Shown here piece by piece: positions 1 to 64,000 of a stretch of 64,000 bases of DNA (position 1 is its first letter; every line of letters begins with the position of its first letter). Source of the stretch: Bacteroidota bacterium (GTDB taxonomy: Bacteria > Bacteroidota > Bacteroidia > 2-12-FULL-35-15); NCBI GenBank assembly GCA_947479085.1, contig CANJYB010000003.1, positions 1 through 64,000 on the forward strand, given 5' to 3'. Both the position numbers and the translations under genes were made by a program. Below the pieces are notes generated by a model, which saw nothing but the letters and a program-made list of their open reading frames with translations, did no database searches and was not told the DNA's origin.

Positions 1-449
1 GTTCTAATTATGTTGGTGTTTCTGTTGTCCTCTGCTCGTTCAACTTTTTCTGTTCTGATAATTCGTTGCTCAATCAAATTTGATTTTGAAACAAACACAT
101 TGTAAACTCCTTTCTCACCAATCCAAAATGATTTATCAGTTGCACTTTGCTGTCCGAAGTCAGTAAGCAAATAATTAGCAAAAGAATCTTGATAGGTTTG
201 GCGGTAGCCAAACATATTGCTTTCTTCTTTTTGCAAATATCCTTGTTGCTCTAATCGCTTCAATAGATTCTCACATGCTCTTACTGGCAATGAAGTCAAA
301 AGATTTTCTTGCAAAGTTTCCGCAGAAATTAATTCTTGTTCTTGTGCAAGAATTAAAATTGAAATGAAAGGACTTTGCTTTGTCTTTGCTTTCAATGCAA
401 GTTCAACTTGAAATATTTCTATGTCTTCGTTTCGTTTTAGTGTTATCAT
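1..449 (-). CDS. Partial winged-helix-like protein, third gene of the phosphatase-helicase operon
   Basis: A minus-strand frame opens at the ATG at 449 and stays open for 149 codons to the window edge, so the 3' end is missing. Its start overlaps the helicase stop in an ATGA arrangement, which indicates translational coupling. Residues about 40-75 read like a winged helix (leucine-rich helices followed by RLEQQGYLQKEE). The rest is charged and not recognised. Its tight coupling suggests it acts with the helicase, perhaps as a DNA-binding or regulatory partner; this is inference. A plus-strand frame inside it at 217-411 is a shadow. Confidence 0.75.
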   Translation of the reverse strand, partial: MITLKRNEDIEIFQVELALKAKTKQSPFISILILAQEQELISAETLQENLLTSLPVRACENLLKRLEQQGYLQKEESNMFGYRQTYQDSFANYLLTDFGQQSATDKSFWIGEKGVYNVFVSKSNLIEQRIIRTEKVERAEDNRNTNIIR

Positions 450-2974
450 TTTTCGTAGCGAATAGTGGATTCAAAATTTGTTGCTAAATCTCTCAATGCT
501 TTCAGTTTTGCTCTGTCTTTAAACCAAGGTCTGTTACCAAACAAAATCAGTTTGAATCTTGCTCTTGTGAGTGCAACATTCAATCTGTTCGGGCTGTTGA
601 AGTGAGCATCACGGGTATTTTTTGTGAAGCCCAACAAGACTAAATCTGCTTCTTGTCCTTGAAATTTATCAACTGTATAAAGATAAATGTCGCTGTTGCT
701 TTTATGAAACTTTGAAAAGAATCGTTGCTTGGTTATGTTTCTTATTCTTCTTCTCAATTCTGTTTCTTGATTTAAGTAGAAAGTCAAAACTGCCACTTCA
801 TAATTTTCTCCGTTTGGTTTTGGATTGTCTTTTGCCCAATCCAAAAACTTTACAAGTTCTCTTTCAATGTCGTTGGCTTCTGTTGGGTTAATTATTTTTT
901 CGCCTCGTTTGTTTCCTGTTGCATCATTGTTGTAAATCCATTTTACAACTGGTTCTTTCAAAGCATATTTCCAACCTCTGTTTTCTAAAACTGTGTTTGC
1001 AGATTCTAAATTATTCTCATAAAAATTTTCTTTTGATGTCCTTGCAATGTCGGGGTGCATCCTGTGTTGGTAGGTGAGAGAAACGAACCTACTTGCTTTG
1101 TAGTGAGGGTGAAACCCGTCACTCAAAACTCTGTTACTTGCTTGTCCGCCACCTTTTCCAATTCCGTTTTGCAGTAGCTCAAGAATGGAAGGAAATACAA
1201 GCCGTTTGATTTGGTTTATGTCATCTTGAATTTTGCTTGGAATGAGATACTTTAATTCTCTGTCAATGTTTTCAAACTCTGTTCCTGCATTTCTGAAACT
1301 GAAACTTTGATTTAGTCGGCTTGAAACCATTTCACTCCAATCTTCTTGTCGGCTGTCAAACAAATAGGGTAGTGGATTTTTGAAAGATTGCCTTGCATAC
1401 TCTTGTCTGTATCGCTGTTGCAAAGTGCTTGTTTCTCCATTGATGAAAATGCTTTTAACTTGAATGTTGCTTGAAAGAAGTTGTTTAACTCGGCTTTCAT
1501 TTTTTGCAATCAAAACATCAGCAGAATTTATTTTGGCAATGTTGTTTTCATTTGCTTCCCAACTTTCATCAACTGTTTCAACTACTAACTCTCGGCTTTC
1601 TACAAGTTGCCTTTCGGTGTTTGGGTTTTGGTCTGTGAAAAAAACTTTAAGGCAATCTTCAAATTTCTTGTCGTCTAGTTTTGATTTGAGTTCGAACTGT
1701 TTGACAATTGATTTTTGAGTGTCATCTTCCAACATCGTTGCGATGTTTTCCGAAACATAGTCGTTCTCTACGTAAGGCGAAAGTTGTTTTACATCGCCTA
1801 CCAAAATCCATTTCTTTGCATGAAGTGCTGGAACAATAAAATCAGAGAAAGTAACTTTTGATGCTTCGTCAACAATCAACACATCAAAACTTGCTCCTTG
1901 TTTGTTGGCTCTAATGTCGGGGTGTTGCAAAATTCCTATCATTGTTCCTGCAACAAGGTTTGCAGAATCAAGAATGATTTTTTCTATCGGGTCAATTTCC
2001 TTGTCCTCTTTCTTGTAAAGGTTTTTCAAAAGGAACTTTTGGCTTTCAAGTTCTTGATTTTTTTTTAGATGCTTTTCAATGTCGGCTTTGTAAGTAGCAA
2101 CAAGGTTTTTTAATAAATAAGGTCTTACGCTTTCTTTCACTGGCTTTTCAAAGCGGCTTATTCTTACTGGAACAATTTCCTTGTCGCAAATTTCCTTGTA
2201 TCTCCCTTTGATTCTTTCAATTACATTGTCAATTGCTGCATGAGTTGCAGAACAAAGCAAAACTCGTTTGCCTTCTGCTGTGAACTGCATAATGAGTTCA
2301 ATAATTGTTGTCGTCTTGCCCGAACCTGGCGGCCCCTCCATAAGTGCAAAATCCTTTGTCTGCAAACCTTTTGAAACAAATTCTCTTTGCTCCTCAACTC
2401 CGTTTTTCGTTTCGTCTGTGAGTATTTGCCATTCACAATCGTCATTATCAAAACCTTGTTGCCAAACTCTACTGTCAGGAAAACCGAATAATTCTAAAAG
2501 TGGTTGATGTTCTTTAAGTGGTCGGTGGCGAAGATTGTCAAGTGCTCTTTTCTGTTGTTCAAGTTGGTAAGTGTCGGGCTTTAAATAAATCGTGTCGCCT
2601 TGAATATCGCTTGCAAGTGTGATGTAGTTTTCATCTTCGTTTTGGTCGTCAACCTCAATAGAATCTTCTCTATTGAAATTTCTCTTTTGGACAAAAATAC
2701 TTTTCGTGTTTTCACTGAAAAGCATTTCAATTGCTTTTTCGGCTTTCTTGTTTGTCGGTGGTTCTGGTGAGTATCGTGTTTCTTTCTGTCTTATTTTCTT
2801 CCCGTCTTTCTCAAATTCACTTTCAAAAATTTGCTTGGACACTTTAATTGAAAGAGTTTCTCTTTTCAGAAAGTCAATTGACTTACTTATAAATTCAGTG
2901 TAACGCCTAATGTCATAATCCGCATTAAGCAAAACTCTGTCGTCAACTCCCGTATTTAAGTGATACAAATTCAT
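446..2974 (-). CDS. Upf1-like superfamily 1 DNA/RNA helicase (COG1112 type)
   Basis: An 842-aa protein with a full set of SF1 helicase motifs: Walker A GPPGSGKTT at about 214-222, Walker B with DEAS at about 369-372, motif III GDVKQLSP at about 393-400, QHRMHP at about 636, VDKFQGQEAD at about 768 and NVALTRAR at about 799. DEAS and QHRMHP point to the Upf1/Dna2-like branch, which occurs in DNA repair, RNA decay and several antiphage systems such as Mokosh. The first 200 residues are not recognised. It starts 14 nt after the phosphatase stop and overlaps the next gene, so the three form one operon. The exact substrate cannot be read from sequence. Helicase identity is firm; a defence role is inference. 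Confidence 0.93.
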   Translation of the reverse strand: MNLYHLNTGVDDRVLLNADYDIRRYTEFISKSIDFLKRETLSIKVSKQIFESEFEKDGKKIRQKETRYSPEPPTNKKAEKAIEMLFSENTKSIFVQKRNFNREDSIEVDDQNEDENYITLASDIQGDTIYLKPDTYQLEQQKRALDNLRHRPLKEHQPLLELFGFPDSRVWQQGFDNDDCEWQILTDETKNGVEEQREFVSKGLQTKDFALMEGPPGSGKTTTIIELIMQFTAEGKRVLLCSATHAAIDNVIERIKGRYKEICDKEIVPVRISRFEKPVKESVRPYLLKNLVATYKADIEKHLKKNQELESQKFLLKNLYKKEDKEIDPIEKIILDSANLVAGTMIGILQHPDIRANKQGASFDVLIVDEASKVTFSDFIVPALHAKKWILVGDVKQLSPYVENDYVSENIATMLEDDTQKSIVKQFELKSKLDDKKFEDCLKVFFTDQNPNTERQLVESRELVVETVDESWEANENNIAKINSADVLIAKNESRVKQLLSSNIQVKSIFINGETSTLQQRYRQEYARQSFKNPLPYLFDSRQEDWSEMVSSRLNQSFSFRNAGTEFENIDRELKYLIPSKIQDDINQIKRLVFPSILELLQNGIGKGGGQASNRVLSDGFHPHYKASRFVSLTYQHRMHPDIARTSKENFYENNLESANTVLENRGWKYALKEPVVKWIYNNDATGNKRGEKIINPTEANDIERELVKFLDWAKDNPKPNGENYEVAVLTFYLNQETELRRRIRNITKQRFFSKFHKSNSDIYLYTVDKFQGQEADLVLLGFTKNTRDAHFNSPNRLNVALTRARFKLILFGNRPWFKDRAKLKALRDLATNFESTIRYEK

Positions 2975-2988
2975 CGTTGCTAAATTTT

Positions 2989-3912
2989 TCAGACAAAAAC
3001 CAATTTATCCTCGTTCAACTTGGTTTCATCATCCAACCTATAAGCCACCAAGTGTCCCTTCTTTGCGACACTATAATCCAGGCAGCAAATATTATCCCTA
3101 TAGAGTGTTGGATTTCCCTTTAGCCAGTAGTGTCCAAAGTACACTGGTTTATCTGTTTCATTATAATAATCTACATTTTTTAATAGGGATGTTTCAATAG
3201 GCGTTTCGGGTAGGTCTTCAAGTGGTTCAACACTGATTGCTTTGTAATTTGTTTTTGTTGGGTCTTCCCACCACTTAATTCTTATCTCAGTTCTATTTGT
3301 TCCATCCTTATCTGTAAATCCAGTCCAATTTGGTACTTTTATTTCTTTACCTTTCAATGTGTCTTCAATTGAGATGTTCAGCTGTGTTCCCTTTTTAACT
3401 GATTGATAAATTAAATCATCTGTCAGTTTATTGTCAACCAAATTCGCCCTTAAATAATTGATGTGTGAATTGTCCCAACAGGCATGAACAGCTCTGAATT
3501 TATCTGTTTCATAGAATAATGGAAGAGTTTTAAACCAATCAATGTAATCTTCATATTCCTTCTGTCGGTTCTGAAACTGCTCCAGTGTTTTGTAATGCTG
3601 GATTATGTTTTTAATTTCGTGCTTGCGAAGATGTCCTCCTCTATCAGATTCCTGAAAATGGAAACAAATGGCATTGTACTCGTGATTGCCCATTAGAGCA
3701 ATTGCATTTTCACTTTCCACCATCGCTCGGACAATTCCAAGTGTTTCTTTAATTTTCGGTCCACGGTCAATATAGTCTCCTACGAAAAATGCTTTTCGTT
3801 CTGGGTGGGAATAGCTTCCGCTCTTGCATGAATACCCCATTTTTTGAAGCAATTCTTCAAGTTTGTCAGCGTGTCCGTGAATGTCGCCAATAAAGTCAAT
3901 CATCTTATCCAT
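2989..3912 (-). CDS. PPP-family metallophosphoesterase (calcineurin-like)
   Basis: A 307-aa enzyme with the PPP signature in order: GDIHGH at about 9-14, GDYIDRG at about 45-51, GNHEYN at about 74-79, then metal-ligand histidines in AVHACW and FGHYWLKG. Such enzymes remove phosphate from proteins or cleave dinucleoside polyphosphates (PrpE/ApaH-like) using two metals. It is first in a minus-strand operon with an Upf1-like helicase and a winged-helix-like protein. The ATG at 3912 is preferred; a second Met four codons in is possible. The element-type T-tract/ACCTATAA signal is absent upstream; a weak chromosomal-type TACTTTAA lies about 30 nt upstream. Whether it acts on protein or nucleotide cannot be decided. 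Confidence 0.9.
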   Translation of the reverse strand: MDKMIDFIGDIHGHADKLEELLQKMGYSCKSGSYSHPERKAFFVGDYIDRGPKIKETLGIVRAMVESENAIALMGNHEYNAICFHFQESDRGGHLRKHEIKNIIQHYKTLEQFQNRQKEYEDYIDWFKTLPLFYETDKFRAVHACWDNSHINYLRANLVDNKLTDDLIYQSVKKGTQLNISIEDTLKGKEIKVPNWTGFTDKDGTNRTEIRIKWWEDPTKTNYKAISVEPLEDLPETPIETSLLKNVDYYNETDKPVYFGHYWLKGNPTLYRDNICCLDYSVAKKGHLVAYRLDDETKLNEDKLVFV

Positions 3913-4112
3913 AATTGTGATTCAATGTATTTGTTCTTAATGTTTGCTTAAAGTAAGATAAAACTGAAATGAAATCCAGGTTACAATAGTAGCAATATTC
4001 TCATTCCGATTCTTCAAATTTACTATTTATTTACTTCTTGGGTATTATAAAGCCTTTCCTTTAATTCCAATTGTCAATCCTCTTTTATTCTTAACTCTTC
4101 TTCAGTAAAATC

Positions 4113-4137
4113 AAAAGATAAATAACTATTATCTTTT
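4113..4137. promoter_or_regulatory. Perfect 9-bp inverted repeat in the divergent intergenic region
   Basis: AAAAGATAA at 4113-4121 and TTATCTTTT at 4129-4137 are perfect complements around a 7-nt spacer. The repeat lies between the minus-strand phosphatase operon (start 3912) and the plus-strand gene at 4180. It could be an operator or a weak hairpin. The rest of the roughly 270-bp gap shows nothing else clear. Confidence 0.4.
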
Positions 4138-4162
4138 AAGATAAAAATGAAAAAAGAAAACT

Positions 4163-4170
4163 AATTATAA
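4163..4170 (+). promoter_or_regulatory. Degenerate element promoter box (AATTATAA)
   Basis: An AATTATAA box followed by GTAAAA ends 9 nt before the ATG at 4180. The TATAAGTAAAA wording is shared with the box before 5224, and a close TATAATTAAAA precedes 4567, so these three genes carry a variant of the element signal. No T tract sits 18 bp upstream here, so this is a weak member. Confidence 0.35.
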
Positions 4171-4179
4171 GTAAAAGAT

Positions 4180-4518
4180 ATGAAAGAAATAAAAGCAATA
4201 TCTGGAAATCACGCTTTGTTGGCTGACGGAAAAGTACCTGTAATTGGCTATTTATCACTTACAGAACAGAAACAGTATGTAAAGGGAGGATGTATGCTCC
4301 CAACATTGGTTTGTTTTCATTTTAACACGGAATACAAAGATTATTTTTACTTTGAAAATATGGATAAATTGGCTTATAATTCCGTTTCTTTTAAAACCCC
4401 TGAGTACATTACTAATGTTTACCAAGAGATTGTAAAAATGGATTCGATAACTCCAAAGGAATTTATCAGAAGAGTCAGAGAAGCTTATGTCTTCAGGAAA
4501 ATGGGTTTTACTGAATAG
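4180..4518 (+). CDS. Hypothetical protein, paralogue of the 4567 product
   Basis: A 112-aa soluble protein of unknown function. Its C-terminal third (TPKEFIRRV, then Y, then KMGF) follows the same pattern as the C-terminus of the next gene (TPLDFVTYV, then Y, then ELGY). The two look like diverged tandem duplicates. No signal peptide or membrane segment is seen. It is preceded by a TATAAG box 9 nt before the ATG and belongs to the run of short element genes. Confidence 0.65.
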   Translation: MKEIKAISGNHALLADGKVPVIGYLSLTEQKQYVKGGCMLPTLVCFHFNTEYKDYFYFENMDKLAYNSVSFKTPEYITNVYQEIVKMDSITPKEFIRRVREAYVFRKMGFTE

Positions 4519-4527
4519 GAATATTCG

Positions 4528-4553
4528 TTTTCATTTTTTTCTCCTATTTATAA
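4528..4553 (+). promoter_or_regulatory. Element promoter-like signal upstream of 4567 (variant)
   Basis: A T-rich stretch starts at 4528 and a box ATTTATAA spans 4546-4553, with CCTATTTATAA covering 4543-4553. The 18-bp offset of the strong sites is kept, but the T tract is interrupted. The ATG lies 13 nt past the box. Confidence 0.4.
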
Positions 4554-4566
4554 TTAAAAAACAATT

Positions 4567-4956
4567 ATGCAAAAATTTATAGGACCAATTGGTGAAATTC
4601 AAATCAACGATGCAGCAGGTATTCCGATTCAAATAGGAAGCTTTCAGCACGGAATTAGTTATTCAAGAAGTAATAAATTAAGTATGGTAACACGAGTTAC
4701 CATAAAGCCAAATTACAATAGCTTATCTGACGTTTTCTTTTTTGCCCCAGGTGAGGAAAGTTTTGAAATTATATTCAGACATTTAATGACCAGGGAAACA
4801 AATCCCGAATTAAATTTATCTTATTTAATGTTCTTTAAAGAGAATAAAAATTATACTCCACTTGATTTTGTTACCTATGTAATTAAGAACTATTTTATCA
4901 AAGAATTAGGGTATCAAATTAATGGAGAAAATACTGATTTAATTACGCCTAATTAA
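4567..4956 (+). CDS. Hypothetical protein, paralogue of the 4180 product
   Basis: A 129-aa protein with no recognised domain. Its last 50 residues share spacing and chemistry with the preceding gene (TP-acidic-F, a Val-rich helix, then YF and a Gly-aromatic end). It has its own TATAA-type box upstream rather than being coupled to 4180. Being monocistronic and short is typical for this part of the element. Confidence 0.65.
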   Translation: MQKFIGPIGEIQINDAAGIPIQIGSFQHGISYSRSNKLSMVTRVTIKPNYNSLSDVFFFAPGEESFEIIFRHLMTRETNPELNLSYLMFFKENKNYTPLDFVTYVIKNYFIKELGYQINGENTDLITPN

Positions 4957-4981
4957 TAGCTTAATTAAACCCCTAATTTAG

Positions 4982-5188
4982 GATGCCTCATTACCGCCAC
5001 AAAAGACCGCCAGATGCCCCTTAATTAAGGACACCTTGTTCAGTTCCGCAAACACTTTCCAAAACTATTTTTCAGGGAGAGTTTGGTTTAATTCATTCCC
5101 TTCCAATGGCATTTACGGCACGTACTGGGGATATGCTGAATTCTGCAATAAAAAAGACAACCAACGAAATTTTGATAAAATTAGATGA
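4982..5188 (+). pseudogene. Possible gene remnant, open frame without a start codon
   Basis: The 267-bp gap between 4956 and 5224 holds an open frame from a TAG at 4979-4981 to a TGA at 5186-5188. It has no ATG but reads like real protein in its second half (NYFSGRVWFNSFP, then GIYGTYWGYAEFC). The upstream part contains two TTAATTAA palindromes. It may be the tail of a decayed gene. The call rests only on amino-acid texture. Confidence 0.25.
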
Positions 5189-5204
5189 ATAGGAATTTTT
5201 CATG

Positions 5205-5214
5205 CTATTTATAA
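5205..5214 (+). promoter_or_regulatory. Variant TATAA box upstream of 5224
   Basis: CTATTTATAA followed by GTAAAAATT lies directly before the ATG at 5224. It matches the variant box before 4567. A short T tract at 5196-5200 is too close for the usual 18-bp offset. Confidence 0.35.
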
Positions 5215-5223
5215 GTAAAAATT

Positions 5224-5466
5224 ATGGCAATTACTGTAAATGAAAACAATCATATTCAATGTACTTATCATCAGCTTTATTTCCAGGGAGAGTTCTATCT
5301 TGATTGGACCGCACTGGTTGAGGTAAGTGGGCAACCTTCTACGAATTTATACCGCATAATTAAATCTCTAAATGACGTGCCGAAAATTACCTATAAAAAC
5401 AGGTGTTATTATTTGACCTCCTGGTGCATGAGATTTTGGAAAATTGTGGGTGAACAAAACCGCTAA
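5224..5466 (+). CDS. Hypothetical small protein
   Basis: An 80-aa protein of unknown function, rich in aromatic residues and ending basic. The central TNLYRIIKSLNDVPKITYKNRCYYL could be a small DNA-binding or beta-rich fold. Its 3' end overlaps the convergent gene at 5463-5744 by 4 bp. It is preceded by a TATAA-type box. Confidence 0.55.
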   Translation: MAITVNENNHIQCTYHQLYFQGEFYLDWTALVEVSGQPSTNLYRIIKSLNDVPKITYKNRCYYLTSWCMRFWKIVGEQNR

Positions 5467-5744
5467 TCCTTTTTCTTTTCTCTCTCAATTTCTCTCTTAA
5501 TATCTTTAAGTATTTCTTCCCCTAAATCAAAATATATTTCTGGGTTAAAAATAAACTTATTGCAAAACAATTCAAGCACCAACCAATAGACAATTACAAA
5601 TGAAATGAGTCTTTGGGAAAAATTGAATTTTGTATATCCAATTGCAAGTGAAATATTGCAATGAAGTAAACGCCATCCAATCCTGGAAAGCCAGAAATTA
5701 ATTAACAAGACAAACCAATAAAGAAACTTCCATTTACCCATCAT
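5463..5744 (-). CDS. Small membrane protein, orphan
   Basis: A 93-aa protein with two hydrophobic segments (about residues 5-20 and 47-62) and a charged C-terminal tail ending in EREKKKD. It is the only minus-strand gene in the short-gene run. A full-strength element signal on the minus strand (T tract 5819-5812, ACCTATAA 5801-5794) faces it, divergent from the signal for 5956, which supports it being real. It may be a membrane-acting accessory protein; the function is unknown. Confidence 0.6.
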   Translation of the reverse strand: MMGKWKFLYWFVLLINFWLSRIGWRLLHCNISLAIGYTKFNFSQRLISFVIVYWLVLELFCNKFIFNPEIYFDLGEEILKDIKREIEREKKKD

Positions 5745-5793
5745 CTATGGTGTTTTTTCGTTTTTGATATTTAAGTTCTCAGACCACAATTTT

Positions 5794-5819
5794 TTATAGG
5801 TTTTAGAAAACAAAAAAAA
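5794..5819 (-). promoter_or_regulatory. Element promoter-like signal (minus strand)
   Basis: Read on the minus strand: TTTTC, a T tract from 5819 to 5812, and ACCTATAA from 5801 to 5794. The offset of tract start to box start is 18 bp, the same as at the plus-strand sites. It serves the gene starting at 5744. Confidence 0.6.
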
Positions 5820-5902
5820 GAAAAGAAATTTTTCTTTCTGCATCCTTTAAAAAATAAACCTTTCTTAACAAAACACTTTTTTCCTTTCATCTCAAACAAT
5901 TC

Positions 5903-5928
5903 TTTTTTTTCTAAATGCCAACCTATAA
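5903..5928 (+). promoter_or_regulatory. Element promoter-like signal upstream of DUF932 gene
   Basis: TTC plus T8 (5903-5910), 10 nt, ACCTATAA (5921-5928). The ATG at 5956 is 27 nt further on. It is divergent from the signal at 5794-5819. Confidence 0.65.
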
Positions 5929-5955
5929 GACCATAAACAAATAAACAAAAAAGAT

Positions 5956-6906
5956 ATGGCACACAATTTAAGATTAGCAGATGGCAAAGCAGACTTTGCG
6001 ACTACTGCGCCAGCTTGGCACGGCTTAGGGACTGTGGTAAAAGAAGCAATGACAGCCAAAGAAGCTATTGAATTAGCAGGTTTGGGATATGAGGTACAAA
6101 AGGAAATTATGACTATTGAGGGAAAAAATGGTTTTAATATCGTTGTCCCTAATGCGTTTGCAACAAAACGTACCGACACAAATGAAATTTTGGGAACTGT
6201 TGGAAATCGTTACCAACTTGTACAAAACAAAGAAGCGTTTAATTTCTTTGATGCGATTATCGGTGAAGATATGGCAATGTATGAGACAGCGGGTGTACTT
6301 GGAATTGGTGAAAAGGTATTTATTACTGCAAAAATGCCTGACTTCATTCGTATCACAGGAACTGATGATTTAACAGAAATTTATGTTTATCTTACAAGTA
6401 CACACGATGGTTCAGGTTCAATAATAGCAGGTGTTACAAGCCAGCGAATTGTTTGCAGCAACACTTTGAATCTCGCCCTTAAAAACTCTATTAACAAGGT
6501 ATCAATTCGCCATACCAAAAGCGCAAAAGTAGCATTGGAAAGTGCCCACAAAGTTTTGGGAATCTCTCACCAATATACCACAGAATTAAACGAATGTTTG
6601 AATTACTTAGCTACAAAACCCGTAACAGATGCAAAAGTTAAAGAGTTGGTAAAAAATGTTTTCAAGAGTGAGTCAAAAGACAGTAGCAGAATTGAAAATA
6701 TACGCCTTGCCGTTTTAGATTCATACTATAACGGGATTGGGCAAGAAAAAATTATAGGGACAGCGTATGGAGTGTTGCAGGGATTCACTCACTTTCTTTC
6801 ACACAAAAAAAATTATAGAGATAGCAGTATTAAATTAGAAAGTCTAATGAATGGCGAGAGTAATAAAGTTGCCAACGAAATAGGGCAGATGCTAATCACC
6901 CTTTAA
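5956..6906 (+). CDS. DUF932 phage/plasmid-like protein (TIGR03299 type)
   Basis: A 316-aa protein matching my memory of the DUF932 family across its length: N-terminal PAWHGLG, the central GNRYQLVQN, then the STHDGSG and SQRIVCSNTL blocks. DUF932 proteins are common on plasmids, phages and integrative elements, often next to single-strand DNA and transfer-leading-region genes. Their biochemical role is not established. The length is typical and the protein looks intact. It is the largest and best-conserved gene in the short-gene run. Identification is fairly sure, function is not. Confidence 0.85.
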   Translation: MAHNLRLADGKADFATTAPAWHGLGTVVKEAMTAKEAIELAGLGYEVQKEIMTIEGKNGFNIVVPNAFATKRTDTNEILGTVGNRYQLVQNKEAFNFFDAIIGEDMAMYETAGVLGIGEKVFITAKMPDFIRITGTDDLTEIYVYLTSTHDGSGSIIAGVTSQRIVCSNTLNLALKNSINKVSIRHTKSAKVALESAHKVLGISHQYTTELNECLNYLATKPVTDAKVKELVKNVFKSESKDSSRIENIRLAVLDSYYNGIGQEKIIGTAYGVLQGFTHFLSHKKNYRDSSIKLESLMNGESNKVANEIGQMLITL

Positions 6907-6944
6907 GATTAAAAGAAGGTAGAAAGTTAATTCTCTCTCCCTTC

Positions 6945-6970
6945 TTTTTCTCCAAAATCTTTACCTATAA
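6945..6970 (+). promoter_or_regulatory. Element promoter-like signal upstream of 6984
   Basis: TTC plus T5 at 6945, ACCTATAA at 6963-6970, offset 18 bp. The ATG is 13 nt past the box. Confidence 0.65.
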
Positions 6971-6983
6971 CAATAACGACAAT

Positions 6984-7295
6984 ATGAACTTTACACAAAT
7001 AAATTTCGAGCAGAACTCAGATAAAACCGTTGAATTTATAGCATTTGCAAAAGAATTTAAGAAGCAAATAATAAGAGAATTCAAAAAAATAGGGGCGCAA
7101 ATGAATACATTTAATGTTGGACACTTCTACCTTTCGGGTTTCTTTTACAAAGGCGAACAGTGCTATTATTTCAGTTGGCACAATGGAGACAGCAATTTAA
7201 TGTATCGGACTGCAAAAGACTTAAAAGATTTTACAGGCGGGTCAAATTGTTGGATAAAATTGGAGGATTCTTTTGAGCAAATGAGATTAAAATAA
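6984..7295 (+). CDS. Hypothetical protein
   Basis: A 103-aa protein with an N-terminal charged helix (FAKEFKKQIIREFKK) followed by an aromatic, beta-like part (GHFYLSGFFYKGEQCYYFSWHNGD). This layout resembles small beta-sandwich phage or plasmid proteins, but I do not recognise the family. It has its own element promoter-like signal, so it is probably monocistronic. Confidence 0.65.
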   Translation: MNFTQINFEQNSDKTVEFIAFAKEFKKQIIREFKKIGAQMNTFNVGHFYLSGFFYKGEQCYYFSWHNGDSNLMYRTAKDLKDFTGGSNCWIKLEDSFEQMRLK

Positions 7296-7333
7296 ATTCC
7301 TTTTTTTACTCCATAAAACTAAATTTAAGTTTC

Positions 7334-7359
7334 TTTTTTTTCGATTTGTTAACCTATAA
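7334..7359 (+). promoter_or_regulatory. Element promoter-like signal upstream of 7364; decides the start
   Basis: TTC plus T8 at 7334-7341, ACCTATAA at 7352-7359, offset 18 bp. The ATG at 7364 begins 5 nt after the box. A TTG at 7346 in the same frame would place the box inside the gene, so the ATG is preferred. Confidence 0.65.
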
Positions 7360-7363
7360 AAAC

Positions 7364-8131
7364 ATGAAAAATGCAAACAAAAAGGGTAAGCTAATTCTTG
7401 AAGTCAATAAGAAATACATTGATGGAAATACCACGAACTTTAAAATAGGAAAAACCACCATTATGATTACCCCACCAATTGATGAAGATTATTGGCAATT
7501 CAGAGTGAAAGTTGACAAAGAACAAGCGATTGTCGGATTTCCAAAGTTCAACACCATAGGCATTGCTTTTGCAAAGGAGGATGACTGGAACACCAATTTG
7601 CCATATAATTCTTCCACAGACGAAATATGGGAGCACATTAAGGTCAACAAGTACTTTGCTTCCATATCTGACGAAGATTGCATCAAAGCAATAAAAATGG
7701 TACAAAATGCAGCGAAGGAATATAAGAGAGCTGAAAAGGAGATGGAAGACATGCTTGTATTTAATAATGAGCCTTTCCTAAAAAGTGAAAGTAAGGGTAA
7801 TTTTATATCTAAGACAGAATTCAAAAATGCTTGTCAGATACTCAGAGCAAGGAAAACAACCGCATTCACCCGAACCTTTTTTGGGCAGACAGAAGATTTA
7901 GTTTTGCGTAAGTTCTGCCTTCTATTTGGCTATATCAAAGACCAAAGTGCATACCGATATAAATTCACAACCTACGAAACTACAACTGATAAAGCGATTG
8001 AAAGGTTTATGTATGTTCTCAGAGAACAAAACTTACATCTTGAATTTAATCAAAAAAATTACGAAACACTGCTTATTGGAACATTGGAAAATGGTCGGGA
8101 AAGGGGATTTAAAATTCCAATTTGTTTCTAA
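7364..8131 (+). CDS. Hypothetical protein, 255 aa
   Basis: One of the longer orphan genes here. The N-terminal half is beta-rich with basic patches. The middle (about 100-140) is a charged helix ending AEKEMEDMLVF. The C-terminal part has an RARKTTAFTRTFFGQ block. No signal peptide or known motif is seen. The start is the ATG at 7364, because an in-frame TTG 18 nt upstream would include the ACCTATAA box. Function unknown. Confidence 0.65.
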   Translation: MKNANKKGKLILEVNKKYIDGNTTNFKIGKTTIMITPPIDEDYWQFRVKVDKEQAIVGFPKFNTIGIAFAKEDDWNTNLPYNSSTDEIWEHIKVNKYFASISDEDCIKAIKMVQNAAKEYKRAEKEMEDMLVFNNEPFLKSESKGNFISKTEFKNACQILRARKTTAFTRTFFGQTEDLVLRKFCLLFGYIKDQSAYRYKFTTYETTTDKAIERFMYVLREQNLHLEFNQKNYETLLIGTLENGRERGFKIPICF

Positions 8132-8139
8132 CAAAATTC

Positions 8140-8165
8140 TTTTTTTTTAAATCTCTAACCTATAA
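8140..8165 (+). promoter_or_regulatory. Element promoter-like signal upstream of 8177
   Basis: TTC plus T9 at 8140-8148, ACCTATAA at 8158-8165, offset 18 bp. It begins right after the stop codon of the preceding gene. Confidence 0.65.
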
Positions 8166-8176
8166 AGAAAAAGCAA

Positions 8177-8410
8177 ATGCGGGTAATTAATGTTATAGAA
8201 AGTACAAAACAAAACCCTGTCATGTCAATTGAATCTTTTGGTGTTTATGAAGAGCAACTTTCTCAGAATATCGTTGATGAAGCAGAGAGACTATTTGAGA
8301 TGAAGGCAAAAGAGAATGGTGTAGCAGAAGAAGAACTGGAAAGTGCTCTTGACGATGGCTATTATGGGAATGGAGATTATACTCTTTCAATTGTCTGGAG
8401 TACCATTTAG
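8177..8410 (+). CDS. Small acidic hypothetical protein
   Basis: A 77-aa protein, strongly acidic in its second half (EEELESALDDGYYGNGDY). Small acidic proteins of this kind are common on phages and in plasmid leading regions, where some mimic DNA or block restriction. That comparison is inference from charge alone. It has its own element signal. Confidence 0.6.
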   Translation: MRVINVIESTKQNPVMSIESFGVYEEQLSQNIVDEAERLFEMKAKENGVAEEELESALDDGYYGNGDYTLSIVWSTI

Positions 8411-8418
8411 TTGAACTC

Positions 8419-8444
8419 TTTTTTTTACATACTCTTAGATATAA
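8419..8444 (+). promoter_or_regulatory. Element promoter-like signal upstream of 8461 (box AGATATAA)
   Basis: CTC plus T8 at 8419-8426 and AGATATAA at 8437-8444. The box differs at two positions from ACCTATAA but keeps the 18-bp offset exactly, which argues the geometry is selected. Confidence 0.55.
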
Positions 8445-8460
8445 AATTAAAAATATACAA

Positions 8461-8631
8461 ATGGATAACTCTACAGATATTATTGCAACAGCAGTTGAAA
8501 GTGATTCTAAAATTAGATTAACTCAAACACAAAAGGACAGGGCAGTTGATGAAGACTTGGTTCATTATGATGGTATTGAATGGAAGTTTTTTGATGAAGA
8601 CTTGGAAAAACTTGAAGCGTTAAAGAAATAG
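8461..8631 (+). CDS. 56-aa acidic protein
   Basis: ATG at 8461 to TAG at 8629-8631. The protein is very acidic (ends FFDEDLEKLEALKK) with no recognised motif. It is supported by its own promoter-like signal upstream, by the next signal starting 5 nt after its stop, and by fitting the gene-signal-gene rhythm of the region. It is too short to judge on its own. Confidence 0.55.
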   Translation: MDNSTDIIATAVESDSKIRLTQTQKDRAVDEDLVHYDGIEWKFFDEDLEKLEALKK

Positions 8632-8636
8632 CTTTC

Positions 8637-8662
8637 TTTTTTTTAAAATTCTTTACCTATAA
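8637..8662 (+). promoter_or_regulatory. Element promoter-like signal upstream of 8667
   Basis: TTC plus T8 at 8637-8644, ACCTATAA at 8655-8662, offset 18 bp. The ATG starts 5 nt after the box. Confidence 0.65.
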
Positions 8663-8666
8663 GAAT

Positions 8667-9050
8667 ATGAGAAAGACAACCACTCTTGCGCTTGAGTTTG
8701 CCACAAATATGCGAGGAAAATTAAGTCCTGAAATAAAAGCAAGGATACAGGCTTTAATTGATAATCCTTGTCCACAAACTTGGAATGAAGCATACTCTTT
8801 AATCATAAATCATCGTGTTACTGTGTCAACCCTTTGGCAAGCTGTATTGGTTATAAATCCAAACTTTTGCAGAAAGAAAGATTGTTATACTGAATGGAGC
8901 GAAATACCCACAAGAGAAGTAATAATAAATGCAATAAATAATGCGGTGTTTAACCACGGCTGTCACGAAAGAGTTTTGAGTAAAGATGCTTATCAGGCAT
9001 TGAAGTTGGAAAAATATAGTGCTCTTTTTTTTGTAAAGTTCAACCTATAA
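8667..9050 (+). CDS. Hypothetical protein whose stop codon lies in the next gene's promoter box
   Basis: A 127-aa mostly helical protein (residues 1-60 include TLALEFATNMRGKLSPEIKA and WNEAYSLIINHRV) with four cysteines and a CHER motif. Its last codons run through the T tract of the next signal, and its TAA stop is the final TAA of that ACCTATAA box (9043-9050). Either the C-terminus truly overlaps the promoter, or an earlier stop was lost. Function unknown. Confidence 0.6.
   Translation: MRKTTTLALEFATNMRGKLSPEIKARIQALIDNPCPQTWNEAYSLIINHRVTVSTLWQAVLVINPNFCRKKDCYTEWSEIPTREVIINAINNAVFNHGCHERVLSKDAYQALKLEKYSALFFVKFNL
9025..9050 (+). promoter_or_regulatory. Element promoter-like signal upstream of 9061, inside the 3' end of 8667
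   Basis: CTC plus T8 at 9025-9032, ACCTATAA at 9043-9050, offset 18 bp. The whole signal lies inside the preceding coding frame. Confidence 0.6.
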
Positions 9051-9060
9051 TACAAGACAA

Positions 9061-9267
9061 ATGAAAACAACACATAGCAAATCGGAACTTAAATGGCACT
9101 TGGAGAATAATGTTATTCCAAAACTTTCCTCAGCCGCAATCAGTGGGATTCTAACTACAGTGGATTTATTTAATGATGGAAAACTACGTCTTGATAATGA
9201 AATCAAAGAAGGTGCAGGCATTACAGTTAGTGAGATGTTTCAAGACGTAAAAATAGAAATAGAATAG
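9061..9267 (+). CDS. Small hypothetical protein
   Basis: A 68-aa protein, largely helical with an acidic C-terminus. It has no recognised domain. It follows an element signal by 10 nt, and its TAG abuts the next signal. It belongs to the monocistronic short-gene run. Confidence 0.55.
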   Translation: MKTTHSKSELKWHLENNVIPKLSSAAISGILTTVDLFNDGKLRLDNEIKEGAGITVSEMFQDVKIEIE

Positions 9268-9293
9268 TTTTTTCTCATCACTCCGATATATAG
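9268..9293 (+). promoter_or_regulatory. Degenerate element signal upstream of 9299 (box ATATATAG)
   Basis: T6 begins at 9268 directly after the preceding TAG. ATATATAG lies at 9286-9293 with the 18-bp offset kept. The ATAGAATATATG wording just before the ATG recurs before 10692. Confidence 0.45.
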
Positions 9294-9298
9294 AATAT

Positions 9299-9589
9299 AT
9301 GAAACCAATTGATTTTAATACACCTTTGGATACTCTTGAAAAAGGCTTTAGGAAAATAAAAACAATCCGAGGAATAAATACAAAGTATGAATTTCTTACA
9401 GGAGAAAATGCCCATGATGCTGCCGCATTGCTGTTGTCAGTTCATTACGGTTCAAATGAGGAAGTTGCCCATATTAAGGAATTAATTATTAAAAGCCATA
9501 AACGCCAATTTCCAAATCGTGCAGCTTTGAAACGAATTAAAATGGCAAGTGGATTTTACGCTGTTCATAGAATTATGCGTGGCAAATAG
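9299..9589 (+). CDS. Hypothetical basic protein
   Basis: A 96-aa basic protein, helical in its second half, with KSHKRQFPNRAALKRIK that could bind nucleic acid. I do not recognise a family. It is preceded by a degenerate signal and followed directly by a strong one. Confidence 0.55.
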   Translation: MKPIDFNTPLDTLEKGFRKIKTIRGINTKYEFLTGENAHDAAALLLSVHYGSNEEVAHIKELIIKSHKRQFPNRAALKRIKMASGFYAVHRIMRGK

Positions 9590-9595
9590 CTATTC

Positions 9596-9621
9596 TTTTT
9601 TTCTGATTTTGTTACCTATAA
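9596..9621 (+). promoter_or_regulatory. Element promoter-like signal upstream of 9626
   Basis: TTC plus T7 at 9596-9602, ACCTATAA at 9614-9621, offset 18 bp. The ATG starts 5 nt after the box, as at 7364 and 8667. Confidence 0.65.
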
Positions 9622-9625
9622 AGGC

Positions 9626-10039
9626 ATGATAGCAGAAATAAAAAACAAAGCAAAAAAGACAGATTTTAGGCTGCTGTCAATTGAAGAAACAAGGAACTGG
9701 AGAGAAGATATTGCAAAAGCATGTGGACGGATATATGGAGTTTACTTTTACAACAAAAATGAACATACCTACTGCTGTGAACTCGCTCCGTCCTATTCTC
9801 TTATTCCACTTTATAGTTATTCGGAAAATGAAATTAAAGATGGAATGGCTGAGGAACTAATTAATGGAGATGCACTTTGCTCTAATGTTATTTATGTTCA
9901 CGTTTCACAAGTTGACAAATTGAAAACACAACCCGCACCTGCCAGCCTAAATGGAATTTACTATGAAAACGGAGGGAAAAAATATCGTGAGATAATGGAG
10001 ACCGCAGAAGAATATCTCAAATGCAACCATCAAATTTAA
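9626..10039 (+). CDS. Hypothetical protein, first of a two-gene unit
   Basis: A 137-aa soluble protein with no recognised motif. It has cysteines in its central part (TYCCELAPSYSLIPLYSY). The next gene starts only 13 nt downstream without its own signal, so 9626 and 10052 are probably co-transcribed. This is one of two gene pairs in the element that share a signal. Confidence 0.6.
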   Translation: MIAEIKNKAKKTDFRLLSIEETRNWREDIAKACGRIYGVYFYNKNEHTYCCELAPSYSLIPLYSYSENEIKDGMAEELINGDALCSNVIYVHVSQVDKLKTQPAPASLNGIYYENGGKKYREIMETAEEYLKCNHQI

Positions 10040-10051
10040 AAAACAAACAAT

Positions 10052-10330
10052 ATGAAATCTAACACAAAATATCTCTTCATTAGCTTAACAATTAGAAATG
10101 GAGAATATGAATATACATCCATTTCTGTACACGAAATATCATCAAGAAAAAGTGTCAAAAAATTCGGACGAGATTATGCAAAGAATTTTTATGGTGGAAA
10201 ATCATTTAAGAATTCTCCCGAAGAAGATTGGTATTATTTTAACTGCGGAGAAGTTGCCGTTAAACTCTCAACAGTAGAGCAAATAAAGAAAGAAGAATAT
10301 GATGTCCTCAACAAATTTCAGTTTAGATAG
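10052..10330 (+). CDS. Hypothetical small protein
   Basis: A 92-aa protein with alternating beta-like segments and a basic centre (SSRKSVKKFGRDYAKNFYGGKSF). It lacks its own promoter-like signal and follows 9626 by 13 nt, so it is likely the second gene of that transcript. Its function is unknown. Confidence 0.6.
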   Translation: MKSNTKYLFISLTIRNGEYEYTSISVHEISSRKSVKKFGRDYAKNFYGGKSFKNSPEEDWYYFNCGEVAVKLSTVEQIKKEEYDVLNKFQFR

Positions 10331-10334
10331 TTTC

Positions 10335-10360
10335 TTTTTTTTAGAAAAAGTTACCTATAA
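10335..10360 (+). promoter_or_regulatory. Element promoter-like signal upstream of 10368; decides the start
   Basis: TTC plus T8 at 10335-10342, ACCTATAA at 10353-10360, offset 18 bp. A frame that opens at 10299 would place this signal inside the gene, so the ATG at 10368 is the likely start. Confidence 0.65.
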
Positions 10361-10367
10361 ATGTAAG

Positions 10368-10658
10368 ATGGATATAATAGAAAAAATAAAAGAAGTAGCT
10401 TTCATAGCAGCAATATTAGGAGACCATTTTGTTGAATCTCTTTATCCAATTATGCAGGAGAGAGGCACAGGATATATATCGACAGCAGAAGAAATAGCGA
10501 AATGGTCAATAGAGTTCTACAAGAAGCACAAGGATACTGACTGGGAAGAAGTACTTGAAAATGGAATAAAGCCATTGTCAGAAGAAATGAAGAGCGTAAT
10601 TTGTTACGATGATTGCATTGTAGATTTTGGATATTGGAAACTCAGTAAATTTAGGTAG
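10368..10658 (+). CDS. Hypothetical acidic protein
   Basis: A 96-aa protein starting MDIIEKIKEVAF. It is helical and acidic. The longer version from 10299 is rejected because it would translate the T tract as a run of Phe and overlap the previous gene. No family is recognised. Confidence 0.6.
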   Translation: MDIIEKIKEVAFIAAILGDHFVESLYPIMQERGTGYISTAEEIAKWSIEFYKKHKDTDWEEVLENGIKPLSEEMKSVICYDDCIVDFGYWKLSKFR

Positions 10659-10691
10659 TTCATTCTTTTAAAGAATGTGGGAATAGAATAT

Positions 10692-11183
10692 ATGAAAGAT
10701 GTTACTTTTAGAATCGTTTCGGAAAAAGTAAAGATATTTGACACTGGAGAATTATGCGTGATGCTGATTCTGTCAGAAGGAAAATATTTGGTTGAAGTAG
10801 TAAACAGGATAAGTAGTATTGGGCGAATACAAATAGCATCAAGGAAAGATGCGGAGTTTATGGTACGTACAATTGAGTGCTGCTTCCACCGTTATAGAAA
10901 TATAATTGATGCCGAAATAGCCTTTGGAAAAGCCTTTTCATTAAAAGACCTTGATAAAATTATATTTGTTATTTATTCAACCAACAGAATTATTACTCAA
11001 GATGATATTGTTTACCTTAGAAAGAACATTGAATTCAGGACCATAATAAAAAAACATCATCACTATTTGGAAAAACAAAAAGGAGCTGTTACCATCTATA
11101 TTCTTCCAGACTTTAGTAAAAAACCATTTGCCTATCTTGTCGGAACTGAATACCTCCGAGATTTAAAATTCCGATTTCTTTAA
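10692..11183 (+). CDS. Hypothetical protein, 163 aa
   Basis: The start ATG at 10692 (MKDVTFRIV) is preferred over a GTG at 10677 because ATAGAATATATG spans the ATG exactly as at 9299. The protein is basic, with a KKHHHYLEKQKGA block near residue 125 and no recognised fold. The upstream signal is the weakest in the run: TTC plus T4 at 10666, and only TAGAATAT at the expected place. Confidence 0.6.
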   Translation: MKDVTFRIVSEKVKIFDTGELCVMLILSEGKYLVEVVNRISSIGRIQIASRKDAEFMVRTIECCFHRYRNIIDAEIAFGKAFSLKDLDKIIFVIYSTNRIITQDDIVYLRKNIEFRTIIKKHHHYLEKQKGAVTIYILPDFSKKPFAYLVGTEYLRDLKFRFL

Positions 11184-11214
11184 CCCTAAAATGAAAAAGA
11201 AGGATTTGTTTTTC

Positions 11215-11239
11215 TTTTTTTGAAAATTCAGACCTATAA
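11215..11239 (+). promoter_or_regulatory. Element promoter-like signal upstream of 11249 (offset 17)
   Basis: TTC plus T7 at 11215-11221 and ACCTATAA at 11232-11239. This is the only clear site with a 17-bp rather than 18-bp offset. Confidence 0.6.
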
Positions 11240-11248
11240 ACTAAAAAA

Positions 11249-11392
11249 ATGTATGCCCAAAAAGACAAACTATCACTTAGTATAATAATGATAGTTGGCA
11301 AAAAACAAGAATGTAGCAAAGACAGGGGTTTTGGAGTAAATGAGAAAATCAAAAAAATACCAACTGTCATTTACAAGCAAAATAAACTATAA
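11249..11392 (+). CDS. 47-aa protein overlapping an inverted repeat
   Basis: ATG at 11249 to TAA at 11390-11392, 9 nt after an ACCTATAA box. The peptide is basic (GKKQECSKDRGFG, then NEKIKKIP). The DNA also carries an 8-bp inverted repeat at 11268-11296, so the stretch may serve as a recombinase site as well as, or instead of, a gene. The signal upstream is the main support for translation. Confidence 0.4.
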   Translation: MYAQKDKLSLSIIMIVGKKQECSKDRGFGVNEKIKKIPTVIYKQNKL

Positions 11393-11401
11393 ATGATAGT
11401 T
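11268..11401. repeat. TGATAGTT repeats beside the resolvase gene
   Basis: AACTATCA at 11268-11275 and TGATAGTT at 11289-11296 form a perfect inverted repeat with a 13-bp spacer. A further TGATAGTT lies at 11394-11401. A near copy (AACTATCT) at 12427-12434 lies on the other side of the resolvase gene. The arrangement could be a resolution (res) site, but this is unproven. Confidence 0.4.
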
Positions 11402-11462
11402 GTTTAGGATTTCAGAAAAGTCACTCACATAAATTTATTGAAGTAATTATTAAAAAGAAAAG

Positions 11463-11490
11463 CTGCAAAATAAAATTTGCAGTTTTTTTT
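11463..11490 (+). terminator. Rho-independent terminator
   Basis: CTGCAAA (11463-11469), 6-nt loop, TTTGCAG (11476-11482), then T8. This is the clearest intrinsic terminator in the element. It closes the short-gene run before the resolvase. Confidence 0.85.
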
Positions 11491-11517
11491 ATTTCTTAAA
11501 AATACTAATTCCCTTTC

Positions 11518-11543
11518 TTTTTTTTCGTTTCTTAAACCTATAC
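11518..11543 (+). promoter_or_regulatory. Element promoter-like signal upstream of the resolvase (box ACCTATAC)
   Basis: TTC plus T8 at 11518-11525 and ACCTATAC at 11536-11543, offset 18 bp. It sits between the terminator and an inverted-repeat operator. Confidence 0.6.
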
Positions 11544-11547
11544 AATT

Positions 11548-11570
11548 ATAATAACGTTCGTAGTTATTAT
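11548..11570. promoter_or_regulatory. Perfect 8-bp inverted repeat, likely operator of the resolvase gene
   Basis: ATAATAAC (11548-11555), a 7-bp spacer, GTTATTAT (11563-11570). It begins 5 bp after the promoter-like box, where a bound protein would block initiation, so resolvase autoregulation is plausible. None of the other element signals has such a repeat. Confidence 0.5.
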
Positions 11571-11586
11571 TGGTAAAACTAAAGAA

Positions 11587-12330
11587 ATGAAAAAATACAT
11601 CACTTATTTTCGGGTATCAACTGTAAAACAAAATATTTCTCACCTTGGACTCGAAGCACAAAAATCTTCGGTGGAGCAATATGTCAAAAATGTCAATGGA
11701 GAAATTATTGATTCTTTCACCGAAGTTGAAACAGCTGGTTCAAAAGATAAAATTTCAGTTGACAAACAAGTAAGCATTGAAAGTTTGTTATCCAAACGTC
11801 CACTATTATTGAATGCTTTAAAATTAGCAGAAGCAAATGGAGCAATAATAGTAGTGAAGGAAAGCTCACGATTGACAAGGTATTCACTACTTATGGAATT
11901 CCTTCTCAAGAGTGGTATAACCTTTGAATTCGCTGATGCTCCAAGCGATACAGCTTTCATTGTAAAACTTAAAACAAGTTTAGCCGAAGAAGAATTATTG
12001 AGAATTTCTGAAAGAACTAAGGCAGCGTTAAAAGCCCTTAAAGACAGGGGATTCAAGCGTGACACAAGTAAACATGGATTAACAGAAGAAAATATAAAAA
12101 AAGGAAAAGACAGAAGAAAGGAGTTGGCAAGCTTAAACGATAACAATAGAAAGGCTTCTGGGTATATTATACTGCTTCGCAATTCAGGTAGTACTCTTCA
12201 ACAAATTGCAGATAAGCTGAATTCAGAAGGTTTTAGAAGTAGTCGGGGAAAACAATTTAGACCAAGCAATGTTTTGATGTTGTTAAATAGAGCACTTCAA
12301 ACAAATGAATTAATTCAAAAAAATACTTAA
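11587..12330 (+). CDS. Small serine recombinase (resolvase/invertase family)
   Basis: A 247-aa serine recombinase. The N-terminus has YFRVSTVKQ with the catalytic Ser at about residue 11, followed by the KESSRLTRYS arginine motif near residue 100. The C-terminal 60 residues (GSTLQQIADKLNSEGFRSSRGKQFRPSNVLMLLNRA) form a helix-turn-helix like that of resolvases. It lacks the long C-terminus of integrases, so it probably resolves multimers or inverts DNA rather than integrating the element. It lies behind its own terminator, promoter-like signal and operator-like repeat, and TGATAGTT-type repeats flank it. Confidence 0.9.
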   Translation: MKKYITYFRVSTVKQNISHLGLEAQKSSVEQYVKNVNGEIIDSFTEVETAGSKDKISVDKQVSIESLLSKRPLLLNALKLAEANGAIIVVKESSRLTRYSLLMEFLLKSGITFEFADAPSDTAFIVKLKTSLAEEELLRISERTKAALKALKDRGFKRDTSKHGLTEENIKKGKDRRKELASLNDNNRKASGYIILLRNSGSTLQQIADKLNSEGFRSSRGKQFRPSNVLMLLNRALQTNELIQKNT

Positions 12331-12386
12331 TCCGAAGACACCAGTATTATCAAATGATGCAAGGGAATACTCTTACATTGCACTTC

Positions 12387-12412
12387 TTTATTTTGCATTC
12401 ATTGACCTATAA
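12387..12412 (+). promoter_or_regulatory. Element promoter-like signal upstream of DUF2779 nuclease
   Basis: TTC, an interrupted T tract from 12387, and ACCTATAA at 12405-12412, offset 18 bp. The leader to the ATG at 12452 is 39 nt and contains the AACTATCT repeat. Confidence 0.55.
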
Positions 12413-12451
12413 TATATAGTAAAACTAACTATCTTTGAAAAATAAAATCTG

Positions 12452-13807
12452 ATGAATTACGCTAAACACATTTTTTCCAAAAGCACTTTTTTGTATTTTT
12501 TGCAATGCCCCAAACGCCTCTTTTTGCACAAATTCAAAGGAGAATTGCGTAACCCTGAAGATGAAGCCCAACAATCAATTTTTTCTTCAGGAACAAATGT
12601 TGGTTTGTTGGCTCAAGGACTTTTTCCAGGAGGTATTAATGCTGAACCACCTGATGCGTTTTCATATCATCTTTCTGTTGCGAAAACTCAACAATTAATT
12701 AAAGAAGGCGCAGAAGTCATATACGAGGCCTGTTTTAACTATGATGGTGTTCTTTGTGCAATTGATATTCTTGTAAAAGAAAAAAATTTATGGTATGCTT
12801 TTGAAGTCAAAGGAACAACTACTGTGAAACAACCGCATAAAATTGATGCAAGTTTGCAGTATTTTGTATTGACAAACTCTGGAATTCAACTTGAAGATAT
12901 TTTTATTGTTCACCTGAATAATCAATATGTTCGGAGGGGAGAAATAAATGTGCAGGAATTATTCACGAAGCAATCAATTCACGAGCAAGTTAAGGAGCAA
13001 CAAGAATTTATTGAAACAAAAATTGTCGAACTAAAGAAAGTTGTTGCATACAAAATAGAACCAATTGTTGAAGTTGGTAAGCATTGCGAAAAACCTTACC
13101 CTTGCGACTTTACGGGCTTTTGCTGGAAGAATGTTAATGAAGAGGAAACAAAATCAGAACGTGAAGAATATATAAACAAAGAATATTTGAACGAATTCTT
13201 TAGCGAACTACAATACCCATTATTTTATTTTGATTTAGAGACCGTAAATCCAGCGATTCCAGAATTTAATTTTTCACGACCTTATCAACAAATCCCATTT
13301 CAATATTCTTTGCATATTCAGAGAAATAAAGATTCGGAACTTGAACAGAAAGAATTTTTAGGAGATGGGTTAACAGACCCAAGAGAGGTATTAGTAAAGG
13401 AATTGCTTGCATCACTTGGAAATGAAGGAAGCATTATTGTGTGGAACCAAACATTTGAAATATCAAGATTGAAAGAACTTGCAAGAGATTTTCCAATTTA
13501 CGAAAAACAAATTTACGATGTGCTTGAACGTGTTGTTGATATAATGATTGTATTTAGAAAAAAAATGTTTTATCATCCAGATTTTAATGAATCCTACAGC
13601 ATAAAAAAAGTATTGCCAGTGCTTGTTCCAGAATTAAGTTATAGTGATTTGTCAATACAGGATGGGGGTAGCGCAAGTTTAATTTATTCAGAATTGAAGA
13701 ATCAAACTGAAGAAATACAAATTGAACAAAGAAAGAACCTCTTGGAATATTGCAAACTTGATACTTTGGCGATGGTGAAGATATTGGAAAAAATAAATTT
13801 TACTTAG
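12452..13807 (+). CDS. DUF2779 nuclease: Cas4-like PD-(D/E)XK domain fused to DEDD exonuclease-like domain
   Basis: A 451-aa two-domain protein. The N-terminal part starts with the Cas4-like FLQCPKRLFLHK block, then an AIDILV...FEVKG core (PD-(D/E)XK) and a cysteine cluster (C...YPCDFTGFC) that could hold an Fe-S centre. The C-terminal part carries FYFDLETV near residue 250, VWNQTFEISRL near 335 and YCKLDTLAM near 435, the three motifs of an RNase H-like DEDD exonuclease. This matches the DUF2779 family. All expected acidic residues are visible. It is probably a DNA nuclease used in element processing, defence or anti-defence; the precise role is unknown. It carries the element signal. Confidence 0.85.
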   Translation: MNYAKHIFSKSTFLYFLQCPKRLFLHKFKGELRNPEDEAQQSIFSSGTNVGLLAQGLFPGGINAEPPDAFSYHLSVAKTQQLIKEGAEVIYEACFNYDGVLCAIDILVKEKNLWYAFEVKGTTTVKQPHKIDASLQYFVLTNSGIQLEDIFIVHLNNQYVRRGEINVQELFTKQSIHEQVKEQQEFIETKIVELKKVVAYKIEPIVEVGKHCEKPYPCDFTGFCWKNVNEEETKSEREEYINKEYLNEFFSELQYPLFYFDLETVNPAIPEFNFSRPYQQIPFQYSLHIQRNKDSELEQKEFLGDGLTDPREVLVKELLASLGNEGSIIVWNQTFEISRLKELARDFPIYEKQIYDVLERVVDIMIVFRKKMFYHPDFNESYSIKKVLPVLVPELSYSDLSIQDGGSASLIYSELKNQTEEIQIEQRKNLLEYCKLDTLAMVKILEKINFT

Positions 13808-13820
13808 TTGGCATTTACAA

Positions 13821-14020
13821 TCACGAAATGTATAGTAAATTGACTAAATCAGATTTGTTCCATTTTGTTGAAATTTTCTCATCCTGGCTGTCAAGTTTTC
13901 CATTTTTTAGGACAAATATTTTTTTAACGCCTTCCAGGGCAGCATCATTGTCATGGCTGTTAGGAGATGGTTGAAACAATATGAAAAAACTAAGATTGTT
14001 GATACTTAAACAAAAGAAAA
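13821..14020 (-). pseudogene. Coding-like remnant downstream of mmpA
   Basis: In the gap between 13807 and 14036 a minus-strand frame ends at the TGA at 13821-13823. It reads like real protein (EGVKKIFVLKNGKL, then STKWNKSDLVNLLYIS) but has no start codon, and upstream it dissolves into low-complexity codons. It does not resemble the Fic-type mobile mystery protein B that usually follows MmpA. It is probably the 3' end of a decayed gene. Confidence 0.3.
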
Positions 14021-14035
14021 ATGATTCATTATAAT

Positions 14036-14542
14036 CTATTTTTTATCCCAAAACGACCTCGGAAAATCTAGCATTAAAACCCTTGCATGTTGGACTGCGG
14101 AATTAATAACTTGATAGTGCCCCCTCTTTTTTATTTTTAATTCATCTGGCAGGTCATTATATAAAATCTCTGCTTTTTCATTATAATGTGGCAATATCTT
14201 ACCATAAAAACTATCATTTGTATGAACAAATCCGTAAACAAGTTTAAGCCCCAAAGCCTTTCCAAACCTTCGAAGTGAATTCAAAGAAATCGTACCCGCC
14301 CTTTCGCCTTCTTCAAATTCTTTGATTGCCTGAGATGTGACAGGGGATGCCTCTTTTGTTTTTACATCTTTATATCTTTCGCCAAGCTGCCTCCTGGACA
14401 TATTAATTTTTGTTCTAATTTCTTTTATCCAGCCAGTATCTGGAACTTTTCCATCAATCGGCTTAAATGACACCAATAATTTGTCAAGTTCCTTTAGCTT
14501 GATTAGAATGTCTTGTTTTGTTGTTTCTGAATCGTTTTCCAT
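14036..14542 (-). CDS. Mobile mystery protein A (XRE-type helix-turn-helix)
   Basis: A 168-aa protein matching the mobile mystery protein A family: GWIKEIRTKINMSRRQLGER near residue 45, then EGERAGTISLNSLRRFGKALGLKLVYGFV near residue 85. These proteins carry an XRE helix-turn-helix and usually precede a Fic-family partner (protein B) like a toxin-antitoxin pair. Here no partner follows, only a short coding-like remnant. It is expressed from a chromosomal-type promoter (TAACTTTG at 14575-14568), unlike its neighbours, and runs against them, which suggests it is a cargo acquisition. There is a C-terminal extension of about 50 residues. Confidence 0.85.
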   Translation of the reverse strand: MENDSETTKQDILIKLKELDKLLVSFKPIDGKVPDTGWIKEIRTKINMSRRQLGERYKDVKTKEASPVTSQAIKEFEEGERAGTISLNSLRRFGKALGLKLVYGFVHTNDSFYGKILPHYNEKAEILYNDLPDELKIKKRGHYQVINSAVQHARVLMLDFPRSFWDKK

Positions 14543-14567
14543 TGTATTTGAATTTCTGTTTCAAATG

Positions 14568-14575
14568 CAAAGTTA
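14568..14575 (-). promoter_or_regulatory. Bacteroidota -7 promoter box for mmpA
   Basis: Read on the minus strand, TAACTTTG matches TAnnTTTG exactly and lies 25 nt upstream of the mmpA ATG. It shows that chromosomal-type promoters also exist in the element, on cargo rather than core genes. Confidence 0.6.
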
Positions 14576-14700
14576 AATAATTTAAAGTTATAACATTTAT
14601 TTTTAAAATATAATTAAAGGCTATAGCTTTAAGTAAAATGCCATAATTTACTAAGTTGAATTTCAAGTTATTGAAAACAAGTAATATATGAATGCAATTC

Positions 14701-14726
14701 TTTTTTTGTTTTTTGGCAAACTATAA
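14701..14726 (+). promoter_or_regulatory. Element promoter-like signal upstream of the sigma-4-like gene
   Basis: TTC plus T7 at 14701-14707 and AACTATAA at 14719-14726, offset 18 bp. The 63-nt leader to the ATG at 14790 contains the GCTGGTAAAGC repeat element. Confidence 0.55.
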
Positions 14727-14734
14727 ATGTATAA

Positions 14735-14770
14735 GCTGGTAAAGCCAACCATCAGAATAAAGGGGGCAGA
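14735..14770 (+). repeat. GCTGGTAAAGC...GGGGGCA element, copy A
   Basis: This 36-nt leader element is about 80% identical to 16712-16748. Both have CTGGT, AAAGC and an ACC-containing arm ending in CAG that can close a short hairpin, then AGAAT and a G5CA end. Conservation of unpaired blocks as well as arms suggests an RNA element or protein-binding site rather than a simple hairpin. Confidence 0.45.
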
Positions 14771-14789
14771 CAAATAAAAATTAAAAGAA

Positions 14790-15212
14790 ATGAAAAATTT
14801 AAAAGCGAAAAACGAAAACGAAAGGAGTATTAATATGGAAAAGGTATTCCAAGAATGCCTATTGGAATATTTGAGAACTCTTTCTCCGTTTAAAAAAGAA
14901 GTAACAGTTGAATTAATTAAAAATGAAAAGTCAGAAAACTTGGCAATAAGGTATTCTGAAAGAAACAAAATGAGTTTAAGAGTTGCACGTGCTCATATTA
15001 GTAGGGCAGAACAAGGATTAAAGAAATTCGTAAGTAAAGTATTTAATGTTTTTAAAAGTGAAGAAGTCTATTGGTCAACGTTTAGAGATGGTGTACTACT
15101 GATACATTATAAAATCAAAAACGAAATCGGATATACCGTAGGTAGTGAAGATATAAATATAGAAGCACTCAAAACATTCTTGGAAAGCCAAGTTGAAATA
15201 AAAATTAATTAA
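14790..15212 (+). CDS. Hypothetical protein with possible sigma-region-4-like helix-turn-helix
   Basis: A 140-aa protein. Residues about 50-80 (ENLAIRYSERNKMSLRVARAHI, then SRAEQGLKKF) resemble the recognition helices of sigma factor region 4 or a related helix-turn-helix. The N- and C-terminal parts are not recognised and no region 2 is seen, so it is not a complete sigma factor. It is the first gene of a unit with DUF5131, which starts 35 nt downstream without its own signal. It is a candidate reader of the element promoter signal, but only by inference. Confidence 0.55.
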   Translation: MKNLKAKNENERSINMEKVFQECLLEYLRTLSPFKKEVTVELIKNEKSENLAIRYSERNKMSLRVARAHISRAEQGLKKFVSKVFNVFKSEEVYWSTFRDGVLLIHYKIKNEIGYTVGSEDINIEALKTFLESQVEIKIN

Positions 15213-15247
15213 TCAAAATCAATAATTAAAATTTTAAAAAAATAAAA

Positions 15248-16270
15248 ATGGAACAAACAAAAATACAATGGACAGATGACACTTGGAATCCTTTTCACGG
15301 ATGTCACAAAGTATCAGAAGGGTGCAAATATTGCTACATGTATCGTGATAAGGAACGATATGGCAAAGACCCAAATGTTGTGATGAAATCCAAAACTGGA
15401 TTCTATGCCCCTTTAAAATGGAAGGAACCCAGATTAATATTCACTTGCTCATGGAGCGATTGGTTTATAGAAGAAGCTGACCAATGGCGAGATGAGTTGT
15501 GGGAAATAATCAAGTCAACCCCACATCACACTTATCAGATTCTTACTAAAAGACCAGAGCGTATTAAACAATGCCTACCAGCTGATTGGGGTCAAGGTTA
15601 CGATAATGTATGGCTTGGAGTTAGTGTGGAGAATAACAAGAATCTGGATAGATGCATGATTTTGGGCGAAATACCAGCAAAGGTGAAATTCATTAGTGCA
15701 GAACCTTTGTTAGGTGAGTTGCCTGGATTAAACGAAATTTTTTCAAAGTTCAAATTCGACTGGTGCATAATTGGGGGAGAAAGTGGAAACAGTACAGGTA
15801 AATATTTGTATCGTGAATGCAAGTTGGAGTGGATAGTTGATATAATAAAAACTTGTAAAGAAAAAAATGTAAAAGTATTTGTGAAGCAAACAGGAACCTT
15901 TCTAAAAAAGCAATTGAACTTAAAGGATTCTCATGGTGGTAAAATCGAAGAGTGGCCAGAAGAATTGAAAATTCGGGAATTCCCTGATAAAAAAACATCA
16001 AGTACCTTGTCCACTGTGGTTTCTAATGACGAGCCAAAAGTTAAATCGAAATCATTATCGAAAGAGCTTTCTGGAGCAACATTAAATACTGGTTCTAAAG
16101 CAAACCGAACTGTTACATCAGAAAAATCATCTTTAGATTTGGCTAAAGAAATAAAAAAAATTGAAACTGAAGAAACTTTTCACAAAGTAACTTATGTTTA
16201 TGAGTATGTTCCAACAATCAATAAAAACCCAATGAATACAAGCGTTTCAATAATAATAAACAACAAATGA
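15248..16270 (+). CDS. DUF5131 / phage Gp37-Gp68 family protein, radical-SAM-like
   Basis: A 340-aa protein. Residues 1-250 match the Gp37/Gp68 (DUF5131) family: IQWTDDTWNPFHGC at the start, then the cysteine cluster CHKVSEGCKYCYM, ILTKRPERI near 100, NVWLGVSVEN near 120 and IIGGESG near 175. The cysteines resemble a radical-SAM iron-sulfur motif. A Ser/Lys-rich tail of about 90 residues follows, probably flexible. The usual neighbour, the three-Cys-motif partner TcmP, is not adjacent. The family is frequent on phages and plasmids; the reaction is not known to me. It is co-transcribed with 14790. Confidence 0.85.
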   Translation: MEQTKIQWTDDTWNPFHGCHKVSEGCKYCYMYRDKERYGKDPNVVMKSKTGFYAPLKWKEPRLIFTCSWSDWFIEEADQWRDELWEIIKSTPHHTYQILTKRPERIKQCLPADWGQGYDNVWLGVSVENNKNLDRCMILGEIPAKVKFISAEPLLGELPGLNEIFSKFKFDWCIIGGESGNSTGKYLYRECKLEWIVDIIKTCKEKNVKVFVKQTGTFLKKQLNLKDSHGGKIEEWPEELKIREFPDKKTSSTLSTVVSNDEPKVKSKSLSKELSGATLNTGSKANRTVTSEKSSLDLAKEIKKIETEETFHKVTYVYEYVPTINKNPMNTSVSIIINNK

Positions 16271-16359
16271 AAAGGAGAAAAATGATTTTGTTTCAGCTTA
16301 AAGAAATTTATCGAAAAAAATCAATAAATCTTTGATTTTGATGCAACTTTTTCAAATGG

Positions 16360-16750
16360 ATTTCGTATAATAAGCGTGTAAGGGGAAAATCGAGAAAAGT
16401 ACTCCCAACCTCTTATACGATGAAAAGAATGAAAAGGTTGCATAAAAACTTAAAAATATGTAACCTCTGTTTCAGAGCCTAACTTATGTAAGCTATAAGT
16501 TTAGGTTTTAGCTTAATGAAATAGTTTCTTTTCTTATCCCCTGCTTTTCAAGTGGGTGGCGAATTCACCACAAAAATAAAGGCTTTTGAAGCCTTGATGG
16601 ACGAAGTGTGTCTGGATTATTCAGCCACAGTCTTCCGAAGTTCAAAAATTCCTGGGAGCAGGAATGGGAATTTTATTGTCCTGTTCCTAACTGAGGAAGG
16701 GCAAAATGAATGCTGGTAAAGCTCACCGCCAGAATGAAAGGGGGCAAAGT
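16360..16750 (+). ncRNA. Candidate structured noncoding RNA or origin region
   Basis: About 530 bp between 16270 and 16808 has no convincing gene but many hairpins. A long-range pair links TCGTATAA near 16365 with TTATACGA near 16422. AAGGCTT/AAGCCTT at 16579-16595 has a 3-nt loop. GGAGCAGGA/TCCTGTTCC (16655-16663 with 16679-16687) has one G-U pair. A GTGGGTG/CACCAC hairpin lies near 16551-16570. CCTAACTTAT pairs with ATAAGTTTAGG near 16487-16514. The stretch ends in copy B of the GCTGGTAAAGC element. I do not recognise a known RNA family. It could be an RNA, or a replication/attachment region with cruciforms. Confidence 0.45.
16712..16748 (+). repeat. GCTGGTAAAGC...GGGGGCA element, copy B
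   Basis: Second copy of the element at 14735-14770. Differences between copies fall mainly in the arm between AAAGC and CAG. It lies at the 3' end of the hairpin-rich stretch and before the tandem array. Confidence 0.45.
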
Positions 16751-16867
16751 TATTGTAAACAAAAAAAATAAAACAGTTATCAGCCATGTTGCAAGTAAAA
16801 CTAGAAAATGAGAATTAAGGAATTCAGAATGAAAGAAGAAAACATCCCAACATTAAATTTCTTGGAG

Positions 16868-17102
16868 GTTAGAAACCACACAACAAATAAAACCAACAAC
16901 TTAGTGTTATTATACAACTCAATGTGGGATATTAAGGTTAGAAACCACACAACAAATAAAACCAACAACTTAGTGTTATTATACAACTCAATGTGGGATT
17001 TTAAGGTTAGAAACCACACAACAAATAAAACCAACAGCTTAGTGTTATTAAACAACTCAATGTGGGATATTAAGGTTAGAAACCACACAACAAATAAAAC
17101 CA
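16868..17102. repeat. 69-bp tandem repeat, about 3.4 copies (iteron-like)
   Basis: Units start at 16868, 16937, 17006 and 17075, the last one partial. Copies are nearly identical throughout, with no variable spacers. Each unit contains CCACA and TGTGG as a distant inverted pair and a TTAGTGTTATTA core. The frame stays open on both strands because 69 is divisible by 3, so the 107-aa translations are probably not proteins. The location just upstream of a polymerase-like gene fits a replication origin or a regulator-binding array. Confidence 0.75.
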
Positions 17103-17333
17103 GGGGGCCTGAAACTAAAGCCAAATATTAAATAGATAGTTAAATAGTTAGTTAGTTAAATTGCTAGATAATAAAGTTACTTATGTGGCAGTTTAGTATA
17201 AAAACCAATAAAAAGATAATACCAGAGTTTTGGAATAAACAACCACTTATTTGTTGTTGAATCCAACGCCATTTCCAGTAAACGAAATAAAATAAATAAA
17301 CAAGAAAAAAAGTAAACAATAAAACAAATTAAA
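17103..17333. other. AT-rich gap between tandem array and polymerase-like gene
   Basis: The stretch begins with short ATAGTTA-type repeats near 17133-17160 and contains an AACAA/TTGTT pair near 17240-17260. No T-tract/ACCTATAA signal and no TAnnTTTG box is seen, so the promoter of the 17334 gene is not identified. It could include the melting region of an origin. Confidence 0.3.
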
Positions 17334-18971
17334 ATGAAAAATAGGTTTTTTAAAACAAATATAGATTCAGAAATACCAGTTTTGTTATTAGACAAACTGA
17401 ATGCAATTAAATTTAAAAGTAAGAAAAGCAGAGACCTAGCAATAAAATTAATTGCAGTTGTTTTGCACTCCATTGAAGACGAGGACGCAGACCCTGAAAG
17501 TTACTACAAGGAATTAAGGGTATCTTATATCCGAGAATACCTTACCTCATTTAATTTTTATGAAAAGTACTTTATAGAACACTTACAAGGACAGGAAGGT
17601 AAAGAAAATTTCGAGGAACGTATATTCCAGACAGATGGGATTTATTGTGTTGGATATTATGGGAAGCACTATCGGATAAACCCTAAATATATTGAGGGAC
17701 CAACAAAAGAAATTAATATTGAGTTTGAACTTGATTGTCTAAATGACCTTTTTCCAAATGTAGTCAGGCATTTCAATTATTCTACCTCTCTAATTAAAAT
17801 CAATAAAACGAAAGAAGAAATAACTGAAAAGATAGATGAGCAAATGGTATTGTCATCAGCAGTTACATTAATTGGAGTAAACGCTGTGTATTATAATGGT
17901 GGCAGCCAAAATTTTATCTCATTTACTTCTGATGAAACAAAATTACCTACGGAAATAAAACTCAGAAATATCTACCACAAAAGGATTAACAGTGAGGAAA
18001 TTGATAATTTATTAGATTTAAAAAACAAAGAGGCTGGAGAAAAAGTGTTTTTTCTTTTAAAAGAAAGAGATAAAAAAAACAAGTGCAAATATGATATAAT
18101 TCATCTAAATGAGTATCAGGTTAAAAAGAATTCTCAGTTTTTAAAAAGAGTGAATAAAAAAATAGAAAAAGCTATCTCAGGAAAATGGACACCCATAATA
18201 TCAAGTTCCAATGGACGTTTTAATCATTTGTTATCGAATTTAGATAATTTCTGTATTGATTTTTTCGCAATGGACAACGAACCTTTAGTATGCTATGACC
18301 TGAAGTGTTCACAGCCAACTATCCTTGCAAATCTTTTATTAGTAAACCCAAAATTAAGGGACAGCATAAGAAGTTCAAAATATATCAAACTTGTTGATTT
18401 TTTATCCGCAAATGAAGATGTCTTTTTTAAAGAAAAAGAGAATGATTGGTTTGAGAGATTTTTGAATAGTGACATTTATCAGATTGCCGCAGATGAAAAG
18501 GGGACGACAAGAGTAAAGGCAAAAAGTGATATGATGTATCTATTCTTCACTGAGCCTAATGCTCCATCAGTTTTAAAGAAAAGCTTGTTTCCGCATTTTC
18601 CAGAGTTTATTACTGGTTTACAGACGACAAAAGAGTCATTTAAGAAGAACCATAAGTCAAGTAAGAAATCATTACCACTTTTTTTACAGCTCGTAGAGGC
18701 ACATATATTTGTTGAAATAATTTATGAGGAATTGGCCAACGCAAGGATACCAGCAATTCCTAAACATGATTCAATACTTTGTCCAGCCTCAAGATTGCCA
18801 GAAGTGAAAGTAATAGTTCAGGGATGTTTTGAAAGAATTGGATTAAGAGGAAAAATGGAATTAGATGTGAAGAAAATGCAAGAGTATAATATTTTCCCAG
18901 AGTGGTATACTGGATACAATAGTAGTGAGGAATTGGATGAAGCTATCAATTACGATGATTTACCAGAATAA
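17334..18971 (+). CDS. Putative polymerase with family A / T7 RNA polymerase-like palm motifs
   Basis: A 545-aa protein. The C-terminal half shows three spaced motifs of the family A palm. Motif A is YDLKCSQPTIL with D322. Motif B has R393, K397, M401 and F405 in RVKAKSDMMYLFF, the R-x3-K-x3-M-x3-aromatic spacing of the T7 RNA polymerase O-helix equivalent. Motif C is KHDSILCPA with D479; T7 RNA polymerase has HDSFGTIPA. A GRFNHLLSNL block near residue 295 may match the upstream GR-Y motif. The steric-gate Glu of DNA polymerases (five after the motif A Asp) is Gln here. The N-terminal 270 residues are unrecognised. It could be a replication polymerase/primase or a single-subunit RNA polymerase. 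It lies between the tandem array and the integrase and lacks the element signal. Confidence 0.6.
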   Translation: MKNRFFKTNIDSEIPVLLLDKLNAIKFKSKKSRDLAIKLIAVVLHSIEDEDADPESYYKELRVSYIREYLTSFNFYEKYFIEHLQGQEGKENFEERIFQTDGIYCVGYYGKHYRINPKYIEGPTKEINIEFELDCLNDLFPNVVRHFNYSTSLIKINKTKEEITEKIDEQMVLSSAVTLIGVNAVYYNGGSQNFISFTSDETKLPTEIKLRNIYHKRINSEEIDNLLDLKNKEAGEKVFFLLKERDKKNKCKYDIIHLNEYQVKKNSQFLKRVNKKIEKAISGKWTPIISSSNGRFNHLLSNLDNFCIDFFAMDNEPLVCYDLKCSQPTILANLLLVNPKLRDSIRSSKYIKLVDFLSANEDVFFKEKENDWFERFLNSDIYQIAADEKGTTRVKAKSDMMYLFFTEPNAPSVLKKSLFPHFPEFITGLQTTKESFKKNHKSSKKSLPLFLQLVEAHIFVEIIYEELANARIPAIPKHDSILCPASRLPEVKVIVQGCFERIGLRGKMELDVKKMQEYNIFPEWYTGYNSSEELDEAINYDDLPE

Positions 18972-18979
18972 AGTGGTTC

Positions 18980-19005
18980 TTTTTTGTCTTTTCAGCAACC
19001 TATAA
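18980..19005 (+). promoter_or_regulatory. Element promoter-like signal upstream of the integrase
   Basis: TTC plus T6 at 18980-18985 and ACCTATAA at 18998-19005, offset 18 bp. The integrase ATG at 19020 is 14 nt past the box. Confidence 0.65.
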
Positions 19006-19019
19006 CATTAATAAACAAA

Positions 19020-20639
19020 ATGAATAAAAAATTAGCAATTTACGCAAGGGTCTCCTCTGAAATTTCAGTGGGGAAAGACAATTCTATTCCAGCCCAGGAG
19101 AAAATTGGAATTGCAAAAGCAAATGAATTAAAAATGGAATATGAAATATTCCGAGAAGAAGGCAAGAGCGCAAAATATGAAGACCTGCTTAATCGCCCTG
19201 TCCTTGAAGGATTATTGGAACGCTGTGATGATGGTGAGTTTTCAGGAATATTTGTTACAGAAATGGACAGACTAACACGAAACGAATATTCATTAATGCT
19301 AATAAAAAAGGTTCTAATAGACAATGAAGTATTACTCTATACAATAAGTCAAACAACTAATTTCAAAGATGAGGAACATGATTTCATGGCTTCACTGCAA
19401 GCATTACTCGCCAACAGGGAAAACAGAATTAAAACCAAGCGAATAATTCGGTCATTGCATGAATCATCCTTAAAAGGAAAATGGACGGGTGGGGTTATGT
19501 TGCCTTATGGTTATATGAGAGGGAAGGATGGAATGCTTTTGATTAATGAAGAGGAAGCTGAAATTGTAAAACAAATTTTTGCTTGGTCTTTGGAAGGGAA
19601 AGGAAGCAACACTATAGCAAATGTACTCAATGAAAGAAAAGTACCAACAAGGGGCAGAAAAAGCCTTAAAAAGGGAATTAAATTGAAGAACAGATATACT
19701 AAAAAGGAGTGGCATCTAAAAAATGAGGATATTATTTGGCGACCGAATACTATAATAACAATTATAAAAAATCCAATTTATAAAGGAGAAAGAAGGTATA
19801 AAAAAACAACAATTCCCTCCCCGATTATTATTCCCGCAGAAGAATGGCAAAGGACGACAGACCATCTTTCTAAAAACAAAGCGTTTTCTGATAGAAATAA
19901 CAAAACTCATTTTTATCTTTTAAAAGGGTTGATAAGATGTAAAAAATGTGGAAATAATTTGTTTGGAAGAATAAAGGAAAACAGGGGAGAAAGATGTTAT
20001 ACGTGTCTTAGCAAACGGAATGGTAAATTCTGTGGGATGAAAAACATCAATATTGATAAATTGAATTCTTTGGTCTGGAATCTTTTGATTGATGATGAAG
20101 GGGACGATTTTGGAACAAACTTCTGGGGTGTGGTTCTTGATTTATTTGATAAAAGAAAAAATCTACCAGAGGTTGTAAATTTTACAAAAGAAATTAATTT
20201 TAATGAGAAAAAACTAATAGAAAAAAAAGAAAACAAGGACAGATTGCTCACTCTCTACATTGAAGGTAATATTGAGAAGGAAGATTATCTAAAAAGAATT
20301 TCAAAAATTGATGAAGAAAAAAGGGAATTTGAAAAGAGAATTCGTGAACTTCAACAATCATCAAACAATATACAAAATATTGAAAAAGTGGATGAATTGG
20401 TTTACCAAATGAGAGAACTTCAGAAGTATATCTGTTTTGACATTACTGAAGAAGAGAAACAAGAAATAATTAGGAAATATGTAAAGGAAATTAGGATAGA
20501 TTTTGAAATGGAAAAACAATTTCACAAAGTTGAAATTGAAATAGAATTAATGGATTTCGAATCAAATACCTTAAATACTACAATAACTACACATGAACTT
20601 TGTACCCCGCCTATTAAAAAGAAGTCACATCACTTATAG
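19020..20639 (+). CDS. Large serine integrase
   Basis: A 539-aa large serine recombinase. It has a catalytic domain with YARVSSE (Ser at about 12), SIPAQ and EMDRLTRNE near 80; a recombinase domain with [11 protein letters not shown] near 160; a zinc ribbon with RCKKCGNNL near 305 and paired cysteines to about 345; then a long coiled coil (about 390-500). Such enzymes integrate DNA between short attP and attB sites. The ATG at 19020 follows the element signal; a longer frame from 18984 would include the box. The last codons and the TAG stop lie in sequence that reads as comM on the other strand, so the target site supplies the integrase's C-terminus in the integrated state. Confidence 0.95.
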
Positions 20640-20645
20640 TATGAT
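20614..20645. other. Right attachment junction between integrase and comM
   Basis: From about 20625 rightwards the minus strand encodes the conserved ComM block [11 protein letters not shown]. To the left it becomes Thr-Ser-Phe-stop, which is not ComM. The crossover therefore lies near 20620-20630. Serine integrases exchange at a 2-bp core, which cannot be fixed from one junction. Confidence 0.7.
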
Positions 20646-21468
20646 GAGGTGAACGGAAGGGGCGAGTAGAAACAAGCCCTACATTTTTTCCCATTTTACC
20701 TGCTACACTATGAATTTTAGTGGTTTCCAAAGCTTCGTGTAAATTCATTGGTGGTAATATGGTAGGCAACCGTTTAGCAAGCATGGTTTTACCTGCACCC
20801 GGAGGCCCAATAAGAATAACATTATGCCCGCCAGCTGCGGCTATTTCCAGTGCTCTTTTGATGTTTTCCTGACCTTTGACATCGCTGAAGTCGAACTCCA
20901 CATCATTTATTTTTGAAAAGAACTCATCCCTTGTATTTACAATGGTTTGTTCTAATTCTATTTTGCCATTAAAAAAATCAATTACTTCCACAATACTTTC
21001 CACACCATATACCTCCAGACCATTCACTATAGCAGCTTCTCTGGCGTTTTGTTTTGGTAAAATAATTCCTTTGAATTTTTCTTCTCTGGCCTGGATGGCA
21101 ATTGGGAGAACACCTTTAATGGGTTGTAATCCTCCATCGAGTGAAAGCTCACCCATAATAATATAGTCACCTACCCGGTCTGCTTTTATTTGTTCGGAGG
21201 CCGCCAGAATACCAACAGCTATGGTTAAATCATACGAAGAACCTTCTTTGCGAATATCGGCAGGGGCCATATTGATAACAATACTTTTCCCCGGCATTTT
21301 ATAATGATTGTTGCGCAGGGCAGCGTCTATTCTTTTTTCACTTTCCTTGACGGCACTATCTGGAAGTCCGACAAGGAAAAAATTAACACCGGGGTTGATA
21401 TTCGTTTCAACAGTTACTGTGGTAGCATTGATGCCATATACTGCACTGCCGTAGGTTTTTACTAACAT
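20614..21468 (-). pseudogene. comM: 5' fragment of comM (Mg-chelatase-like AAA+ ATPase) cut by the element
   Basis: Residues 1 to about 281 of ComM remain: the N-terminal YifB/ChlI domain (start [15 protein letters not shown]), the Walker [11 protein letters not shown] near residue 227, and [12 protein letters not shown] at the break. Walker B and the rest of the AAA+ module are missing, and the frame ends three codons into the element. ComM is a branch-migration helicase that helps natural transformation, so insertion should abolish that function. comM is a known island target elsewhere, for example AbaR islands in Acinetobacter. The 3' part should lie at the element's left end. Confidence 0.9.
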
Positions 21469-21580
21469 AAAACAGGATTAAAGAGTTAAACAATAAAACG
21501 AAAGTACAAAATATATGATAATTCCATTTTCAATTTTTCATTTATTTAAAAAAGAGGGTTTTGTTGTTATTAATTTATAT

Positions 21581-21588
21581 TACTTTAG
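21581..21588 (+). promoter_or_regulatory. Chromosomal-type promoter (TACTTTAG)
   Basis: TACTTTAG is close to TAnnTTTG. TTGTTG at 21561-21566 is a possible -33 element. The ATG at 21615 follows 26 nt later. Confidence 0.5.
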
Positions 21589-21614
21589 TCGCTCAATTTT
21601 AAAACTTAAATGCT

Positions 21615-23651
21615 ATGAAAAAAATTATTACTTTATCTGTTGCCTTGATTGCCTGCTTTTCTTTCTCAAAATCACAAACATTCTCGGATGATTTTGAATC
21701 GTATACGGTGGGTTCCAAGTTAGGACCTCAATCTCCGGACTGGACAACCTGGACACTTGGAGTGGATGGTGGAACCAATGATGTTACTGTTGTTAATACA
21801 GATAACCACACTACAGGAGGTTCAAAATCCGTTTATTATTCTTCCACTTCGTCTACCGGAGGGCCTACAGATTGTGTTTTACCTTTTGGGGGAACTGTTT
21901 TAAATACCGGTCATTTTACATTTACAGCCTGGTTTAAAATCCCTGCCAACAAAACTGCATATTTTAACTTCCAGGGAAATGCCACTATGGGTAACCTTTA
22001 TACTTTAGATTGTTTTATGAATGCCACGGGAGGCATAAGTATTCAAAACAGCGGGACACCTGTTGCAACCGGTACACACCCTGTTAATTCATGGTTTGAA
22101 TTGAAAATTGATGCTAACCTGAATACTAATTCATGGGAATTATTGGTAAACAATGTATCGCAAGGAACATGGTCTAATTTGGCAAATCAGGTATACGCTA
22201 TTGATATTTATCCTGCAGATGCTGCTGCTCAATACTGGGTGGATGATGTGTCTTATAACATAGTTCCTTATACCTTACTTCCTTTAAACGGAGCTGTTAC
22301 CAATGTGGCAGTTCAGGCGGGGTTAGTAAGCCAAACGAGAGTACCTTCAGTTATTGTAAGAAACCTTGGTACAACAGCTATTACTTCTTTTGATTTGAAT
22401 ATTGTTTCTAACGGAACACCTGCCAACCAATCCGTAACGGGAGTAAACATAGCTTCTCTTGCTACTTACACGGTTACCGCTTCCACTCCCGCAACTTTAA
22501 TTGCCGGGGTAAATACCTTTTCGGCTACCATGAGTAATGTGAATGGTATGGGTGCAGATGCAGATGCAACAGACGATAGTAAGACTTATACTTTTACTCC
22601 TGTTCAGGCTGCAACTGGCAAAGTTGTGGTTGGAGAGGAAGCAACAGGGATATGGTGTCAATGGTGTCCGAGAGGAGCTGTTTATATGGATTTAATGCAC
22701 CAGAAATACGATGGTTTTTTTGCCGGAATAGCTGTTCATAATAATGATGTAATTACCAATGCAGTTTATGATGCAGGTATGGGACCTTTAGTTACGGGAT
22801 ATCCCGGAGCATTGGTTGATCGCTTAACAGTTGTAGATCCTTCTGCAATGGAAACAAATATTTTAACAAGAGTTCAGATTGCACCTAAAGAATTTATTAT
22901 TAATGGTGCTACATATAATGCAGGTACCCGTGAATTAAAAGTTTCGGTAACTAGCACAATACAACAAAATATAACCGGAAATTACAAAATAGCCTGCGTA
23001 ATTACGGAGGACAGTGTGCATGGAACTACATCAGCCTACAATCAAAGTAATGCTTATGCCGGTGGTGCTTCCGGTGTTATGGGTGGTTTTGAAGTGCTGC
23101 CAAATCCAGTTCCAGCTGCTCTCATGAATTATAATCATGTTGCTCGTTTAATTAAACCAAGTTTTAATGGTCAAGCGCAGGCATTCGGAAGTTCTGCTAC
23201 CACTGGTCAGGTGTTCACATGGAATTTTATTGATACACTTGCTCCAACCTGGAATGTAAATAGAATTAACATTATTGGAATGGTTATGGATCCAACTGGT
23301 AAAATAGATAATGCTTCTACTGCAACTATTGCTGAAGCAGTTAGTAATGGTTATGTGTCAGGAACTCTTGCAACAGGTATTTCCAGTGTGGAACAACCTG
23401 ACGCTATGATTGGTTTATCTCCTAACCCGGCTAATGATAATTCAACCATTTATCTGAACCTTACTTCCGAATCTTCTGTTCAGGTTGCTATTTATAATGT
23501 GGCTGGTGAACTGGTAACTAAAAAAGACTATGGCAGACTTGCCGGAAGTATGATGTTACCAATCGAGTCGTCTAAATTTACTTCAGGAATTTATTTTGTG
23601 AATGTAATTGTGGATGGTCAATCTACTATGAAAAAACTGGTAAAACAATAA
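21615..23651 (+). CDS. Secreted Omp28-like protein with T9SS sorting domain
   Basis: A 678-aa exported protein with an N-terminal signal peptide ending near SFSKSQT. Residues about 25-215 look like a LamG/concanavalin-type beta-sandwich. Residues about 335-570 carry the Omp28-like region with a thioredoxin-type WCQWCPRG near 350 and the GYPGALVDR segment. The last 80 residues (SPNPANDNSTIYLN to the basic KKLVKQ end) are a type A T9SS C-terminal domain. The protein should be exported across the outer membrane and anchored or released. The two cysteines of WCQWC could be redox-active. It ends at a strong terminator shared with gmhA. Confidence 0.85.
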   Translation: MKKIITLSVALIACFSFSKSQTFSDDFESYTVGSKLGPQSPDWTTWTLGVDGGTNDVTVVNTDNHTTGGSKSVYYSSTSSTGGPTDCVLPFGGTVLNTGHFTFTAWFKIPANKTAYFNFQGNATMGNLYTLDCFMNATGGISIQNSGTPVATGTHPVNSWFELKIDANLNTNSWELLVNNVSQGTWSNLANQVYAIDIYPADAAAQYWVDDVSYNIVPYTLLPLNGAVTNVAVQAGLVSQTRVPSVIVRNLGTTAITSFDLNIVSNGTPANQSVTGVNIASLATYTVTASTPATLIAGVNTFSATMSNVNGMGADADATDDSKTYTFTPVQAATGKVVVGEEATGIWCQWCPRGAVYMDLMHQKYDGFFAGIAVHNNDVITNAVYDAGMGPLVTGYPGALVDRLTVVDPSAMETNILTRVQIAPKEFIINGATYNAGTRELKVSVTSTIQQNITGNYKIACVITEDSVHGTTSAYNQSNAYAGGASGVMGGFEVLPNPVPAALMNYNHVARLIKPSFNGQAQAFGSSATTGQVFTWNFIDTLAPTWNVNRINIIGMVMDPTGKIDNASTATIAEAVSNGYVSGTLATGISSVEQPDAMIGLSPNPANDNSTIYLNLTSESSVQVAIYNVAGELVTKKDYGRLAGSMMLPIESSKFTSGIYFVNVIVDGQSTMKKLVKQ

Positions 23652-23661
23652 AAAACAACCC

Positions 23662-23679
23662 GCTGGTGATAGCACCAGC
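23662..23679. other. Short perfect hairpin after the T9SS gene
   Basis: GCTGGTG, a 4-nt loop and CACCAGC lie 10 nt after the stop of the 21615 gene. There is no T tract directly behind it. It may stabilise the mRNA 3' end next to the true terminator. Confidence 0.35.
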
Positions 23680-23688
23680 AAGTACATA

Positions 23689-23724
23689 AAAAAAGTCCTG
23701 CAATTTTTTGCAGGACTTTTTTTT
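23689..23724. terminator. Bidirectional terminator
   Basis: A 9-bp stem GTCCTGCAA/TTGCAGGAC with a TTTT loop, flanked by A6 and T8, so it works on both strands. It separates the convergent 21615 and gmhA genes. Confidence 0.9.
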
Positions 23725-23763
23725 ATTTAAATCTTTTTTATTTTGGAGGATTAAAAATAGCTT

Positions 23764-24336
23764 TTAACCATTCTCTTCTACAAAATGAATCAATGAATGA
23801 ATGACTTTAATATGTATTTCCTGCGCTCTGTCGGCATATTTACTATAGGGTGCACGTATTTCAATATCACAAAGTTTAGCCATCTTACCTCCGTCTTTTC
23901 CTGTCAATCCTATTATAGTCATTCCTTTTTCCTTTGCAGTTGCAATTGCGTTTATAACATTAATACTATTTCCGCTTGTGCTGATAGCAAATAATACATC
24001 TCCCTTGTTTCCCATTGCTTCCACGTATCGTGAAAATATTTTATCAAAACCATAATCATTACCCACACAGGTAATGTGAGAAGCATCTGAAATGGAAACA
24101 GCCGGCAATGCCTTACGGTTTTCTCTGAATCGGCCACTCAGCTCTTCGGCAAAGTGCATGGCATCACACATGGAACCTCCATTACCGCAGGAAATTACTT
24201 TCTTTCCTTTTTTAAATGCACTTACCAATGTCTTTCCTGCCTTTTCTATTGCAGCAATATTTTTTGGTTCTGAAATAAATTGCTGCAATACCTGTTGCGC
24301 TTCTTTCAGATTATTTTCAATCAGTGATTTTGTCAT
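23764..24336 (-). CDS. gmhA: D-sedoheptulose 7-phosphate isomerase
   Basis: A 190-aa SIS-domain enzyme, the normal length for GmhA. It has [21 protein letters not shown] near residue 50, the STSGNS phosphate loop near 120 and GLTGKDGG near 140. It converts sedoheptulose 7-phosphate to heptose 7-phosphate, the first step of ADP-heptose synthesis for lipopolysaccharide core, in the cytoplasm. No other heptose gene is next to it. The conserved SIS-domain motifs are visible. Confidence 0.92.
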
Positions 24337-24483
24337 GTGTTCAGAAAAATTTTGATACGAATGTAGAAAAAAAAAGATTGTGATGCGAGTTAGAAAGAAG
24401 TAATGAAAAGATTATTACAATTGAAAAATCTAAAAGCAACATTTCCGGATAGTTAATTGGAGGCAGGACTGTTTGCAGACTGC

Positions 24484-24888
24484 TTAATCCAACCCATTAA
24501 AGTGGCGTTCCATGATTCCTCCAAGTGTTCGTTTTGATAAAGGCTTTAACTCAAAGTTGGCAACTAAACTAATTTCTGGCGATCGATTTATTTCATTTGG
24601 GTTATTTAAAGTAGCAAGCACTACCACAACTATTTTATTCTTTTTTGCCACCTTCAGCTTATTGAACTCTTTCAGAAAATCCCATCCACTCATTTTAGGC
24701 ATATTGATGTCAAGAAAAATAAGGTCAGGTATTAAATTGTTACTATCTTTCAGATAAGCCAATGCATCCTCTCCACTCTCAGAAATAGTGATGTGTGAGG
24801 CTATGTTCATTTCTTCAATAACCATTTTATGGAAATAATTGTCCGCGGGATTGTCGTCTATTAGTAATATGCAATTTAATTTTTTCAT
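24484..24888 (-). CDS. Single-domain response regulator (Rcp1-like)
   Basis: A 134-aa receiver domain without an output domain: DDNPAD acidic pocket near residue 11, phospho-acceptor Asp in FLDINMP near 60, LAT in the switch position and FELKP with the conserved Lys near 115. Stand-alone receivers like this usually pair with bacteriophytochrome or hybrid kinases through phosphotransfer. No kinase is adjacent. The start MKKLNCILLIDD is normal. Confidence 0.88.
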   Translation of the reverse strand: MKKLNCILLIDDNPADNYFHKMVIEEMNIASHITISESGEDALAYLKDSNNLIPDLIFLDINMPKMSGWDFLKEFNKLKVAKKNKIVVVVLATLNNPNEINRSPEISLVANFELKPLSKRTLGGIMERHFNGLD

Positions 24889-25310
24889 TTCTTTAGTATT
24901 TTAACTCGGGTAAATAATTCTGATTTATAATTTCACCACCCGGAGTTTGTTTTCACCTAAATAGTATTTCTTTTGGTTACAAATATTATGTTTTATCTTA
25001 ATCTGTATAAAGTGTGGTTAAATAAACCACTTGCTAAGCTGTTCATTTTCGCTTTTCATTTGTTTCCGCCTGCTTAAAAGAAGATACTTTTTTTTCTCTT
25101 GCCCGGATGTTGTGTTTATCCTTGTTTTACTTGTCAGCCTTTTTGGTTAGCACTTTGTGTAGTTGCTTTGCTAAACAAATTGTTAAGGCAAAGATACAAA
25201 GAGTATTATTAACTATAATAATTTTCAATAGTTTTCTTAAACTGCCTGATGGGTGTTAGGCTTCATTCTTTTTTTGTTTAAGGCTTTTTGCAGAGAAATT
25301 AAATGGTGCT
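24889..25310. other. Intergenic region, no gene seen
   Basis: An imperfect inverted repeat (ACTCGGGT near 24903 with ACCCGGAGT near 24950) lies just upstream of the response regulator on its strand and could be regulatory. The rest is AT-rich with no coding frame, tRNA or terminator that I can support. Confidence 0.4.
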
Positions 25311-26042
25311 CTATCTTGATTTTTTCAGACCTGCCATTTCTAATGCCTTTTTCCAACCTCCAATTTTTTTGACTACCTGAACAGCGGAGTAACTACTTTT
25401 TGACTCATATTGTTTCTTTGTCAGCGTATCGGTTTTTAATAATTTTGCCACTCTTTGCAAATCATCTACAAGTAGTGTTTCGTTGGGTCTGAACGAAGGT
25501 TTGAATCCGGCTTGTTGAATAGCAGATTTTACACTATCAAAAGAAGTATGGAATTGCGATTCGGTGTATTTACCAATTTTACTATACTCAGCAACAGAAA
25601 AGGTATCTGTTTTTAATTTTTTTGCAACCCTTTTAATTTCATTCAGCAATTCTACTTCCGGTATTCTTCTTTCATTTGTTAAGCCGGCAAGTTTAATTGC
25701 ATTGTTCCACGAACCCAATTTTCGAAACACAGTAACAGGGTCATATTTCCCGAATTGTCCGTATTTTCTTTTAAATAATTTTTTTCCTCCAAGTTGTTTT
25801 GCCACCCTCCGCATATCTTCCAGTATATCTTCATGCGAAATTAACTTTTTGGCGAAGCCTGCAGCTTCCTGTGCTGTTATCCAGTTTCCAAATTCAAGAG
25901 AGATAATATAGTTGGTGTATTTTCCCTTGGTTAAATACATATCCATTGTCATTTGACTTCCTTTGAATAGTTTTGCCACGCGTTGAATGTCTTCTATTAT
26001 TTCTTCCTCGGTTATTCTTTTTTTATGTTTTATGTAAGCCAT
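25311..26042 (-). CDS. Protein of four homing-endonuclease-associated repeats, no nuclease domain
   Basis: A 243-aa protein made of four repeats of about 55-60 residues. Each has an acidic-helix start (DIQRVAK, DMRRVAK, EIKRVAK, DLQRVAK), a central Y-x-K-GKY or similar, and an end like FGSWNNAIKLAGL. This is the repeat found attached to HNH-type homing endonucleases, where it probably binds DNA. Here nothing else is attached, so it may be a stand-alone DNA-binding protein or a remnant of a selfish gene. It has its own start (MAYIKHKKRIT). Confidence 0.75.
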   Translation of the reverse strand: MAYIKHKKRITEEEIIEDIQRVAKLFKGSQMTMDMYLTKGKYTNYIISLEFGNWITAQEAAGFAKKLISHEDILEDMRRVAKQLGGKKLFKRKYGQFGKYDPVTVFRKLGSWNNAIKLAGLTNERRIPEVELLNEIKRVAKKLKTDTFSVAEYSKIGKYTESQFHTSFDSVKSAIQQAGFKPSFRPNETLLVDDLQRVAKLLKTDTLTKKQYESKSSYSAVQVVKKIGGWKKALEMAGLKKSR

Positions 26043-26208
26043 AATAATCAGTTTGATATTGCTTTTACTCTCATAGATGAAAAGAACATTAAATAGGTTG
26101 CACGAAAAATTTATTTAATTTTAATTTAATATTGATAGACAAAATTTGAATGTATGTCGCCATAGGTAAGGGTTTTATAATAAGGTATTAAAAAGCCCCC
26201 CTCGGACA

Positions 26209-26460
26209 TTAATTACCCAGCGAAATAACCCGGTGAGTTAACCCTGTTTGTTTTGTACTTTTCTCTTCCGTTTCCACCGGGGCAAATTTCTGCAAATCAA
26301 TTTCCCTTGTTTTTAAAGTTGTCACCAGTATTTTTTCAGGAGATTCCATTTTTACCTGCAAGGTGAGAATATCGGTGGTTTTTTTCCAGTACGATTGGGT
26401 ATTGCTGTCCTTCATCTCCTTGGTGGTATAAAAACCATAGGTTCCCCCGAAAACTTTTTT
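26209..26460 (-). pseudogene. C-terminal gene fragment
   Basis: A minus-strand frame ends at 26209 and opens only about 80 codons upstream at a TGA. It reads KVFGGTYGFYTTKEMKDSN and continues as plausible protein (ILTLQVKMESPEKILVTTL). The only Met is internal. It is probably the tail of a broken gene; the family is not recognised. Confidence 0.35.
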
Positions 26461-26568
26461 CTCCCTTCATGCAACCTTTTGCAGATTTATTGCATCTATA
26501 TAATTGAAAGGCAGGAGAAGCCTTGACATTTTATTCAACAAAATTAAAAACCTAATACCCCAAAGTGC

Positions 26569-26670
26569 ATGAAAAAAACCTTACAAAAATTTTTTTTATC
26601 GCGTTCTCACTTTTTTATTTTTCATCCATGCTGACAAGGCAGTTGTTCCCATAAAACTCACTAAAGGTGA
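26569..26670 (+). pseudogene. Decayed start of a secreted protein gene
   Basis: The ATG at 26569 is followed by MKKTLQKFF, nearly the start of the T9SS gene at 30255 (MKKTLQKSSF), but the frame breaks within 22 codons. A shifted frame gives a better signal-peptide end (HADKAVVPIKLTKGE) before a stop. It looks like a frameshifted remnant of a secreted-protein gene. Confidence 0.4.
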
Positions 26671-26987
26671 GTAATGCAGAGTAACTGTTAAGGTTGTTTT
26701 GTCCTGTATTTTATATAGGGCAGGTGGTCTGTTGTTGGTAAGTTATGTTTAATCGCAAAGCGTGAACGAACAAACTAAAACCAGATAATACATGCAAAAA
26801 ACACTAAAAAAACTTACTGCTGTTCAGCAGTTTTTTCAAGTCGCACACCTTTGGCTTATAGCTATACAGGATGTCCGCACCGCTTCCGCTTTTACCCTTA
26901 TTCCCCCTCTTATTTAAAACCAATTTATTGCTATGTCTGCAGGGCCTTGCCTTGCGGCTGAAACATTGGTTTTGAATAAAAACTTCA
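26671..26987. other. Intergenic stretch before the LytTR gene
   Basis: It contains a 41-codon frame from 26792 to 26917 starting MQKTLKKL, perhaps another decayed secreted-protein start, and the hairpin listed at 26816. I see no promoter of the TAnnTTTG type close to the LytTR start. Confidence 0.3.
26816..26836 (+). terminator. Possible terminator
   Basis: ACTGCTG and CAGCAGT, separated by 2 nt, are followed by a T tract. The inner pairs must open to make a workable loop. It may be an attenuator in the LytTR leader. Confidence 0.4.
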
Positions 26988-27548
26988 ATGGACATTACCT
27001 TAATTAAACTAAGCGGAAACATTAGTATTACTGACGAACAAAACCAACCGCTAACAATTAACAGCTGTGTGGTAACCTGCATTAATGGCCAACCCTATGT
27101 GCTAAGCACCATCTGGAAGGACGAAGAACTGGCCGTACGGTTAACGGAGGCCGATAAGGCATTAATTGTCGCCATGATTGATGCATTGCCACATGAAAGT
27201 AATACAGAAGTGGAAGGGAAGGACTATATATATGTAATGGATGGTGACCGGGAGGTAAAAATCGTGTTTAGGGATATACTATATATATGTGCCATGAAAC
27301 GGGGAGTGGAAATAAATAAGAAAGGCGACCAAAAGGAATCTGTTTTTATGAGCCTGGATAAGTTTCAGGCATTGTTGCCGGAGGACAGGTTTTTTAAAGC
27401 ACATAGGTCATACGTAATTAATTGCACCTCTATAAAGGAAGTTAAATATTTGAGAAGAGGGGCAATGGTAACACTTGGAGATGAAGTGAAACTGGCCATA
27501 GCATTTGATAAGACAGCGGATTTTAAGAAAATATATAAGAAAGAGTAA
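26988..27548 (+). CDS. LytTR-family DNA-binding transcription regulator
   Basis: A 186-aa protein. Residues about 75-186 are a LytTR domain: VKIVFRDILYICAMKRGVEI, then FQALLPEDRFFKAHRSYVIN and KEVKYLRRGAMVTLGDEVKLAIA. Residues 1-70 form a separate beta-rich part (ITDEQNQPLTINSCVVTCINGQPYV) that is not a receiver domain, so phosphorylation by a kinase is unlikely. LytTR domains bind paired direct repeats spaced about two helical turns. Such a pair lies 10 bp past this gene's stop. Confidence 0.88.
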   Translation: MDITLIKLSGNISITDEQNQPLTINSCVVTCINGQPYVLSTIWKDEELAVRLTEADKALIVAMIDALPHESNTEVEGKDYIYVMDGDREVKIVFRDILYICAMKRGVEINKKGDQKESVFMSLDKFQALLPEDRFFKAHRSYVINCTSIKEVKYLRRGAMVTLGDEVKLAIAFDKTADFKKIYKKE

Positions 27549-27558
27549 TTTTAGTTTG

Positions 27559-27594
27559 TACGCGTTCGTCCAAAAAGTGTACGCGTTCGTCCAC
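27559..27594 (+). promoter_or_regulatory. LytTR-like direct-repeat operator
   Basis: GTACGCGTTCGTCCA occurs at 27559-27573 and again at 27580-27594, exactly 21 bp apart. AgrA-type LytTR proteins bind 9-bp direct repeats with a GTT core at this spacing. The pair lies about 40-75 bp upstream of the -7 box at 27634, the normal activator position. Confidence 0.6.
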
Positions 27595-27633
27595 AAACCC
27601 TTCCGATTTCTTTTCAGTCTTATTTTGCTGCCC

Positions 27634-27641
27634 TACTTTTG
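27634..27641 (+). promoter_or_regulatory. Chromosomal -7 promoter box downstream of the LytTR operator
   Basis: TACTTTTG matches TAnnTTTG exactly. A transcript from here would cross the 21-bp repeat array and reach the gene at 27990. Confidence 0.55.
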
Positions 27642-27716
27642 ACCCGGAATTTAATTATCGTTCATTGAATAAATAAGGAAAAGGGTGTCCGGTTAGCTGT
27701 TTTGCATGTCTTGTTC

Positions 27717-27857
27717 ATGAGAATGAATGTCGTGAACGAGAGAATGAATCTTGAGAACGAGAGAATGAATGTTGTGAACGAGAGAATGAATGTTGTGAAC
27801 GAGAGATTGAATGTTGTGAACGCAAGATTGAATGTTGTGATCAAGAGGTGGTTTTAG
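27717..27857 (+). CDS. Possible 46-aa heptad-repeat peptide
   Basis: ATG at 27717 to TAG at 27855-27857. The peptide is almost entirely heptads of the form ERMNVVN with hydrophobic residues at two positions, which would make an ideal short coiled coil ending KRWF. The reading frame is set by the 21-bp array, so openness is not strong evidence. It does lie on the transcribed strand of the LytTR-linked promoter. It may equally be noncoding. Confidence 0.3.
   Translation: MRMNVVNERMNLENERMNVVNERMNVVNERLNVVNARLNVVIKRWF
27721..27850. repeat. 21-bp tandem array, about 6 copies
   Basis: Copies carry a GAACGAGAGAATGAATGTT core with substitutions such as AATGAA to TTGAA and one GAGAGA to GCAAGA. The minus strand of each unit contains CTCGTTCAC, similar to the CGCGTTCGT core of the LytTR-like direct repeats, at the same 21-bp period. 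The array could be extra binding sites or a coding minisatellite. Confidence 0.75.
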
Positions 27858-27989
27858 GTTCTAAAATGGATAAACAGCAGAAATTCAATAAGATATAAGT
27901 TAAATGAGATTATTAAAAGTAAAATAAAGTAAAAAAGGGCCCGCACATGCGGGGCAGTATTAACAATTTAAATAAATAGTAATAGGAAT

Positions 27990-28649
27990 TTGTCAGAAAA
28001 ATTAATTCGATTTCATTTCTTCTTTAAAGCATTTGTAGCTTACATAGTAGCTCATGCCAGTGATTTGATGGTCTCTACAGACCAAAAAAACGACCTTTCG
28101 AACTCGTGGATCGATTGGGACGAAAAATTTACATCGTACGTCACGCCCGATACCCATGGAAATGGAAGTGTATCGGACATGAATGCTGCCTATGAGGATT
28201 ATTCCCCAAAGGCAGAAACCGTCCGGATACAAATAAGAGATAATACCTCTCTTGTTTTAACTGGTAATGCAATGTTAAACCTTGGTATAAAGTCTGTGGA
28301 TAGAAATCCATCAAAGATTCTTCCGCCCGACTTTGCTCCATCCATTGGGTTCATTTCAATGCTTAGTTATGAAGTGCGTCTGTTTATCTTTGATCCTGCT
28401 CACCCTTCAAAAAAAGGTAAACCAAAAGGAGCAAAATTTATTGGTTCAAAGGTAGCCTACACAGGGGCAGATGCAGCAGCACCTCCTGCTGAGGCATATT
28501 CAACCCGAGTTCCGGAGGGTAAAACCACCATCTCAGTTCTTTATCCTTCAGATAAAGTGGGAAAAAGAATGTGGATTATTTGTTATTACATGAGTCCAAC
28601 CGGTAAACCAAGTCCGGAAAGTTTACCGTTTTCCATAGTGCTTACTTAA
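27990..28649 (+). CDS. Hypothetical protein, 219 aa
   Basis: No ATG is available near the 5' end; TTG at 27990 is the first usable start after an in-frame stop, and an ATG lies at codon 27. The C-terminal part (EGKTTISVLYPSDKVGKRMW, then ICYYMSPTGKPSPESLPFSI) resembles a beta-sandwich, possibly fibronectin-III-like. No signal peptide is clear. It is the first solid gene after the LytTR-linked promoter and array, so it is the likely target of that regulation. Confidence 0.65.
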   Translation: MSEKLIRFHFFFKAFVAYIVAHASDLMVSTDQKNDLSNSWIDWDEKFTSYVTPDTHGNGSVSDMNAAYEDYSPKAETVRIQIRDNTSLVLTGNAMLNLGIKSVDRNPSKILPPDFAPSIGFISMLSYEVRLFIFDPAHPSKKGKPKGAKFIGSKVAYTGADAAAPPAEAYSTRVPEGKTTISVLYPSDKVGKRMWIICYYMSPTGKPSPESLPFSIVLT

Positions 28650-28784
28650 AAACTAAAGTCACACCCATCCTCTCTTGAAAGGTAAGGGGGAGGACACAAA
28701 CCCATCCTGCTTTGAAAAAAGCGTGGTGGTTTGTGGGGATTGTAAAAAAAGAAAATCAATAACTAATCTAAAACCAAAACTAAA

Positions 28785-29450
28785 ATGAAAAAGCAAATTT
28801 TAATTCAGTTGATAATAATAATTACGTTGGGAATTTATTCCTGCAAAAAAGACAATGACGAAACCCCTGCACCCGTTCCTGTTCCACCGGTTACTTATCC
28901 CAATTATGGTCAGCTCAAAGTGGGTAACTATTGGATTTACGAACGGTTTACCACCGATTCGCTGGGCAATGGAACTTTCTTAAACACTTTTGATAGCTGT
29001 TATGTGGAAAAGGATACTGTGATTAATAATAAAACTTATTTTAAATATGTAGCACCCGATTTGTTTCACGATAACAAGATTAGTTTCATTAAAGACTCCT
29101 TGAGTTACCTGGTAACCAATACCGGCTTCATTATTTTTTCGAGCGATGATTTTACAACCGTATTCCATTCCCATTATTATATATTGCAGCCAACAACTGA
29201 TACCTTATGCCTTATTACACAAAAGATGGCAGATGCAAACCTTGCAGTGAATATGCCATTAGGAACATATACCACCAGTAGTTTTCAAACCAAGTATACA
29301 ATGCTACCACCCTATACATCTGCCGGAACCTACAGGTATCAGAATACCCGCTATACTGAGGGAGTAGGCAAGGTATCGGAAACCCTCGATTTCTTTTTGA
29401 GTAGTCCTGTATATACCGAACGAAGATTGTATGGTTATCATTTGAATTAA
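28785..29450 (+). CDS. Lipoprotein of unknown function
   Basis: A 221-aa protein with a lipoprotein signal: hydrophobic residues 6-17, then GIYSC with Cys at about 20 and a KKDNDE tether typical of Bacteroidota lipoproteins. A Pro-rich linker follows, then a beta-rich domain starting YGQLKVGNYWIYERF that recalls uncharacterised Bacteroidota lipoproteins. It is probably outer-membrane attached. It ends before a palindromic repeat and a terminator. Confidence 0.75.
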   Translation: MKKQILIQLIIIITLGIYSCKKDNDETPAPVPVPPVTYPNYGQLKVGNYWIYERFTTDSLGNGTFLNTFDSCYVEKDTVINNKTYFKYVAPDLFHDNKISFIKDSLSYLVTNTGFIIFSSDDFTTVFHSHYYILQPTTDTLCLITQKMADANLAVNMPLGTYTTSSFQTKYTMLPPYTSAGTYRYQNTRYTEGVGKVSETLDFFLSSPVYTERRLYGYHLN

Positions 29451-29463
29451 AAAATAAAAGTAC

Positions 29464-29496
29464 AAACCTTGAAGGTTTTTAAAACCTTCTAGGTTT
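29464..29496. repeat. Imperfect palindrome, 16-bp arms
   Basis: The left arm AAACCTTGAAGGTTTT and the right arm are complementary with one mismatch and a 1-nt centre. AACCTTGAAGG-type palindromes are familiar to me from other Bacteroidota genomes as dispersed intergenic elements; this is from memory. Confidence 0.6.
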
Positions 29497-29506
29497 ATTA
29501 AATAGA

Positions 29507-29545
29507 ACATCCTGCTTTTGAAAAAGAGCGGGATGTTTTTTTTTA
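29507..29545 (+). terminator. Rho-independent terminator of the lipoprotein gene
   Basis: ACATCCTGC...GAGCGGGATGT with A/T-rich inner pairs, followed by T8. Similar CATCCTGC-type terminators occur after the genes at 30255 and 31568. Confidence 0.8.
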
Positions 29546-29571
29546 TCATTGCATTTTTTAAAAAAATGAAT

Positions 29572-29579
29572 TACTTTTA
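29572..29579 (+). promoter_or_regulatory. Chromosomal-type promoter (TACTTTTA) of the toxin-antitoxin pair
   Basis: One mismatch to TAnnTTTG, 25 nt upstream of the antitoxin ATG. Confidence 0.45.
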
Positions 29580-29604
29580 CAGTGAAAATTCATAATAGTT
29601 TAAA

Positions 29605-29826
29605 ATGAGCACAAAAGATATTATTGCAGAAATGCTATCCTTACCTATAGAACAAAGAGCAATAGTTGCGGATTCATTGCTAAAAAGTTTAAACCCTCCC
29701 GACTCTGACATTGATGATAAATGGTTGACAGTTGCTAAAACAAGATTGGAAGAAATTCGCTCTTCAAATGTAAACATAATTGACGGTGAAGAAGTATTTA
29801 AAAAAGTGTGGAAAAAATTTCCTTAA
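29605..29826 (+). CDS. Antitoxin of the addiction-module (PF09720) family
   Basis: A 73-aa protein with the family signature MLSLPIEQRAIVADSLLKSL followed by an acidic, Trp-containing linker and a helical C-terminus that would wrap the toxin. Its TAA overlaps the toxin ATG by one base (TAATG), so the two are translated together. It should neutralise the downstream ParE-like toxin and probably autoregulate the operon. Confidence 0.85.
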   Translation: MSTKDIIAEMLSLPIEQRAIVADSLLKSLNPPDSDIDDKWLTVAKTRLEEIRSSNVNIIDGEEVFKKVWKKFP

Positions 29827-30116
29827 TGAATTTTTCTTTTCATCCAGAGGCCGAATTTGAATTTAACCAAGCTATTGATTATTATGAGAGTTGCAGTGCA
29901 GGTCTTGGAAATGATTTTGCTATAGAAGTATATGAAACTGTAAAAAGAATAATTGCTAATCCTTTGGCATGGCAAATATTGGAAGTAAACATCAGACGTT
30001 CATTGGTAAATAGATTTCCTTTTGGAATACTCTATGTATATGAAAATAATCAAATAATTATTCTTGCAGTAATGCACCTTCATCGAAATCCGGAATATTG
30101 GAAAGACAGGAAATAA
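29826..30116 (+). CDS. RelE/ParE-family toxin
   Basis: A 96-aa toxin. It has the ParE-like start (FHPEAEFEFNQAIDYYE), the RRSLVNRFPFGILYVYENNQIIILAVMH core and the HRNPEYWKDR end typical of ParE/RelE-like proteins paired with PF09720 antitoxins. Family members block DNA gyrase or cleave mRNA; which applies here cannot be told. The start ATG at 29826 is preferred over an upstream start inside the antitoxin because of the TAATG overlap. Confidence 0.87.
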   Translation: MNFSFHPEAEFEFNQAIDYYESCSAGLGNDFAIEVYETVKRIIANPLAWQILEVNIRRSLVNRFPFGILYVYENNQIIILAVMHLHRNPEYWKDRK

Positions 30117-30186
30117 GATTTTTTTTTCAAAATTCTTCTTTTTTATTTGTAAACAGTATGATAAAATTGTTTTTGAAGAAAAAGTT

Positions 30187-30194
30187 TATCTTTA
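30187..30194 (+). promoter_or_regulatory. Chromosomal-type promoter (TATCTTTA)
   Basis: One mismatch to TAnnTTTG, about 60 nt upstream of the ATG at 30255. Confidence 0.4.
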
Positions 30195-30254
30195 CAAAGA
30201 ATTTTAAGAAATAGAAGTAATAACTGTTTCATAAAATGAATAAAACAAAATAGC

Positions 30255-31307
30255 ATGAAAAAAACTTTACAAAAATCTTCCTTTTGTTCAATCAGGCAAT
30301 TGATAACAATTACAGCATTGTTCATGTCTTCCATGGCATTCAGTCAAACTGTTTTCTGGCTCGAGAATTTTAATAATGGGTGCACTTCCCTTTGTCCTGT
30401 ATCAGGCTATACAGGTGTAAACGGACCATGGACAATGATTGACAGTACACCTGCTTTATTGTGCAGCATAGCGGTAAGTTCCAATCAATGGTATGTAAGT
30501 TGTGCCGAAAACGGGCATACTCCGGGAGTATGTGCAACAGGTTGTATGGCAGCCGACAGCACATCCACATTGGCTACATTGCATATTGGTAATGTCCCCA
30601 CCTCTCCTGCAGCACCTGTGTTTTGCCCAACGGGAGATTGTGGTGCAAGATATGATGGCGGAGGATTTTGTGATGTGGGTGGTATTCCACCTTCTACACA
30701 AACGGATAAACGGGCAGTGTCTCCAAACATCAATTGTCTTGGGCGAAACAATATTACTCTTTCTTTTAACTATATCACAAAAGGCGACCCCGGTAATGAT
30801 TATGGACAGGTGGAGTATTCTGACGATGGTGGTACTTCATGGTATTTTCTGGCATCGCCCAATGCTTCCATATTGTGTGATACTGTTGGTCAATGGGCAT
30901 CCTATAGTTTTTTACTGCCTTCTTCCTGCGATAATAATCCGGGTGTAAAGATTGGTTTTCGTTGGATAAACAATGATGATGGCAATGGCACCGACCCTTC
31001 ATTTGCGGTAGATAATGTTAGCCTGAGTGCCATGGGTATAGCAGGTATTAATCGCTATGTGCTTCCGGAAAATGTATTTACCATTTCTCCAAATCCTTTT
31101 GCTTTGCATACCACCTTTACTTTTATCGAAGAACAAAAGAATACAGTGATAAAAATAAAAGACATTTTAGGTAAGGAAATAAAAACGATACAATTTTCAG
31201 GAAAAGAATGTGTGATAGAAAAAGGGGAGTTGGAAAGAGGTGTTTATTTTGTGCAGGTAACTACCGAAAAGAAAAGAGAAATGAATAAGCGAATAATGAT
31301 TCAATAA
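30255..31307 (+). CDS. Secreted Cys-rich protein with T9SS sorting domain (trio member 1)
   Basis: A 350-aa exported protein. The signal peptide ends near MAFSQT. Residues about 35-255 form a cysteine-rich beta-sandwich (NGCTSLCPVSGY, SCAENGHTPGVC, GDCGARYDGGGFC, SSCDNNPGVKIGFRW, then DPSFAVDNV) that is shared with the next gene. The C-terminal 75 residues (SPNPFALHTTFTF, DILGKEIKTI, GVYFVQVTTEKK) are a type A T9SS sorting domain. The paired cysteines suggest disulfides outside the cell, and the sandwich may bind carbohydrate; both are inference. Confidence 0.8.
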   Translation: MKKTLQKSSFCSIRQLITITALFMSSMAFSQTVFWLENFNNGCTSLCPVSGYTGVNGPWTMIDSTPALLCSIAVSSNQWYVSCAENGHTPGVCATGCMAADSTSTLATLHIGNVPTSPAAPVFCPTGDCGARYDGGGFCDVGGIPPSTQTDKRAVSPNINCLGRNNITLSFNYITKGDPGNDYGQVEYSDDGGTSWYFLASPNASILCDTVGQWASYSFLLPSSCDNNPGVKIGFRWINNDDGNGTDPSFAVDNVSLSAMGIAGINRYVLPENVFTISPNPFALHTTFTFIEEQKNTVIKIKDILGKEIKTIQFSGKECVIEKGELERGVYFVQVTTEKKREMNKRIMIQ

Positions 31308-31343
31308 TTTATAAGTTGTCAGGTTTACTAATCAAATATTAAA

Positions 31344-31379
31344 TCATCCTGCTTTTTAAAAAAAAGCGGGATTTTTTTT
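31344..31379 (+). terminator. Rho-independent terminator
   Basis: ATCCTGCTTTTT/AAAAAGCGGGAT with a 3-nt loop, then T8, closing the 30255 gene. The following 31380-31567 stretch is AT-rich with no gene seen. Confidence 0.75.
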
Positions 31380-31567
31380 ATAAAATAGTTGGCTTTTTCA
31401 GGCAACCTTTTTGGATTTTTGCTTAGTATTATAAAGGGAACTTCTTTCCTTATTATGTCATTAATAAAGATTAGTTGTTTTTAAATAAATAATAAATCAA
31501 TTTTACAAAAATAAAACCAATCATCATTAAGAACATTACAAATAAAACAAACTCAACAAAGAACTTT

Positions 31568-33946
31568 CTGTTCTTTAGTTATCACAAACAAATCTTAATA
31601 CTACTTATTGTATTGTTTGCATTAGCTGGTTATGGTCAAACATTCTGGACAGAAACTTTTAATAACGGCTGCACACAATTGTGCAATGCATCCGGTTATG
31701 TTGGAACTAATGGTGCATGGACCATTGCCGATTTTAGTCCACCAATTGACCCCTGTGGTTCAACAACCGTTCCGAACGAATGGTTTGTAAGTTGTGCCGA
31801 AAATGGGCATACAGCAGGAGTCTGTGGAAGCAATTGTGTTCCATTTAGTTCCACAGCTACTCTTTCGACATTACATATCGCGAGTGTCCAAGCTTCGCCA
31901 AATGGTTCATCCCTGTGTCCATTTGGAGACTGTGGTGCCAATTATGATGCAGGAGGATGGTGTGATGTGCTGGGTACTGGTCCTGCCACAACTACTGATA
32001 AAAGAGCCGAATCGCCAACTATAAATTGTACCGGGCATTCTGGTATTGTTCTGAATTTTAATTATATCATGGGCGGACAGAATGCCCAGGACTATGCTTT
32101 TGTGGAATATTCCGATAATAATGGTGTAACCTGGAATTTTTTAGCTAGCCCGAATCCTACATTAATGTGTGGTGGTCAAGGTCAATGGGCTGCTTATACT
32201 TTTCTGTTACCGGTAAGTTGTGATAATAACCCTACAGTTAAAATTGCTTTCCATTGGATAAATGATGATGATGGTTCTGGAGCTGATCCATCGTTTGCCG
32301 CGGATAATATTACCTTGGGGGCTACTGCAGCTAACAGTATCACCACTGGTGTTATTGCAGGAAGTCCTTTTTGCGGATGCAATACTATTAACGTTCCCTT
32401 TACAAGCGTTGGAACCTATAGTGCAGGAAATACATACACTGCTGAACTTTCCGATGCTTCCGGGAATTTCGGTGCAGCAGTTGCTATAGGTACTTTAAGT
32501 TCAACAGCAAATTTCGGAATCATCAGTTGTACCATTCCATGTAATACTATTGCAGGAAACGGTTATTTAATTCGTGTGGTAAGTTCTAATCCTGTTATAA
32601 CGGGTAGTTCAAACGGAGTAAATATTTCAATTACCGCTGCTCCTGTTGCCACATTCAGCTATACTTCCTCTCCTTATTGTCAAAGTGGTTCAAATCCTTT
32701 ACCTTCTTTTAGTGGAGGCGCAACTGCAGGCTTTTTTACTGCGGCACCTGCAGGTCTTGTTTTTGTTAATTCCTTCACCGGGGAGATAAATTTAGCAGCT
32801 TCATCTCCCGGAACATATACGGTTACCAATTCCATTGCGGCTTCAGGAAATTGTGCAGCTACTAATGCCACTGCATCTGTAACCATTGTTTCACCACCAA
32901 CTCCTACTATTACTTCTTCGGGAACTATCGTTTCCTGTGGTGGAGGTTCGGTTACATTAACCGCTTCTTCTATTGCAGGCGGAACGTATTTATGGAATAC
33001 TGCTCAGACCACCCAATCCATTACGGTTACTTCCAGCGGGGTTTACACCGTTACGGAAACTTATGGAGCATCCTCCTGTACCGGAACTTCCGTTCCTTTT
33101 AATCTCGGAACTTCATCACAGGTAGTTCCTTTATGCCTTGTAACCATTGACTCGCTTTCAACTAATACAATAGTGGTATGGGAAAAAACAGGGATAGGAG
33201 CAGAGGTCGATAGTTTCAGAGTTTACCGGGAAGTAGCTACCAATGTATATTCCAATATTGCATCTGTATCCAATGATTCGTTGAGCGAGTACCATGATTA
33301 TTCTGCAAATCCTAATGTTACTTCTTATAAGTACAAACTTGCTACGTTGGATACCTGTGGAGGTATCAGTCCTTTAAGTGATTTTCATAACAGCATCCAT
33401 TTGCAATACCTGGGTTATGGAAACCTGCAATGGACTTTATATGATATAGAAAATGCTGCTAACCCGGTGAACGTTTACATTGTCACCCGGGATGATAATA
33501 ATACCGGGAATTTTTTACCGATAAGTACTAATATCCCCGGAAGTAATAATACTTATACCGATTTGAATTATCTGTCTTTTCCAAATGCTGCTTATCGTGT
33601 GGATGTTAGCTGGAGCATATCCTGCAATCCGACAAGAAATAGTTCAACCCCTTCTTCCAACATTGTTCTGCAGGATAGGAACGCATCTGTTTCTGAATTG
33701 GATGCTGCAAATCTTGTTTCTATTTATCCAAATCCATTTACATCCCAAACCACAATTTCATTTGAAGAATCTCAAAGTAACACGGGAATAAAAATTACAG
33801 ATGTTCTTGGTAAAGAAATAAAAACCATACATTTTACCGGTAAAGAATGTGTAATAGAAAAAGGAGAAATGGAGAAAGGGATATATTTTGTGCAGATAAC
33901 CAGTGGAAATAAAAATACTGTGAACAGGAAAATAATAGTGCAATAA
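31568..33946 (+). CDS. Secreted Cys-rich multidomain protein with T9SS sorting domain (trio member 2), non-ATG start
   Basis: From the in-frame TTG at 31613 the protein lacks most of a signal peptide. Extending upstream gives SYHKQILILLIVLFALAGYGQT, a proper signal sequence, but no ATG is available; CTG at 31568 would start it. The mature part has the same Cys-rich domain as 30255 (SCAENGHTAGVC, GDCGANYDAGGWC, DPSFAADNI), then several Ig-like/adhesin segments (about 250-520) and a fibronectin-like part. The end is a T9SS sorting domain nearly identical in plan to its neighbours (VLGKEIKTIHFTGKECVIEKGE). Length from CTG is about 792 aa. Confidence 0.78.
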   Translation: MFFSYHKQILILLIVLFALAGYGQTFWTETFNNGCTQLCNASGYVGTNGAWTIADFSPPIDPCGSTTVPNEWFVSCAENGHTAGVCGSNCVPFSSTATLSTLHIASVQASPNGSSLCPFGDCGANYDAGGWCDVLGTGPATTTDKRAESPTINCTGHSGIVLNFNYIMGGQNAQDYAFVEYSDNNGVTWNFLASPNPTLMCGGQGQWAAYTFLLPVSCDNNPTVKIAFHWINDDDGSGADPSFAADNITLGATAANSITTGVIAGSPFCGCNTINVPFTSVGTYSAGNTYTAELSDASGNFGAAVAIGTLSSTANFGIISCTIPCNTIAGNGYLIRVVSSNPVITGSSNGVNISITAAPVATFSYTSSPYCQSGSNPLPSFSGGATAGFFTAAPAGLVFVNSFTGEINLAASSPGTYTVTNSIAASGNCAATNATASVTIVSPPTPTITSSGTIVSCGGGSVTLTASSIAGGTYLWNTAQTTQSITVTSSGVYTVTETYGASSCTGTSVPFNLGTSSQVVPLCLVTIDSLSTNTIVVWEKTGIGAEVDSFRVYREVATNVYSNIASVSNDSLSEYHDYSANPNVTSYKYKLATLDTCGGISPLSDFHNSIHLQYLGYGNLQWTLYDIENAANPVNVYIVTRDDNNTGNFLPISTNIPGSNNTYTDLNYLSFPNAAYRVDVSWSISCNPTRNSSTPSSNIVLQDRNASVSELDAANLVSIYPNPFTSQTTISFEESQSNTGIKITDVLGKEIKTIHFTGKECVIEKGEMEKGIYFVQITSGNKNTVNRKIIVQ

Positions 33947-33974
33947 TATAAACCTGGAAAGTTTAATAAACAGG

Positions 33975-34010
33975 CATCCTGCTTTTGAAAAATAGTAGGA
34001 TGTTTTTTTT
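33975..34010 (+). terminator. Rho-independent terminator
   Basis: CATCCTGCT/AGTAGGATG with one G-U pair and a T8 tail. It is the third CATCCTGC-type terminator in this neighbourhood. Confidence 0.75.
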
Positions 34011-34088
34011 ATAAAAAAAGATTGGTTTTGCGATGCAACTAATTTAAGATTTCCATCGTCTATGTATATAAAGTAAATCGTTATCAAT

Positions 34089-36284
34089 ATGAAGAAATCA
34101 GTATTCCTTATTCTACTTTCAATAGCTAGCTTTTGCAATTCGCAAACAAATTTTTGCGGGACAGATTTTTTAAGAAACACTTTAAAAAGTAATAATCCGG
34201 CTTACGGTCAGAAAGAAGAAAATGTAAACCATACCATTTATCAGCGAACCGTTTCGCAAGCAGGCACTACAAGACAACCATTAACTACCTATACCATACC
34301 TGTAGTAGTTGATATAGTTCATAACAATGGGTCTGAAAATATTTCAGACGCTCTTGTTATTGCGGGTATTAACGAGATGAACCTCAGGTTCAGGAATGCT
34401 GCACCTTATTTTGATTCCACCGGACATGAAACAGGCATCCAGTTTTGCCTTGCTTCCATTGACCCGCAGGGAAACCCAACCACCGGAATTACAAGGGACG
34501 TTTCGCTGTTAACCTATTTTAATGCAAACAATGATTTGCAATTAAAAAATCTTAATCGCTGGGACCCTCTTTATTATTACAATATCTGGGTAGTCAGTTA
34601 TATCACCGGATTTAATATTTCAGTTGCAGGGTATTCTTCACTTCCTTCTAATCTTGGAGATAACGCAGATGGTGCGGTAATTGATCATTTCTCCATTACT
34701 GGTAATGTGCTTTCACATGAATCAGGACATTATTTGGGGCTTTTACATACATTTGACGGAGGCTGTATTAATGACAACTGCCTGCTGAATGGTGATTATG
34801 TTTGTGATACACCACCTGATACTTCCATGTCTGTATGTCGGGGTAATTCCTGTTCTTCCGATATGAACGATACTTCCGGCTTCAATCCTTTTGTCGGAGA
34901 TATGAATGAGCTCCCTAATTATATGGACTATACACCTTGCCCGCTCTCATTTTCGCAGGGACAAGCTGACCGGATGAATAATGCACTTGCAGGGATACGC
35001 TTTCTATTATTGCAATCTACAGGTTGCGGTTTTTCAGGAGGCCCTCCTCCTGTGGCAACTATAAGCTATACTATTTCTCAATGTTATGATGGAGTAGTTA
35101 CCTTCAGCGATTCACTTACTACACATGCAAATACGGTAAACTGGGACTTTGATAACAACGGGACTTATGAATCCGGTAGTCATTCCACTTCCTATACTTT
35201 TCCTGCTACCGGTACTTATACTGTAAAACTTAAAGTAGCTGGTCCGGGCGGTGTTGATTCCAGTTATCAAACTATTTTTGTTCAGAAAAGTCCTTCACAC
35301 TTTTACCCAATCAGTATGAATGGCGGTGTATTCCAGAATTCTAACTCAGTTTGGGTTACATGTAATTATTACCCTAATTATTTTTCAGCACCGCCAAATG
35401 CGCAATCCTACCTTTGGTCCACCGGTGATACCACACAAAGTATTTCTTTTATCCCCTCAGCTGATTACAGCCTTTACTTAACCATTGTTGATAGTGCCGG
35501 GCTGACCTGGACCAACCAGTTTTGTTACCCATTAACAGTAACTGTGAATGAACCACCACCAGCAGCTATTATCTCCACAACAGATCCGCTTACTATCTGT
35601 AATGGAGATTCGGTAGTATTTCATGCTACAATAGATACCTCATCCAATTATATCTATACCTGGTATGAGAACGGTGGCGGTGGCACCGGCATTCACGATT
35701 CTGTTTTTACTGCTATTGGGTTTGCCTATGGAATTCAATACCAGGTAATAGGTGATGCTAACAATGCATGTTATTCCTATAGCAATCTTCTGTATGTTTA
35801 TTCTTACACTCCTCCCGCTATACAATCACTTACCCAAAATGGGATGCAGCTTACCACAGGATGGGGTGGAGGCAATCAATGGTACCAGGACGGAATAGCT
35901 ATTCCGGGTGCTAACGGCAGCACATACACTGTTACGCAACCTGGTTGTTATTCAGTAGAGTGGTATTTCGGATGGGCACCTGCATGCACCACAATGTCAG
36001 ATACGATATGCTTTGCAACCGTTAGTATAAATGAAATTAATGAAGATAATGGAATCGCCATTTCACCAAACCCATTCTCCCTTCAAACTACTATCACCTT
36101 TAATGAAGAACAAAGAAATACTACCCTTAAAATAATTGATGTGCTCGGCAAAGAAATAAAAACAATGCATATAACCGGGAAGCAGGCATTGTTGGAAAAG
36201 GGAGAAATGGAGAAAGGAATTTATTTTGTGCAGATAATTAGTGAAAATAGAAACGACTTGAACATAAAGATTGTGGTGCAATAA
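34089..36284 (+). CDS. Secreted M43 (pappalysin-like) metalloprotease with PKD and T9SS domains (trio member 3)
   Basis: A 731-aa exported protease. The signal peptide ends near FCNSQT. The zinc motif HESGHYLGLLHTF lies near residue 214, followed by cysteines and the Met-turn NYMDYTP near 280, as in M43 enzymes. A PKD-type domain (VNWDFDNNGTYES, TFPATGTYTVKLKV) follows near 355, then Ig-like segments and a C-terminal T9SS sorting domain closely related to those of 30255 and 31568. It should act outside the cell on proteins. The three genes appear to share sorting domains by duplication. Confidence 0.87.
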   Translation: MKKSVFLILLSIASFCNSQTNFCGTDFLRNTLKSNNPAYGQKEENVNHTIYQRTVSQAGTTRQPLTTYTIPVVVDIVHNNGSENISDALVIAGINEMNLRFRNAAPYFDSTGHETGIQFCLASIDPQGNPTTGITRDVSLLTYFNANNDLQLKNLNRWDPLYYYNIWVVSYITGFNISVAGYSSLPSNLGDNADGAVIDHFSITGNVLSHESGHYLGLLHTFDGGCINDNCLLNGDYVCDTPPDTSMSVCRGNSCSSDMNDTSGFNPFVGDMNELPNYMDYTPCPLSFSQGQADRMNNALAGIRFLLLQSTGCGFSGGPPPVATISYTISQCYDGVVTFSDSLTTHANTVNWDFDNNGTYESGSHSTSYTFPATGTYTVKLKVAGPGGVDSSYQTIFVQKSPSHFYPISMNGGVFQNSNSVWVTCNYYPNYFSAPPNAQSYLWSTGDTTQSISFIPSADYSLYLTIVDSAGLTWTNQFCYPLTVTVNEPPPAAIISTTDPLTICNGDSVVFHATIDTSSNYIYTWYENGGGGTGIHDSVFTAIGFAYGIQYQVIGDANNACYSYSNLLYVYSYTPPAIQSLTQNGMQLTTGWGGGNQWYQDGIAIPGANGSTYTVTQPGCYSVEWYFGWAPACTTMSDTICFATVSINEINEDNGIAISPNPFSLQTTITFNEEQRNTTLKIIDVLGKEIKTMHITGKQALLEKGEMEKGIYFVQIISENRNDLNIKIVVQ

Positions 36285-36331
36285 AACAGAAAAGGAATAA
36301 CTTAGATTACTTAGTTATTCCTTTTCTGTTT
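36284..36331. terminator. Bidirectional terminator, perfect 19-bp stem
   Basis: The arms at 36284-36302 and 36313-36331 are fully complementary with a 10-nt loop. The hairpin lies between the convergent protease and dsbD genes. Confidence 0.85.
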
Positions 36332-36336
36332 ATAAA

Positions 36337-38475
36337 TTAATTACTTCTTTTCTTAAACTCTGCAATCCCTTCGTCCAGCCAGTTTACGTACTTTTTAATA
36401 TCCGGGTCGTAATGCGAAGTTTCGGCTGTCAGCATTTGCTCTTTGTTATCTATTAGAATGTACTGAGGTTGTGTATTAGTTTTATAAATATTTGCCTGCA
36501 TGTAACTCCAGCGATTGCCAATCGTATTTATTTTAAAATCTCGGTCACCTAATTTTTTCACGGTTTGTTCAGCAGCAGGCAAATCGGTTTTGTCATCTAC
36601 ATACAGCGAAACAAGCACCACATCATTTCGCAATCGTTTATCTACTTCCGGGTCGGGCCATACCTGTGATTCCATTTTACGACAGTTAACACAGGCCCAT
36701 CCGGTAAAGTCAAGCATTAATGGTTTTTTAACTTTGCGGGCGTAAGCCAACGCTTCATCGTAATTATGAAAGCAAGGCAAATCGTTAGGGCAATGTTCTT
36801 TTTTATGGTCGGATACAGGTGCATTTACATCCAATGCTACAGCAGTTTTTGAAGCACCAAAACCATTCGGGCTTTCGGAATAGAAATCTGGAGGAGGGAA
36901 ACCGCTGATTAGTTTTAACGGAGCTCCCCACAAACCTGGGATTAAATAAATGGTAAAAGAAAAAGTAAGAATAGCAAAAAATAAACGGGTTACTGATAAA
37001 TGTTTCACTTCACTATCATGTGCAAATTTTATCCACCCCATCAGGTAGATGCCCATCAATCCAAATAAAACAATCCAGATAGCAATAAATACTTCACGGG
37101 TAAGGATACCTGCCTGAACTACCAAATCAGCATTAGAAGCAAACTTAAAGGCCAATGCAAGTTCGAGGAAACCCAATACCACTTTAACTGAATTTAACCA
37201 TCCGCCTGATTTAGGTAATGAATTTAACCAACCGGGAAAGGCAGCAAATAATCCAAAAGGTAATGCCAATGCAGAAGAAAAACCAAGCATGCCCCACAAA
37301 GGGCCTTTAATACCTCCATTAACTGCAGCATCCACTAATAGCGTTCCTATAATCGGTCCTGTGCAGGAAAACGAAACCAAGGACAAAGTGAACGCCATAA
37401 AAAAAATTCCTATAAGGCCTCCTTTATCACTTTTAGAATCCATCTTGTTTACAAATGCAGAGGGCAAAACAATTTCGAAAGCTCCAAGGAACGATATAGC
37501 AAATATTACTAATAAAAGGAAAAAGGCAAGGTTGAAAAATACATTTGTGGACAAGGCATTTAATGCATCCGGACCAAATATCATGGTAACCCCAATTCCT
37601 AAAACTACATATATAACAATGATGGAAGTGCCATAAATAAAAGCATTGGAAATACCTTTAGCTTTATTTTCACTTTTTTTTGTAAAAAAACTTACTGTCA
37701 TGGGTATCATAGGAAATACGCAGGGGGTAAGCAGCGCAGCCAAACCACCTAAAAATCCGAGGATAAAAATATTCCACCAGCTTCTTCCTTTTGTTGACTC
37801 AGAAGAAGTGCTTTTAGTGGTTTCTTTTTTTATTTCTGTTTCCTTTTTTTTTGAAGAGGTATCAGAGCTTGCGATAACTGTGGGTGCTGCGGCTTTGTTC
37901 CTCGATTGGATAATATCAAATATTTTATTCGAATCTACATCACAATTTTTTGAAGTTGTTGCGGCAGTTGTGTTCTCAGAATTAGGAGTTACAGAAGAAG
38001 TCGGGCAGGGAACATAACCGGCAATCTTAAATGTATAATCAACAGTTGTTGGTGGCATACATTGTACATCGTTACATACCATCGATTCAACACTGCCTTT
38101 TATTTCAAAAGCCTTATCTGATTTTATTTTAATTTTTTGGGTAAAGGTGGCTTCATGTTCAAAAAAATTAAGCTCTACACCAAATACAGGTTCAAGTTTT
38201 TTTATCAGTGTTTTTTCCGATGGTTTGCCAATCAATTCGTAATCGGAGCTCTTTGTAAATTTTATGGTAGTATTCACAGGTCCATCATCGTATGGCTTTT
38301 GACCATACAAATGCCATTTATCATCCAGTTTAGCATGAAGTATAAGATTCGCTTCGCAATCGCTTGTTTTTTTAACTGAAAAATCCCATTTTATGGGATC
38401 CACTATTTGCGCATTAATATTTTTCAACAGGAAAATACAAACTAATAATAAACTTAATCTTAAAAATTGTTTCAT
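36337..38475 (-). CDS. dsbD: Thiol:disulfide interchange protein DsbD
   Basis: A 712-aa inner-membrane protein. It has a signal peptide, an N-terminal periplasmic domain with a Cys pair region (MVCNDVQCMPPT near 135), eight or so membrane segments between about 230 and 530 with the LLTPCVFPMIPMT cysteine motif near 250 and SFSCTGPIIGTLL near 370, and a C-terminal thioredoxin domain with WACVNCRKME near 600. It moves electrons from cytoplasmic thioredoxin to periplasmic thiol enzymes. All redox Cys are present. A low-complexity Ser/Lys linker lies near 205-230. Confidence 0.92.
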   Translation of the reverse strand: MKQFLRLSLLLVCIFLLKNINAQIVDPIKWDFSVKKTSDCEANLILHAKLDDKWHLYGQKPYDDGPVNTTIKFTKSSDYELIGKPSEKTLIKKLEPVFGVELNFFEHEATFTQKIKIKSDKAFEIKGSVESMVCNDVQCMPPTTVDYTFKIAGYVPCPTSSVTPNSENTTAATTSKNCDVDSNKIFDIIQSRNKAAAPTVIASSDTSSKKKETEIKKETTKSTSSESTKGRSWWNIFILGFLGGLAALLTPCVFPMIPMTVSFFTKKSENKAKGISNAFIYGTSIIVIYVVLGIGVTMIFGPDALNALSTNVFFNLAFFLLLVIFAISFLGAFEIVLPSAFVNKMDSKSDKGGLIGIFFMAFTLSLVSFSCTGPIIGTLLVDAAVNGGIKGPLWGMLGFSSALALPFGLFAAFPGWLNSLPKSGGWLNSVKVVLGFLELALAFKFASNADLVVQAGILTREVFIAIWIVLFGLMGIYLMGWIKFAHDSEVKHLSVTRLFFAILTFSFTIYLIPGLWGAPLKLISGFPPPDFYSESPNGFGASKTAVALDVNAPVSDHKKEHCPNDLPCFHNYDEALAYARKVKKPLMLDFTGWACVNCRKMESQVWPDPEVDKRLRNDVVLVSLYVDDKTDLPAAEQTVKKLGDRDFKINTIGNRWSYMQANIYKTNTQPQYILIDNKEQMLTAETSHYDPDIKKYVNWLDEGIAEFKKRSN

Positions 38476-38480
38476 ATAAT

Positions 38481-39035
38481 TTATGCTTTGTTTTTTGACA
38501 TTAATTTTTGAATAATTGTTGCTAACTCATCCGCCTTTTGACTGCCAACACGATACTTTAGACCTTCCTTGTCAGTAATCTCCACAGCATCATTTCCTTG
38601 GGTAAAAAAACGAATTTTGTTTTTCAGATGCAAATTATACACCGGACGATTGAGCAAATACTTACTGTATTTTACTTTTTTAACATCAACAATACTATGC
38701 ATATCAATTTTTACTTTTCTAGAAGTCCATAATCCGTCAAGAATCAAACTGTTTCCAACAATTTTGGTATGTAAATGCAATACAAAGATGAGGATAAGAG
38801 AGAGAAGCATTAATATTAACCCCATTAAAAAGAACAATTGTCCCGAATCTTCGCCAACGGGTGAACCCGGAATTTCTATTGCATTGGCTACTTCTACCGG
38901 TTTGGGGTTTTCGCTCCAGTAATAAAGTATAAAACAAAAGAGGGCTAAAACAGTGCGCCAGATAATGGCCCACTTGTTATAACCAATGTATTGTTTTTCT
39001 TCAAAAAGTATTTCTTCTTCCATAATTCTCGTCAA
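38481..39035 (-). CDS. Membrane protein with possible PH-like domain
   Basis: A 184-aa protein with two membrane segments (about 24-42 and 68-88), followed by a soluble beta-rich domain (KIVGNSLILDGLWTSRKVKIDM, then a YRVGSQ end) resembling bacterial PH-like domains. It lies 5 nt before dsbD and 7 nt after tilS on the same strand, so the three are probably one transcript. An internal Met at codon 5 is an alternative start. Function unknown. Confidence 0.75.
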   Translation of the reverse strand: MTRIMEEEILFEEKQYIGYNKWAIIWRTVLALFCFILYYWSENPKPVEVANAIEIPGSPVGEDSGQLFFLMGLILMLLSLILIFVLHLHTKIVGNSLILDGLWTSRKVKIDMHSIVDVKKVKYSKYLLNRPVYNLHLKNKIRFFTQGNDAVEITDKEGLKYRVGSQKADELATIIQKLMSKNKA

Positions 39036-39042
39036 AGTTAAA

Positions 39043-40383
39043 CTACTTAACCAACTCTGCCAAAAATATTTTCTTTGTTTGGGCGGTTATTTTAAAACGA
39101 TTATCAATTCTCATTCCAATTATCCAGGCTACATGTCCACCGGAAGTTAACAGCCAGGTATTTTCTTTTTCATTCAAAGGTAGTTTATTATCTATAAAGA
39201 AATCACTTAACTTCTTTTTCCCTTTCATTCCAAGTGGATAAAAGGAATCGCCTTGTTGCCATTTACGAATTTCGAGCGGAAAAGTGAGTTTGTCAAAATC
39301 AAGAGTGGCAATGGAATTTTTAGTTTGAAGTTTGTAGTTTGCCGGCTTAGTAATTGTTTTGAAATTTAGCTTTGTTTCTTCATAGATAAGTTCCTTTTGA
39401 TTTTTCTTTATTTTTAATTTGAAATCTGAAATCTGTAATTTAAAATCTTTAATTTCCTCAACAATTAATACTTCTCTGTCAATTATTAAACGGTGTGTGG
39501 AAGAAAAAAATTGTTTTCCTGATTCACCTGCTAAACCGGAAATGATTTCGTCTACACTGCTTGAATTGAAATTAAAAGGTTTCAAAAATTCAAATAAATA
39601 AGTTTCGGGTAAAGGCAAGAAATTCAAAAAACTTTTTGGAATCGAAATGAAATTTTCACCTTGGTGTGCAATAAGGCTTCTCATTTTTTGCATCTCACGA
39701 TTATAAATTTCCTCCACTTTTATCAATCTTTTAATGGTAGCATCCATGGTAGTTTCAAAAGAAGGATTCAATTCTTTTAGCACAGGGATAACCTGGTGGC
39801 GAATTTTATTTCGTATGTATTTATCAGAAGCATTGCTGCTGTCTTCCAGATATTTTAATTTATGTTGCGTTGCAAATTCAATAATCTGATTTTTAGTTGC
39901 AAAAAGCAGGGGACGAACAATGTTTCCCTGTTTTGGTAAAATACCATGCAGCCCGGCAATTCCCGTTCCGCGAATTAAATTAATAAAAAAAGTTTCTATA
40001 GAATCGCCCTGGTGATGGGCCGTAGCAATGAACTTGTATTTTTCTTTTTTACGTATCTCCTCAAACCACTCATACCGGAGTTCCCTTGCCGCCATCTGTA
40101 TGGAAATATTTTTACTTTCAGCAAAGGCATAGGTCTCAAATCGTTTGGTATAAAACGGCACCTTGCATTTCGCAGCCAGTTGTTTTACCAGTTTTTCATC
40201 CCCTTCACTTTCTTTTCCCCTCAACTGAAAATTGCAATGGGCGATACCGAATTTTAATCCCGCTTTATGAAACAGCTCAAACATCACCACAGAATCTACT
40301 CCCCCGCTAACGGTAAGCAGTATCTTTCCGGAAGGAGTAAACAGGTTTTCCCTTTTAAGGTATGCCGTAAATTCTTTTAACAC
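39043..40383 (-). CDS. tilS: tRNA(Ile)-lysidine synthase
   Basis: A 446-aa enzyme with the PP-loop SGGVDSVVM near residue 25, then AHCNFQLRGKES, TAHHQGDSIETFFINLIRGTGIAGL near 120, and a C-terminal TilS domain ending with IDNRFKIT. It attaches lysine to C34 of the AUA-reading isoleucine tRNA using ATP, an essential step. It is the first gene of the tilS-38481-dsbD group. Confidence 0.93.
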   Translation of the reverse strand: MLKEFTAYLKRENLFTPSGKILLTVSGGVDSVVMFELFHKAGLKFGIAHCNFQLRGKESEGDEKLVKQLAAKCKVPFYTKRFETYAFAESKNISIQMAARELRYEWFEEIRKKEKYKFIATAHHQGDSIETFFINLIRGTGIAGLHGILPKQGNIVRPLLFATKNQIIEFATQHKLKYLEDSSNASDKYIRNKIRHQVIPVLKELNPSFETTMDATIKRLIKVEEIYNREMQKMRSLIAHQGENFISIPKSFLNFLPLPETYLFEFLKPFNFNSSSVDEIISGLAGESGKQFFSSTHRLIIDREVLIVEEIKDFKLQISDFKLKIKKNQKELIYEETKLNFKTITKPANYKLQTKNSIATLDFDKLTFPLEIRKWQQGDSFYPLGMKGKKKLSDFFIDNKLPLNEKENTWLLTSGGHVAWIIGMRIDNRFKITAQTKKIFLAELVK

Positions 40384-40499
40384 AATGCAAATATACTATT
40401 ATTGAGGTATCTCGGTTTTTTGCGATAACCATAATATTATTAAAATGGAGTTCCCCATAAGTCATTTTCGCATGCAAATTTAGTATAAGCCCAAGCATT

Positions 40500-40860
40500 C
40501 TTTAAGGTTGAAGGAGTATTCTTCATGTTTAAAGAAACACTCTTTATGTTTAAAGAAGTACTATTTATGTTTGAAGAGGTATTCTTTATGTTTCAAGAAG
40601 CGTTCTTCATGTTTAAAGAAATACTCTTCATGTTTGAAGAAGCATTCTTAATGTTTGAGGAAGTACTCTTAATGTTTAAGGAAGCACTGTTTATGTTTGA
40701 AGAAGCAATCTTCATGTTTGAAGAAGCTCTCTTAATGTTTGAGAAAGCTTTCTTTATGTTTGAAGAAGTATTCTTCATCTTTGGAGCACTATTCTTAATG
40801 TTTGAAGAGGTATTCTTTATGTTTTAAGAAGCATTCTTCATGTTTGAAGAAGATCGATAA
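40500..40860. repeat. 21-bp degenerate tandem array, about 16 copies
   Basis: Units follow the pattern ATGTTTGAAGAAGCATTCTT plus one base, with many substitutions at a few positions. The plus frame gives Phe/Met-rich heptads (MFEEAFF-like) and the minus frame gives Asn/Ser/Lys-rich heptads. Neither looks like a functional protein with start and end outside the array. A one-base insertion near 40827 breaks the plus frame while the repeat continues, which argues against coding. It is probably structural or a minisatellite. Confidence 0.75.
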
Positions 40861-41147
40861 ATTTTTCGTATTTATTTTAATTTCAGTAACTTAAGTGGTG
40901 AGTTTGTACTTTAATTTAAATGAATGACGCTCAAAACCAGGTTTTGTAAATGTATTATATCTGTATTGGTTTAAAATTTATTGGGGAGTTGAAAAAAGGT
41001 TAATTTTGGAGGGAAAGAAATTAAATTGGCAAGCAATGATAAGTATTATCGAAGTTTTGGGAATTTTTGGAAGTACTGGAGTAAACCAAAGTCTAATCGA
41101 ACATAAAAAACATTTTACTTAACTTTTACAGGTCACTAAAATCAAAA
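40861..41147. other. Intergenic stretch, nothing clear
   Basis: AT-rich, with no supported gene, hairpin or promoter. Together with 40384-40860 it makes a gap of about 760 bp between tilS and pabB filled mainly by the 21-bp array. Confidence 0.4.
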
Positions 41148-42449
41148 TCATTCCCCCAACACCTCAAACATTGCTTTTGCTTTCAGTAAACATTCTTCAT
41201 ATTCTTTTTCCGCATCTGCTTTATCAGTAATGGCACTCCCCACCATAAAGGATAAATAATTGTTATTGGAGTTATAGAGAATACTACGTATAACCACATT
41301 AAAATCAAAATCACCGTTAGGTGCTATGTACCCAATGGTCCCGGAATACAATCCTCGTTTGGTGGTTTCATATTGTTCAATCATTTTCATTGCACTTACT
41401 TTTGGGGCCCCTGTCATGGATCCCATCGGGAAGGTGTTTTTAAAAATATCTGTAAACGATGTATCTTCTTTTAATTCACAACTAACGGTAGAAATCATCT
41501 GGTGTACCTGCTTGAAACTGTAAATCCCAAATAACTCATCTACCTTTACACTTCCCTTGCTTGCTACCCTGGATAAATCGTTTCTTACCAGGTCCACAAT
41601 CATTACATTTTCGCTTCTCTCCTTAGCGTTTTCACGCAGTTCCTGTTTCAGTTGTTTGTCCTCCTTTTTGTTTTCCGAACGCTTAATGGTTCCTTTGACG
41701 GGTTCTGAAATCAGTTTGTTCCCGCTTTTCTTTATAAACCGTTCAGGGCTGGAACAAAGGATATAATAGTTATCAAATTTGCAATAAGCTGCAAAAGGAG
41801 CGCATGAAATGGTGTTAAGCTTTTCATAAACTTCTTCAGGATTAATTGTTGCGTTTTTAGCATAAAATTCCTGGCAAAAATTTATTTCATAAATATCTCC
41901 TTGGTGAATGTGATGCTTTAGTTGGTTTACAGAATCTATGTATTCCTGTTTTGTAATCTTTGAATGAATTTCAATTCCTAATAATTCGTTTTTTTCTGAA
42001 ATATTTTGTTGGGAGAAACTCATTTTGTAAACCTCTTCTGCTTCTTCTTTTGAAACAAAATCATCATCATAAAAAGCAGAAATGGCATTTCCTTTAATTT
42101 GTAAAACTACTTTTGGAGCAAAAAAATGAAGCAACGGGAATCCCAACCCATCAATGTTTTTGGAATGCAGGTGTTCAATATTGTTTTTTATATCGTAAGT
42201 AATATATCCGAATAACCACCCTTTCTTTTTATCATAAAACTGCTGAACCTGGTCCATCATATTCTTTGATTCATTTACAATCAACTCTTCGCTACTGCCT
42301 ATGGCAATCAATTTGGAATAATGCAATGTGTTTTTATCATTGTATACTTCATTCGAATCAAGGATGCAGATTTTGTTGAAATGACTGCTCAGCCATTCCT
42401 TGTTGATGTTGACCTCCTGTGATGTAACGTATTTTAACTCCTGAAGCAT
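41148..42449 (-). CDS. pabB: Aminodeoxychorismate synthase component I
   Basis: A 433-aa chorismate-binding enzyme. The C-terminal core shows SSPERFI near 235, EPVKGTIKR near 250 (Lys in this motif is typical of PabB rather than TrpE), LVRNDLSRV near 290, and SMTGAPKVSAM near 350. It converts chorismate with ammonia to aminodeoxychorismate for folate. No glutaminase (pabA) or lyase (pabC) gene is adjacent. The N-terminal 160 residues are the variable domain. It could also be a general anthranilate synthase-like enzyme, but the PVKGT motif favours PabB. Confidence 0.85.
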   Translation of the reverse strand: MLQELKYVTSQEVNINKEWLSSHFNKICILDSNEVYNDKNTLHYSKLIAIGSSEELIVNESKNMMDQVQQFYDKKKGWLFGYITYDIKNNIEHLHSKNIDGLGFPLLHFFAPKVVLQIKGNAISAFYDDDFVSKEEAEEVYKMSFSQQNISEKNELLGIEIHSKITKQEYIDSVNQLKHHIHQGDIYEINFCQEFYAKNATINPEEVYEKLNTISCAPFAAYCKFDNYYILCSSPERFIKKSGNKLISEPVKGTIKRSENKKEDKQLKQELRENAKERSENVMIVDLVRNDLSRVASKGSVKVDELFGIYSFKQVHQMISTVSCELKEDTSFTDIFKNTFPMGSMTGAPKVSAMKMIEQYETTKRGLYSGTIGYIAPNGDFDFNVVIRSILYNSNNNYLSFMVGSAITDKADAEKEYEECLLKAKAMFEVLGE

Positions 42450-42699
42450 AACTGATTTTTTATTCCTGTTTACCTCTCATTTGTAAAGGTGATGGAAGCA
42501 CGCGAAATTAAAAAAATATTGTCCGGCTATTTGGTTTCTTCTTAAAAATGTATTTCGCTCGTTTCTAATCAACAAGTTGGTTTTTTCTCCCACCTGAATA
42601 AAGTGCCTTTTAAAAGGTCTTAATGGCTTTGTGGTGGTGGCTTATAGTGTTATCATCTAATATTTTACAAAGGGGGATTCTTTAAAAGTTTTCAACAAA
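42450..42699. other. Upstream region of the dcw cluster
   Basis: No gene. A palindrome CCTTTTAAAAGG lies near 42606. The MraZ operator and promoter follow it. Confidence 0.4.
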
Positions 42700-42729
42700 G
42701 TGGTAAATTGTGGTAAAAAGTGGGAAAAT
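42700..42729 (+). promoter_or_regulatory. MraZ operator: three direct repeats at 10-bp period
   Basis: GTGGTAAATT, GTGGTAAAAA and GTGGGAAAAT lie back to back at 42700, 42710 and 42720. MraZ binds GTGG-type repeats spaced one helical turn in front of its own gene and represses the dcw cluster. The repeats end 6 bp before the -7 box. Confidence 0.8.
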
Positions 42730-42735
42730 TCTTTT

Positions 42736-42743
42736 TAGTTTTA
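42736..42743 (+). promoter_or_regulatory. Promoter of the dcw cluster (TAGTTTTA)
   Basis: One mismatch to TAnnTTTG, 19 nt upstream of the mraZ ATG and directly behind the MraZ repeats. Confidence 0.55.
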
Positions 42744-42762
42744 CACCGTTAAAAAGAAATCA

Positions 42763-43227
42763 ATGGATAGTTTATTTGGAGTTTATGAATGCAATGCAGA
42801 CGCGAAAGGCCGCGTCATGCTTCCTGTTGCGTTCAAAAACCAGCTAACCAAAGAGCTGAAAGATGGGTTTGTAATGAAACGTAGCATTTTCAGTAAGTCC
42901 CTTGAGTTGTTTCCTATTGCTACCTGGAATGGTATGGTGAAAGAGGTAAATAAACTAAACCGTTTTAACAAAAAGAATGTTGAGTTTATCAGGATGTTTA
43001 ACTATGGTGTTGTGCCCTTTGAACTCGATGCTTCTGGACGTTTATTGATTTCAAAAGACATGATGACGTTTTCAAAAATTACTAAAAATGTGGTAATGGC
43101 AGCAGCGGGAGATAGGATTGAAATTTGGGATAAAAAATCGTACGAGAAATTTATTAATAGTGGTACAGCAGACTTTGAAAAATTAGCTGAAGATGTAATG
43201 GGAGGGATTACTCCTTCTGACAACTAA
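42763..43227 (+). CDS. mraZ: Transcriptional regulator MraZ
   Basis: A 154-aa protein of normal length with two SpoVT/AbrB-like halves: YECNADAKGRVMLPVAFK near residue 7 and FELDASGRLLISKDMM near 87. It forms a ring and binds the GTGG repeats just upstream, controlling the division and cell-wall cluster that it leads. rsmH starts 6 nt after its stop. Confidence 0.93.
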   Translation: MDSLFGVYECNADAKGRVMLPVAFKNQLTKELKDGFVMKRSIFSKSLELFPIATWNGMVKEVNKLNRFNKKNVEFIRMFNYGVVPFELDASGRLLISKDMMTFSKITKNVVMAAAGDRIEIWDKKSYEKFINSGTADFEKLAEDVMGGITPSDN

Positions 43228-43233
43228 ACAAAG

Positions 43234-44130
43234 ATGGAGTATCACAATCCGGTTCTTTTAAAAGAGTGTATTGAAGGTTTGAATATTAACCCGGAAGGAA
43301 CGTATGTGGATGTTACATTCGGTGGAGGAGGACATTCAAGAGAGATATTGAATCATTTAACTACTGGCAAATTGTATGCTTTCGACCAGGATGATGATGC
43401 TTTGAAAAATAAAATGGAAGATACACGTTTTGTTCTTATTAAACAAAATTTCAAGTATCTGAAAAACTTTCTGAAAATGTACAACGCTTTGCCAATAGAT
43501 GGTTTGCTTGCTGATTTAGGAGTTTCCTCACATCAGTTTGATGAAGCAAATAGAGGTTTTTCAATAAGGTTTGATGCTAAACTGGACATGCGAATGGATA
43601 GGAATTCGAAGGTGACGGCAGCAGAGGTTTTGAATTCATACAATGAAGAAGAGTTGAAGAGAATATTCAAATTGTACGGAGAAGTCGATAATGCAGGGAG
43701 ATTAGCGTATGTCATTTTTCATTCAAGAAAAGAGAAGCCGATTGAAACTGTAAATGATTTGAAGGCGGCAATTGAAAAATGTTTAAAACGTGGTAGAGAG
43801 AATCAGTATTACGCACAGGTTTTTCAAGCTCTGAGAATAGAAGTGAATAAGGAGTTGGATGTATTGCAGGAACTTTTGATTCAAAGTTTAGATGTATTGA
43901 AACCGGGAGGGCGATTGGTGGTGATTTCATATCATTCTTTGGAAGACAGGCTTGTTAAAAATATTATGAGAAGCGGAAAGTTTGAAGGTGAAGTGGAAAA
44001 GGATTTTTTCGGTAACCAAATAACACCCTTTAAACAAATAACTAGAAAACCAATTATGCCAAGTGATGCGGAGAACAATGAGAATAGCAGGGCAAGGAGT
44101 GCGAAACTAAGAATTGCTGAAAAGAAATAA
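43234..44130 (+). CDS. rsmH: 16S rRNA (cytosine-1402-N4)-methyltransferase
   Basis: A 298-aa enzyme with the RsmH features YVDVTFGGGGHSREIL near residue 23 (SAM binding), DGLLADLGVSSHQFD near 90, a helical insert, and a C-terminal VISYHSLEDRLVKN near 230 with the TRKPI segment. It methylates C1402 of 16S rRNA with the help of RsmI. It is the second dcw gene. Confidence 0.95.
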   Translation: MEYHNPVLLKECIEGLNINPEGTYVDVTFGGGGHSREILNHLTTGKLYAFDQDDDALKNKMEDTRFVLIKQNFKYLKNFLKMYNALPIDGLLADLGVSSHQFDEANRGFSIRFDAKLDMRMDRNSKVTAAEVLNSYNEEELKRIFKLYGEVDNAGRLAYVIFHSRKEKPIETVNDLKAAIEKCLKRGRENQYYAQVFQALRIEVNKELDVLQELLIQSLDVLKPGGRLVVISYHSLEDRLVKNIMRSGKFEGEVEKDFFGNQITPFKQITRKPIMPSDAENNENSRARSAKLRIAEKK

Positions 44131-44138
44131 GAAGTGAA

Positions 44139-44555
44139 ATGGGAAACAAATTTAAAGAAGAACCTAAAAAGGAAGAACCAAAGAAGCAGGTTGTTCCTCG
44201 TAAGGAAAACAAAGTGGTTCGTTCTGTTACAAATGTTGTAAGTGGAAATTTTCTTTCTAAAGAAGCAACTTTAAAAAATTTGCCCTTCATCTTTTTTCTG
44301 TCGTTTCTTTCTATCTGTTATATAGCCAATGGGTATTATACGGATGATCAAGTAAGAAAAGTAAACAGGCTTACAAATGAAATTAAAGAATTAAGGACAA
44401 AATACATTGTAGTAAAAGATTCATTGGTAATAAAAAGTAAACAAACGGAAGTGGCTAAATCATTAGCAAAACAGCAATCAGGAATTAAGGAGTCGGTAGT
44501 GCCTCCTAAAAAAATTATAGTTTCAATTGTTAACCCAACACCTAAAGCGGATTAA
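44139..44555 (+). CDS. ftsL: FtsL-like division protein
   Basis: A 138-aa single-pass membrane protein. The cytoplasmic part is Lys/Glu-rich, the membrane segment at about 47-64 reads LPFIFFLSFLSICYIANGYY, and a coiled coil follows (RKVNRLTNEIKELRTKYIVVK). Sequence similarity to FtsL is always low; the position between rsmH and ftsI is the main evidence. In the divisome FtsL links FtsQ and FtsI/FtsW. Confidence 0.8.
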   Translation: MGNKFKEEPKKEEPKKQVVPRKENKVVRSVTNVVSGNFLSKEATLKNLPFIFFLSFLSICYIANGYYTDDQVRKVNRLTNEIKELRTKYIVVKDSLVIKSKQTEVAKSLAKQQSGIKESVVPPKKIIVSIVNPTPKAD

Positions 44556-44559
44556 ATAA

Positions 44560-46677
44560 TTGGAAGAAAAAAAAGACATACTCTGGCGCGTATATCTCAT
44601 ATATTTTATTGTATGTCTTTTTGGTGTCGCTATTATTTCCAAAATCTGTTTCATACAATTTGCCGAAGGGGATAAATGGCGGGCGCAAGCAGAAAGCTTT
44701 TCAACAAAATATATTGATATTGAAGCGGTGCGTGGCAACATTTATGATGCCAATGGAAGCCTGCTAGCAACATCGTTACCTTATTTTGAAGCAGGGATGG
44801 ACGTGAATACAGACGCAATATCAAAAGATTTTTTTTATGACAATGTTGATTCCCTTTCATTTTGCTTAGCCAACCTGTTTAAGGACAAAACCCAAAGAGA
44901 GTATAAGAGAGCCTTAACGAAAGCAAGAAAGGAAGGAGACCGATGGGTGGTTTTGCAAAGAGATGTTTCTTATACTGATTTGCAGAAAATGAAAAAATTT
45001 CCAATTCTTCGAAAAGGAAAAAATAGAGGAGGATTTATTTACTTACAAACTAATAAGCGTGAACGGCCTTTTCAATCTTTGGCGGCAAGAACTATTGGAA
45101 AACTGAATGATAATGGAACAGGAAAGTCTTATGGATTGGAATTGGCCTGCGACAGTATACTTTTAGGTAAGAGTGGTCATCGTTTAATGCAAAAAATTGC
45201 AGGAAATGTATGGCGTCCGATTAATGATGATAACGAAATAGACCCAGAAGATGGGAATGATATTGTTTCTACAATAGATATTAATGTTCAGGATGTTGCA
45301 GAAAATTCCCTGATGAATTCTTTAAAGAAACATGGGGCGGACCATGGGTGTCTGATATTGATGGAAATAAAAACGGGTGAAGTAAAAGCAATAGCAAATT
45401 TAAAAAAGGGTAAAGATTCTTCCTATGTGGAAAATTTGAATTATGCTGTAGGTGTCGCCACTGTTCCAGGGTCTACAATAAAGCTAGCATCAATGATTGC
45501 CCTGATGGAGGACTATAATATGAAGCTGGATGAATTGGTTGATATCGGTGATGGTACCTGTTATTATAGTAATCGTAAAGTTAGTGATGCAGAGCGTCCT
45601 GAAAAAAGTAATTTGTCAGCACTTGAAGTTTTTGAACACTCTTCAAATGTTGGAGTAACAAAATTAGTTACCCGCTATTATGCAAAAGATCCGCAAAAAT
45701 TTATTGACCGTTTATATAAAATGAATTTGAATTCGCCTTTGAATATTGATATTCCGGGTGAAGCTGTTCCTTATTTTAAAAACACAAATGATAAAACCTG
45801 GTCACAGATTTCTTTGCAATGGATAAGCCATGGCTACGAATCAAGAATCACACCACTTCAGATTTTAAATTTTTATAGTGCCGTAGTAAATAATGGAAAA
45901 ATGATGCGACCCATGTTTGTGAAAGAAATTCGAAACCGCGGAAAAGCAATAAAAACTTTTGAGCCACAGGTAATCAATCCATCTATATGCTCACAGGCAA
46001 GTGTAGATAAAGCAAAAAAAATGATGGAAGCTGTTGTACTGAATGGAACAGGAAAGGGATTAAAAGGGTCAAGCTATCAAATAGCGGGAAAAACGGGTAC
46101 AGCTCAAATGGGTTTGGTAAATGGAAAGATGACTTATCAAGCTTCTTTTGTTGGCTATTTTCCTGCTGATAACCCTAAATATGCATGCATCGTGGTAGTT
46201 AGTGCCCCCAGTGGAGATTTGTATTATGGAGGTTCCGTTGCTGGTCCTGTATTCAAAGATGTTGCAGATAAAGTGTATTCCACCAGTCTCGAAATCCACA
46301 AAGAAATTAATTCCGTTCAGCCCAAATACGCTGTGAGAGCCCCGATGGTAAAGGATGGAAATAAACTGGAAATTCAGAATGTTCTTTCTGCATTACAGGT
46401 GAAAAATGTAATGAATAATAGTAATGGCGAATGGGTTTCAACTTCTACAATGGATTCATCTTCAGTAAATTTTTCTTCTAAAAATATTGAAGAGACTTTG
46501 AAACGAGGAATAGTGCCGGACCTGGTTGGAATGACCGCCAGAGATATTTTATTCTTGCTGGAGAACAATAATTATATGCATGTTAAACTGGTAGGAAGTG
46601 GAGCTGTTTCATCACAGTCATTAACTCCGGGAACAACTTATACCAAAGGAACTAAAATTGAATTGACATTACTATAA
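44560..46677 (+). CDS. ftsI: Division transpeptidase FtsI (PBP3-like) with PASTA domain
   Basis: A 705-aa class B penicillin-binding protein. It has an N-terminal membrane anchor (WRVYLIYFIVCLFGVAII), a pedestal domain (EAVRGNIYDANGSLLA near 50), and transpeptidase motifs S-x-x-K in GSTIKLAS near 308, SSN near 365 and KTGTAQ near 512. A C-terminal PASTA repeat (VPDLVGMTARDILFLLE) is a common Bacteroidota feature. It cross-links septal peptidoglycan. The start is TTG at 44560, 4 nt after ftsL, with no better ATG. Its stop overlaps the murE start (TAATG). Confidence 0.93.
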   Translation: MEEKKDILWRVYLIYFIVCLFGVAIISKICFIQFAEGDKWRAQAESFSTKYIDIEAVRGNIYDANGSLLATSLPYFEAGMDVNTDAISKDFFYDNVDSLSFCLANLFKDKTQREYKRALTKARKEGDRWVVLQRDVSYTDLQKMKKFPILRKGKNRGGFIYLQTNKRERPFQSLAARTIGKLNDNGTGKSYGLELACDSILLGKSGHRLMQKIAGNVWRPINDDNEIDPEDGNDIVSTIDINVQDVAENSLMNSLKKHGADHGCLILMEIKTGEVKAIANLKKGKDSSYVENLNYAVGVATVPGSTIKLASMIALMEDYNMKLDELVDIGDGTCYYSNRKVSDAERPEKSNLSALEVFEHSSNVGVTKLVTRYYAKDPQKFIDRLYKMNLNSPLNIDIPGEAVPYFKNTNDKTWSQISLQWISHGYESRITPLQILNFYSAVVNNGKMMRPMFVKEIRNRGKAIKTFEPQVINPSICSQASVDKAKKMMEAVVLNGTGKGLKGSSYQIAGKTGTAQMGLVNGKMTYQASFVGYFPADNPKYACIVVVSAPSGDLYYGGSVAGPVFKDVADKVYSTSLEIHKEINSVQPKYAVRAPMVKDGNKLEIQNVLSALQVKNVMNNSNGEWVSTSTMDSSSVNFSSKNIEETLKRGIVPDLVGMTARDILFLLENNNYMHVKLVGSGAVSSQSLTPGTTYTKGTKIELTLL

Positions 46678-48140
46678 TGAAATTATTAAAGGATATTTTA
46701 TATAAAGTAAGTTTAGTTGAAGTGGTTGGTTCAACCAATGTTGCTATTACTTCTATCAGTTTTGATTCAAGGAAAATTGAAAAAGACAGTCTGTTTGTGG
46801 CCATAAATGGATTAAGTAGTGATGGCCATAAATACATTGATGAAACAATTAAGGCAGGAGCGATAGCAATTTTATGCCAGGAATTACCTTCGGAATTAAA
46901 CGATAAAATTACCTATATAAAAGTTAATGATTCAGGTTTGGCCTTAGGAATTATTGCAGGTAATTTTTATGGTAACCCTTCGGATTTTATTAAATTGGTT
47001 GGTGTTACAGGAACTAATGGAAAGACGACTACAGTAACCTTGCTGTTTAGCTTGTTTAAAAAACTGGGATATAAAGTAGGTTTACTTTCCACAGTAAAGA
47101 ATCAAATTAATAATGAAATAATTCCTTCGATACATACTACTCCTGATGCCATTCAACTGAATTCATTGTTGTCTCAGATGGTTGAAAAAGGTTGTTCTTA
47201 TTGTTTTATGGAAGTGAGTTCCCATGCTGTTGTTCAAAATAGAATTTCAGGAATTCATTTTACAGGAGGAGTGTTCACCAATATTACGCACGATCACTTG
47301 GATTATCATAAAACCTTTGACGAATATATCAAAGCAAAGAAAAGGTTTTTTGACAGTCTGGGCCCAGATGCTTTCGCTTTAACAAATAAGGATGATGCGA
47401 ATGGGATGGTAATACTGCAAAATTCCAAAGCGGAAAAAAAGACCTATTCTCTTCTTTCAATGGCAGATTTTAAATGCAAAGTGGTGGAGAATCAATTCAG
47501 TGGCTTGCTTTTGAATATTGATAACCAGGAGGTGTGGAGTAAATTAATCGGAAAGTTTAATGCATATAATTTATTAGCAGTTTATTCTACGGCAATCTTG
47601 TTAAAAGAAGATAAAACAAATGTTTTAACAACATTAAGTTCTTTGAGTTCAGTAGAAGGCAGGTTTCAGTATGTAAGAACAGAAAATGGAGTGATGGGTA
47701 TTGTTGATTATGCTCATACCCCGGATGCATTGGTTAATGTTTTAAAAACAATAAATGACATACGGACAGGTAATGAACAGGTAATAACTATTGTAGGGTG
47801 TGGTGGAGACAGGGATGCTGCAAAACGCCCGATGATGGCAAAGATAGCTTGTGACCTAAGCAATAGGGTAATTCTTACTTCAGATAACCCAAGAAACGAG
47901 GATGCGGAAACCATAATAAAAGAAATGCAAACAGGAGTTGATGCTGTAAATAGGAAAAAAACAATTTCTATTACAGATAGAAGTGAAGCAATCAAAACAG
48001 CCTGCTCGTATGCAAAACAAGGAGATATAATACTGGTTGCAGGCAAAGGACATGAAAAATATCAGGAAGTAAAAGGAATTAAATATCCATTCGATGATAT
48101 GGATGTATTGCAGGAAAATTTAAAACTATTTGAAAAATAA
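46677..48140 (+). CDS. murE: UDP-MurNAc-tripeptide synthetase
   Basis: A 487-aa Mur ligase. It has the ATP loop [11 protein letters not shown] near residue 108, the HTTPDA substrate loop near 150, and SDNPRNED near 400. The DNPR motif is the hallmark of ligases that add meso-diaminopimelate, so the peptidoglycan is probably DAP type. It starts within the ftsI stop and its own stop overlaps the mraY ATG. Confidence 0.95.
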
Positions 48141-49393
48141 TGTTGTACTATTTGTTTGATTTTTTAGACAGGAAGTTTGATTTCCCCGGAGCCGGGGTGT
48201 TTCACTATATAACTTTCCGGGCAGCAATGGCATTGATGCTATCACTATTGATTTCAATGGTATTTGGTAAACGTTTTATCAATTTACTGCAAAGGAAACA
48301 GGTAGGCGAAACTATCCGTGATTTAGGTCTTGCTGGCGAAAAACAGAAAGCAGGAACCCCTACAATGGGAGGGTTAATTATTATTTCCGCAATCCTTTTT
48401 CCTACCCTTCTTTTCGCAAGGCTGGATAATATTTACATCATCCTTATGATTGTTTCTACGATTTGGCTTGGATTGATTGGTTTCCTGGATGATTATATTA
48501 AAGTATTTAAAAAGAATAAGAAAGGTCTTGCCGGGAAATTTAAAGTTATGGGACAAGTCGGACTTGGCTTGTTCATTGGTTTCACGGTTTATTTCCATCC
48601 TGATATAAAAACTAAAGTTGAGATTCCGCTAGAGTTAGTTAGTAAAATGGAAGCAGATAAAGTAACAAAAATTGTAGAAACTGATGGGCAAACACACTAT
48701 ATGTATGATAGGAAATTGCCTAATACAACCATTCCATTTGTAAAAAATAATGAGTTTAACTATTCCTCAATTATGGCTGTGTTTGGTGAAGGAATGAGGA
48801 AATACACCTGGATACTCTATGTTTTGGTTGTAATTATAATTATCACTGCAGTTTCAAACGGGGCCAATATTACTGATGGTATTGATGGACTTGCAACAGG
48901 AACATCCGCCATCATAGGGACCACTTTAGGAGTATTTGCATATATATCAGGTAACATGATTTTTGCAGACTATCTGAATGTTATGTATATCCCAAATTTC
49001 GGAGAGATGGTGATTTTTATAGGAGCATTTGTAGGAGGGTGCGTAGGCTTTCTTTGGTACAATGCTTATCCCGCACAAGTTTTTATGGGTGATACAGGTA
49101 GTCTGACACTTGGTGGAATTATAGCAGTTTTTGCGATTGCAGTAAGAAAGGAGCTATTAATTCCAATTCTATGTGGAATCTTTTTAATTGAAAATGTTTC
49201 TGTAATGATGCAGGTTGCTTATTTCAAATATACAAAGAAAAAATATGGAGAAGGCAGAAGGATATTTCTGATGTCTCCATTGCATCATCATTATCAGAAA
49301 AAAGGGTTTCATGAAGCGAAAATTGTTTCCAGATTTTGGATTGTTGGAATCATGCTGGCGGTTTTGACCATTGTAACTTTGAAGTTGAGGTAA
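48140..49393 (+). CDS. mraY: Phospho-MurNAc-pentapeptide transferase
   Basis: A 417-aa polytopic membrane enzyme with about ten helices. Family motifs are KAGTPTMGG near 72, [13 protein letters not shown] near 112 (catalytic Asp pair), [13 protein letters not shown] near 240 and [11 protein letters not shown] near 375. It makes lipid I from UDP-MurNAc-pentapeptide. An insert near 160-195 between membrane segments makes it longer than the E. coli enzyme, as is usual in Bacteroidota. Its stop overlaps the murD start. Confidence 0.95.
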
Positions 49394-50733
49394 TGAAACG
49401 TTTGGTAATTCTGGGTGGAGGGGAAAGTGGAGTGGGAGCGGCAGTGCTTGCAAAAAAAAAGGGATTTGAAGTTTTTCTTTCCGATAAAGGAAAACTAAAA
49501 GATAAATACAAAGATGTTCTTTTAAATTATGGAATAAAATGGGAAGAAGAAAAACACTCTCTGGAACTTATTATGAATGCTGACGAAATAATTAAAAGTC
49601 CCGGAATTCCTGATAGTTCTGATTTAATAAAAGCTTTAAAATTAAAGGGAATAGGAGTGATTTCAGAAATAGAATTTGCCGGTAGATATACAAAAGCCAA
49701 GAAGATATGTATTACCGGAAGTAATGGAAAGACAACAACAACTCTTCTTCTTTATCATTTGATGAAGAGGGCTGGATTAAATGTAGGGTTGGCAGGAAAC
49801 GTAGGGCAAAGTTTTGCGATGCAGGTGGCAGAAAATGATTTTGAATATTATGTTTTGGAGTTAAGTAGTTTTCAGTTGGATGGGATGTATGAATTTAAAG
49901 CAGATATCGCCATTCTATTAAACATAACACCGGACCATTTGGACAGGTATGAAAACAAATTGGAAAATTATGCAGATTCTAAATATAGAATAGTTCAAAA
50001 CCAGACCGAAAGTGAAGCTTTTATATTTTGTATTGACGATGAAGTAACAATGAAAACGATAAAGAATAAAATAATTAAAGCAAAAAGATATCCTTTTTCA
50101 ATCAGGGAAAAAGTAGAACAGGGAGCATTTATAAATGAAAACAATCAAATAGTAATAAACACAAATAAACAAAACCAAATAATTATGACAATACAAGAAT
50201 TAGCTTTGCAAGGCAAACACAACATTTACAATTCAATGGCAGCTGGAGTTGCCGGTAAATTGGTGGAAATCAGAAAAGAGACAATTCGCGAAAGCCTTTC
50301 TGATTTTCATAATATCGATCATCGGTTGGAACTGGTTGGTAACATTCATGGTGTGGAATTTATTAATGATTCCAAAGCAACAAATGTAAACTCAACCTGG
50401 TATGCATTGGAAAGCATGGAAAATCCTGTTATTCTTATTCTTGGAGGGGTTGATAAAGGGAATGATTATTCTATGCTGAATGATCTGGTGAAGGAGAAGG
50501 TGAAAGCTGTTATTTGTCTTGGAGCAGATAATAAAAAAATAATAAAAGCTTTTGGAGGGATGGTAGAAACTATTCTGGAAGCAAAATCAGCAGGTGAGGC
50601 AGTAGCACAAGCCTATAAACTTGGAAAAAAGGGGGATACTGTTTTGTTATCTCCTGCCTGTGCAAGTTTCGATTTGTTCGAAAACTATGAAGATCGAGGA
50701 ACACAATTTAAGGAAGCGGTACGAGCTTTATAA
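49393..50733 (+). CDS. murD: UDP-MurNAc-L-alanine:D-glutamate ligase
   Basis: A 446-aa Mur ligase: LVILGGGESG near residue 3, ITGSNGKTTTT near 110, LNITPDHLDRY near 180, NDSKATN near 320 and LSPACASFD near 415. It adds D-glutamate to UDP-MurNAc-alanine. The start is the ATG at 49393, which overlaps the mraY stop (TAATG). An upstream start inside mraY would give a non-homologous N-terminus. Confidence 0.95.
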   Translation: MKRLVILGGGESGVGAAVLAKKKGFEVFLSDKGKLKDKYKDVLLNYGIKWEEEKHSLELIMNADEIIKSPGIPDSSDLIKALKLKGIGVISEIEFAGRYTKAKKICITGSNGKTTTTLLLYHLMKRAGLNVGLAGNVGQSFAMQVAENDFEYYVLELSSFQLDGMYEFKADIAILLNITPDHLDRYENKLENYADSKYRIVQNQTESEAFIFCIDDEVTMKTIKNKIIKAKRYPFSIREKVEQGAFINENNQIVINTNKQNQIIMTIQELALQGKHNIYNSMAAGVAGKLVEIRKETIRESLSDFHNIDHRLELVGNIHGVEFINDSKATNVNSTWYALESMENPVILILGGVDKGNDYSMLNDLVKEKVKAVICLGADNKKIIKAFGGMVETILEAKSAGEAVAQAYKLGKKGDTVLLSPACASFDLFENYEDRGTQFKEAVRAL

Positions 50734-50760
50734 TAGTTGATTTAGTTTATTAATAAGAAA

Positions 50761-51915
50761 ATGAATCTGTTTAAACACATAAAGGGTGATATTGTAATCT
50801 GGACGGTAGTATTACTGCTTTCTCTTTTGTCTGTGTTAGTAGTTTATAGCTCGGTAGTGGCTTTGGCTTACCATTATAAAGATGGAGATACAGGTTTATA
50901 TTTACGAAAACATATTTTTATTGTAGCTTCAGGGATTTTTCTGATGTATTTAATACATAAAGTTAAATACTCATATTTTTCACGAATTTCACAAATAGCA
51001 ATTTTTTTAGCTGCACCTTTATTACTTTATACATTATTGAAAGGTGTTAGTGCAGGTGAAGCCAGTCGTTGGTTATCTATTCCTGGAACATCATTGACAT
51101 TCCAAACTTCTGATTTCGCTAAATTGGCTTTAATTACCTATGTGGCGAGGATGTTATCCGTAAAACAGGATGTAATTAAAGATTTCAGGAAAGCTTTTTT
51201 ACCTGTTGTTATTCCTGTTATAATCATTTGTGCATTAATACTACCGGCAAATTTTTCTACTGCAGCTTTGTTGTTCTTAACCTGCCTTGTATTGATGTTT
51301 GTAGGTAGAATAAATACAAAACACTTATTAATTCTCATTGGCTCAGGAATTGTTTTTGGTGCACTGTTAATTGTAATGATTTTTAATTTTCCGACAATCA
51401 TCAAAAGAGGGGAAACCTGGAAAGCGCGAATTGAAAATTTCCGAAGTGGACAAAGTGAAGCAAATTTTCAATCGGAGCAGGCAAAAATTGCTATTGCAAC
51501 AGGAAAAGTTTTCGGCAAAGGGCCAGGTAACAGTAACCAACGTAATTTCCTTCCTCAGGCATCTTCCGATTTTATTTTTGCAATAGTGATTGAAGAGTGG
51601 GGATTGATTTCCGCAATTATCATTGTTTTTTTATATGTGATTTTATTATTTCGTGGAATCCGAATTGCAAATAAGAGCGAAAGAACGTTTGGAAGTTTAT
51701 TGGCAATTGGTTTAACTTTTAGCCTTGTTTTTCAGGCAATGATTAATATGGCTGTTGCCGTTAGTTTATTTCCGGTTACCGGTCAACCATTACCACTTGT
51801 GAGCATGGGAGGAACTTCCATTTGGTTCACCAGCATTTCAATCGGGATAATACTGAGCGTCAGTCGTGAAATTGAAAACCCAAAAATATTAGCAGAAACA
51901 ATTGAAACAACTTAA
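50761..51915 (+). CDS. ftsW: Septal peptidoglycan polymerase FtsW
   Basis: A 384-aa SEDS-family membrane protein with about ten helices. It has SRWLSIPGTSLTFQTSDFAKLALITYVA near 105 and the C-terminal FPVTGQPLPLVSMGGTS block near 340. It polymerises lipid II at the septum together with FtsI. It is separated from murD by 27 nt and overlaps murG by 14 bp. Confidence 0.94.
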   Translation: MNLFKHIKGDIVIWTVVLLLSLLSVLVVYSSVVALAYHYKDGDTGLYLRKHIFIVASGIFLMYLIHKVKYSYFSRISQIAIFLAAPLLLYTLLKGVSAGEASRWLSIPGTSLTFQTSDFAKLALITYVARMLSVKQDVIKDFRKAFLPVVIPVIIICALILPANFSTAALLFLTCLVLMFVGRINTKHLLILIGSGIVFGALLIVMIFNFPTIIKRGETWKARIENFRSGQSEANFQSEQAKIAIATGKVFGKGPGNSNQRNFLPQASSDFIFAIVIEEWGLISAIIIVFLYVILLFRGIRIANKSERTFGSLLAIGLTFSLVFQAMINMAVAVSLFPVTGQPLPLVSMGGTSIWFTSISIGIILSVSREIENPKILAETIETT

Positions 51916-53014
51916 AGTCATATTGAGCGGAGGAGGCACGGGAGGACATATTTTCCCTGCTATTGCTATTGCGAATGCTATAAAAGCATTACGACCGGAC
52001 ACCGAATTTTTATTTGTTGGTGCAGAAGGGAAAATGGAAATGGAAAAAGTTCCTGCAGCAGGATATAATATTGTTGGCCTTTGGATAAGTGGTTTCCAGC
52101 GAAAGTTGACGATGGCAAATGTTGTTTTCCCATTTAAAGTTATAAGTAGTTTATTCAGAGCAAAAAATATATATAAGTCATTTAAGCCTGATGCAGTAAT
52201 TGGAACAGGAGGGTTTGCAAGTGGACCTATGCTGAATATTGCAACAAAATATGGAGCAGTAACTTTAATACAGGAGCAAAATTCATATCCAGGAATGACC
52301 AACAAAATTCTTTCAAAAAAGGTAGATAGAATTTGTGTGGCCTATAGTGAAATGCAAAAGTATTTCCCAAAAGAGAAATTGCTTTTAACCGGTAATCCGG
52401 TGAGACAAGATATATTAAGTTTAGATGGAAAAAGGGAAAGAGGGTTGGAACAGTTTGGTTTAAGTTCTGATAAAAAAACCATATTGGTTACAGGAGGTAG
52501 TTTGGGAGCAAGAACAATCAATGAAAGTATATTGAATTGTCTTGAGGAATTTAAAAGAAATAATATTCAATTAATCTGGCAAACAGGAAAGGCTTTTTAC
52601 GAGACAGCAAAAGTAGCCGTTTCGAAATTGGAAGTAGACGGAATTAAAGTATATGATTTTATAAGGAAGATGGATTATGCTTATTCTGTTTCTGATTTGG
52701 TCATTTCCAGGGCCGGAGCAATTTCGATATCTGAATTATGCCTGGTAAGGAAACCATGCATTTTAATTCCATCTCCGAATGTTGCTGAAGACCATCAAAC
52801 AAAAAATGCAATGGCACTGGTTACACATAAGGCTGCTGTGATAATTAAAGATAATGAAGCAAGGGAAAAGTTGTGCAATCAGACATTGACGTTAATTAAA
52901 GATTCAGAGCAGTGCAATAAACTATCTGAAAATATAGGCAGGCTGGCATTTCAGGACTCGGCAAATGTAATTGCAAATGAAATTTTACGTTTGATTAATA
53001 ACAAAACGAAGTAG
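51902..53014 (+). CDS. murG: Lipid II synthase (GlcNAc transferase) MurG
   Basis: A 370-aa GT-B glycosyltransferase: ILSGGGTGGHIFPA near residue 7, GTGGFASGP near 100, LIQEQNSYPG, TGGSLGARTIN near 198 and ISRAGAISISEL near 265. It converts lipid I to lipid II on the inner membrane face. The likely start is TTG at 51902 inside the ftsW end; no ATG lies near the conserved first strand. Confidence 0.94.
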   Translation: MKQLKVILSGGGTGGHIFPAIAIANAIKALRPDTEFLFVGAEGKMEMEKVPAAGYNIVGLWISGFQRKLTMANVVFPFKVISSLFRAKNIYKSFKPDAVIGTGGFASGPMLNIATKYGAVTLIQEQNSYPGMTNKILSKKVDRICVAYSEMQKYFPKEKLLLTGNPVRQDILSLDGKRERGLEQFGLSSDKKTILVTGGSLGARTINESILNCLEEFKRNNIQLIWQTGKAFYETAKVAVSKLEVDGIKVYDFIRKMDYAYSVSDLVISRAGAISISELCLVRKPCILIPSPNVAEDHQTKNAMALVTHKAAVIIKDNEAREKLCNQTLTLIKDSEQCNKLSENIGRLAFQDSANVIANEILRLINNKTK

Positions 53015-53026
53015 AGAATAAAAAAA

Positions 53027-54424
53027 GTGAAAGTAGATTTTAAAAATATTGAACAAATTTATTTTCTTGGTATTGGAGGAATTGGAATGAGTGCGCTTGC
53101 CAGATATTTTAATTCGATGGGGAAAAGTGTAAGCGGTTATGATAAAACACCAACAAAGCTTACAGATGAACTTATTCAGGAAGGTATTCCTGTTCACTTC
53201 GAAGATAATATTAAATTTATTCCTGCCTCCATCAAAGAGCTTCCGTATAAGATTGAGAATATTCTTATTGTTTATACCCCTGCTGTTCCAAAAGATCACA
53301 AGGAGTTTATCTATTTCAAAGAAAATGGTTTTGTAATTAAAAAGCGTGCAGAGGTATTGGGAATGATTACAGAAAACTCATATACCGTTGCAGTTGCCGG
53401 GACTCATGGAAAAACAACCACTTCTTCGTTAATTGCTCATATTCTTAAAACAGGAAATCTTGACCCTTCTGCTTTTTTAGGAGGCATCACACAGAATTAT
53501 GAAACAAATCTTTTATTAGGTTCAAATCTTGAATCAGAAAATAATTTAGTAGTGGTTGAAGCAGATGAATATGATAGGTCCTTTCTTACGCTTCATCCGG
53601 AAATAGCTGTTATTACATCTGTGGATGCTGATCACCTGGATATTTATGGGGATGAAAAATACATGCAGGAGTCATATTCATTATTTGCGCGCCAGGTAAA
53701 ATCAAAATTGATAGTAAAAAGAAGTATAGAAAGTAAAATTGATTCCGGCAGAAGGGCAATAACTTATTCAATAAGTGATGATCGGGCGGATTTTTTTGCA
53801 CAGAATATTAAAATTTCTAACGGTTTTTATTATTATGAAATCGTCACACCGACTAATATTTTTACCGATGTAACATTAGGTCTTCCGGGATTACATAATG
53901 TTGAAAACTCCGTTGCTGCTGTGGCAGTGGTAAGTGAATTAAATATTTCTGAAGCAGCAATAAAACTTGCCCTGAAAACATTTGGCGGTGTAAAAAGAAG
54001 ATTTGATTACCAGATAAAGACAGATAGTATGGTATTCATTGATGATTATGCACATCATCCGGAGGAACTAAAAGCGACAATTAATTCGGTTAAGGAAATG
54101 TACCCGGATAAAAAAATAACAGGTGTCTTTCAACCTCATCTTTTTTCCCGAACACGTGACTTTGCAGATGATTTTGCACGTAGTCTCGATTTATTGGATG
54201 AATGTATATTAATGGAAATATATCCTGCCAGGGAATTGCCAATGGAAGGAGTAACTTCCCAAATGTTATTGGATAAAATGAAATCTACAAATAAGAGTAT
54301 TAGTCAAAAAAATGATTTGGTTTCAGATATATTGAAAAGGGAAATTGAAGTGTTGTTAACATTAGGAGCTGGAGATATCGATACGTTTGTCGAACCAATT
54401 AAAAATGCGTTGATAAATAAATAA
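53027..54424 (+). CDS. murC: UDP-MurNAc:L-alanine ligase
   Basis: A 465-aa Mur ligase: YFLGIGGIGMSALARYF near residue 11, VAGTHGKTTTSSLIAHIL near 125, EADEYDRSFL near 180, and DDYAHHPEE near 345. It adds the first amino acid to UDP-MurNAc. The start is GTG at 53027. ftsQ follows after 15 nt. Confidence 0.95.
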   Translation: MKVDFKNIEQIYFLGIGGIGMSALARYFNSMGKSVSGYDKTPTKLTDELIQEGIPVHFEDNIKFIPASIKELPYKIENILIVYTPAVPKDHKEFIYFKENGFVIKKRAEVLGMITENSYTVAVAGTHGKTTTSSLIAHILKTGNLDPSAFLGGITQNYETNLLLGSNLESENNLVVVEADEYDRSFLTLHPEIAVITSVDADHLDIYGDEKYMQESYSLFARQVKSKLIVKRSIESKIDSGRRAITYSISDDRADFFAQNIKISNGFYYYEIVTPTNIFTDVTLGLPGLHNVENSVAAVAVVSELNISEAAIKLALKTFGGVKRRFDYQIKTDSMVFIDDYAHHPEELKATINSVKEMYPDKKITGVFQPHLFSRTRDFADDFARSLDLLDECILMEIYPARELPMEGVTSQMLLDKMKSTNKSISQKNDLVSDILKREIEVLLTLGAGDIDTFVEPIKNALINK

Positions 54425-54439
54425 TCGATAGAGCACTTG

Positions 54440-55246
54440 ATGAAAAAGCTTAAAAAAATATTGTTTATTACTCTTTGGTTCGGTTTAATAGTTGGCCTGT
54501 TGCTAACTATGGGATTTGTAAACAAGCAGCAGGATTCATTGCTTTGTAAAAATCTGGATATTAAAGTTAATCAGGATGATGAAGTTTATTTTTTAAATAA
54601 AATGGATATAGCTCAATTAATAAAGAACAGAGGAGATTCAATTGTTGGACAGCCTAAATCAACAGTAAACGTTTCCGAGATTGAAAAGGCATTAAACAGT
54701 CATGAAGATATTGCTAAAGCGGAAGTGTTTATGACGATTGATGGAGATATGAAAGTAAATGTTAAGCAACGTAAGCCAGTATTAAGAATCATTAATTCAA
54801 ATGATGATAGTTATTACTTGGATGATACTGGGAAGCTAATGCCGTTATCTGGCAAGTATACTGCGAGAGTAATTGTAGCTAATGGCAACATCCAGGAACC
54901 ATATTCTACACATTACATGTATACAATGGAAGATATAGCGAATGACAGCATAATGAAAGCAAATAGTATGCTTGATGAATTGTTTGCTATGGGAACTTAT
55001 ATTAATGCAAATGAATTTTGGAAATCTCAGGTACAACAGATTTATATAAATAAAGAAAAGGATATGGAAATTGTTCCATTGGTTGGAGATCAGAAAATAA
55101 TATTTGGTGATACCACAGCTATGCATGAAAAATTCAAAAAGCTGATGACCTTTTATACTCAAGGTTTAAATACCACAGGCTGGTGGGATAGATATTCAAC
55201 AATAAATTTAAAATTCAAAAATCAAATAGTTTGTACTAAAAAATAA
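54440..55246 (+). CDS. ftsQ: Division protein FtsQ-like
   Basis: A 268-aa single-pass membrane protein with a short basic cytoplasmic tail, a membrane helix (IVGLLLTMGFVN region, residues about 8-26), a POTRA-like domain (VSEIEKALNSHEDIAKAEVFMTIDGDMKVNVKQRKPVLRI) and a beta domain. Position between murC and ftsA confirms the call. It scaffolds divisome assembly in the periplasm. The ATG at 54440 is preferred to the TTG directly before it. Confidence 0.88.
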   Translation: MKKLKKILFITLWFGLIVGLLLTMGFVNKQQDSLLCKNLDIKVNQDDEVYFLNKMDIAQLIKNRGDSIVGQPKSTVNVSEIEKALNSHEDIAKAEVFMTIDGDMKVNVKQRKPVLRIINSNDDSYYLDDTGKLMPLSGKYTARVIVANGNIQEPYSTHYMYTMEDIANDSIMKANSMLDELFAMGTYINANEFWKSQVQQIYINKEKDMEIVPLVGDQKIIFGDTTAMHEKFKKLMTFYTQGLNTTGWWDRYSTINLKFKNQIVCTKK

Positions 55247-55252
55247 TTACAC

Positions 55253-56539
55253 ATGGAACCATCAGAAATAGTAGTAGGTTTAGACATCGGAACAACCAAA
55301 ATTGTGGCCATTGTAGGTCGCAAAAATGAATTCGGGAAAATAGAAATTCTTGGTATGGGTAAATCTGAATCCTATGGAGTTGCCCGTGGAGTAGTTCAAA
55401 ACATTGATAAAACAGTTGAAGCAATTCGGGTGGCAGTAGCTGAAGCGGAAACAAAATCCGGTGTTGAAATAAAAATAGTCAATGTAGGAATTGCGGGTCA
55501 ACATATAAAAAGTAACCAGCATAGAGGAATTAAAACGCGCGCGAGTGCAGAAGATGAAATTTCACAAAATGATATTGATGCATTGATTGATGATATGTTT
55601 AAACTTGTCATGCAGCCAGGGGAAGAAATTATTCATGTGGTTCCGCAGGAATATATTATTGATAATGAATCAGGAATTAAAAACCCGATTGGTATGGCAG
55701 GAATACGATTGGAAGCCAATTTTCATATCATAACCGGTCAAATTGCTGCAGCGAGAAATATTTATAAATGCGTTCAGAAAGCAGGACTGGAAATTCCGGA
55801 TAAAACAGGTTTAACTTTAGAACCTCTTGCATCTTCGGATGCTGTTTTGAGTGACGAAGAAAAAGAAGCAGGAGTGGTGCTTGTTGATATTGGTGGCGGA
55901 ACTACTGATATTGCAATTTTCCAGGATGGTATTATACGTCATACTGCTGTTATTCCTTTCGGAGGCAATATTATTACAGAGGATATCAAAGAGGGATGCA
56001 CCATAATTAAAGGCCAGGCGGAGTTATTGAAAATAAAATTTGGTTCCGCACTTGCAAGTGAAAACCAGGAAAATGAAATTGTTTCTATTCCCGGATTAAG
56101 AGGACGTCCCCACAAAGAAATTTCCGTGAAGAATTTATCTGCCATCATACAAGCAAGAATGGAAGAAATTATTGAACACGTTTATTATGAAATTAAAAAC
56201 TCGGGATACGAGAAGAAATTAATTGCTGGAATTGTTGTTACAGGAGGTGGGGCGTTATTGAAACACGTAACACAGTTGGTGGAATATATTACAGGTATGG
56301 ATACACGTATTGGATATCCTAACGAACATCTGGCGAAAGGAAGCGAAACAGTAACCAGTCCAATGTATGCTACTTCCTTAGGGCTTGTTATGAAAGGGCT
56401 TGAGGCGCTTGAAAAGCAGAATAAAAAGAACACAGTTAAAGATAATTCATCGAAAATAAAGGGGCATTCAAAAGAAAAATCAGGAGGCTTTTTTGATAAA
56501 CTCAAAGGTTTTTTTGATGACGACTCTGTTCAACAATAA
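55253..56539 (+). CDS. ftsA: Cell division ATPase FtsA
   Basis: A 428-aa actin-fold protein: VGLDIGTTKIVAIVG near residue 7, the SHS2 domain near 85-165, VLVDIGGGTTDIAIF near 205 and VVTGGGALLKHV near 325. The C-terminus (GGFFDKLKGFFDDDS) forms the amphipathic helix that ties FtsZ filaments to the membrane. Both ATP-binding loops are intact. Confidence 0.95.
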   Translation: MEPSEIVVGLDIGTTKIVAIVGRKNEFGKIEILGMGKSESYGVARGVVQNIDKTVEAIRVAVAEAETKSGVEIKIVNVGIAGQHIKSNQHRGIKTRASAEDEISQNDIDALIDDMFKLVMQPGEEIIHVVPQEYIIDNESGIKNPIGMAGIRLEANFHIITGQIAAARNIYKCVQKAGLEIPDKTGLTLEPLASSDAVLSDEEKEAGVVLVDIGGGTTDIAIFQDGIIRHTAVIPFGGNIITEDIKEGCTIIKGQAELLKIKFGSALASENQENEIVSIPGLRGRPHKEISVKNLSAIIQARMEEIIEHVYYEIKNSGYEKKLIAGIVVTGGGALLKHVTQLVEYITGMDTRIGYPNEHLAKGSETVTSPMYATSLGLVMKGLEALEKQNKKNTVKDNSSKIKGHSKEKSGGFFDKLKGFFDDDSVQQ

Positions 56540-56685
56540 GAAAAATGGTAACAGAAATTAACATTCAATAGTTTATAACTAACTAAATTGGGGTTAATTC
56601 CATATTAAAAAATAAGGCAATTTTAAGCCATTAAAAAATAATATTGCCTTAAGGCTTTAATAACAATAGTATTAAAAAAATAAAA
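56540..56685. promoter_or_regulatory. ftsZ leader with interleaved stems (possible pseudoknot)
   Basis: AAGGCAAT (56614-56621) pairs with ATTGCCTT (56643-56650). TTAAGCC (56623-56629) can pair with GGCTTTAA (56653-56660) with a one-base bulge. The order arm1-arm2-arm1'-arm2' is that of an H-type pseudoknot, ending 25 nt before the ftsZ ATG. It could act on ftsZ translation. No -7 box is clear. Confidence 0.4.
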
Positions 56686-58347
56686 ATGATGAAATTTGAT
56701 TTACCTCAGGACAACTCAGCGATTATTAAGGTAATTGGAGTTGGTGGTGGTGGCAGCAATGCTGTCAATCACATGTATAAACAAGGAATTAAAGGAGTTG
56801 ATTTTATAGTTTGCAATACCGATCAGCAGGCGTTGGATATGAGTCCTGTGCCTTTAAAAATGGTATTGGGAGCAACATTAACAAAAGGCCGTGGTGCAGG
56901 TTCTTTGCCGGAGGTTGGCAGAAATGCAGCGATTGAAACCATCGAAGAGATAAAAAATATTTTAGGAAATAACACTGAAATGCTTTTTATAACTGCCGGT
57001 TTGGGTGGAGGTACAGGAACAGGTGCTGCACCTGTGATAGCTCAAGCTGCAAAAGAAATGGGAATACTTACCGTTGGTATTGTTACCATCCCTTTTGGGT
57101 TTGAAGGGAAAAAACGTAAAGCTCAGGCTGATGCGGGTTTAGAAGCATTGAAACAAAATGTGGATACTTTACTAGTTATCAGCAACGATAAGTTACGTGA
57201 AATATATGGTAATTTAAAAGTTACTGAAGCGTTTGGTCATGCGGACGATATTTTAACAACGGCTGCAAAAGGAATTGCGGACATTATCACTACTACTTTG
57301 CAAATCAATACCGATATTAACGATGTTAAAACGGTAATGAAAGACAGTGGCGTAGCAATAATGGGCTCTGCCCAAGCAAGCGGAGAACACCGCGCTTTAC
57401 GTGCTGTTGAACACGCCATGTCATCTCCGTTATTGAATGACAGCAATATTAAAGGTGCACGTTATGTATTGGTAAATATTACCTGTGGTGAAGATGAGAT
57501 TACAATGGATGAGTTAGGTGAAATTACTGACTTTATACAGGATGCTGCTGGTATGTCAGCCGAAGTAATAAAAGGATATGGAGTAGATTTATCATTAGGT
57601 GATAAAGTAAATGTTACCATTATTGCAACCGGATTTAACTCTCATAACGAAGCAGGAATTCACTTTGAAACAAAAGCACCAGAAAGAAAAGTTCATATTC
57701 TGGAGCCGGATGCAAAAAAAGAAGAAATGCCGTTTGCACAAGTAAGTGCTGAGAGCACCGAAGTTGAAGAAACTTTTATTAAAGAAGAAGAAGAAATGGT
57801 TATGACTTCTTACATTAAAGTAGAAGAAGTAGTTGCTCCAGTAGTAAATGAAATAATTGTTGCTGAAGAAGAAGTTCAGGAAGAAATAGTTCCGGAACCG
57901 GTTTTGTTTGTGAACGAAATACAAGCAGAATTGGAGCAATTAGAAGAAACCTTGGAAGAGAAAAAAGAAATAACTTTCGAATTCGAGATTACCAATACAA
58001 AAACTGTTGTTGAAGAACCATTCATCATTTCAAATGCGGTAGAAGAACCTTTGTTTTCAAAATCTGAAGATGAAAAAACAATTGTTGCAAAATCGGATAA
58101 TGATGAACAATTAAGAAAAGCTCAGGATAGAGTTGCTAAATTAAAAGCACTAAGTCATAAATTAAAAAGCCCGAATGGTTTATCAGAGTTGGAAAATGAA
58201 CCGGCATATAAAAGAAGAAATATTAATTTGGAAGCTACACCTCATTCTTCCGAGTCGCAGGTATCTCGTTATACCTTGTCAGAAGGGGATGATAAAAGTG
58301 CGGAGATTAAACCGAATAATTCTTTTTTACACGACAATGTTGATTGA
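56686..58347 (+). CDS. ftsZ: Cell division GTPase FtsZ
   Basis: A 553-aa tubulin homologue. The GTPase part (about 1-325) has GVGGGGSNAVNHM near 18, the GGGTGTGAAPVIAQ tubulin signature near 107 and NDKLREIYG near 167. A long acidic linker (about 340-450, rich in Glu and Val) follows, making the protein much longer than E. coli FtsZ (383 aa), as in other Bacteroidota. The C-terminus ends NSFLHDNVD. It starts with two Met codons. It is the last gene of the cluster and ends at a terminator. Confidence 0.95.
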   Translation: MMKFDLPQDNSAIIKVIGVGGGGSNAVNHMYKQGIKGVDFIVCNTDQQALDMSPVPLKMVLGATLTKGRGAGSLPEVGRNAAIETIEEIKNILGNNTEMLFITAGLGGGTGTGAAPVIAQAAKEMGILTVGIVTIPFGFEGKKRKAQADAGLEALKQNVDTLLVISNDKLREIYGNLKVTEAFGHADDILTTAAKGIADIITTTLQINTDINDVKTVMKDSGVAIMGSAQASGEHRALRAVEHAMSSPLLNDSNIKGARYVLVNITCGEDEITMDELGEITDFIQDAAGMSAEVIKGYGVDLSLGDKVNVTIIATGFNSHNEAGIHFETKAPERKVHILEPDAKKEEMPFAQVSAESTEVEETFIKEEEEMVMTSYIKVEEVVAPVVNEIIVAEEEVQEEIVPEPVLFVNEIQAELEQLEETLEEKKEITFEFEITNTKTVVEEPFIISNAVEEPLFSKSEDEKTIVAKSDNDEQLRKAQDRVAKLKALSHKLKSPNGLSELENEPAYKRRNINLEATPHSSESQVSRYTLSEGDDKSAEIKPNNSFLHDNVD

Positions 58348-58372
58348 TTGATTAAATAGTTAATTGAAAAAA

Positions 58373-58405
58373 ACCTGCCTCATTTTGATGGCAGGTTTTT
58401 TTTTG
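58373..58405. terminator. Bidirectional terminator after ftsZ
   Basis: ACCTGCC (58373-58379) and GGCAGGT (58390-58396), preceded by an A tract and followed by T8-9. It separates ftsZ from the convergent gene at 58414. Confidence 0.85.
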
Positions 58406-58413
58406 AGTAAAGC

Positions 58414-58845
58414 TTAACGCTCTATTATTCCTTTTATCTGTTTAAGAAAAACGTCCATCCCATCCAAAGAGTGTTTGTAACCAGCTTCATTTGCGAACCC
58501 GATTTGTGTCCAGGTAAGTGTGGTTGAATTGTTTTCATTGCCTGATAAATTATAAATCACCAGGTTGTAGTTTCCTGGTTTGTCTTCCATGCCGGAAAAC
58601 CCACTCCAATAACGATACGTAATCAATGTGTTTAATATATTTTCAACAACTTTTCCTTTGTCCATATATTTTTTCCCTTCCCATTCTCCCTGGAAAATAA
58701 TATCGCTACCTACTTTCCAATCAGTGATGGTTTCCGTGCCAAACAAGTATTCTTTTATTATTTCAGGATTTGTAAGCGCATTCCATACCTTTTCGCGGGA
58801 AGCATTTACTTCAATTGATTTTGATACTACCAAGTCATGCTTCAT
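58414..58845 (-). CDS. SRPBCC/AHSA1-type protein
   Basis: A 143-aa START-like protein. It has the family start (KSIEVNASREKVWNALTNPEIIKEYLFG), the DWKVGSDIIFQGEWEGKKY turn, and LTWTQIGFANEAGYKHSLDGMDVFLKQIK at the end. Such proteins bind hydrophobic ligands or act as co-chaperones; the ligand is unknown. It lies 11 nt after the DUF1697 gene on the same strand and may be co-transcribed. Confidence 0.87.
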   Translation of the reverse strand: MKHDLVVSKSIEVNASREKVWNALTNPEIIKEYLFGTETITDWKVGSDIIFQGEWEGKKYMDKGKVVENILNTLITYRYWSGFSGMEDKPGNYNLVIYNLSGNENNSTTLTWTQIGFANEAGYKHSLDGMDVFLKQIKGIIER

Positions 58846-58856
58846 CTTTTTTGTAT

Positions 58857-59408
58857 TTATTTAGTTTGAATATTTTCTGCAATTGTACTTAATTCATTTA
58901 TTGTTTTCCAGTTTCGCGTAGTTGCTGTTACTTTTAATTTGTTTTCAAAAAAGGTATTGCTAAGCTTGGAGTTTCCATAACTTACTGGGCAAAACAAATA
59001 AATATTTTTTCCGGATAAAATAAATTCATCTTCTCCAAATGTCAATTCTTTGATTTTATCAAAATTAACTTTTTCAGGAACCTGGGAAAGAAAGGTAATA
59101 TGCAGACCTGTGTCAAGTTTTCTTTGGTTTACAAAAGGATTGCTTTGTATTACCTTCTTTAGTTCATTGGCCTCAATAACAATAACCGGAACATCATACG
59201 AAAATACTTCTTTTAATTTTTTTGTAATCAACTTTTCCAACACTTCCGGTTGGGTATCCTTATATTTGAAAACAATATTTCCGCTTTGAATATACGTTTG
59301 AACGTTTTTGAATTTTAAGGTCTCGCACATTGCCCTTAATGCATCCATTTTTAACGGTTTGCTCCCACTTACATTTATTCCTCTTAAAATGGCAATAAAG
59401 GTTTTCAT
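58857..59408 (-). CDS. DUF1697 family protein
   Basis: A 183-aa protein with the DUF1697 signature IAILRGINVSGSKPLKMDALRAMCE at the start, VQTYIQSGNIVFKY near 35 and SNTFFENKLKVTATTRNWKTI near 150. The family is widespread and uncharacterised. It is the first gene of a pair with the SRPBCC gene. Confidence 0.88.
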   Translation of the reverse strand: MKTFIAILRGINVSGSKPLKMDALRAMCETLKFKNVQTYIQSGNIVFKYKDTQPEVLEKLITKKLKEVFSYDVPVIVIEANELKKVIQSNPFVNQRKLDTGLHITFLSQVPEKVNFDKIKELTFGEDEFILSGKNIYLFCPVSYGNSKLSNTFFENKLKVTATTRNWKTINELSTIAENIQTK

Positions 59409-59713
59409 ATTTTTATTTTAAAGATTGTATTTTTTTTAATCACTATCTGTTCTCATTTTCTTGGATGTCTTTCTCAATATCTTTTGAACGGGAAGAAAGT
59501 GTCTTAATAAAAAGAGCGATGTTTTTTCCTGTTTGCTGGAATCAAGATTCTAATTGAGAGAATATTGAAATAAGAATAATCTTGGTAATATTTGCTGCAA
59601 TATTAATTAATTTCTCCAATTGAATATTATTTATTGAAAAGTAGTCTAACTTTTTAACTATTCCCTTTTAATAAACCCTTTGTGTTTTTCTCCTTTTTAT
59701 ATTCAAATTAGTC
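59409..59713. other. Intergenic region with a possible gene tail
   Basis: On the minus strand, about 59450-59545 reads as a plausible C-terminus (GKNIALFIKTLSSRSKDIEK) with no start, perhaps a remnant of a gene lost upstream of the DUF1697 gene. The remainder is AT-rich without other features. Confidence 0.25.
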
Positions 59714-59721
59714 TAATTTTG
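59714..59721 (+). promoter_or_regulatory. Chromosomal -7 promoter box (TAATTTTG)
   Basis: An exact TAnnTTTG match, 25 nt upstream of the ATG at 59747. Confidence 0.6.
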
Positions 59722-59746
59722 TAAGAACTAATAAATCAAATAACCT

Positions 59747-61138
59747 ATGAAAATAAATTACAAAATGATTTCTAAACAAATAAAAATGGCATGCGCAGTA
59801 AGTTTACTATTACTGGCAGGTAAAACATTTTCGCAAAATCAAAATGCCCTTAACTTTGACGGAGTGGATGATAACGTGACTGCTCCTAATGCATCTGGAT
59901 TGATAGCAAACTCAATGCAAATATCGATGTCATGTTGGGTTTACCCTACCAATGCTGCTCCAGGGTTCCCGGATTTTGATGGCTTTGCCGGGTTCAGAAA
60001 TAATACTGATGCTGACTTTTATATGCTTCAACTTACGGCTTCCAGCCTTGAGTGCCGTTTCAGAAATAGTAGCGGAGTTAATTATGATATTGTTTCAAAC
60101 GGATTGGTTTTAAACACCTGGCAACATTACACAATGACTTATGATGGAATAAAACTAAGAGTTTATAGAAACGGGGTAATAAGCGACTCATTGGCAGCTT
60201 CTGGTGCAATCACTAATACTGCAGAATCTTTTTATGTGGGTGATCTTCCTTACCAGGGCACCGATTTTTATTTAACAGGTCAATTGGATGAAGTGAGTCT
60301 TTGGGGGCAATCCCTCTCTGCTTCTGATGTAAGTTGCATATATTTAAATGGAATAGATTCTAGCAATAATAATCTTGAGTTATTGTATCGTTTTAACCAG
60401 GGAACTGCTGGAGGAACAAATACTGGAATAGCCAGCCTGTTGGATTCCAAATCAAATATTAACGGGACTATTGCCAATATGGCGCTCACAGGAACTACTT
60501 CCAATTTTGTAATAGGTATTGATAATTCCTTTACCCGTGCAGGTGTGGTTTGTTCGGGACATGCTTACAATTTTTACGGGCAGAATTTAACAGCAGCCGG
60601 TACTTATACAGGTTATGCGCCTGTTTCAGGAGCTTGTGACTCCACTATTATATTAACCTTAACCACCATTGATACTTCGGTAGTTTTGGTCGGAGGCGCA
60701 TTACATTCCAATCAATCGGGAGGTGTTACTTATCAATGGATTAATTGCGCTACAGGAGCGGTTGGAGGTGCTACCAGCCAGAATTTTACTCCAACCGCAA
60801 ATGGCAATTATCAATGTGTGATCAGTTCTCCAAACGGATGTTTTGCCTCTTCAGGCTGTCATCATTTTGGTGCTGCGGGTATTTATGAAAATGCATTGGA
60901 TAATTTAATTTCAGTTTATCCTAACCCGACAAATGCTTTATTCACCATTAACACGGATAAAATAAAAATAAAGGAAATAAGAGTGGTGAATATTTTAGGC
61001 AAAGAAATATTGGAGCAAAAAGATGATTCTAAAAAAATGAATTATTCAATTGATATTTCAAACCAACCTATGGGAATATATTTTGTTACCATTCTTACTG
61101 AATCAGGGCAGGTAAATAAAAAGATTATAAAGCAATAG
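59747..61138 (+). CDS. Secreted LamG-domain protein with T9SS sorting domain
   Basis: A 463-aa exported protein. The signal peptide ends near KTFSQNQ (an internal Met at codon 7 could also start it). Residues about 33-215 are a LamG/concanavalin-like fold (ALNFDGVDDNVTAP, SCWVYPTNA, NTWQHYTMTYDGIKLRVYRNG, GQLDEVSLWGQSLS). A short Ig-like part follows, and the last 75 residues (SVYPNPTNALFTIN, ILGKEILEQ, GIYFVTILTESG) are the T9SS sorting domain. It probably binds a polymer at the cell surface. Confidence 0.83.
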   Translation: MKINYKMISKQIKMACAVSLLLLAGKTFSQNQNALNFDGVDDNVTAPNASGLIANSMQISMSCWVYPTNAAPGFPDFDGFAGFRNNTDADFYMLQLTASSLECRFRNSSGVNYDIVSNGLVLNTWQHYTMTYDGIKLRVYRNGVISDSLAASGAITNTAESFYVGDLPYQGTDFYLTGQLDEVSLWGQSLSASDVSCIYLNGIDSSNNNLELLYRFNQGTAGGTNTGIASLLDSKSNINGTIANMALTGTTSNFVIGIDNSFTRAGVVCSGHAYNFYGQNLTAAGTYTGYAPVSGACDSTIILTLTTIDTSVVLVGGALHSNQSGGVTYQWINCATGAVGGATSQNFTPTANGNYQCVISSPNGCFASSGCHHFGAAGIYENALDNLISVYPNPTNALFTINTDKIKIKEIRVVNILGKEILEQKDDSKKMNYSIDISNQPMGIYFVTILTESGQVNKKIIKQ

Positions 61139-61160
61139 CTAAACTAGTTTACTTTTTTTT

Positions 61161-61239
61161 AGATTCCTCACTTCGTTCGGAATGACAGGTTCTCCCTAAT
61201 TAATAATGATTCTGTCATTCCGAAAGAAGTGAGGAATCT
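61161..61239. repeat. Dispersed inverted repeat, 28-bp arms
   Basis: The arms at 61161-61188 and 61212-61239 match with one mismatch around a 23-nt loop. The wording CATTCCGAA...GAAGTGAGGAATCT is familiar to me from many Bacteroidota genomes as a dispersed intergenic repeat; this is from memory. Confidence 0.7.
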
Positions 61240-61305
61240 GAATTTGTTTAGTAGTTTAAGCAATAACAAAAGATTAGCTACCTACTAAGTTTAATGAATC
61301 TATTT

Positions 61306-61346
61306 AAACCAAAAAAGCGAAAGATATTCTTTCGCTTTTTTGGTTT
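61306..61346. terminator. Perfect 19-bp hairpin terminator
   Basis: The arms at 61306-61324 and 61328-61346 are fully complementary with a 3-nt loop, contain A6 and T6 runs and a GCGAAAGA core. It can act on both strands. Confidence 0.75.
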
Positions 61347-61456
61347 CTTAAGGTTTTAAATGTGCAATATTGTTTAATGGCGTTCCTTAACATTAAAATT
61401 ACACTTTCTTTATAAAACCGTAATCCGTTTCCTTTCCTTAAAAGTTTATTGTTATT

Positions 61457-61464
61457 TAATTTTG
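61457..61464 (+). promoter_or_regulatory. Chromosomal -7 promoter box (TAATTTTG)
   Basis: An exact TAnnTTTG match, 16 nt upstream of the ATG at 61481, giving a short leader. Confidence 0.6.
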
Positions 61465-61480
61465 TGTTGCAATAAAAACA

Positions 61481-61804
61481 ATGAAAAAGTATCTCATCAC
61501 CTGTTTAGTCATCTTCTCTTCGCTTATCGTATTTGCTGGTAATCCATCAAGTACCAGTGAGAAAAAATCTACTGCATTGGTATCTGGTAAGGTGATTGAT
61601 AATGTTTCTGGGGAAGAAATTGCAGGTGCGGAAATTGTAGTTAATGATAAAATTATTTATACGGACCTGGATGGTAATTTCTCGTGCACCATTGATGTGA
61701 ACAATACCGAAGCAGTAATAAAGTATATTTCTTATAACGATAGCAAGGTGAAAATAAACCCTTACTGTTATAATACCCTTTCCATAGAATTAACATCAAA
61801 GTAA
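61481..61804 (+). CDS. Small secreted carboxypeptidase-regulatory-like domain protein
   Basis: A 107-aa protein with a signal peptide (ends near IVFAGNPSS) and one carboxypeptidase D regulatory-like domain: VSGKVIDNVSGEEIAGAEIVVNDKIIYTDLDGNF. The same domain forms the N-terminus of TonB-dependent transporters, but no plug or barrel follows, so it is a stand-alone periplasmic or surface domain. Function unknown. Confidence 0.8.
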   Translation: MKKYLITCLVIFSSLIVFAGNPSSTSEKKSTALVSGKVIDNVSGEEIAGAEIVVNDKIIYTDLDGNFSCTIDVNNTEAVIKYISYNDSKVKINPYCYNTLSIELTSK

Positions 61805-61821
61805 CATTCCTTACAACCTGT

Positions 61822-61856
61822 AAAAGCGCCTGTAATAGTAATTACAGGCGCTTTTT
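61822..61856 (+). terminator. Rho-independent terminator
   Basis: A 15-bp stem (AAAAGCGCCTGTAAT and its complement) with an AGTA loop and T5 tail, 18 nt after the 61481 gene. Confidence 0.88.
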
Positions 61857-61911
61857 GTTTTCATTCTTCAACTTACAAGTTAATTTAATATTAACTTAAC
61901 ATGAAAGCATT

Positions 61912-61919
61912 TACCTTTG
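61912..61919 (+). promoter_or_regulatory. Chromosomal -7 promoter box (TACCTTTG)
   Basis: An exact TAnnTTTG match, 60 nt upstream of the ATG at 61980. Confidence 0.6.
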
Positions 61920-61979
61920 TGTTAACAAAAGAGTAAATAATTAGTTCTCTCTTTTTAATCAAATAAAAACTTTGAAACC

Positions 61980-62447
61980 ATGAAAAAATTAATCTTTATA
62001 ACCATCGCAATCATAGTGTTTGCTTTTGGAACATCGGCTCAAAACATTACTGTAAAGGAAGGAATGTATTATGAACAAGGGAAATTATATACAGGAACCT
62101 ATACTGAACTTAATGTTTCAGGTAGTAAAAAACTGACCGCAACAATTGTTGATGGAAAAATGAATGGGGCTGTAACTTACTATTTCGATAATGGAATGAT
62201 AATGGAAACTGGCGAATTTGCTGCTAATGAAAAAAGCGGTCAATGGCTTAGGTATGACGAAACCGGAAGAAAAACCGGGGAGGCACATTACCTTGCTGGA
62301 AAAAAAGACGGTAACTGGATGATATGGGATTTTAACGGAAATAAACGAAGCGAAATGCACTACGCAAAAGGTGAAAAAGTTGGGAAATGGATGCAGTGGG
62401 ATGAGATAGGAAATGTAACCAGCGAAAAAGTATATACTACATTATAA
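61980..62447 (+). CDS. Secreted MORN-like repeat protein
   Basis: A 155-aa protein with a signal peptide ending near GTSAQN and four to five MORN-type repeats (GKMNGAVTYYFDNG, GQWLRYDETGRKTGEAHY, GNWMIWDFNGNKRSEMHY, GKWMQWDEIGN). The same repeats occur in YwqK-like proteins sometimes labelled as antitoxins, but the signal peptide speaks against a cytoplasmic antitoxin here. Probably a periplasmic or surface protein of unknown role. Confidence 0.8.
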   Translation: MKKLIFITIAIIVFAFGTSAQNITVKEGMYYEQGKLYTGTYTELNVSGSKKLTATIVDGKMNGAVTYYFDNGMIMETGEFAANEKSGQWLRYDETGRKTGEAHYLAGKKDGNWMIWDFNGNKRSEMHYAKGEKVGKWMQWDEIGNVTSEKVYTTL

Positions 62448-62463
62448 TAGATTCGAATTCCTA

Positions 62464-62499
62464 TTCAGTAAGTATAGTTATTTTACTATACTTACTGAA
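62464..62499. terminator. Perfect 15-bp hairpin between convergent genes
   Basis: TTCAGTAAGTATAGT, a 6-nt loop and the exact complement. It overlaps the stop codon of the adhesin gene at 62478-62480 and probably ends transcription from both sides. Confidence 0.6.
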
Positions 62500-64000
62500 C
62501 CCATAAAGTGGTGGGTATCTCCGTAAATATCGGAGAGTTGTACTTTCCAAACATAAACATCAATCTCCGATACCTCTATTCCATTATTTGCTTTGCCATC
62601 CCAACCTGTTGAAGCATTGTGAGTATAATAAATCATATTTCCCCATCGGTCGAAAATCCACATTTCAAAAGAAGAATTATCCCAACCGGAACCTTTAGGC
62701 ATAAAATAATCATTGGTGCTGTTATGGTTGGGCGAAAAAGCATTGGGTGCATAAAAAGTAAACCCGTTGCTGATAACCACATAATGAATAACAGTATCTG
62801 TGCACCCCTGTGAAGTAGTAATAATTAATGTTACCGGGAAAGTGCCGAGTGAACTGTAGGTATGAACTGGGTTATTATCTATTGCACTTGAATTATCCCC
62901 AAAATTCCATAACCAGGAGGCTGCACTTTGCGTTTGATTGTAAAAATAAATAACAGGATTGTCCAGGCTGGTTTCTGTTGGAGTACTTGTAAATTCAGCT
63001 TGTACACCCACAGGATTAGATAATCCGATGCAGGCAGTATCGGTGCAGCCATTCGCATCAGTTGCAGTTACGCAATAATTTCCCACCCCGATATTTATTA
63101 AGCTATCATTTGTTGAACCATTATCCCATTGATAATTATAGGGCAGTGTTCCTCCCGTAACAGTAGTTATAGCCATACCATTGCTTTGATTGTGACAAAT
63201 AATCGGCAAAGAAGAAACATTAGCAATGATGTTTCCGATACTTTGAATAGTTGCTAAGGCAGTGGTAGTACAGCCGTTATTATCAGAAACAGAAACAGTA
63301 TAATTTCCAGGAGCCAATGATGAGGCTATTGTTCCATTGCCGCCAGTAGGCAGCCAGGAGTAAGTGTATGGCAATGTTCCACCTGCAGCGGTTACGGTTG
63401 CTGTTCCATTGTTAAGTGTGCATTGCGAAGGGGTGTTCATTACATTAGCTGTTAGCGCACTTGCCGGCTGTGACACCGTGGTGGATGCATTTGCAGTGCA
63501 GGAATGTGCATCTGTTATGGTAACCGAATAAGTCCCTGCTATTAACCCGGAAGCGGTGGATGTATTTCCCGCGCTGGCAGACCATGTATAGGTATAGGGT
63601 GGAGTGCCACCTGTGGCAATAGCAGTAGCGGTTCCATTATTTCCTGCAAAACAACTAACCGGAGTGGAAGATGCAGTTGCGGAAAGTGCAGTAGTTGGTT
63701 GTGTAATGGTGGCAGTTGCAGTAACTGTGCAACCATTAAAATCTGTTGTGGTTACTGTATACGTACCAATTCCAAGTCCCGAAAGAGTGGCATTGGTTCC
63801 TCATCCTATCCATTGATAAGTATAAGGCAATGTGCCTCCTGTTGCAGTAACTGTAGCTGTTCCGTTAGTTCCACCAAAACAGCTTACCGGAGTATTACTT
63901 GTGGAAGCAGTTAATACAGAAGGTTGCGAAATAGTAGCAGTGGCGGTGGCAGAGCAAGCTCCCGCTGAAGTTACCGCAACTGTGTAAGTGGCTGGTGCAA
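62478..64000 (-). CDS. 3' part of a SprB-repeat adhesin with gliding-motility C-terminal domain; contains an in-frame TGA
   Basis: The frame runs from the right window edge to 62478. It consists of SprB-type repeats of about 80 residues ([19 protein letters not shown], then [16 protein letters not shown]), a PKD domain ([32 protein letters not shown]), and a C-terminal gliding-associated T9SS type B domain ([18 protein letters not shown], then [10 protein letters not shown]). It should be exported to the cell surface as an adhesin. A TGA at 63803-63801 interrupts a repeat where GGA is expected (QWIG-stop-GTNAT); the frame continues on both sides. This is a nonsense mutation or a base-call error. 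The 5' part is outside the window. Confidence 0.85.

Follow-up and report, generated by a model that had tools for sequence, protein, structure and literature searches.

A two-part promoter-like signal confined to a family of mobile elements in uncultured Bacteroidota

The window, i.e. the whole stretch of 64,000 nucleotides that was analysed, carries a mobile element inserted in the yifB/comM gene of an uncultured Bacteroidota bacterium (genome G000). The C-terminal half of the interrupted gene is located at 39.7-40.4 kb of another contig of the same genome (C10), where it adjoins a BREX set consisting of brxA, brxB, brxC, pglX, pglZ and brxL. Because the window starts at the end of a contig, both contigs probably belong to a single composite element exceeding 20 kb. 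The layout of the element is shared by its small relatives and comprises three core genes (4180, 4567 and 5224 in the window), a membrane-protein-like gene on the opposite strand (5463), a divergent gap, an array of cargo genes and, at or near the end of the array, a gene of the 10692-11183 family, for whose product no match was found among plasmids. Moreover, a small serine recombinase is present in most of the small elements. The arrays consist of small genes, most of which belong to no known family, and gene content varies between arrays. Known array genes encode DUF932 proteins in the window and in the genomes G023 and G296, and ArdC in G015. DUF932 is also widespread in phages, which is uninformative about the signal described below. 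The integrases differ between the elements: the window encodes a serine integrase, and tyrosine integrases are found in G015, G308 and, as judged by eye, G026.

Nearly every gene of the cargo arrays in this family of elements is preceded by a signal that consists of TTCTTTTTTTT, a 10-base gap and ACCTATAA, and that may be written with a shorter tract as TTCTTTTT-N13-ACCTATAA. One or two copies also occupy the divergent gap, and divergent pairs serve both strands (Table 1). A sequence-only reading of the window had listed 16 sites and attributed them to most genes of the element. All 16 coordinates were matched on reading; however, the site with its box at 8437 is weak, and that at 9286 is doubtful because its matrix score is below 9 and TAG stands in place of TTC or CTC. 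Boxes of the form ACCTATA[AC] make up 13 of the 16 (12 on the plus strand and one on the minus strand), and 12 of these have the common spacing. The remaining one (11215/11232) is one base short, as had been claimed. The attribution to most genes of the element holds for the cargo array and for two recombinases, but not for eight genes that lack the signal (4180, 4567, 5224, 10052, 10692, 14036, 15248 and 17334). Moreover, the DUF2779 gene has an additional TAnnTTTG box (TATCTTTG). A single-stranded DNA promoter of the Frpo type would contain an inverted repeat folding into a duplex promoter, but tract and box, as judged by eye, do not form such a repeat with one another. The sites also do not qualify as intrinsic terminators of the upstream genes, which would need a stem with G+C immediately ahead of the T tract; the single stem-T run near any site (11455-11490) ends upstream of the site.

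Table 1. Signal copies, second-class boxes and selected genes of the element in the window. Start sites (TSS) are predicted; numbers in the last column are matrix scores.
Feature	Position	Strand	Predicted TSS	Gene	Match and remarks
Second-class box, degenerate CTAATTAT, A at +5	4161..4168	+		core gene 4180-4518	aligned upstream regions, 7 orthologs
Second-class box CTATTTAT, A at +5	4544..4551	+		core gene 4567-4956	
Second-class box CTATTTAT, A at +5	5205..5212	+		core gene 5224-5466	
Core gene, predicted winged-helix DNA-binding protein (MerR/Xis-like), candidate regulator	5224..5466	+			orthologs in all small elements examined whole
Signal, divergent partner	5794..5822	-	5789	ORF 5463-5744 (-)	exact, 27.8
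Signal	5900..5928	+	5933	DUF932 gene 5956-6906	exact, 32.9
Signal	6942..6970	+	6975	6984-7295	exact, 20.3; in two G015 homologs tract and box are conserved, but not the spacer
Signal	7331..7359	+	7364 (A of ATG, leaderless)	7364-8131	exact, 31.0
Signal	8137..8165	+	8170	8177-8410	exact, 31.2
Weak signal AGATATAA	8416..8444	+		8461-8631	3 mismatches, 10.9
Signal	8634..8662	+	8667 (A of ATG, leaderless)	8667-9050	exact, 30.4
Signal, CTC tract	9022..9050	+	9055	9061-9267	1 mismatch, 22.4
Doubtful site ATATATAG	9265..9293	+		9299-9589	<9
Signal	9593..9621	+	9626 (A of ATG, leaderless)	9626-10039	exact, 26.9; conserved with G015 99912
Signal	10332..10360	+	10365	ATG 10368	exact, 28.2
Last array gene, function unknown	10692..11183	+			only family in all small elements examined whole and the large element
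Signal, spacer one base short	11212..11239	+		11249-11392	orthologous G015 site normally spaced
Signal	11515..11543	+	11548	serine recombinase 11587-12330	24.4; same stretch in G015
Signal	12384..12412	+		DUF2779 gene 12452-13807	27.4
Mobile-mystery-protein-A-like HTH gene	14036..14542	-			below curated cut-off; host-type TAnnTTTG box upstream
Signal AACTATAA	14698..14726	+	14731	14790-15212	1 mismatch, 20.9
140-aa protein, sigma region 4/HTH resemblance by eye	14790..15212	+			homologs in large element
Signal	18977..19005	+	19010	serine integrase 19020-20639	exact, 22.1
Large serine integrase	19020..20639	+			

The signal is confined to the element. A pattern search of the genome of 4,279,168 bases (4.28 Mb) with TTCTTTTT-N13-ACCTATAA returned nine exact matches, all of which lie in the element at 5.8-19.0 kb, and the reversed control returned none genome-wide. 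Likewise, all 11 exact genome-wide matches to TTCTTT-N15-ACCTATA fall inside the element, and with one mismatch there is no excess outside it (22 matches against 50 in the reversed control). With up to three mismatches, the window contains 20 matches, 16 of them at 5.8-19.0 kb, whereas 4.2 were expected and the largest number in 100 shuffles was 11. Furthermore, a matrix that was trained on the other elements only, and that is thus blind to the sites of the window, gave scores of at least 18 to 14 of the 16 listed sites; the site at 8437 scored 10.9 and the one at 9286 was not recovered. At a score of at least 15, this matrix found 14 hits in the 16.6 kb of the element and two in 400 kb of the same genome, which served as background. 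Equal frequency on the chromosome, which would have refuted the sequence-only reading, is therefore not seen. The mismatch between the signal and the TAnnTTTG box of the chromosomal genes was also borne out: the latter occurs in 74 of 250 chromosomal upstream regions (15 expected) and in only two of 19 upstream regions of the element.

Three more genomes, G015, G023 and G026, belong to the same genus and contain signal clusters as well. A search for divergent pairs in 84,980 species genomes yielded two more records, which led to two elements in G297, a soil genome, and to a large element in G296, whose contigs have been binned with an archaeon. G296 contains 104 exact signals and no control matches, and nearly all of the signals lie on four contigs of together about 56 kb. 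A further signal-bearing element is present in G308, and G347 contains a reduced element with one divergent pair. Apart from the genome of the window itself, 395 genomes sampled across the phylum gave single matches at chance level only, and the viral contigs searched contained single unclustered matches and no clusters. No signal cluster was found in G006 and G016, which had been reached via weak hits to the 545-aa ORF at 17334-18971.

In the aligned sites, the box consensus is ACCTATAA in every element. Of 173 sites from seven genomes, 167 have TTCTTTTT and ACCTATA at a spacing of 13, although 10 to 18 were allowed. A comparison of seven pairs of orthologous upstream regions revealed that the tract is identical at 56/56 positions and the box at 54/56 (98% for both together), whereas the spacer is identical at only 29/63 (46%); the base at +5 after the box is identical in 6/6 cases. 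Thus, tract and box are kept while the spacer drifts, which points to selection on two parts that are held at a fixed distance.

The position of the start codons suggests where the RNA begins. In 35 of 141 sites (25%) the ATG lies exactly 4 nt past the box, and only five sites in total have it at 0-3 or 5-10 nt. Among the sites with the ATG elsewhere, the base at +5 is A in 83% for the small elements (47 sites) and in 96% for the large element (76 sites); in the latter, the base at +4 is moreover T in 75%. The simplest reading, inferred without any measured 5' end, is that the RNA starts at the A five bases past the box. In this case, the box would occupy -12 to -5 and the TTC would begin at -33. 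Mapped start sites place the sigma-A box TAnnTTTG of F. psychrophilum at the same -12 to -5 (PMC9723704), and Bacteroides promoters have a -33 element near the predicted position of the TTC (PMC7366714). An ATG at the predicted start would make about a quarter of the mRNAs leaderless. This share would be unusual for the phylum, as 5.5% of the mRNAs of F. psychrophilum are leaderless (PMC9723704) and about 3.7% in B. thetaiotaomicron have leaders of less than 10 nt (PMC7366714).

We therefore consider it probable, at roughly 80%, that the signal serves this family of mobile elements as a private promoter, with the RNA start five bases past the box, and that it is not used by the host chromosome. 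This assignment is drawn from sequence comparison, and neither a transcript 5' end nor the binding of a factor has been shown. The sequence-only reading had likewise preferred a transcription signal to a translation signal, and the near-invariant A at +5 and the peak of ATGs at 4 nt support this inference, albeit without a measured start site. Bacteroidota lack Shine-Dalgarno sequences and have Kozak-like leaders instead (PMC6847099), and the leaders found here are A-rich, so that the box and the leader might be thought to act on ribosome binding. However, the ATG lies between 4 and 63 nt past the box, as had been noticed at the outset, the distance to the A is constant, and a rigid 13-bp spacing between tract and box has no known translational role; a translation signal is thus very unlikely. 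Hardly more can be said for a site of recombination or cassette exchange used by the small serine recombinase: although the gene content of the arrays varies and a resolvase lies beside most of them, the sites also precede the integrase and form divergent pairs, orthologous copies retain their own diverged spacers, and the A at +5 as well as the leaderless peak would be left unexplained.

Two further explanations concern the protein that recognises the signal. The signal could be a dispersed operator, or a stoperator at which transcription is halted, to which a repressor of the element binds over or near each start, rather than the promoter itself. Dispersed asymmetric sites bound by a repressor are known from the stoperators of mycobacteriophages (PMC9283540), and a gene for a winged-helix protein lies beside the divergent pair. 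A repressor site, however, does not require a fixed distance to an A or a peak of ATGs at exactly 4 nt; moreover, the two parts are arranged as in -33/-7 promoters, and nearly all of the short gaps lack the host-type motif, which makes this explanation improbable. It is also unlikely, if slightly less so, that the signal is merely an unusual sigma-A promoter of the host for which no special factor is needed. The predicted position of the box is indeed that of the sigma-A box, but the box has hardly anything in common with TAnnTTTG, and the host chromosome makes no use of it.

If the signal is a private promoter, transcription would start separately for each cargo gene, and roughly one in four mRNAs would begin at the AUG. 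The RNA polymerase of the host would then be expected to read the signal with a specificity factor other than sigma-A alone. This might be an ECF-type sigma factor like that of the large relative, an unidentified sigma factor of the host, or sigma-A together with an activator of the element, for instance the winged-helix protein 5224-5466. The AlphaFold2 model of the latter has a mean pLDDT of 75 and gave weak Foldseek matches to RacA, the Xis protein of Tn916 and BldC. The large element encodes an ECF-type sigma factor (Sigma70_r2 and r4; L090:5779-6498) with its own copy of the signal upstream. It was rejected as the common reader, as its relatives in the host genomes do not track the signal: those in signal-bearing genomes are no closer than those in signal-free genomes. 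The factor was found only in the large element, and the genomes of the small elements contain no close copy. Two other candidates were rejected as well. The 140-aa protein 14790-15212 has no family match and its structure model was unusable, and the 545-aa ORF 17334-18971, in which the palm of a dedicated RNA polymerase had been suspected by eye, has no family or structure match and only weak relatives. None of the genes common to all elements belongs to a known transcription-factor family, and no sigma factor or RNA polymerase gene was identified in the small integrated elements. It is conceivable, and only tentatively proposed, that the promoter class is read by a dedicated, unidentified factor of mobile elements, that the small elements lacking a sigma factor respond to the factor of the large element in a helper/satellite relationship, and that the mRNAs mostly have short leaders or none. 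Most speculatively, the array, which encodes DUF932, ArdC in a relative and many small proteins, might be switched on jointly at cell entry or upon induction, comparable to establishment regulons.

ACCTATAA is missing from the three core genes (4180, 4567 and 5224) and from nearly all of their orthologs, with the exception of the 4180 homolog of G026, which has both boxes. Instead, a second box, CTATTTAT, is located upstream of the core genes and their orthologs; it is exact in 12 of 18 cases and near in 16, and A is found at +5 in 14. CTATTTA[TC] occurs in two of 287 chromosomal upstream regions, and as a bare word the second box is not enriched genome-wide. Its conservation is partly due to the common descent of each gene, yet three different genes share it. 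Furthermore, a remnant of the core in G078 keeps the second box and has neither an array nor the signal.

A description of this promoter was not found in the papers searched, although one elsewhere cannot be excluded, and a literature search with the box string gave only unrelated papers among the matches listed. The signal allows exact and testable predictions of the start sites of considerably more than a hundred genes in mobile elements that have not been described, and it is diagnostic for finding further such elements. If the promoter is confirmed, elements of Bacteroidota carry a transcription programme that is unused by their hosts, and one can begin to look for the factor by which it is read.

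Among the known systems, the sigma-A promoters of Bacteroidota (TTTG at -33 and TAnnTTTG at -7) would resemble the signal in the positions of both parts if the RNA starts at the A at +5. However, the signal has a T tract in place of TTTG and ACCTATAA in place of TAnnTTTG, and it is absent from the chromosome. The hallmarks of sigma-54 promoters, GG at -24 and GC at -12, are not conserved in the aligned sites. The ECF promoter motif SM6 of F. psychrophilum contains CGT in the -10 region (PMC9723704), a feature that the aligned sites do not meet, although other ECF groups may differ. In clade II plasmids of the pLS20 family such as p576, a conserved promoter is repeated before anti-defence and establishment units including ArdC (PMC8708921). 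Here too, the same promoter would be repeated before separate anti-defence units (DUF932 and ArdC), although most array genes are of unknown function. The p576-type plasmids differ in that they reside in Bacillus, their units are operons rather than single genes, and they have a known regulator, Reg, with operators beside the promoter. By analogy, the array may work like these establishment regulons, but we do not assign it to them, since Reg and its operators were not compared. Promoters read by a phage sigma factor or phage RNA polymerase likewise occur in many near-identical copies limited to one element, but their sequence is different, and the small elements have no identified gene for either protein. 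Finally, the stoperators of mycobacteriophages are likewise short asymmetric repeats dispersed along an element (PMC9283540), whereas the signal consists of two parts at a rigid spacing, followed by a predicted fixed initiating A.

The three core genes beside the cargo array (4180-4518, 4567-4956 and 5224-5466, plus strand) and their orthologs are preceded by a repeated second box, CTATTTAT, in place of the ACCTATAA of the element signal, with an A at +5, the fifth base after the box. Upstream of the DUF2779 gene (12384-12450), a TATCTTTG box of the host type is present in addition to the element signal. The large element in genome G296 contains more than 100 signals as well as two ParB-like genes, an ECF sigma, DUF932 and GP88. 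Its contigs were binned in a Woesearchaeota genome, where they have probably been misplaced.

Locations of selected features
Feature	Location	Remark
Second box CTATTTAT and orthologs	window 4161-4168, 4544-4551, 5205-5212	before core genes
Large element	G296 contigs C3, C10, C68, C74 (L089-L092)	C3 = JAHFPP010000039
BREX set (brxL, pglZ, pglX, brxC, brxB, brxA)	G000:C10:25003-39045 (L119)	adjoins other half of yifB

No family match was obtained for the 545-aa ORF at 17334-18971, which has a weak relative in genome G016; judged by eye only, its motifs YDLKCSQP and PKHDS resemble a polymerase palm. Small proteins with the look of sigma region 4 or an HTH (window 14790-15212; L092:12330-12629 and 12694-12963) likewise remain without family, with three known members. 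A 69-bp unit forms a tandem array (16866-17102; 3.4 copies, 97% alike) within an open frame on both strands. Two non-coding gaps contain similar stretches, at 14732-14770 (GCTGGTAAAGCCAACCATCAGAATAAAGGGGGCA) and 16718-16755 (GCTGGTAAAGCTCACCGCCAGAATGAAAGGGGGCA), for which no Rfam match was found and which could possibly represent a small RNA or a regulatory site.

At the contig edge, a helicase (446-2974) matches the defence-associated MkoA and IGHMBP2-type models. The yifB/comM gene is disrupted by an element with a large serine integrase (window 19020-21468), and the gene's two halves sit on different contigs, one on that of the window and the other on a second contig of the same genome (G000:C10:39669-40406). 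A BREX set adjoins the latter half, which makes it probable that the interrupting element represents a composite defence island.
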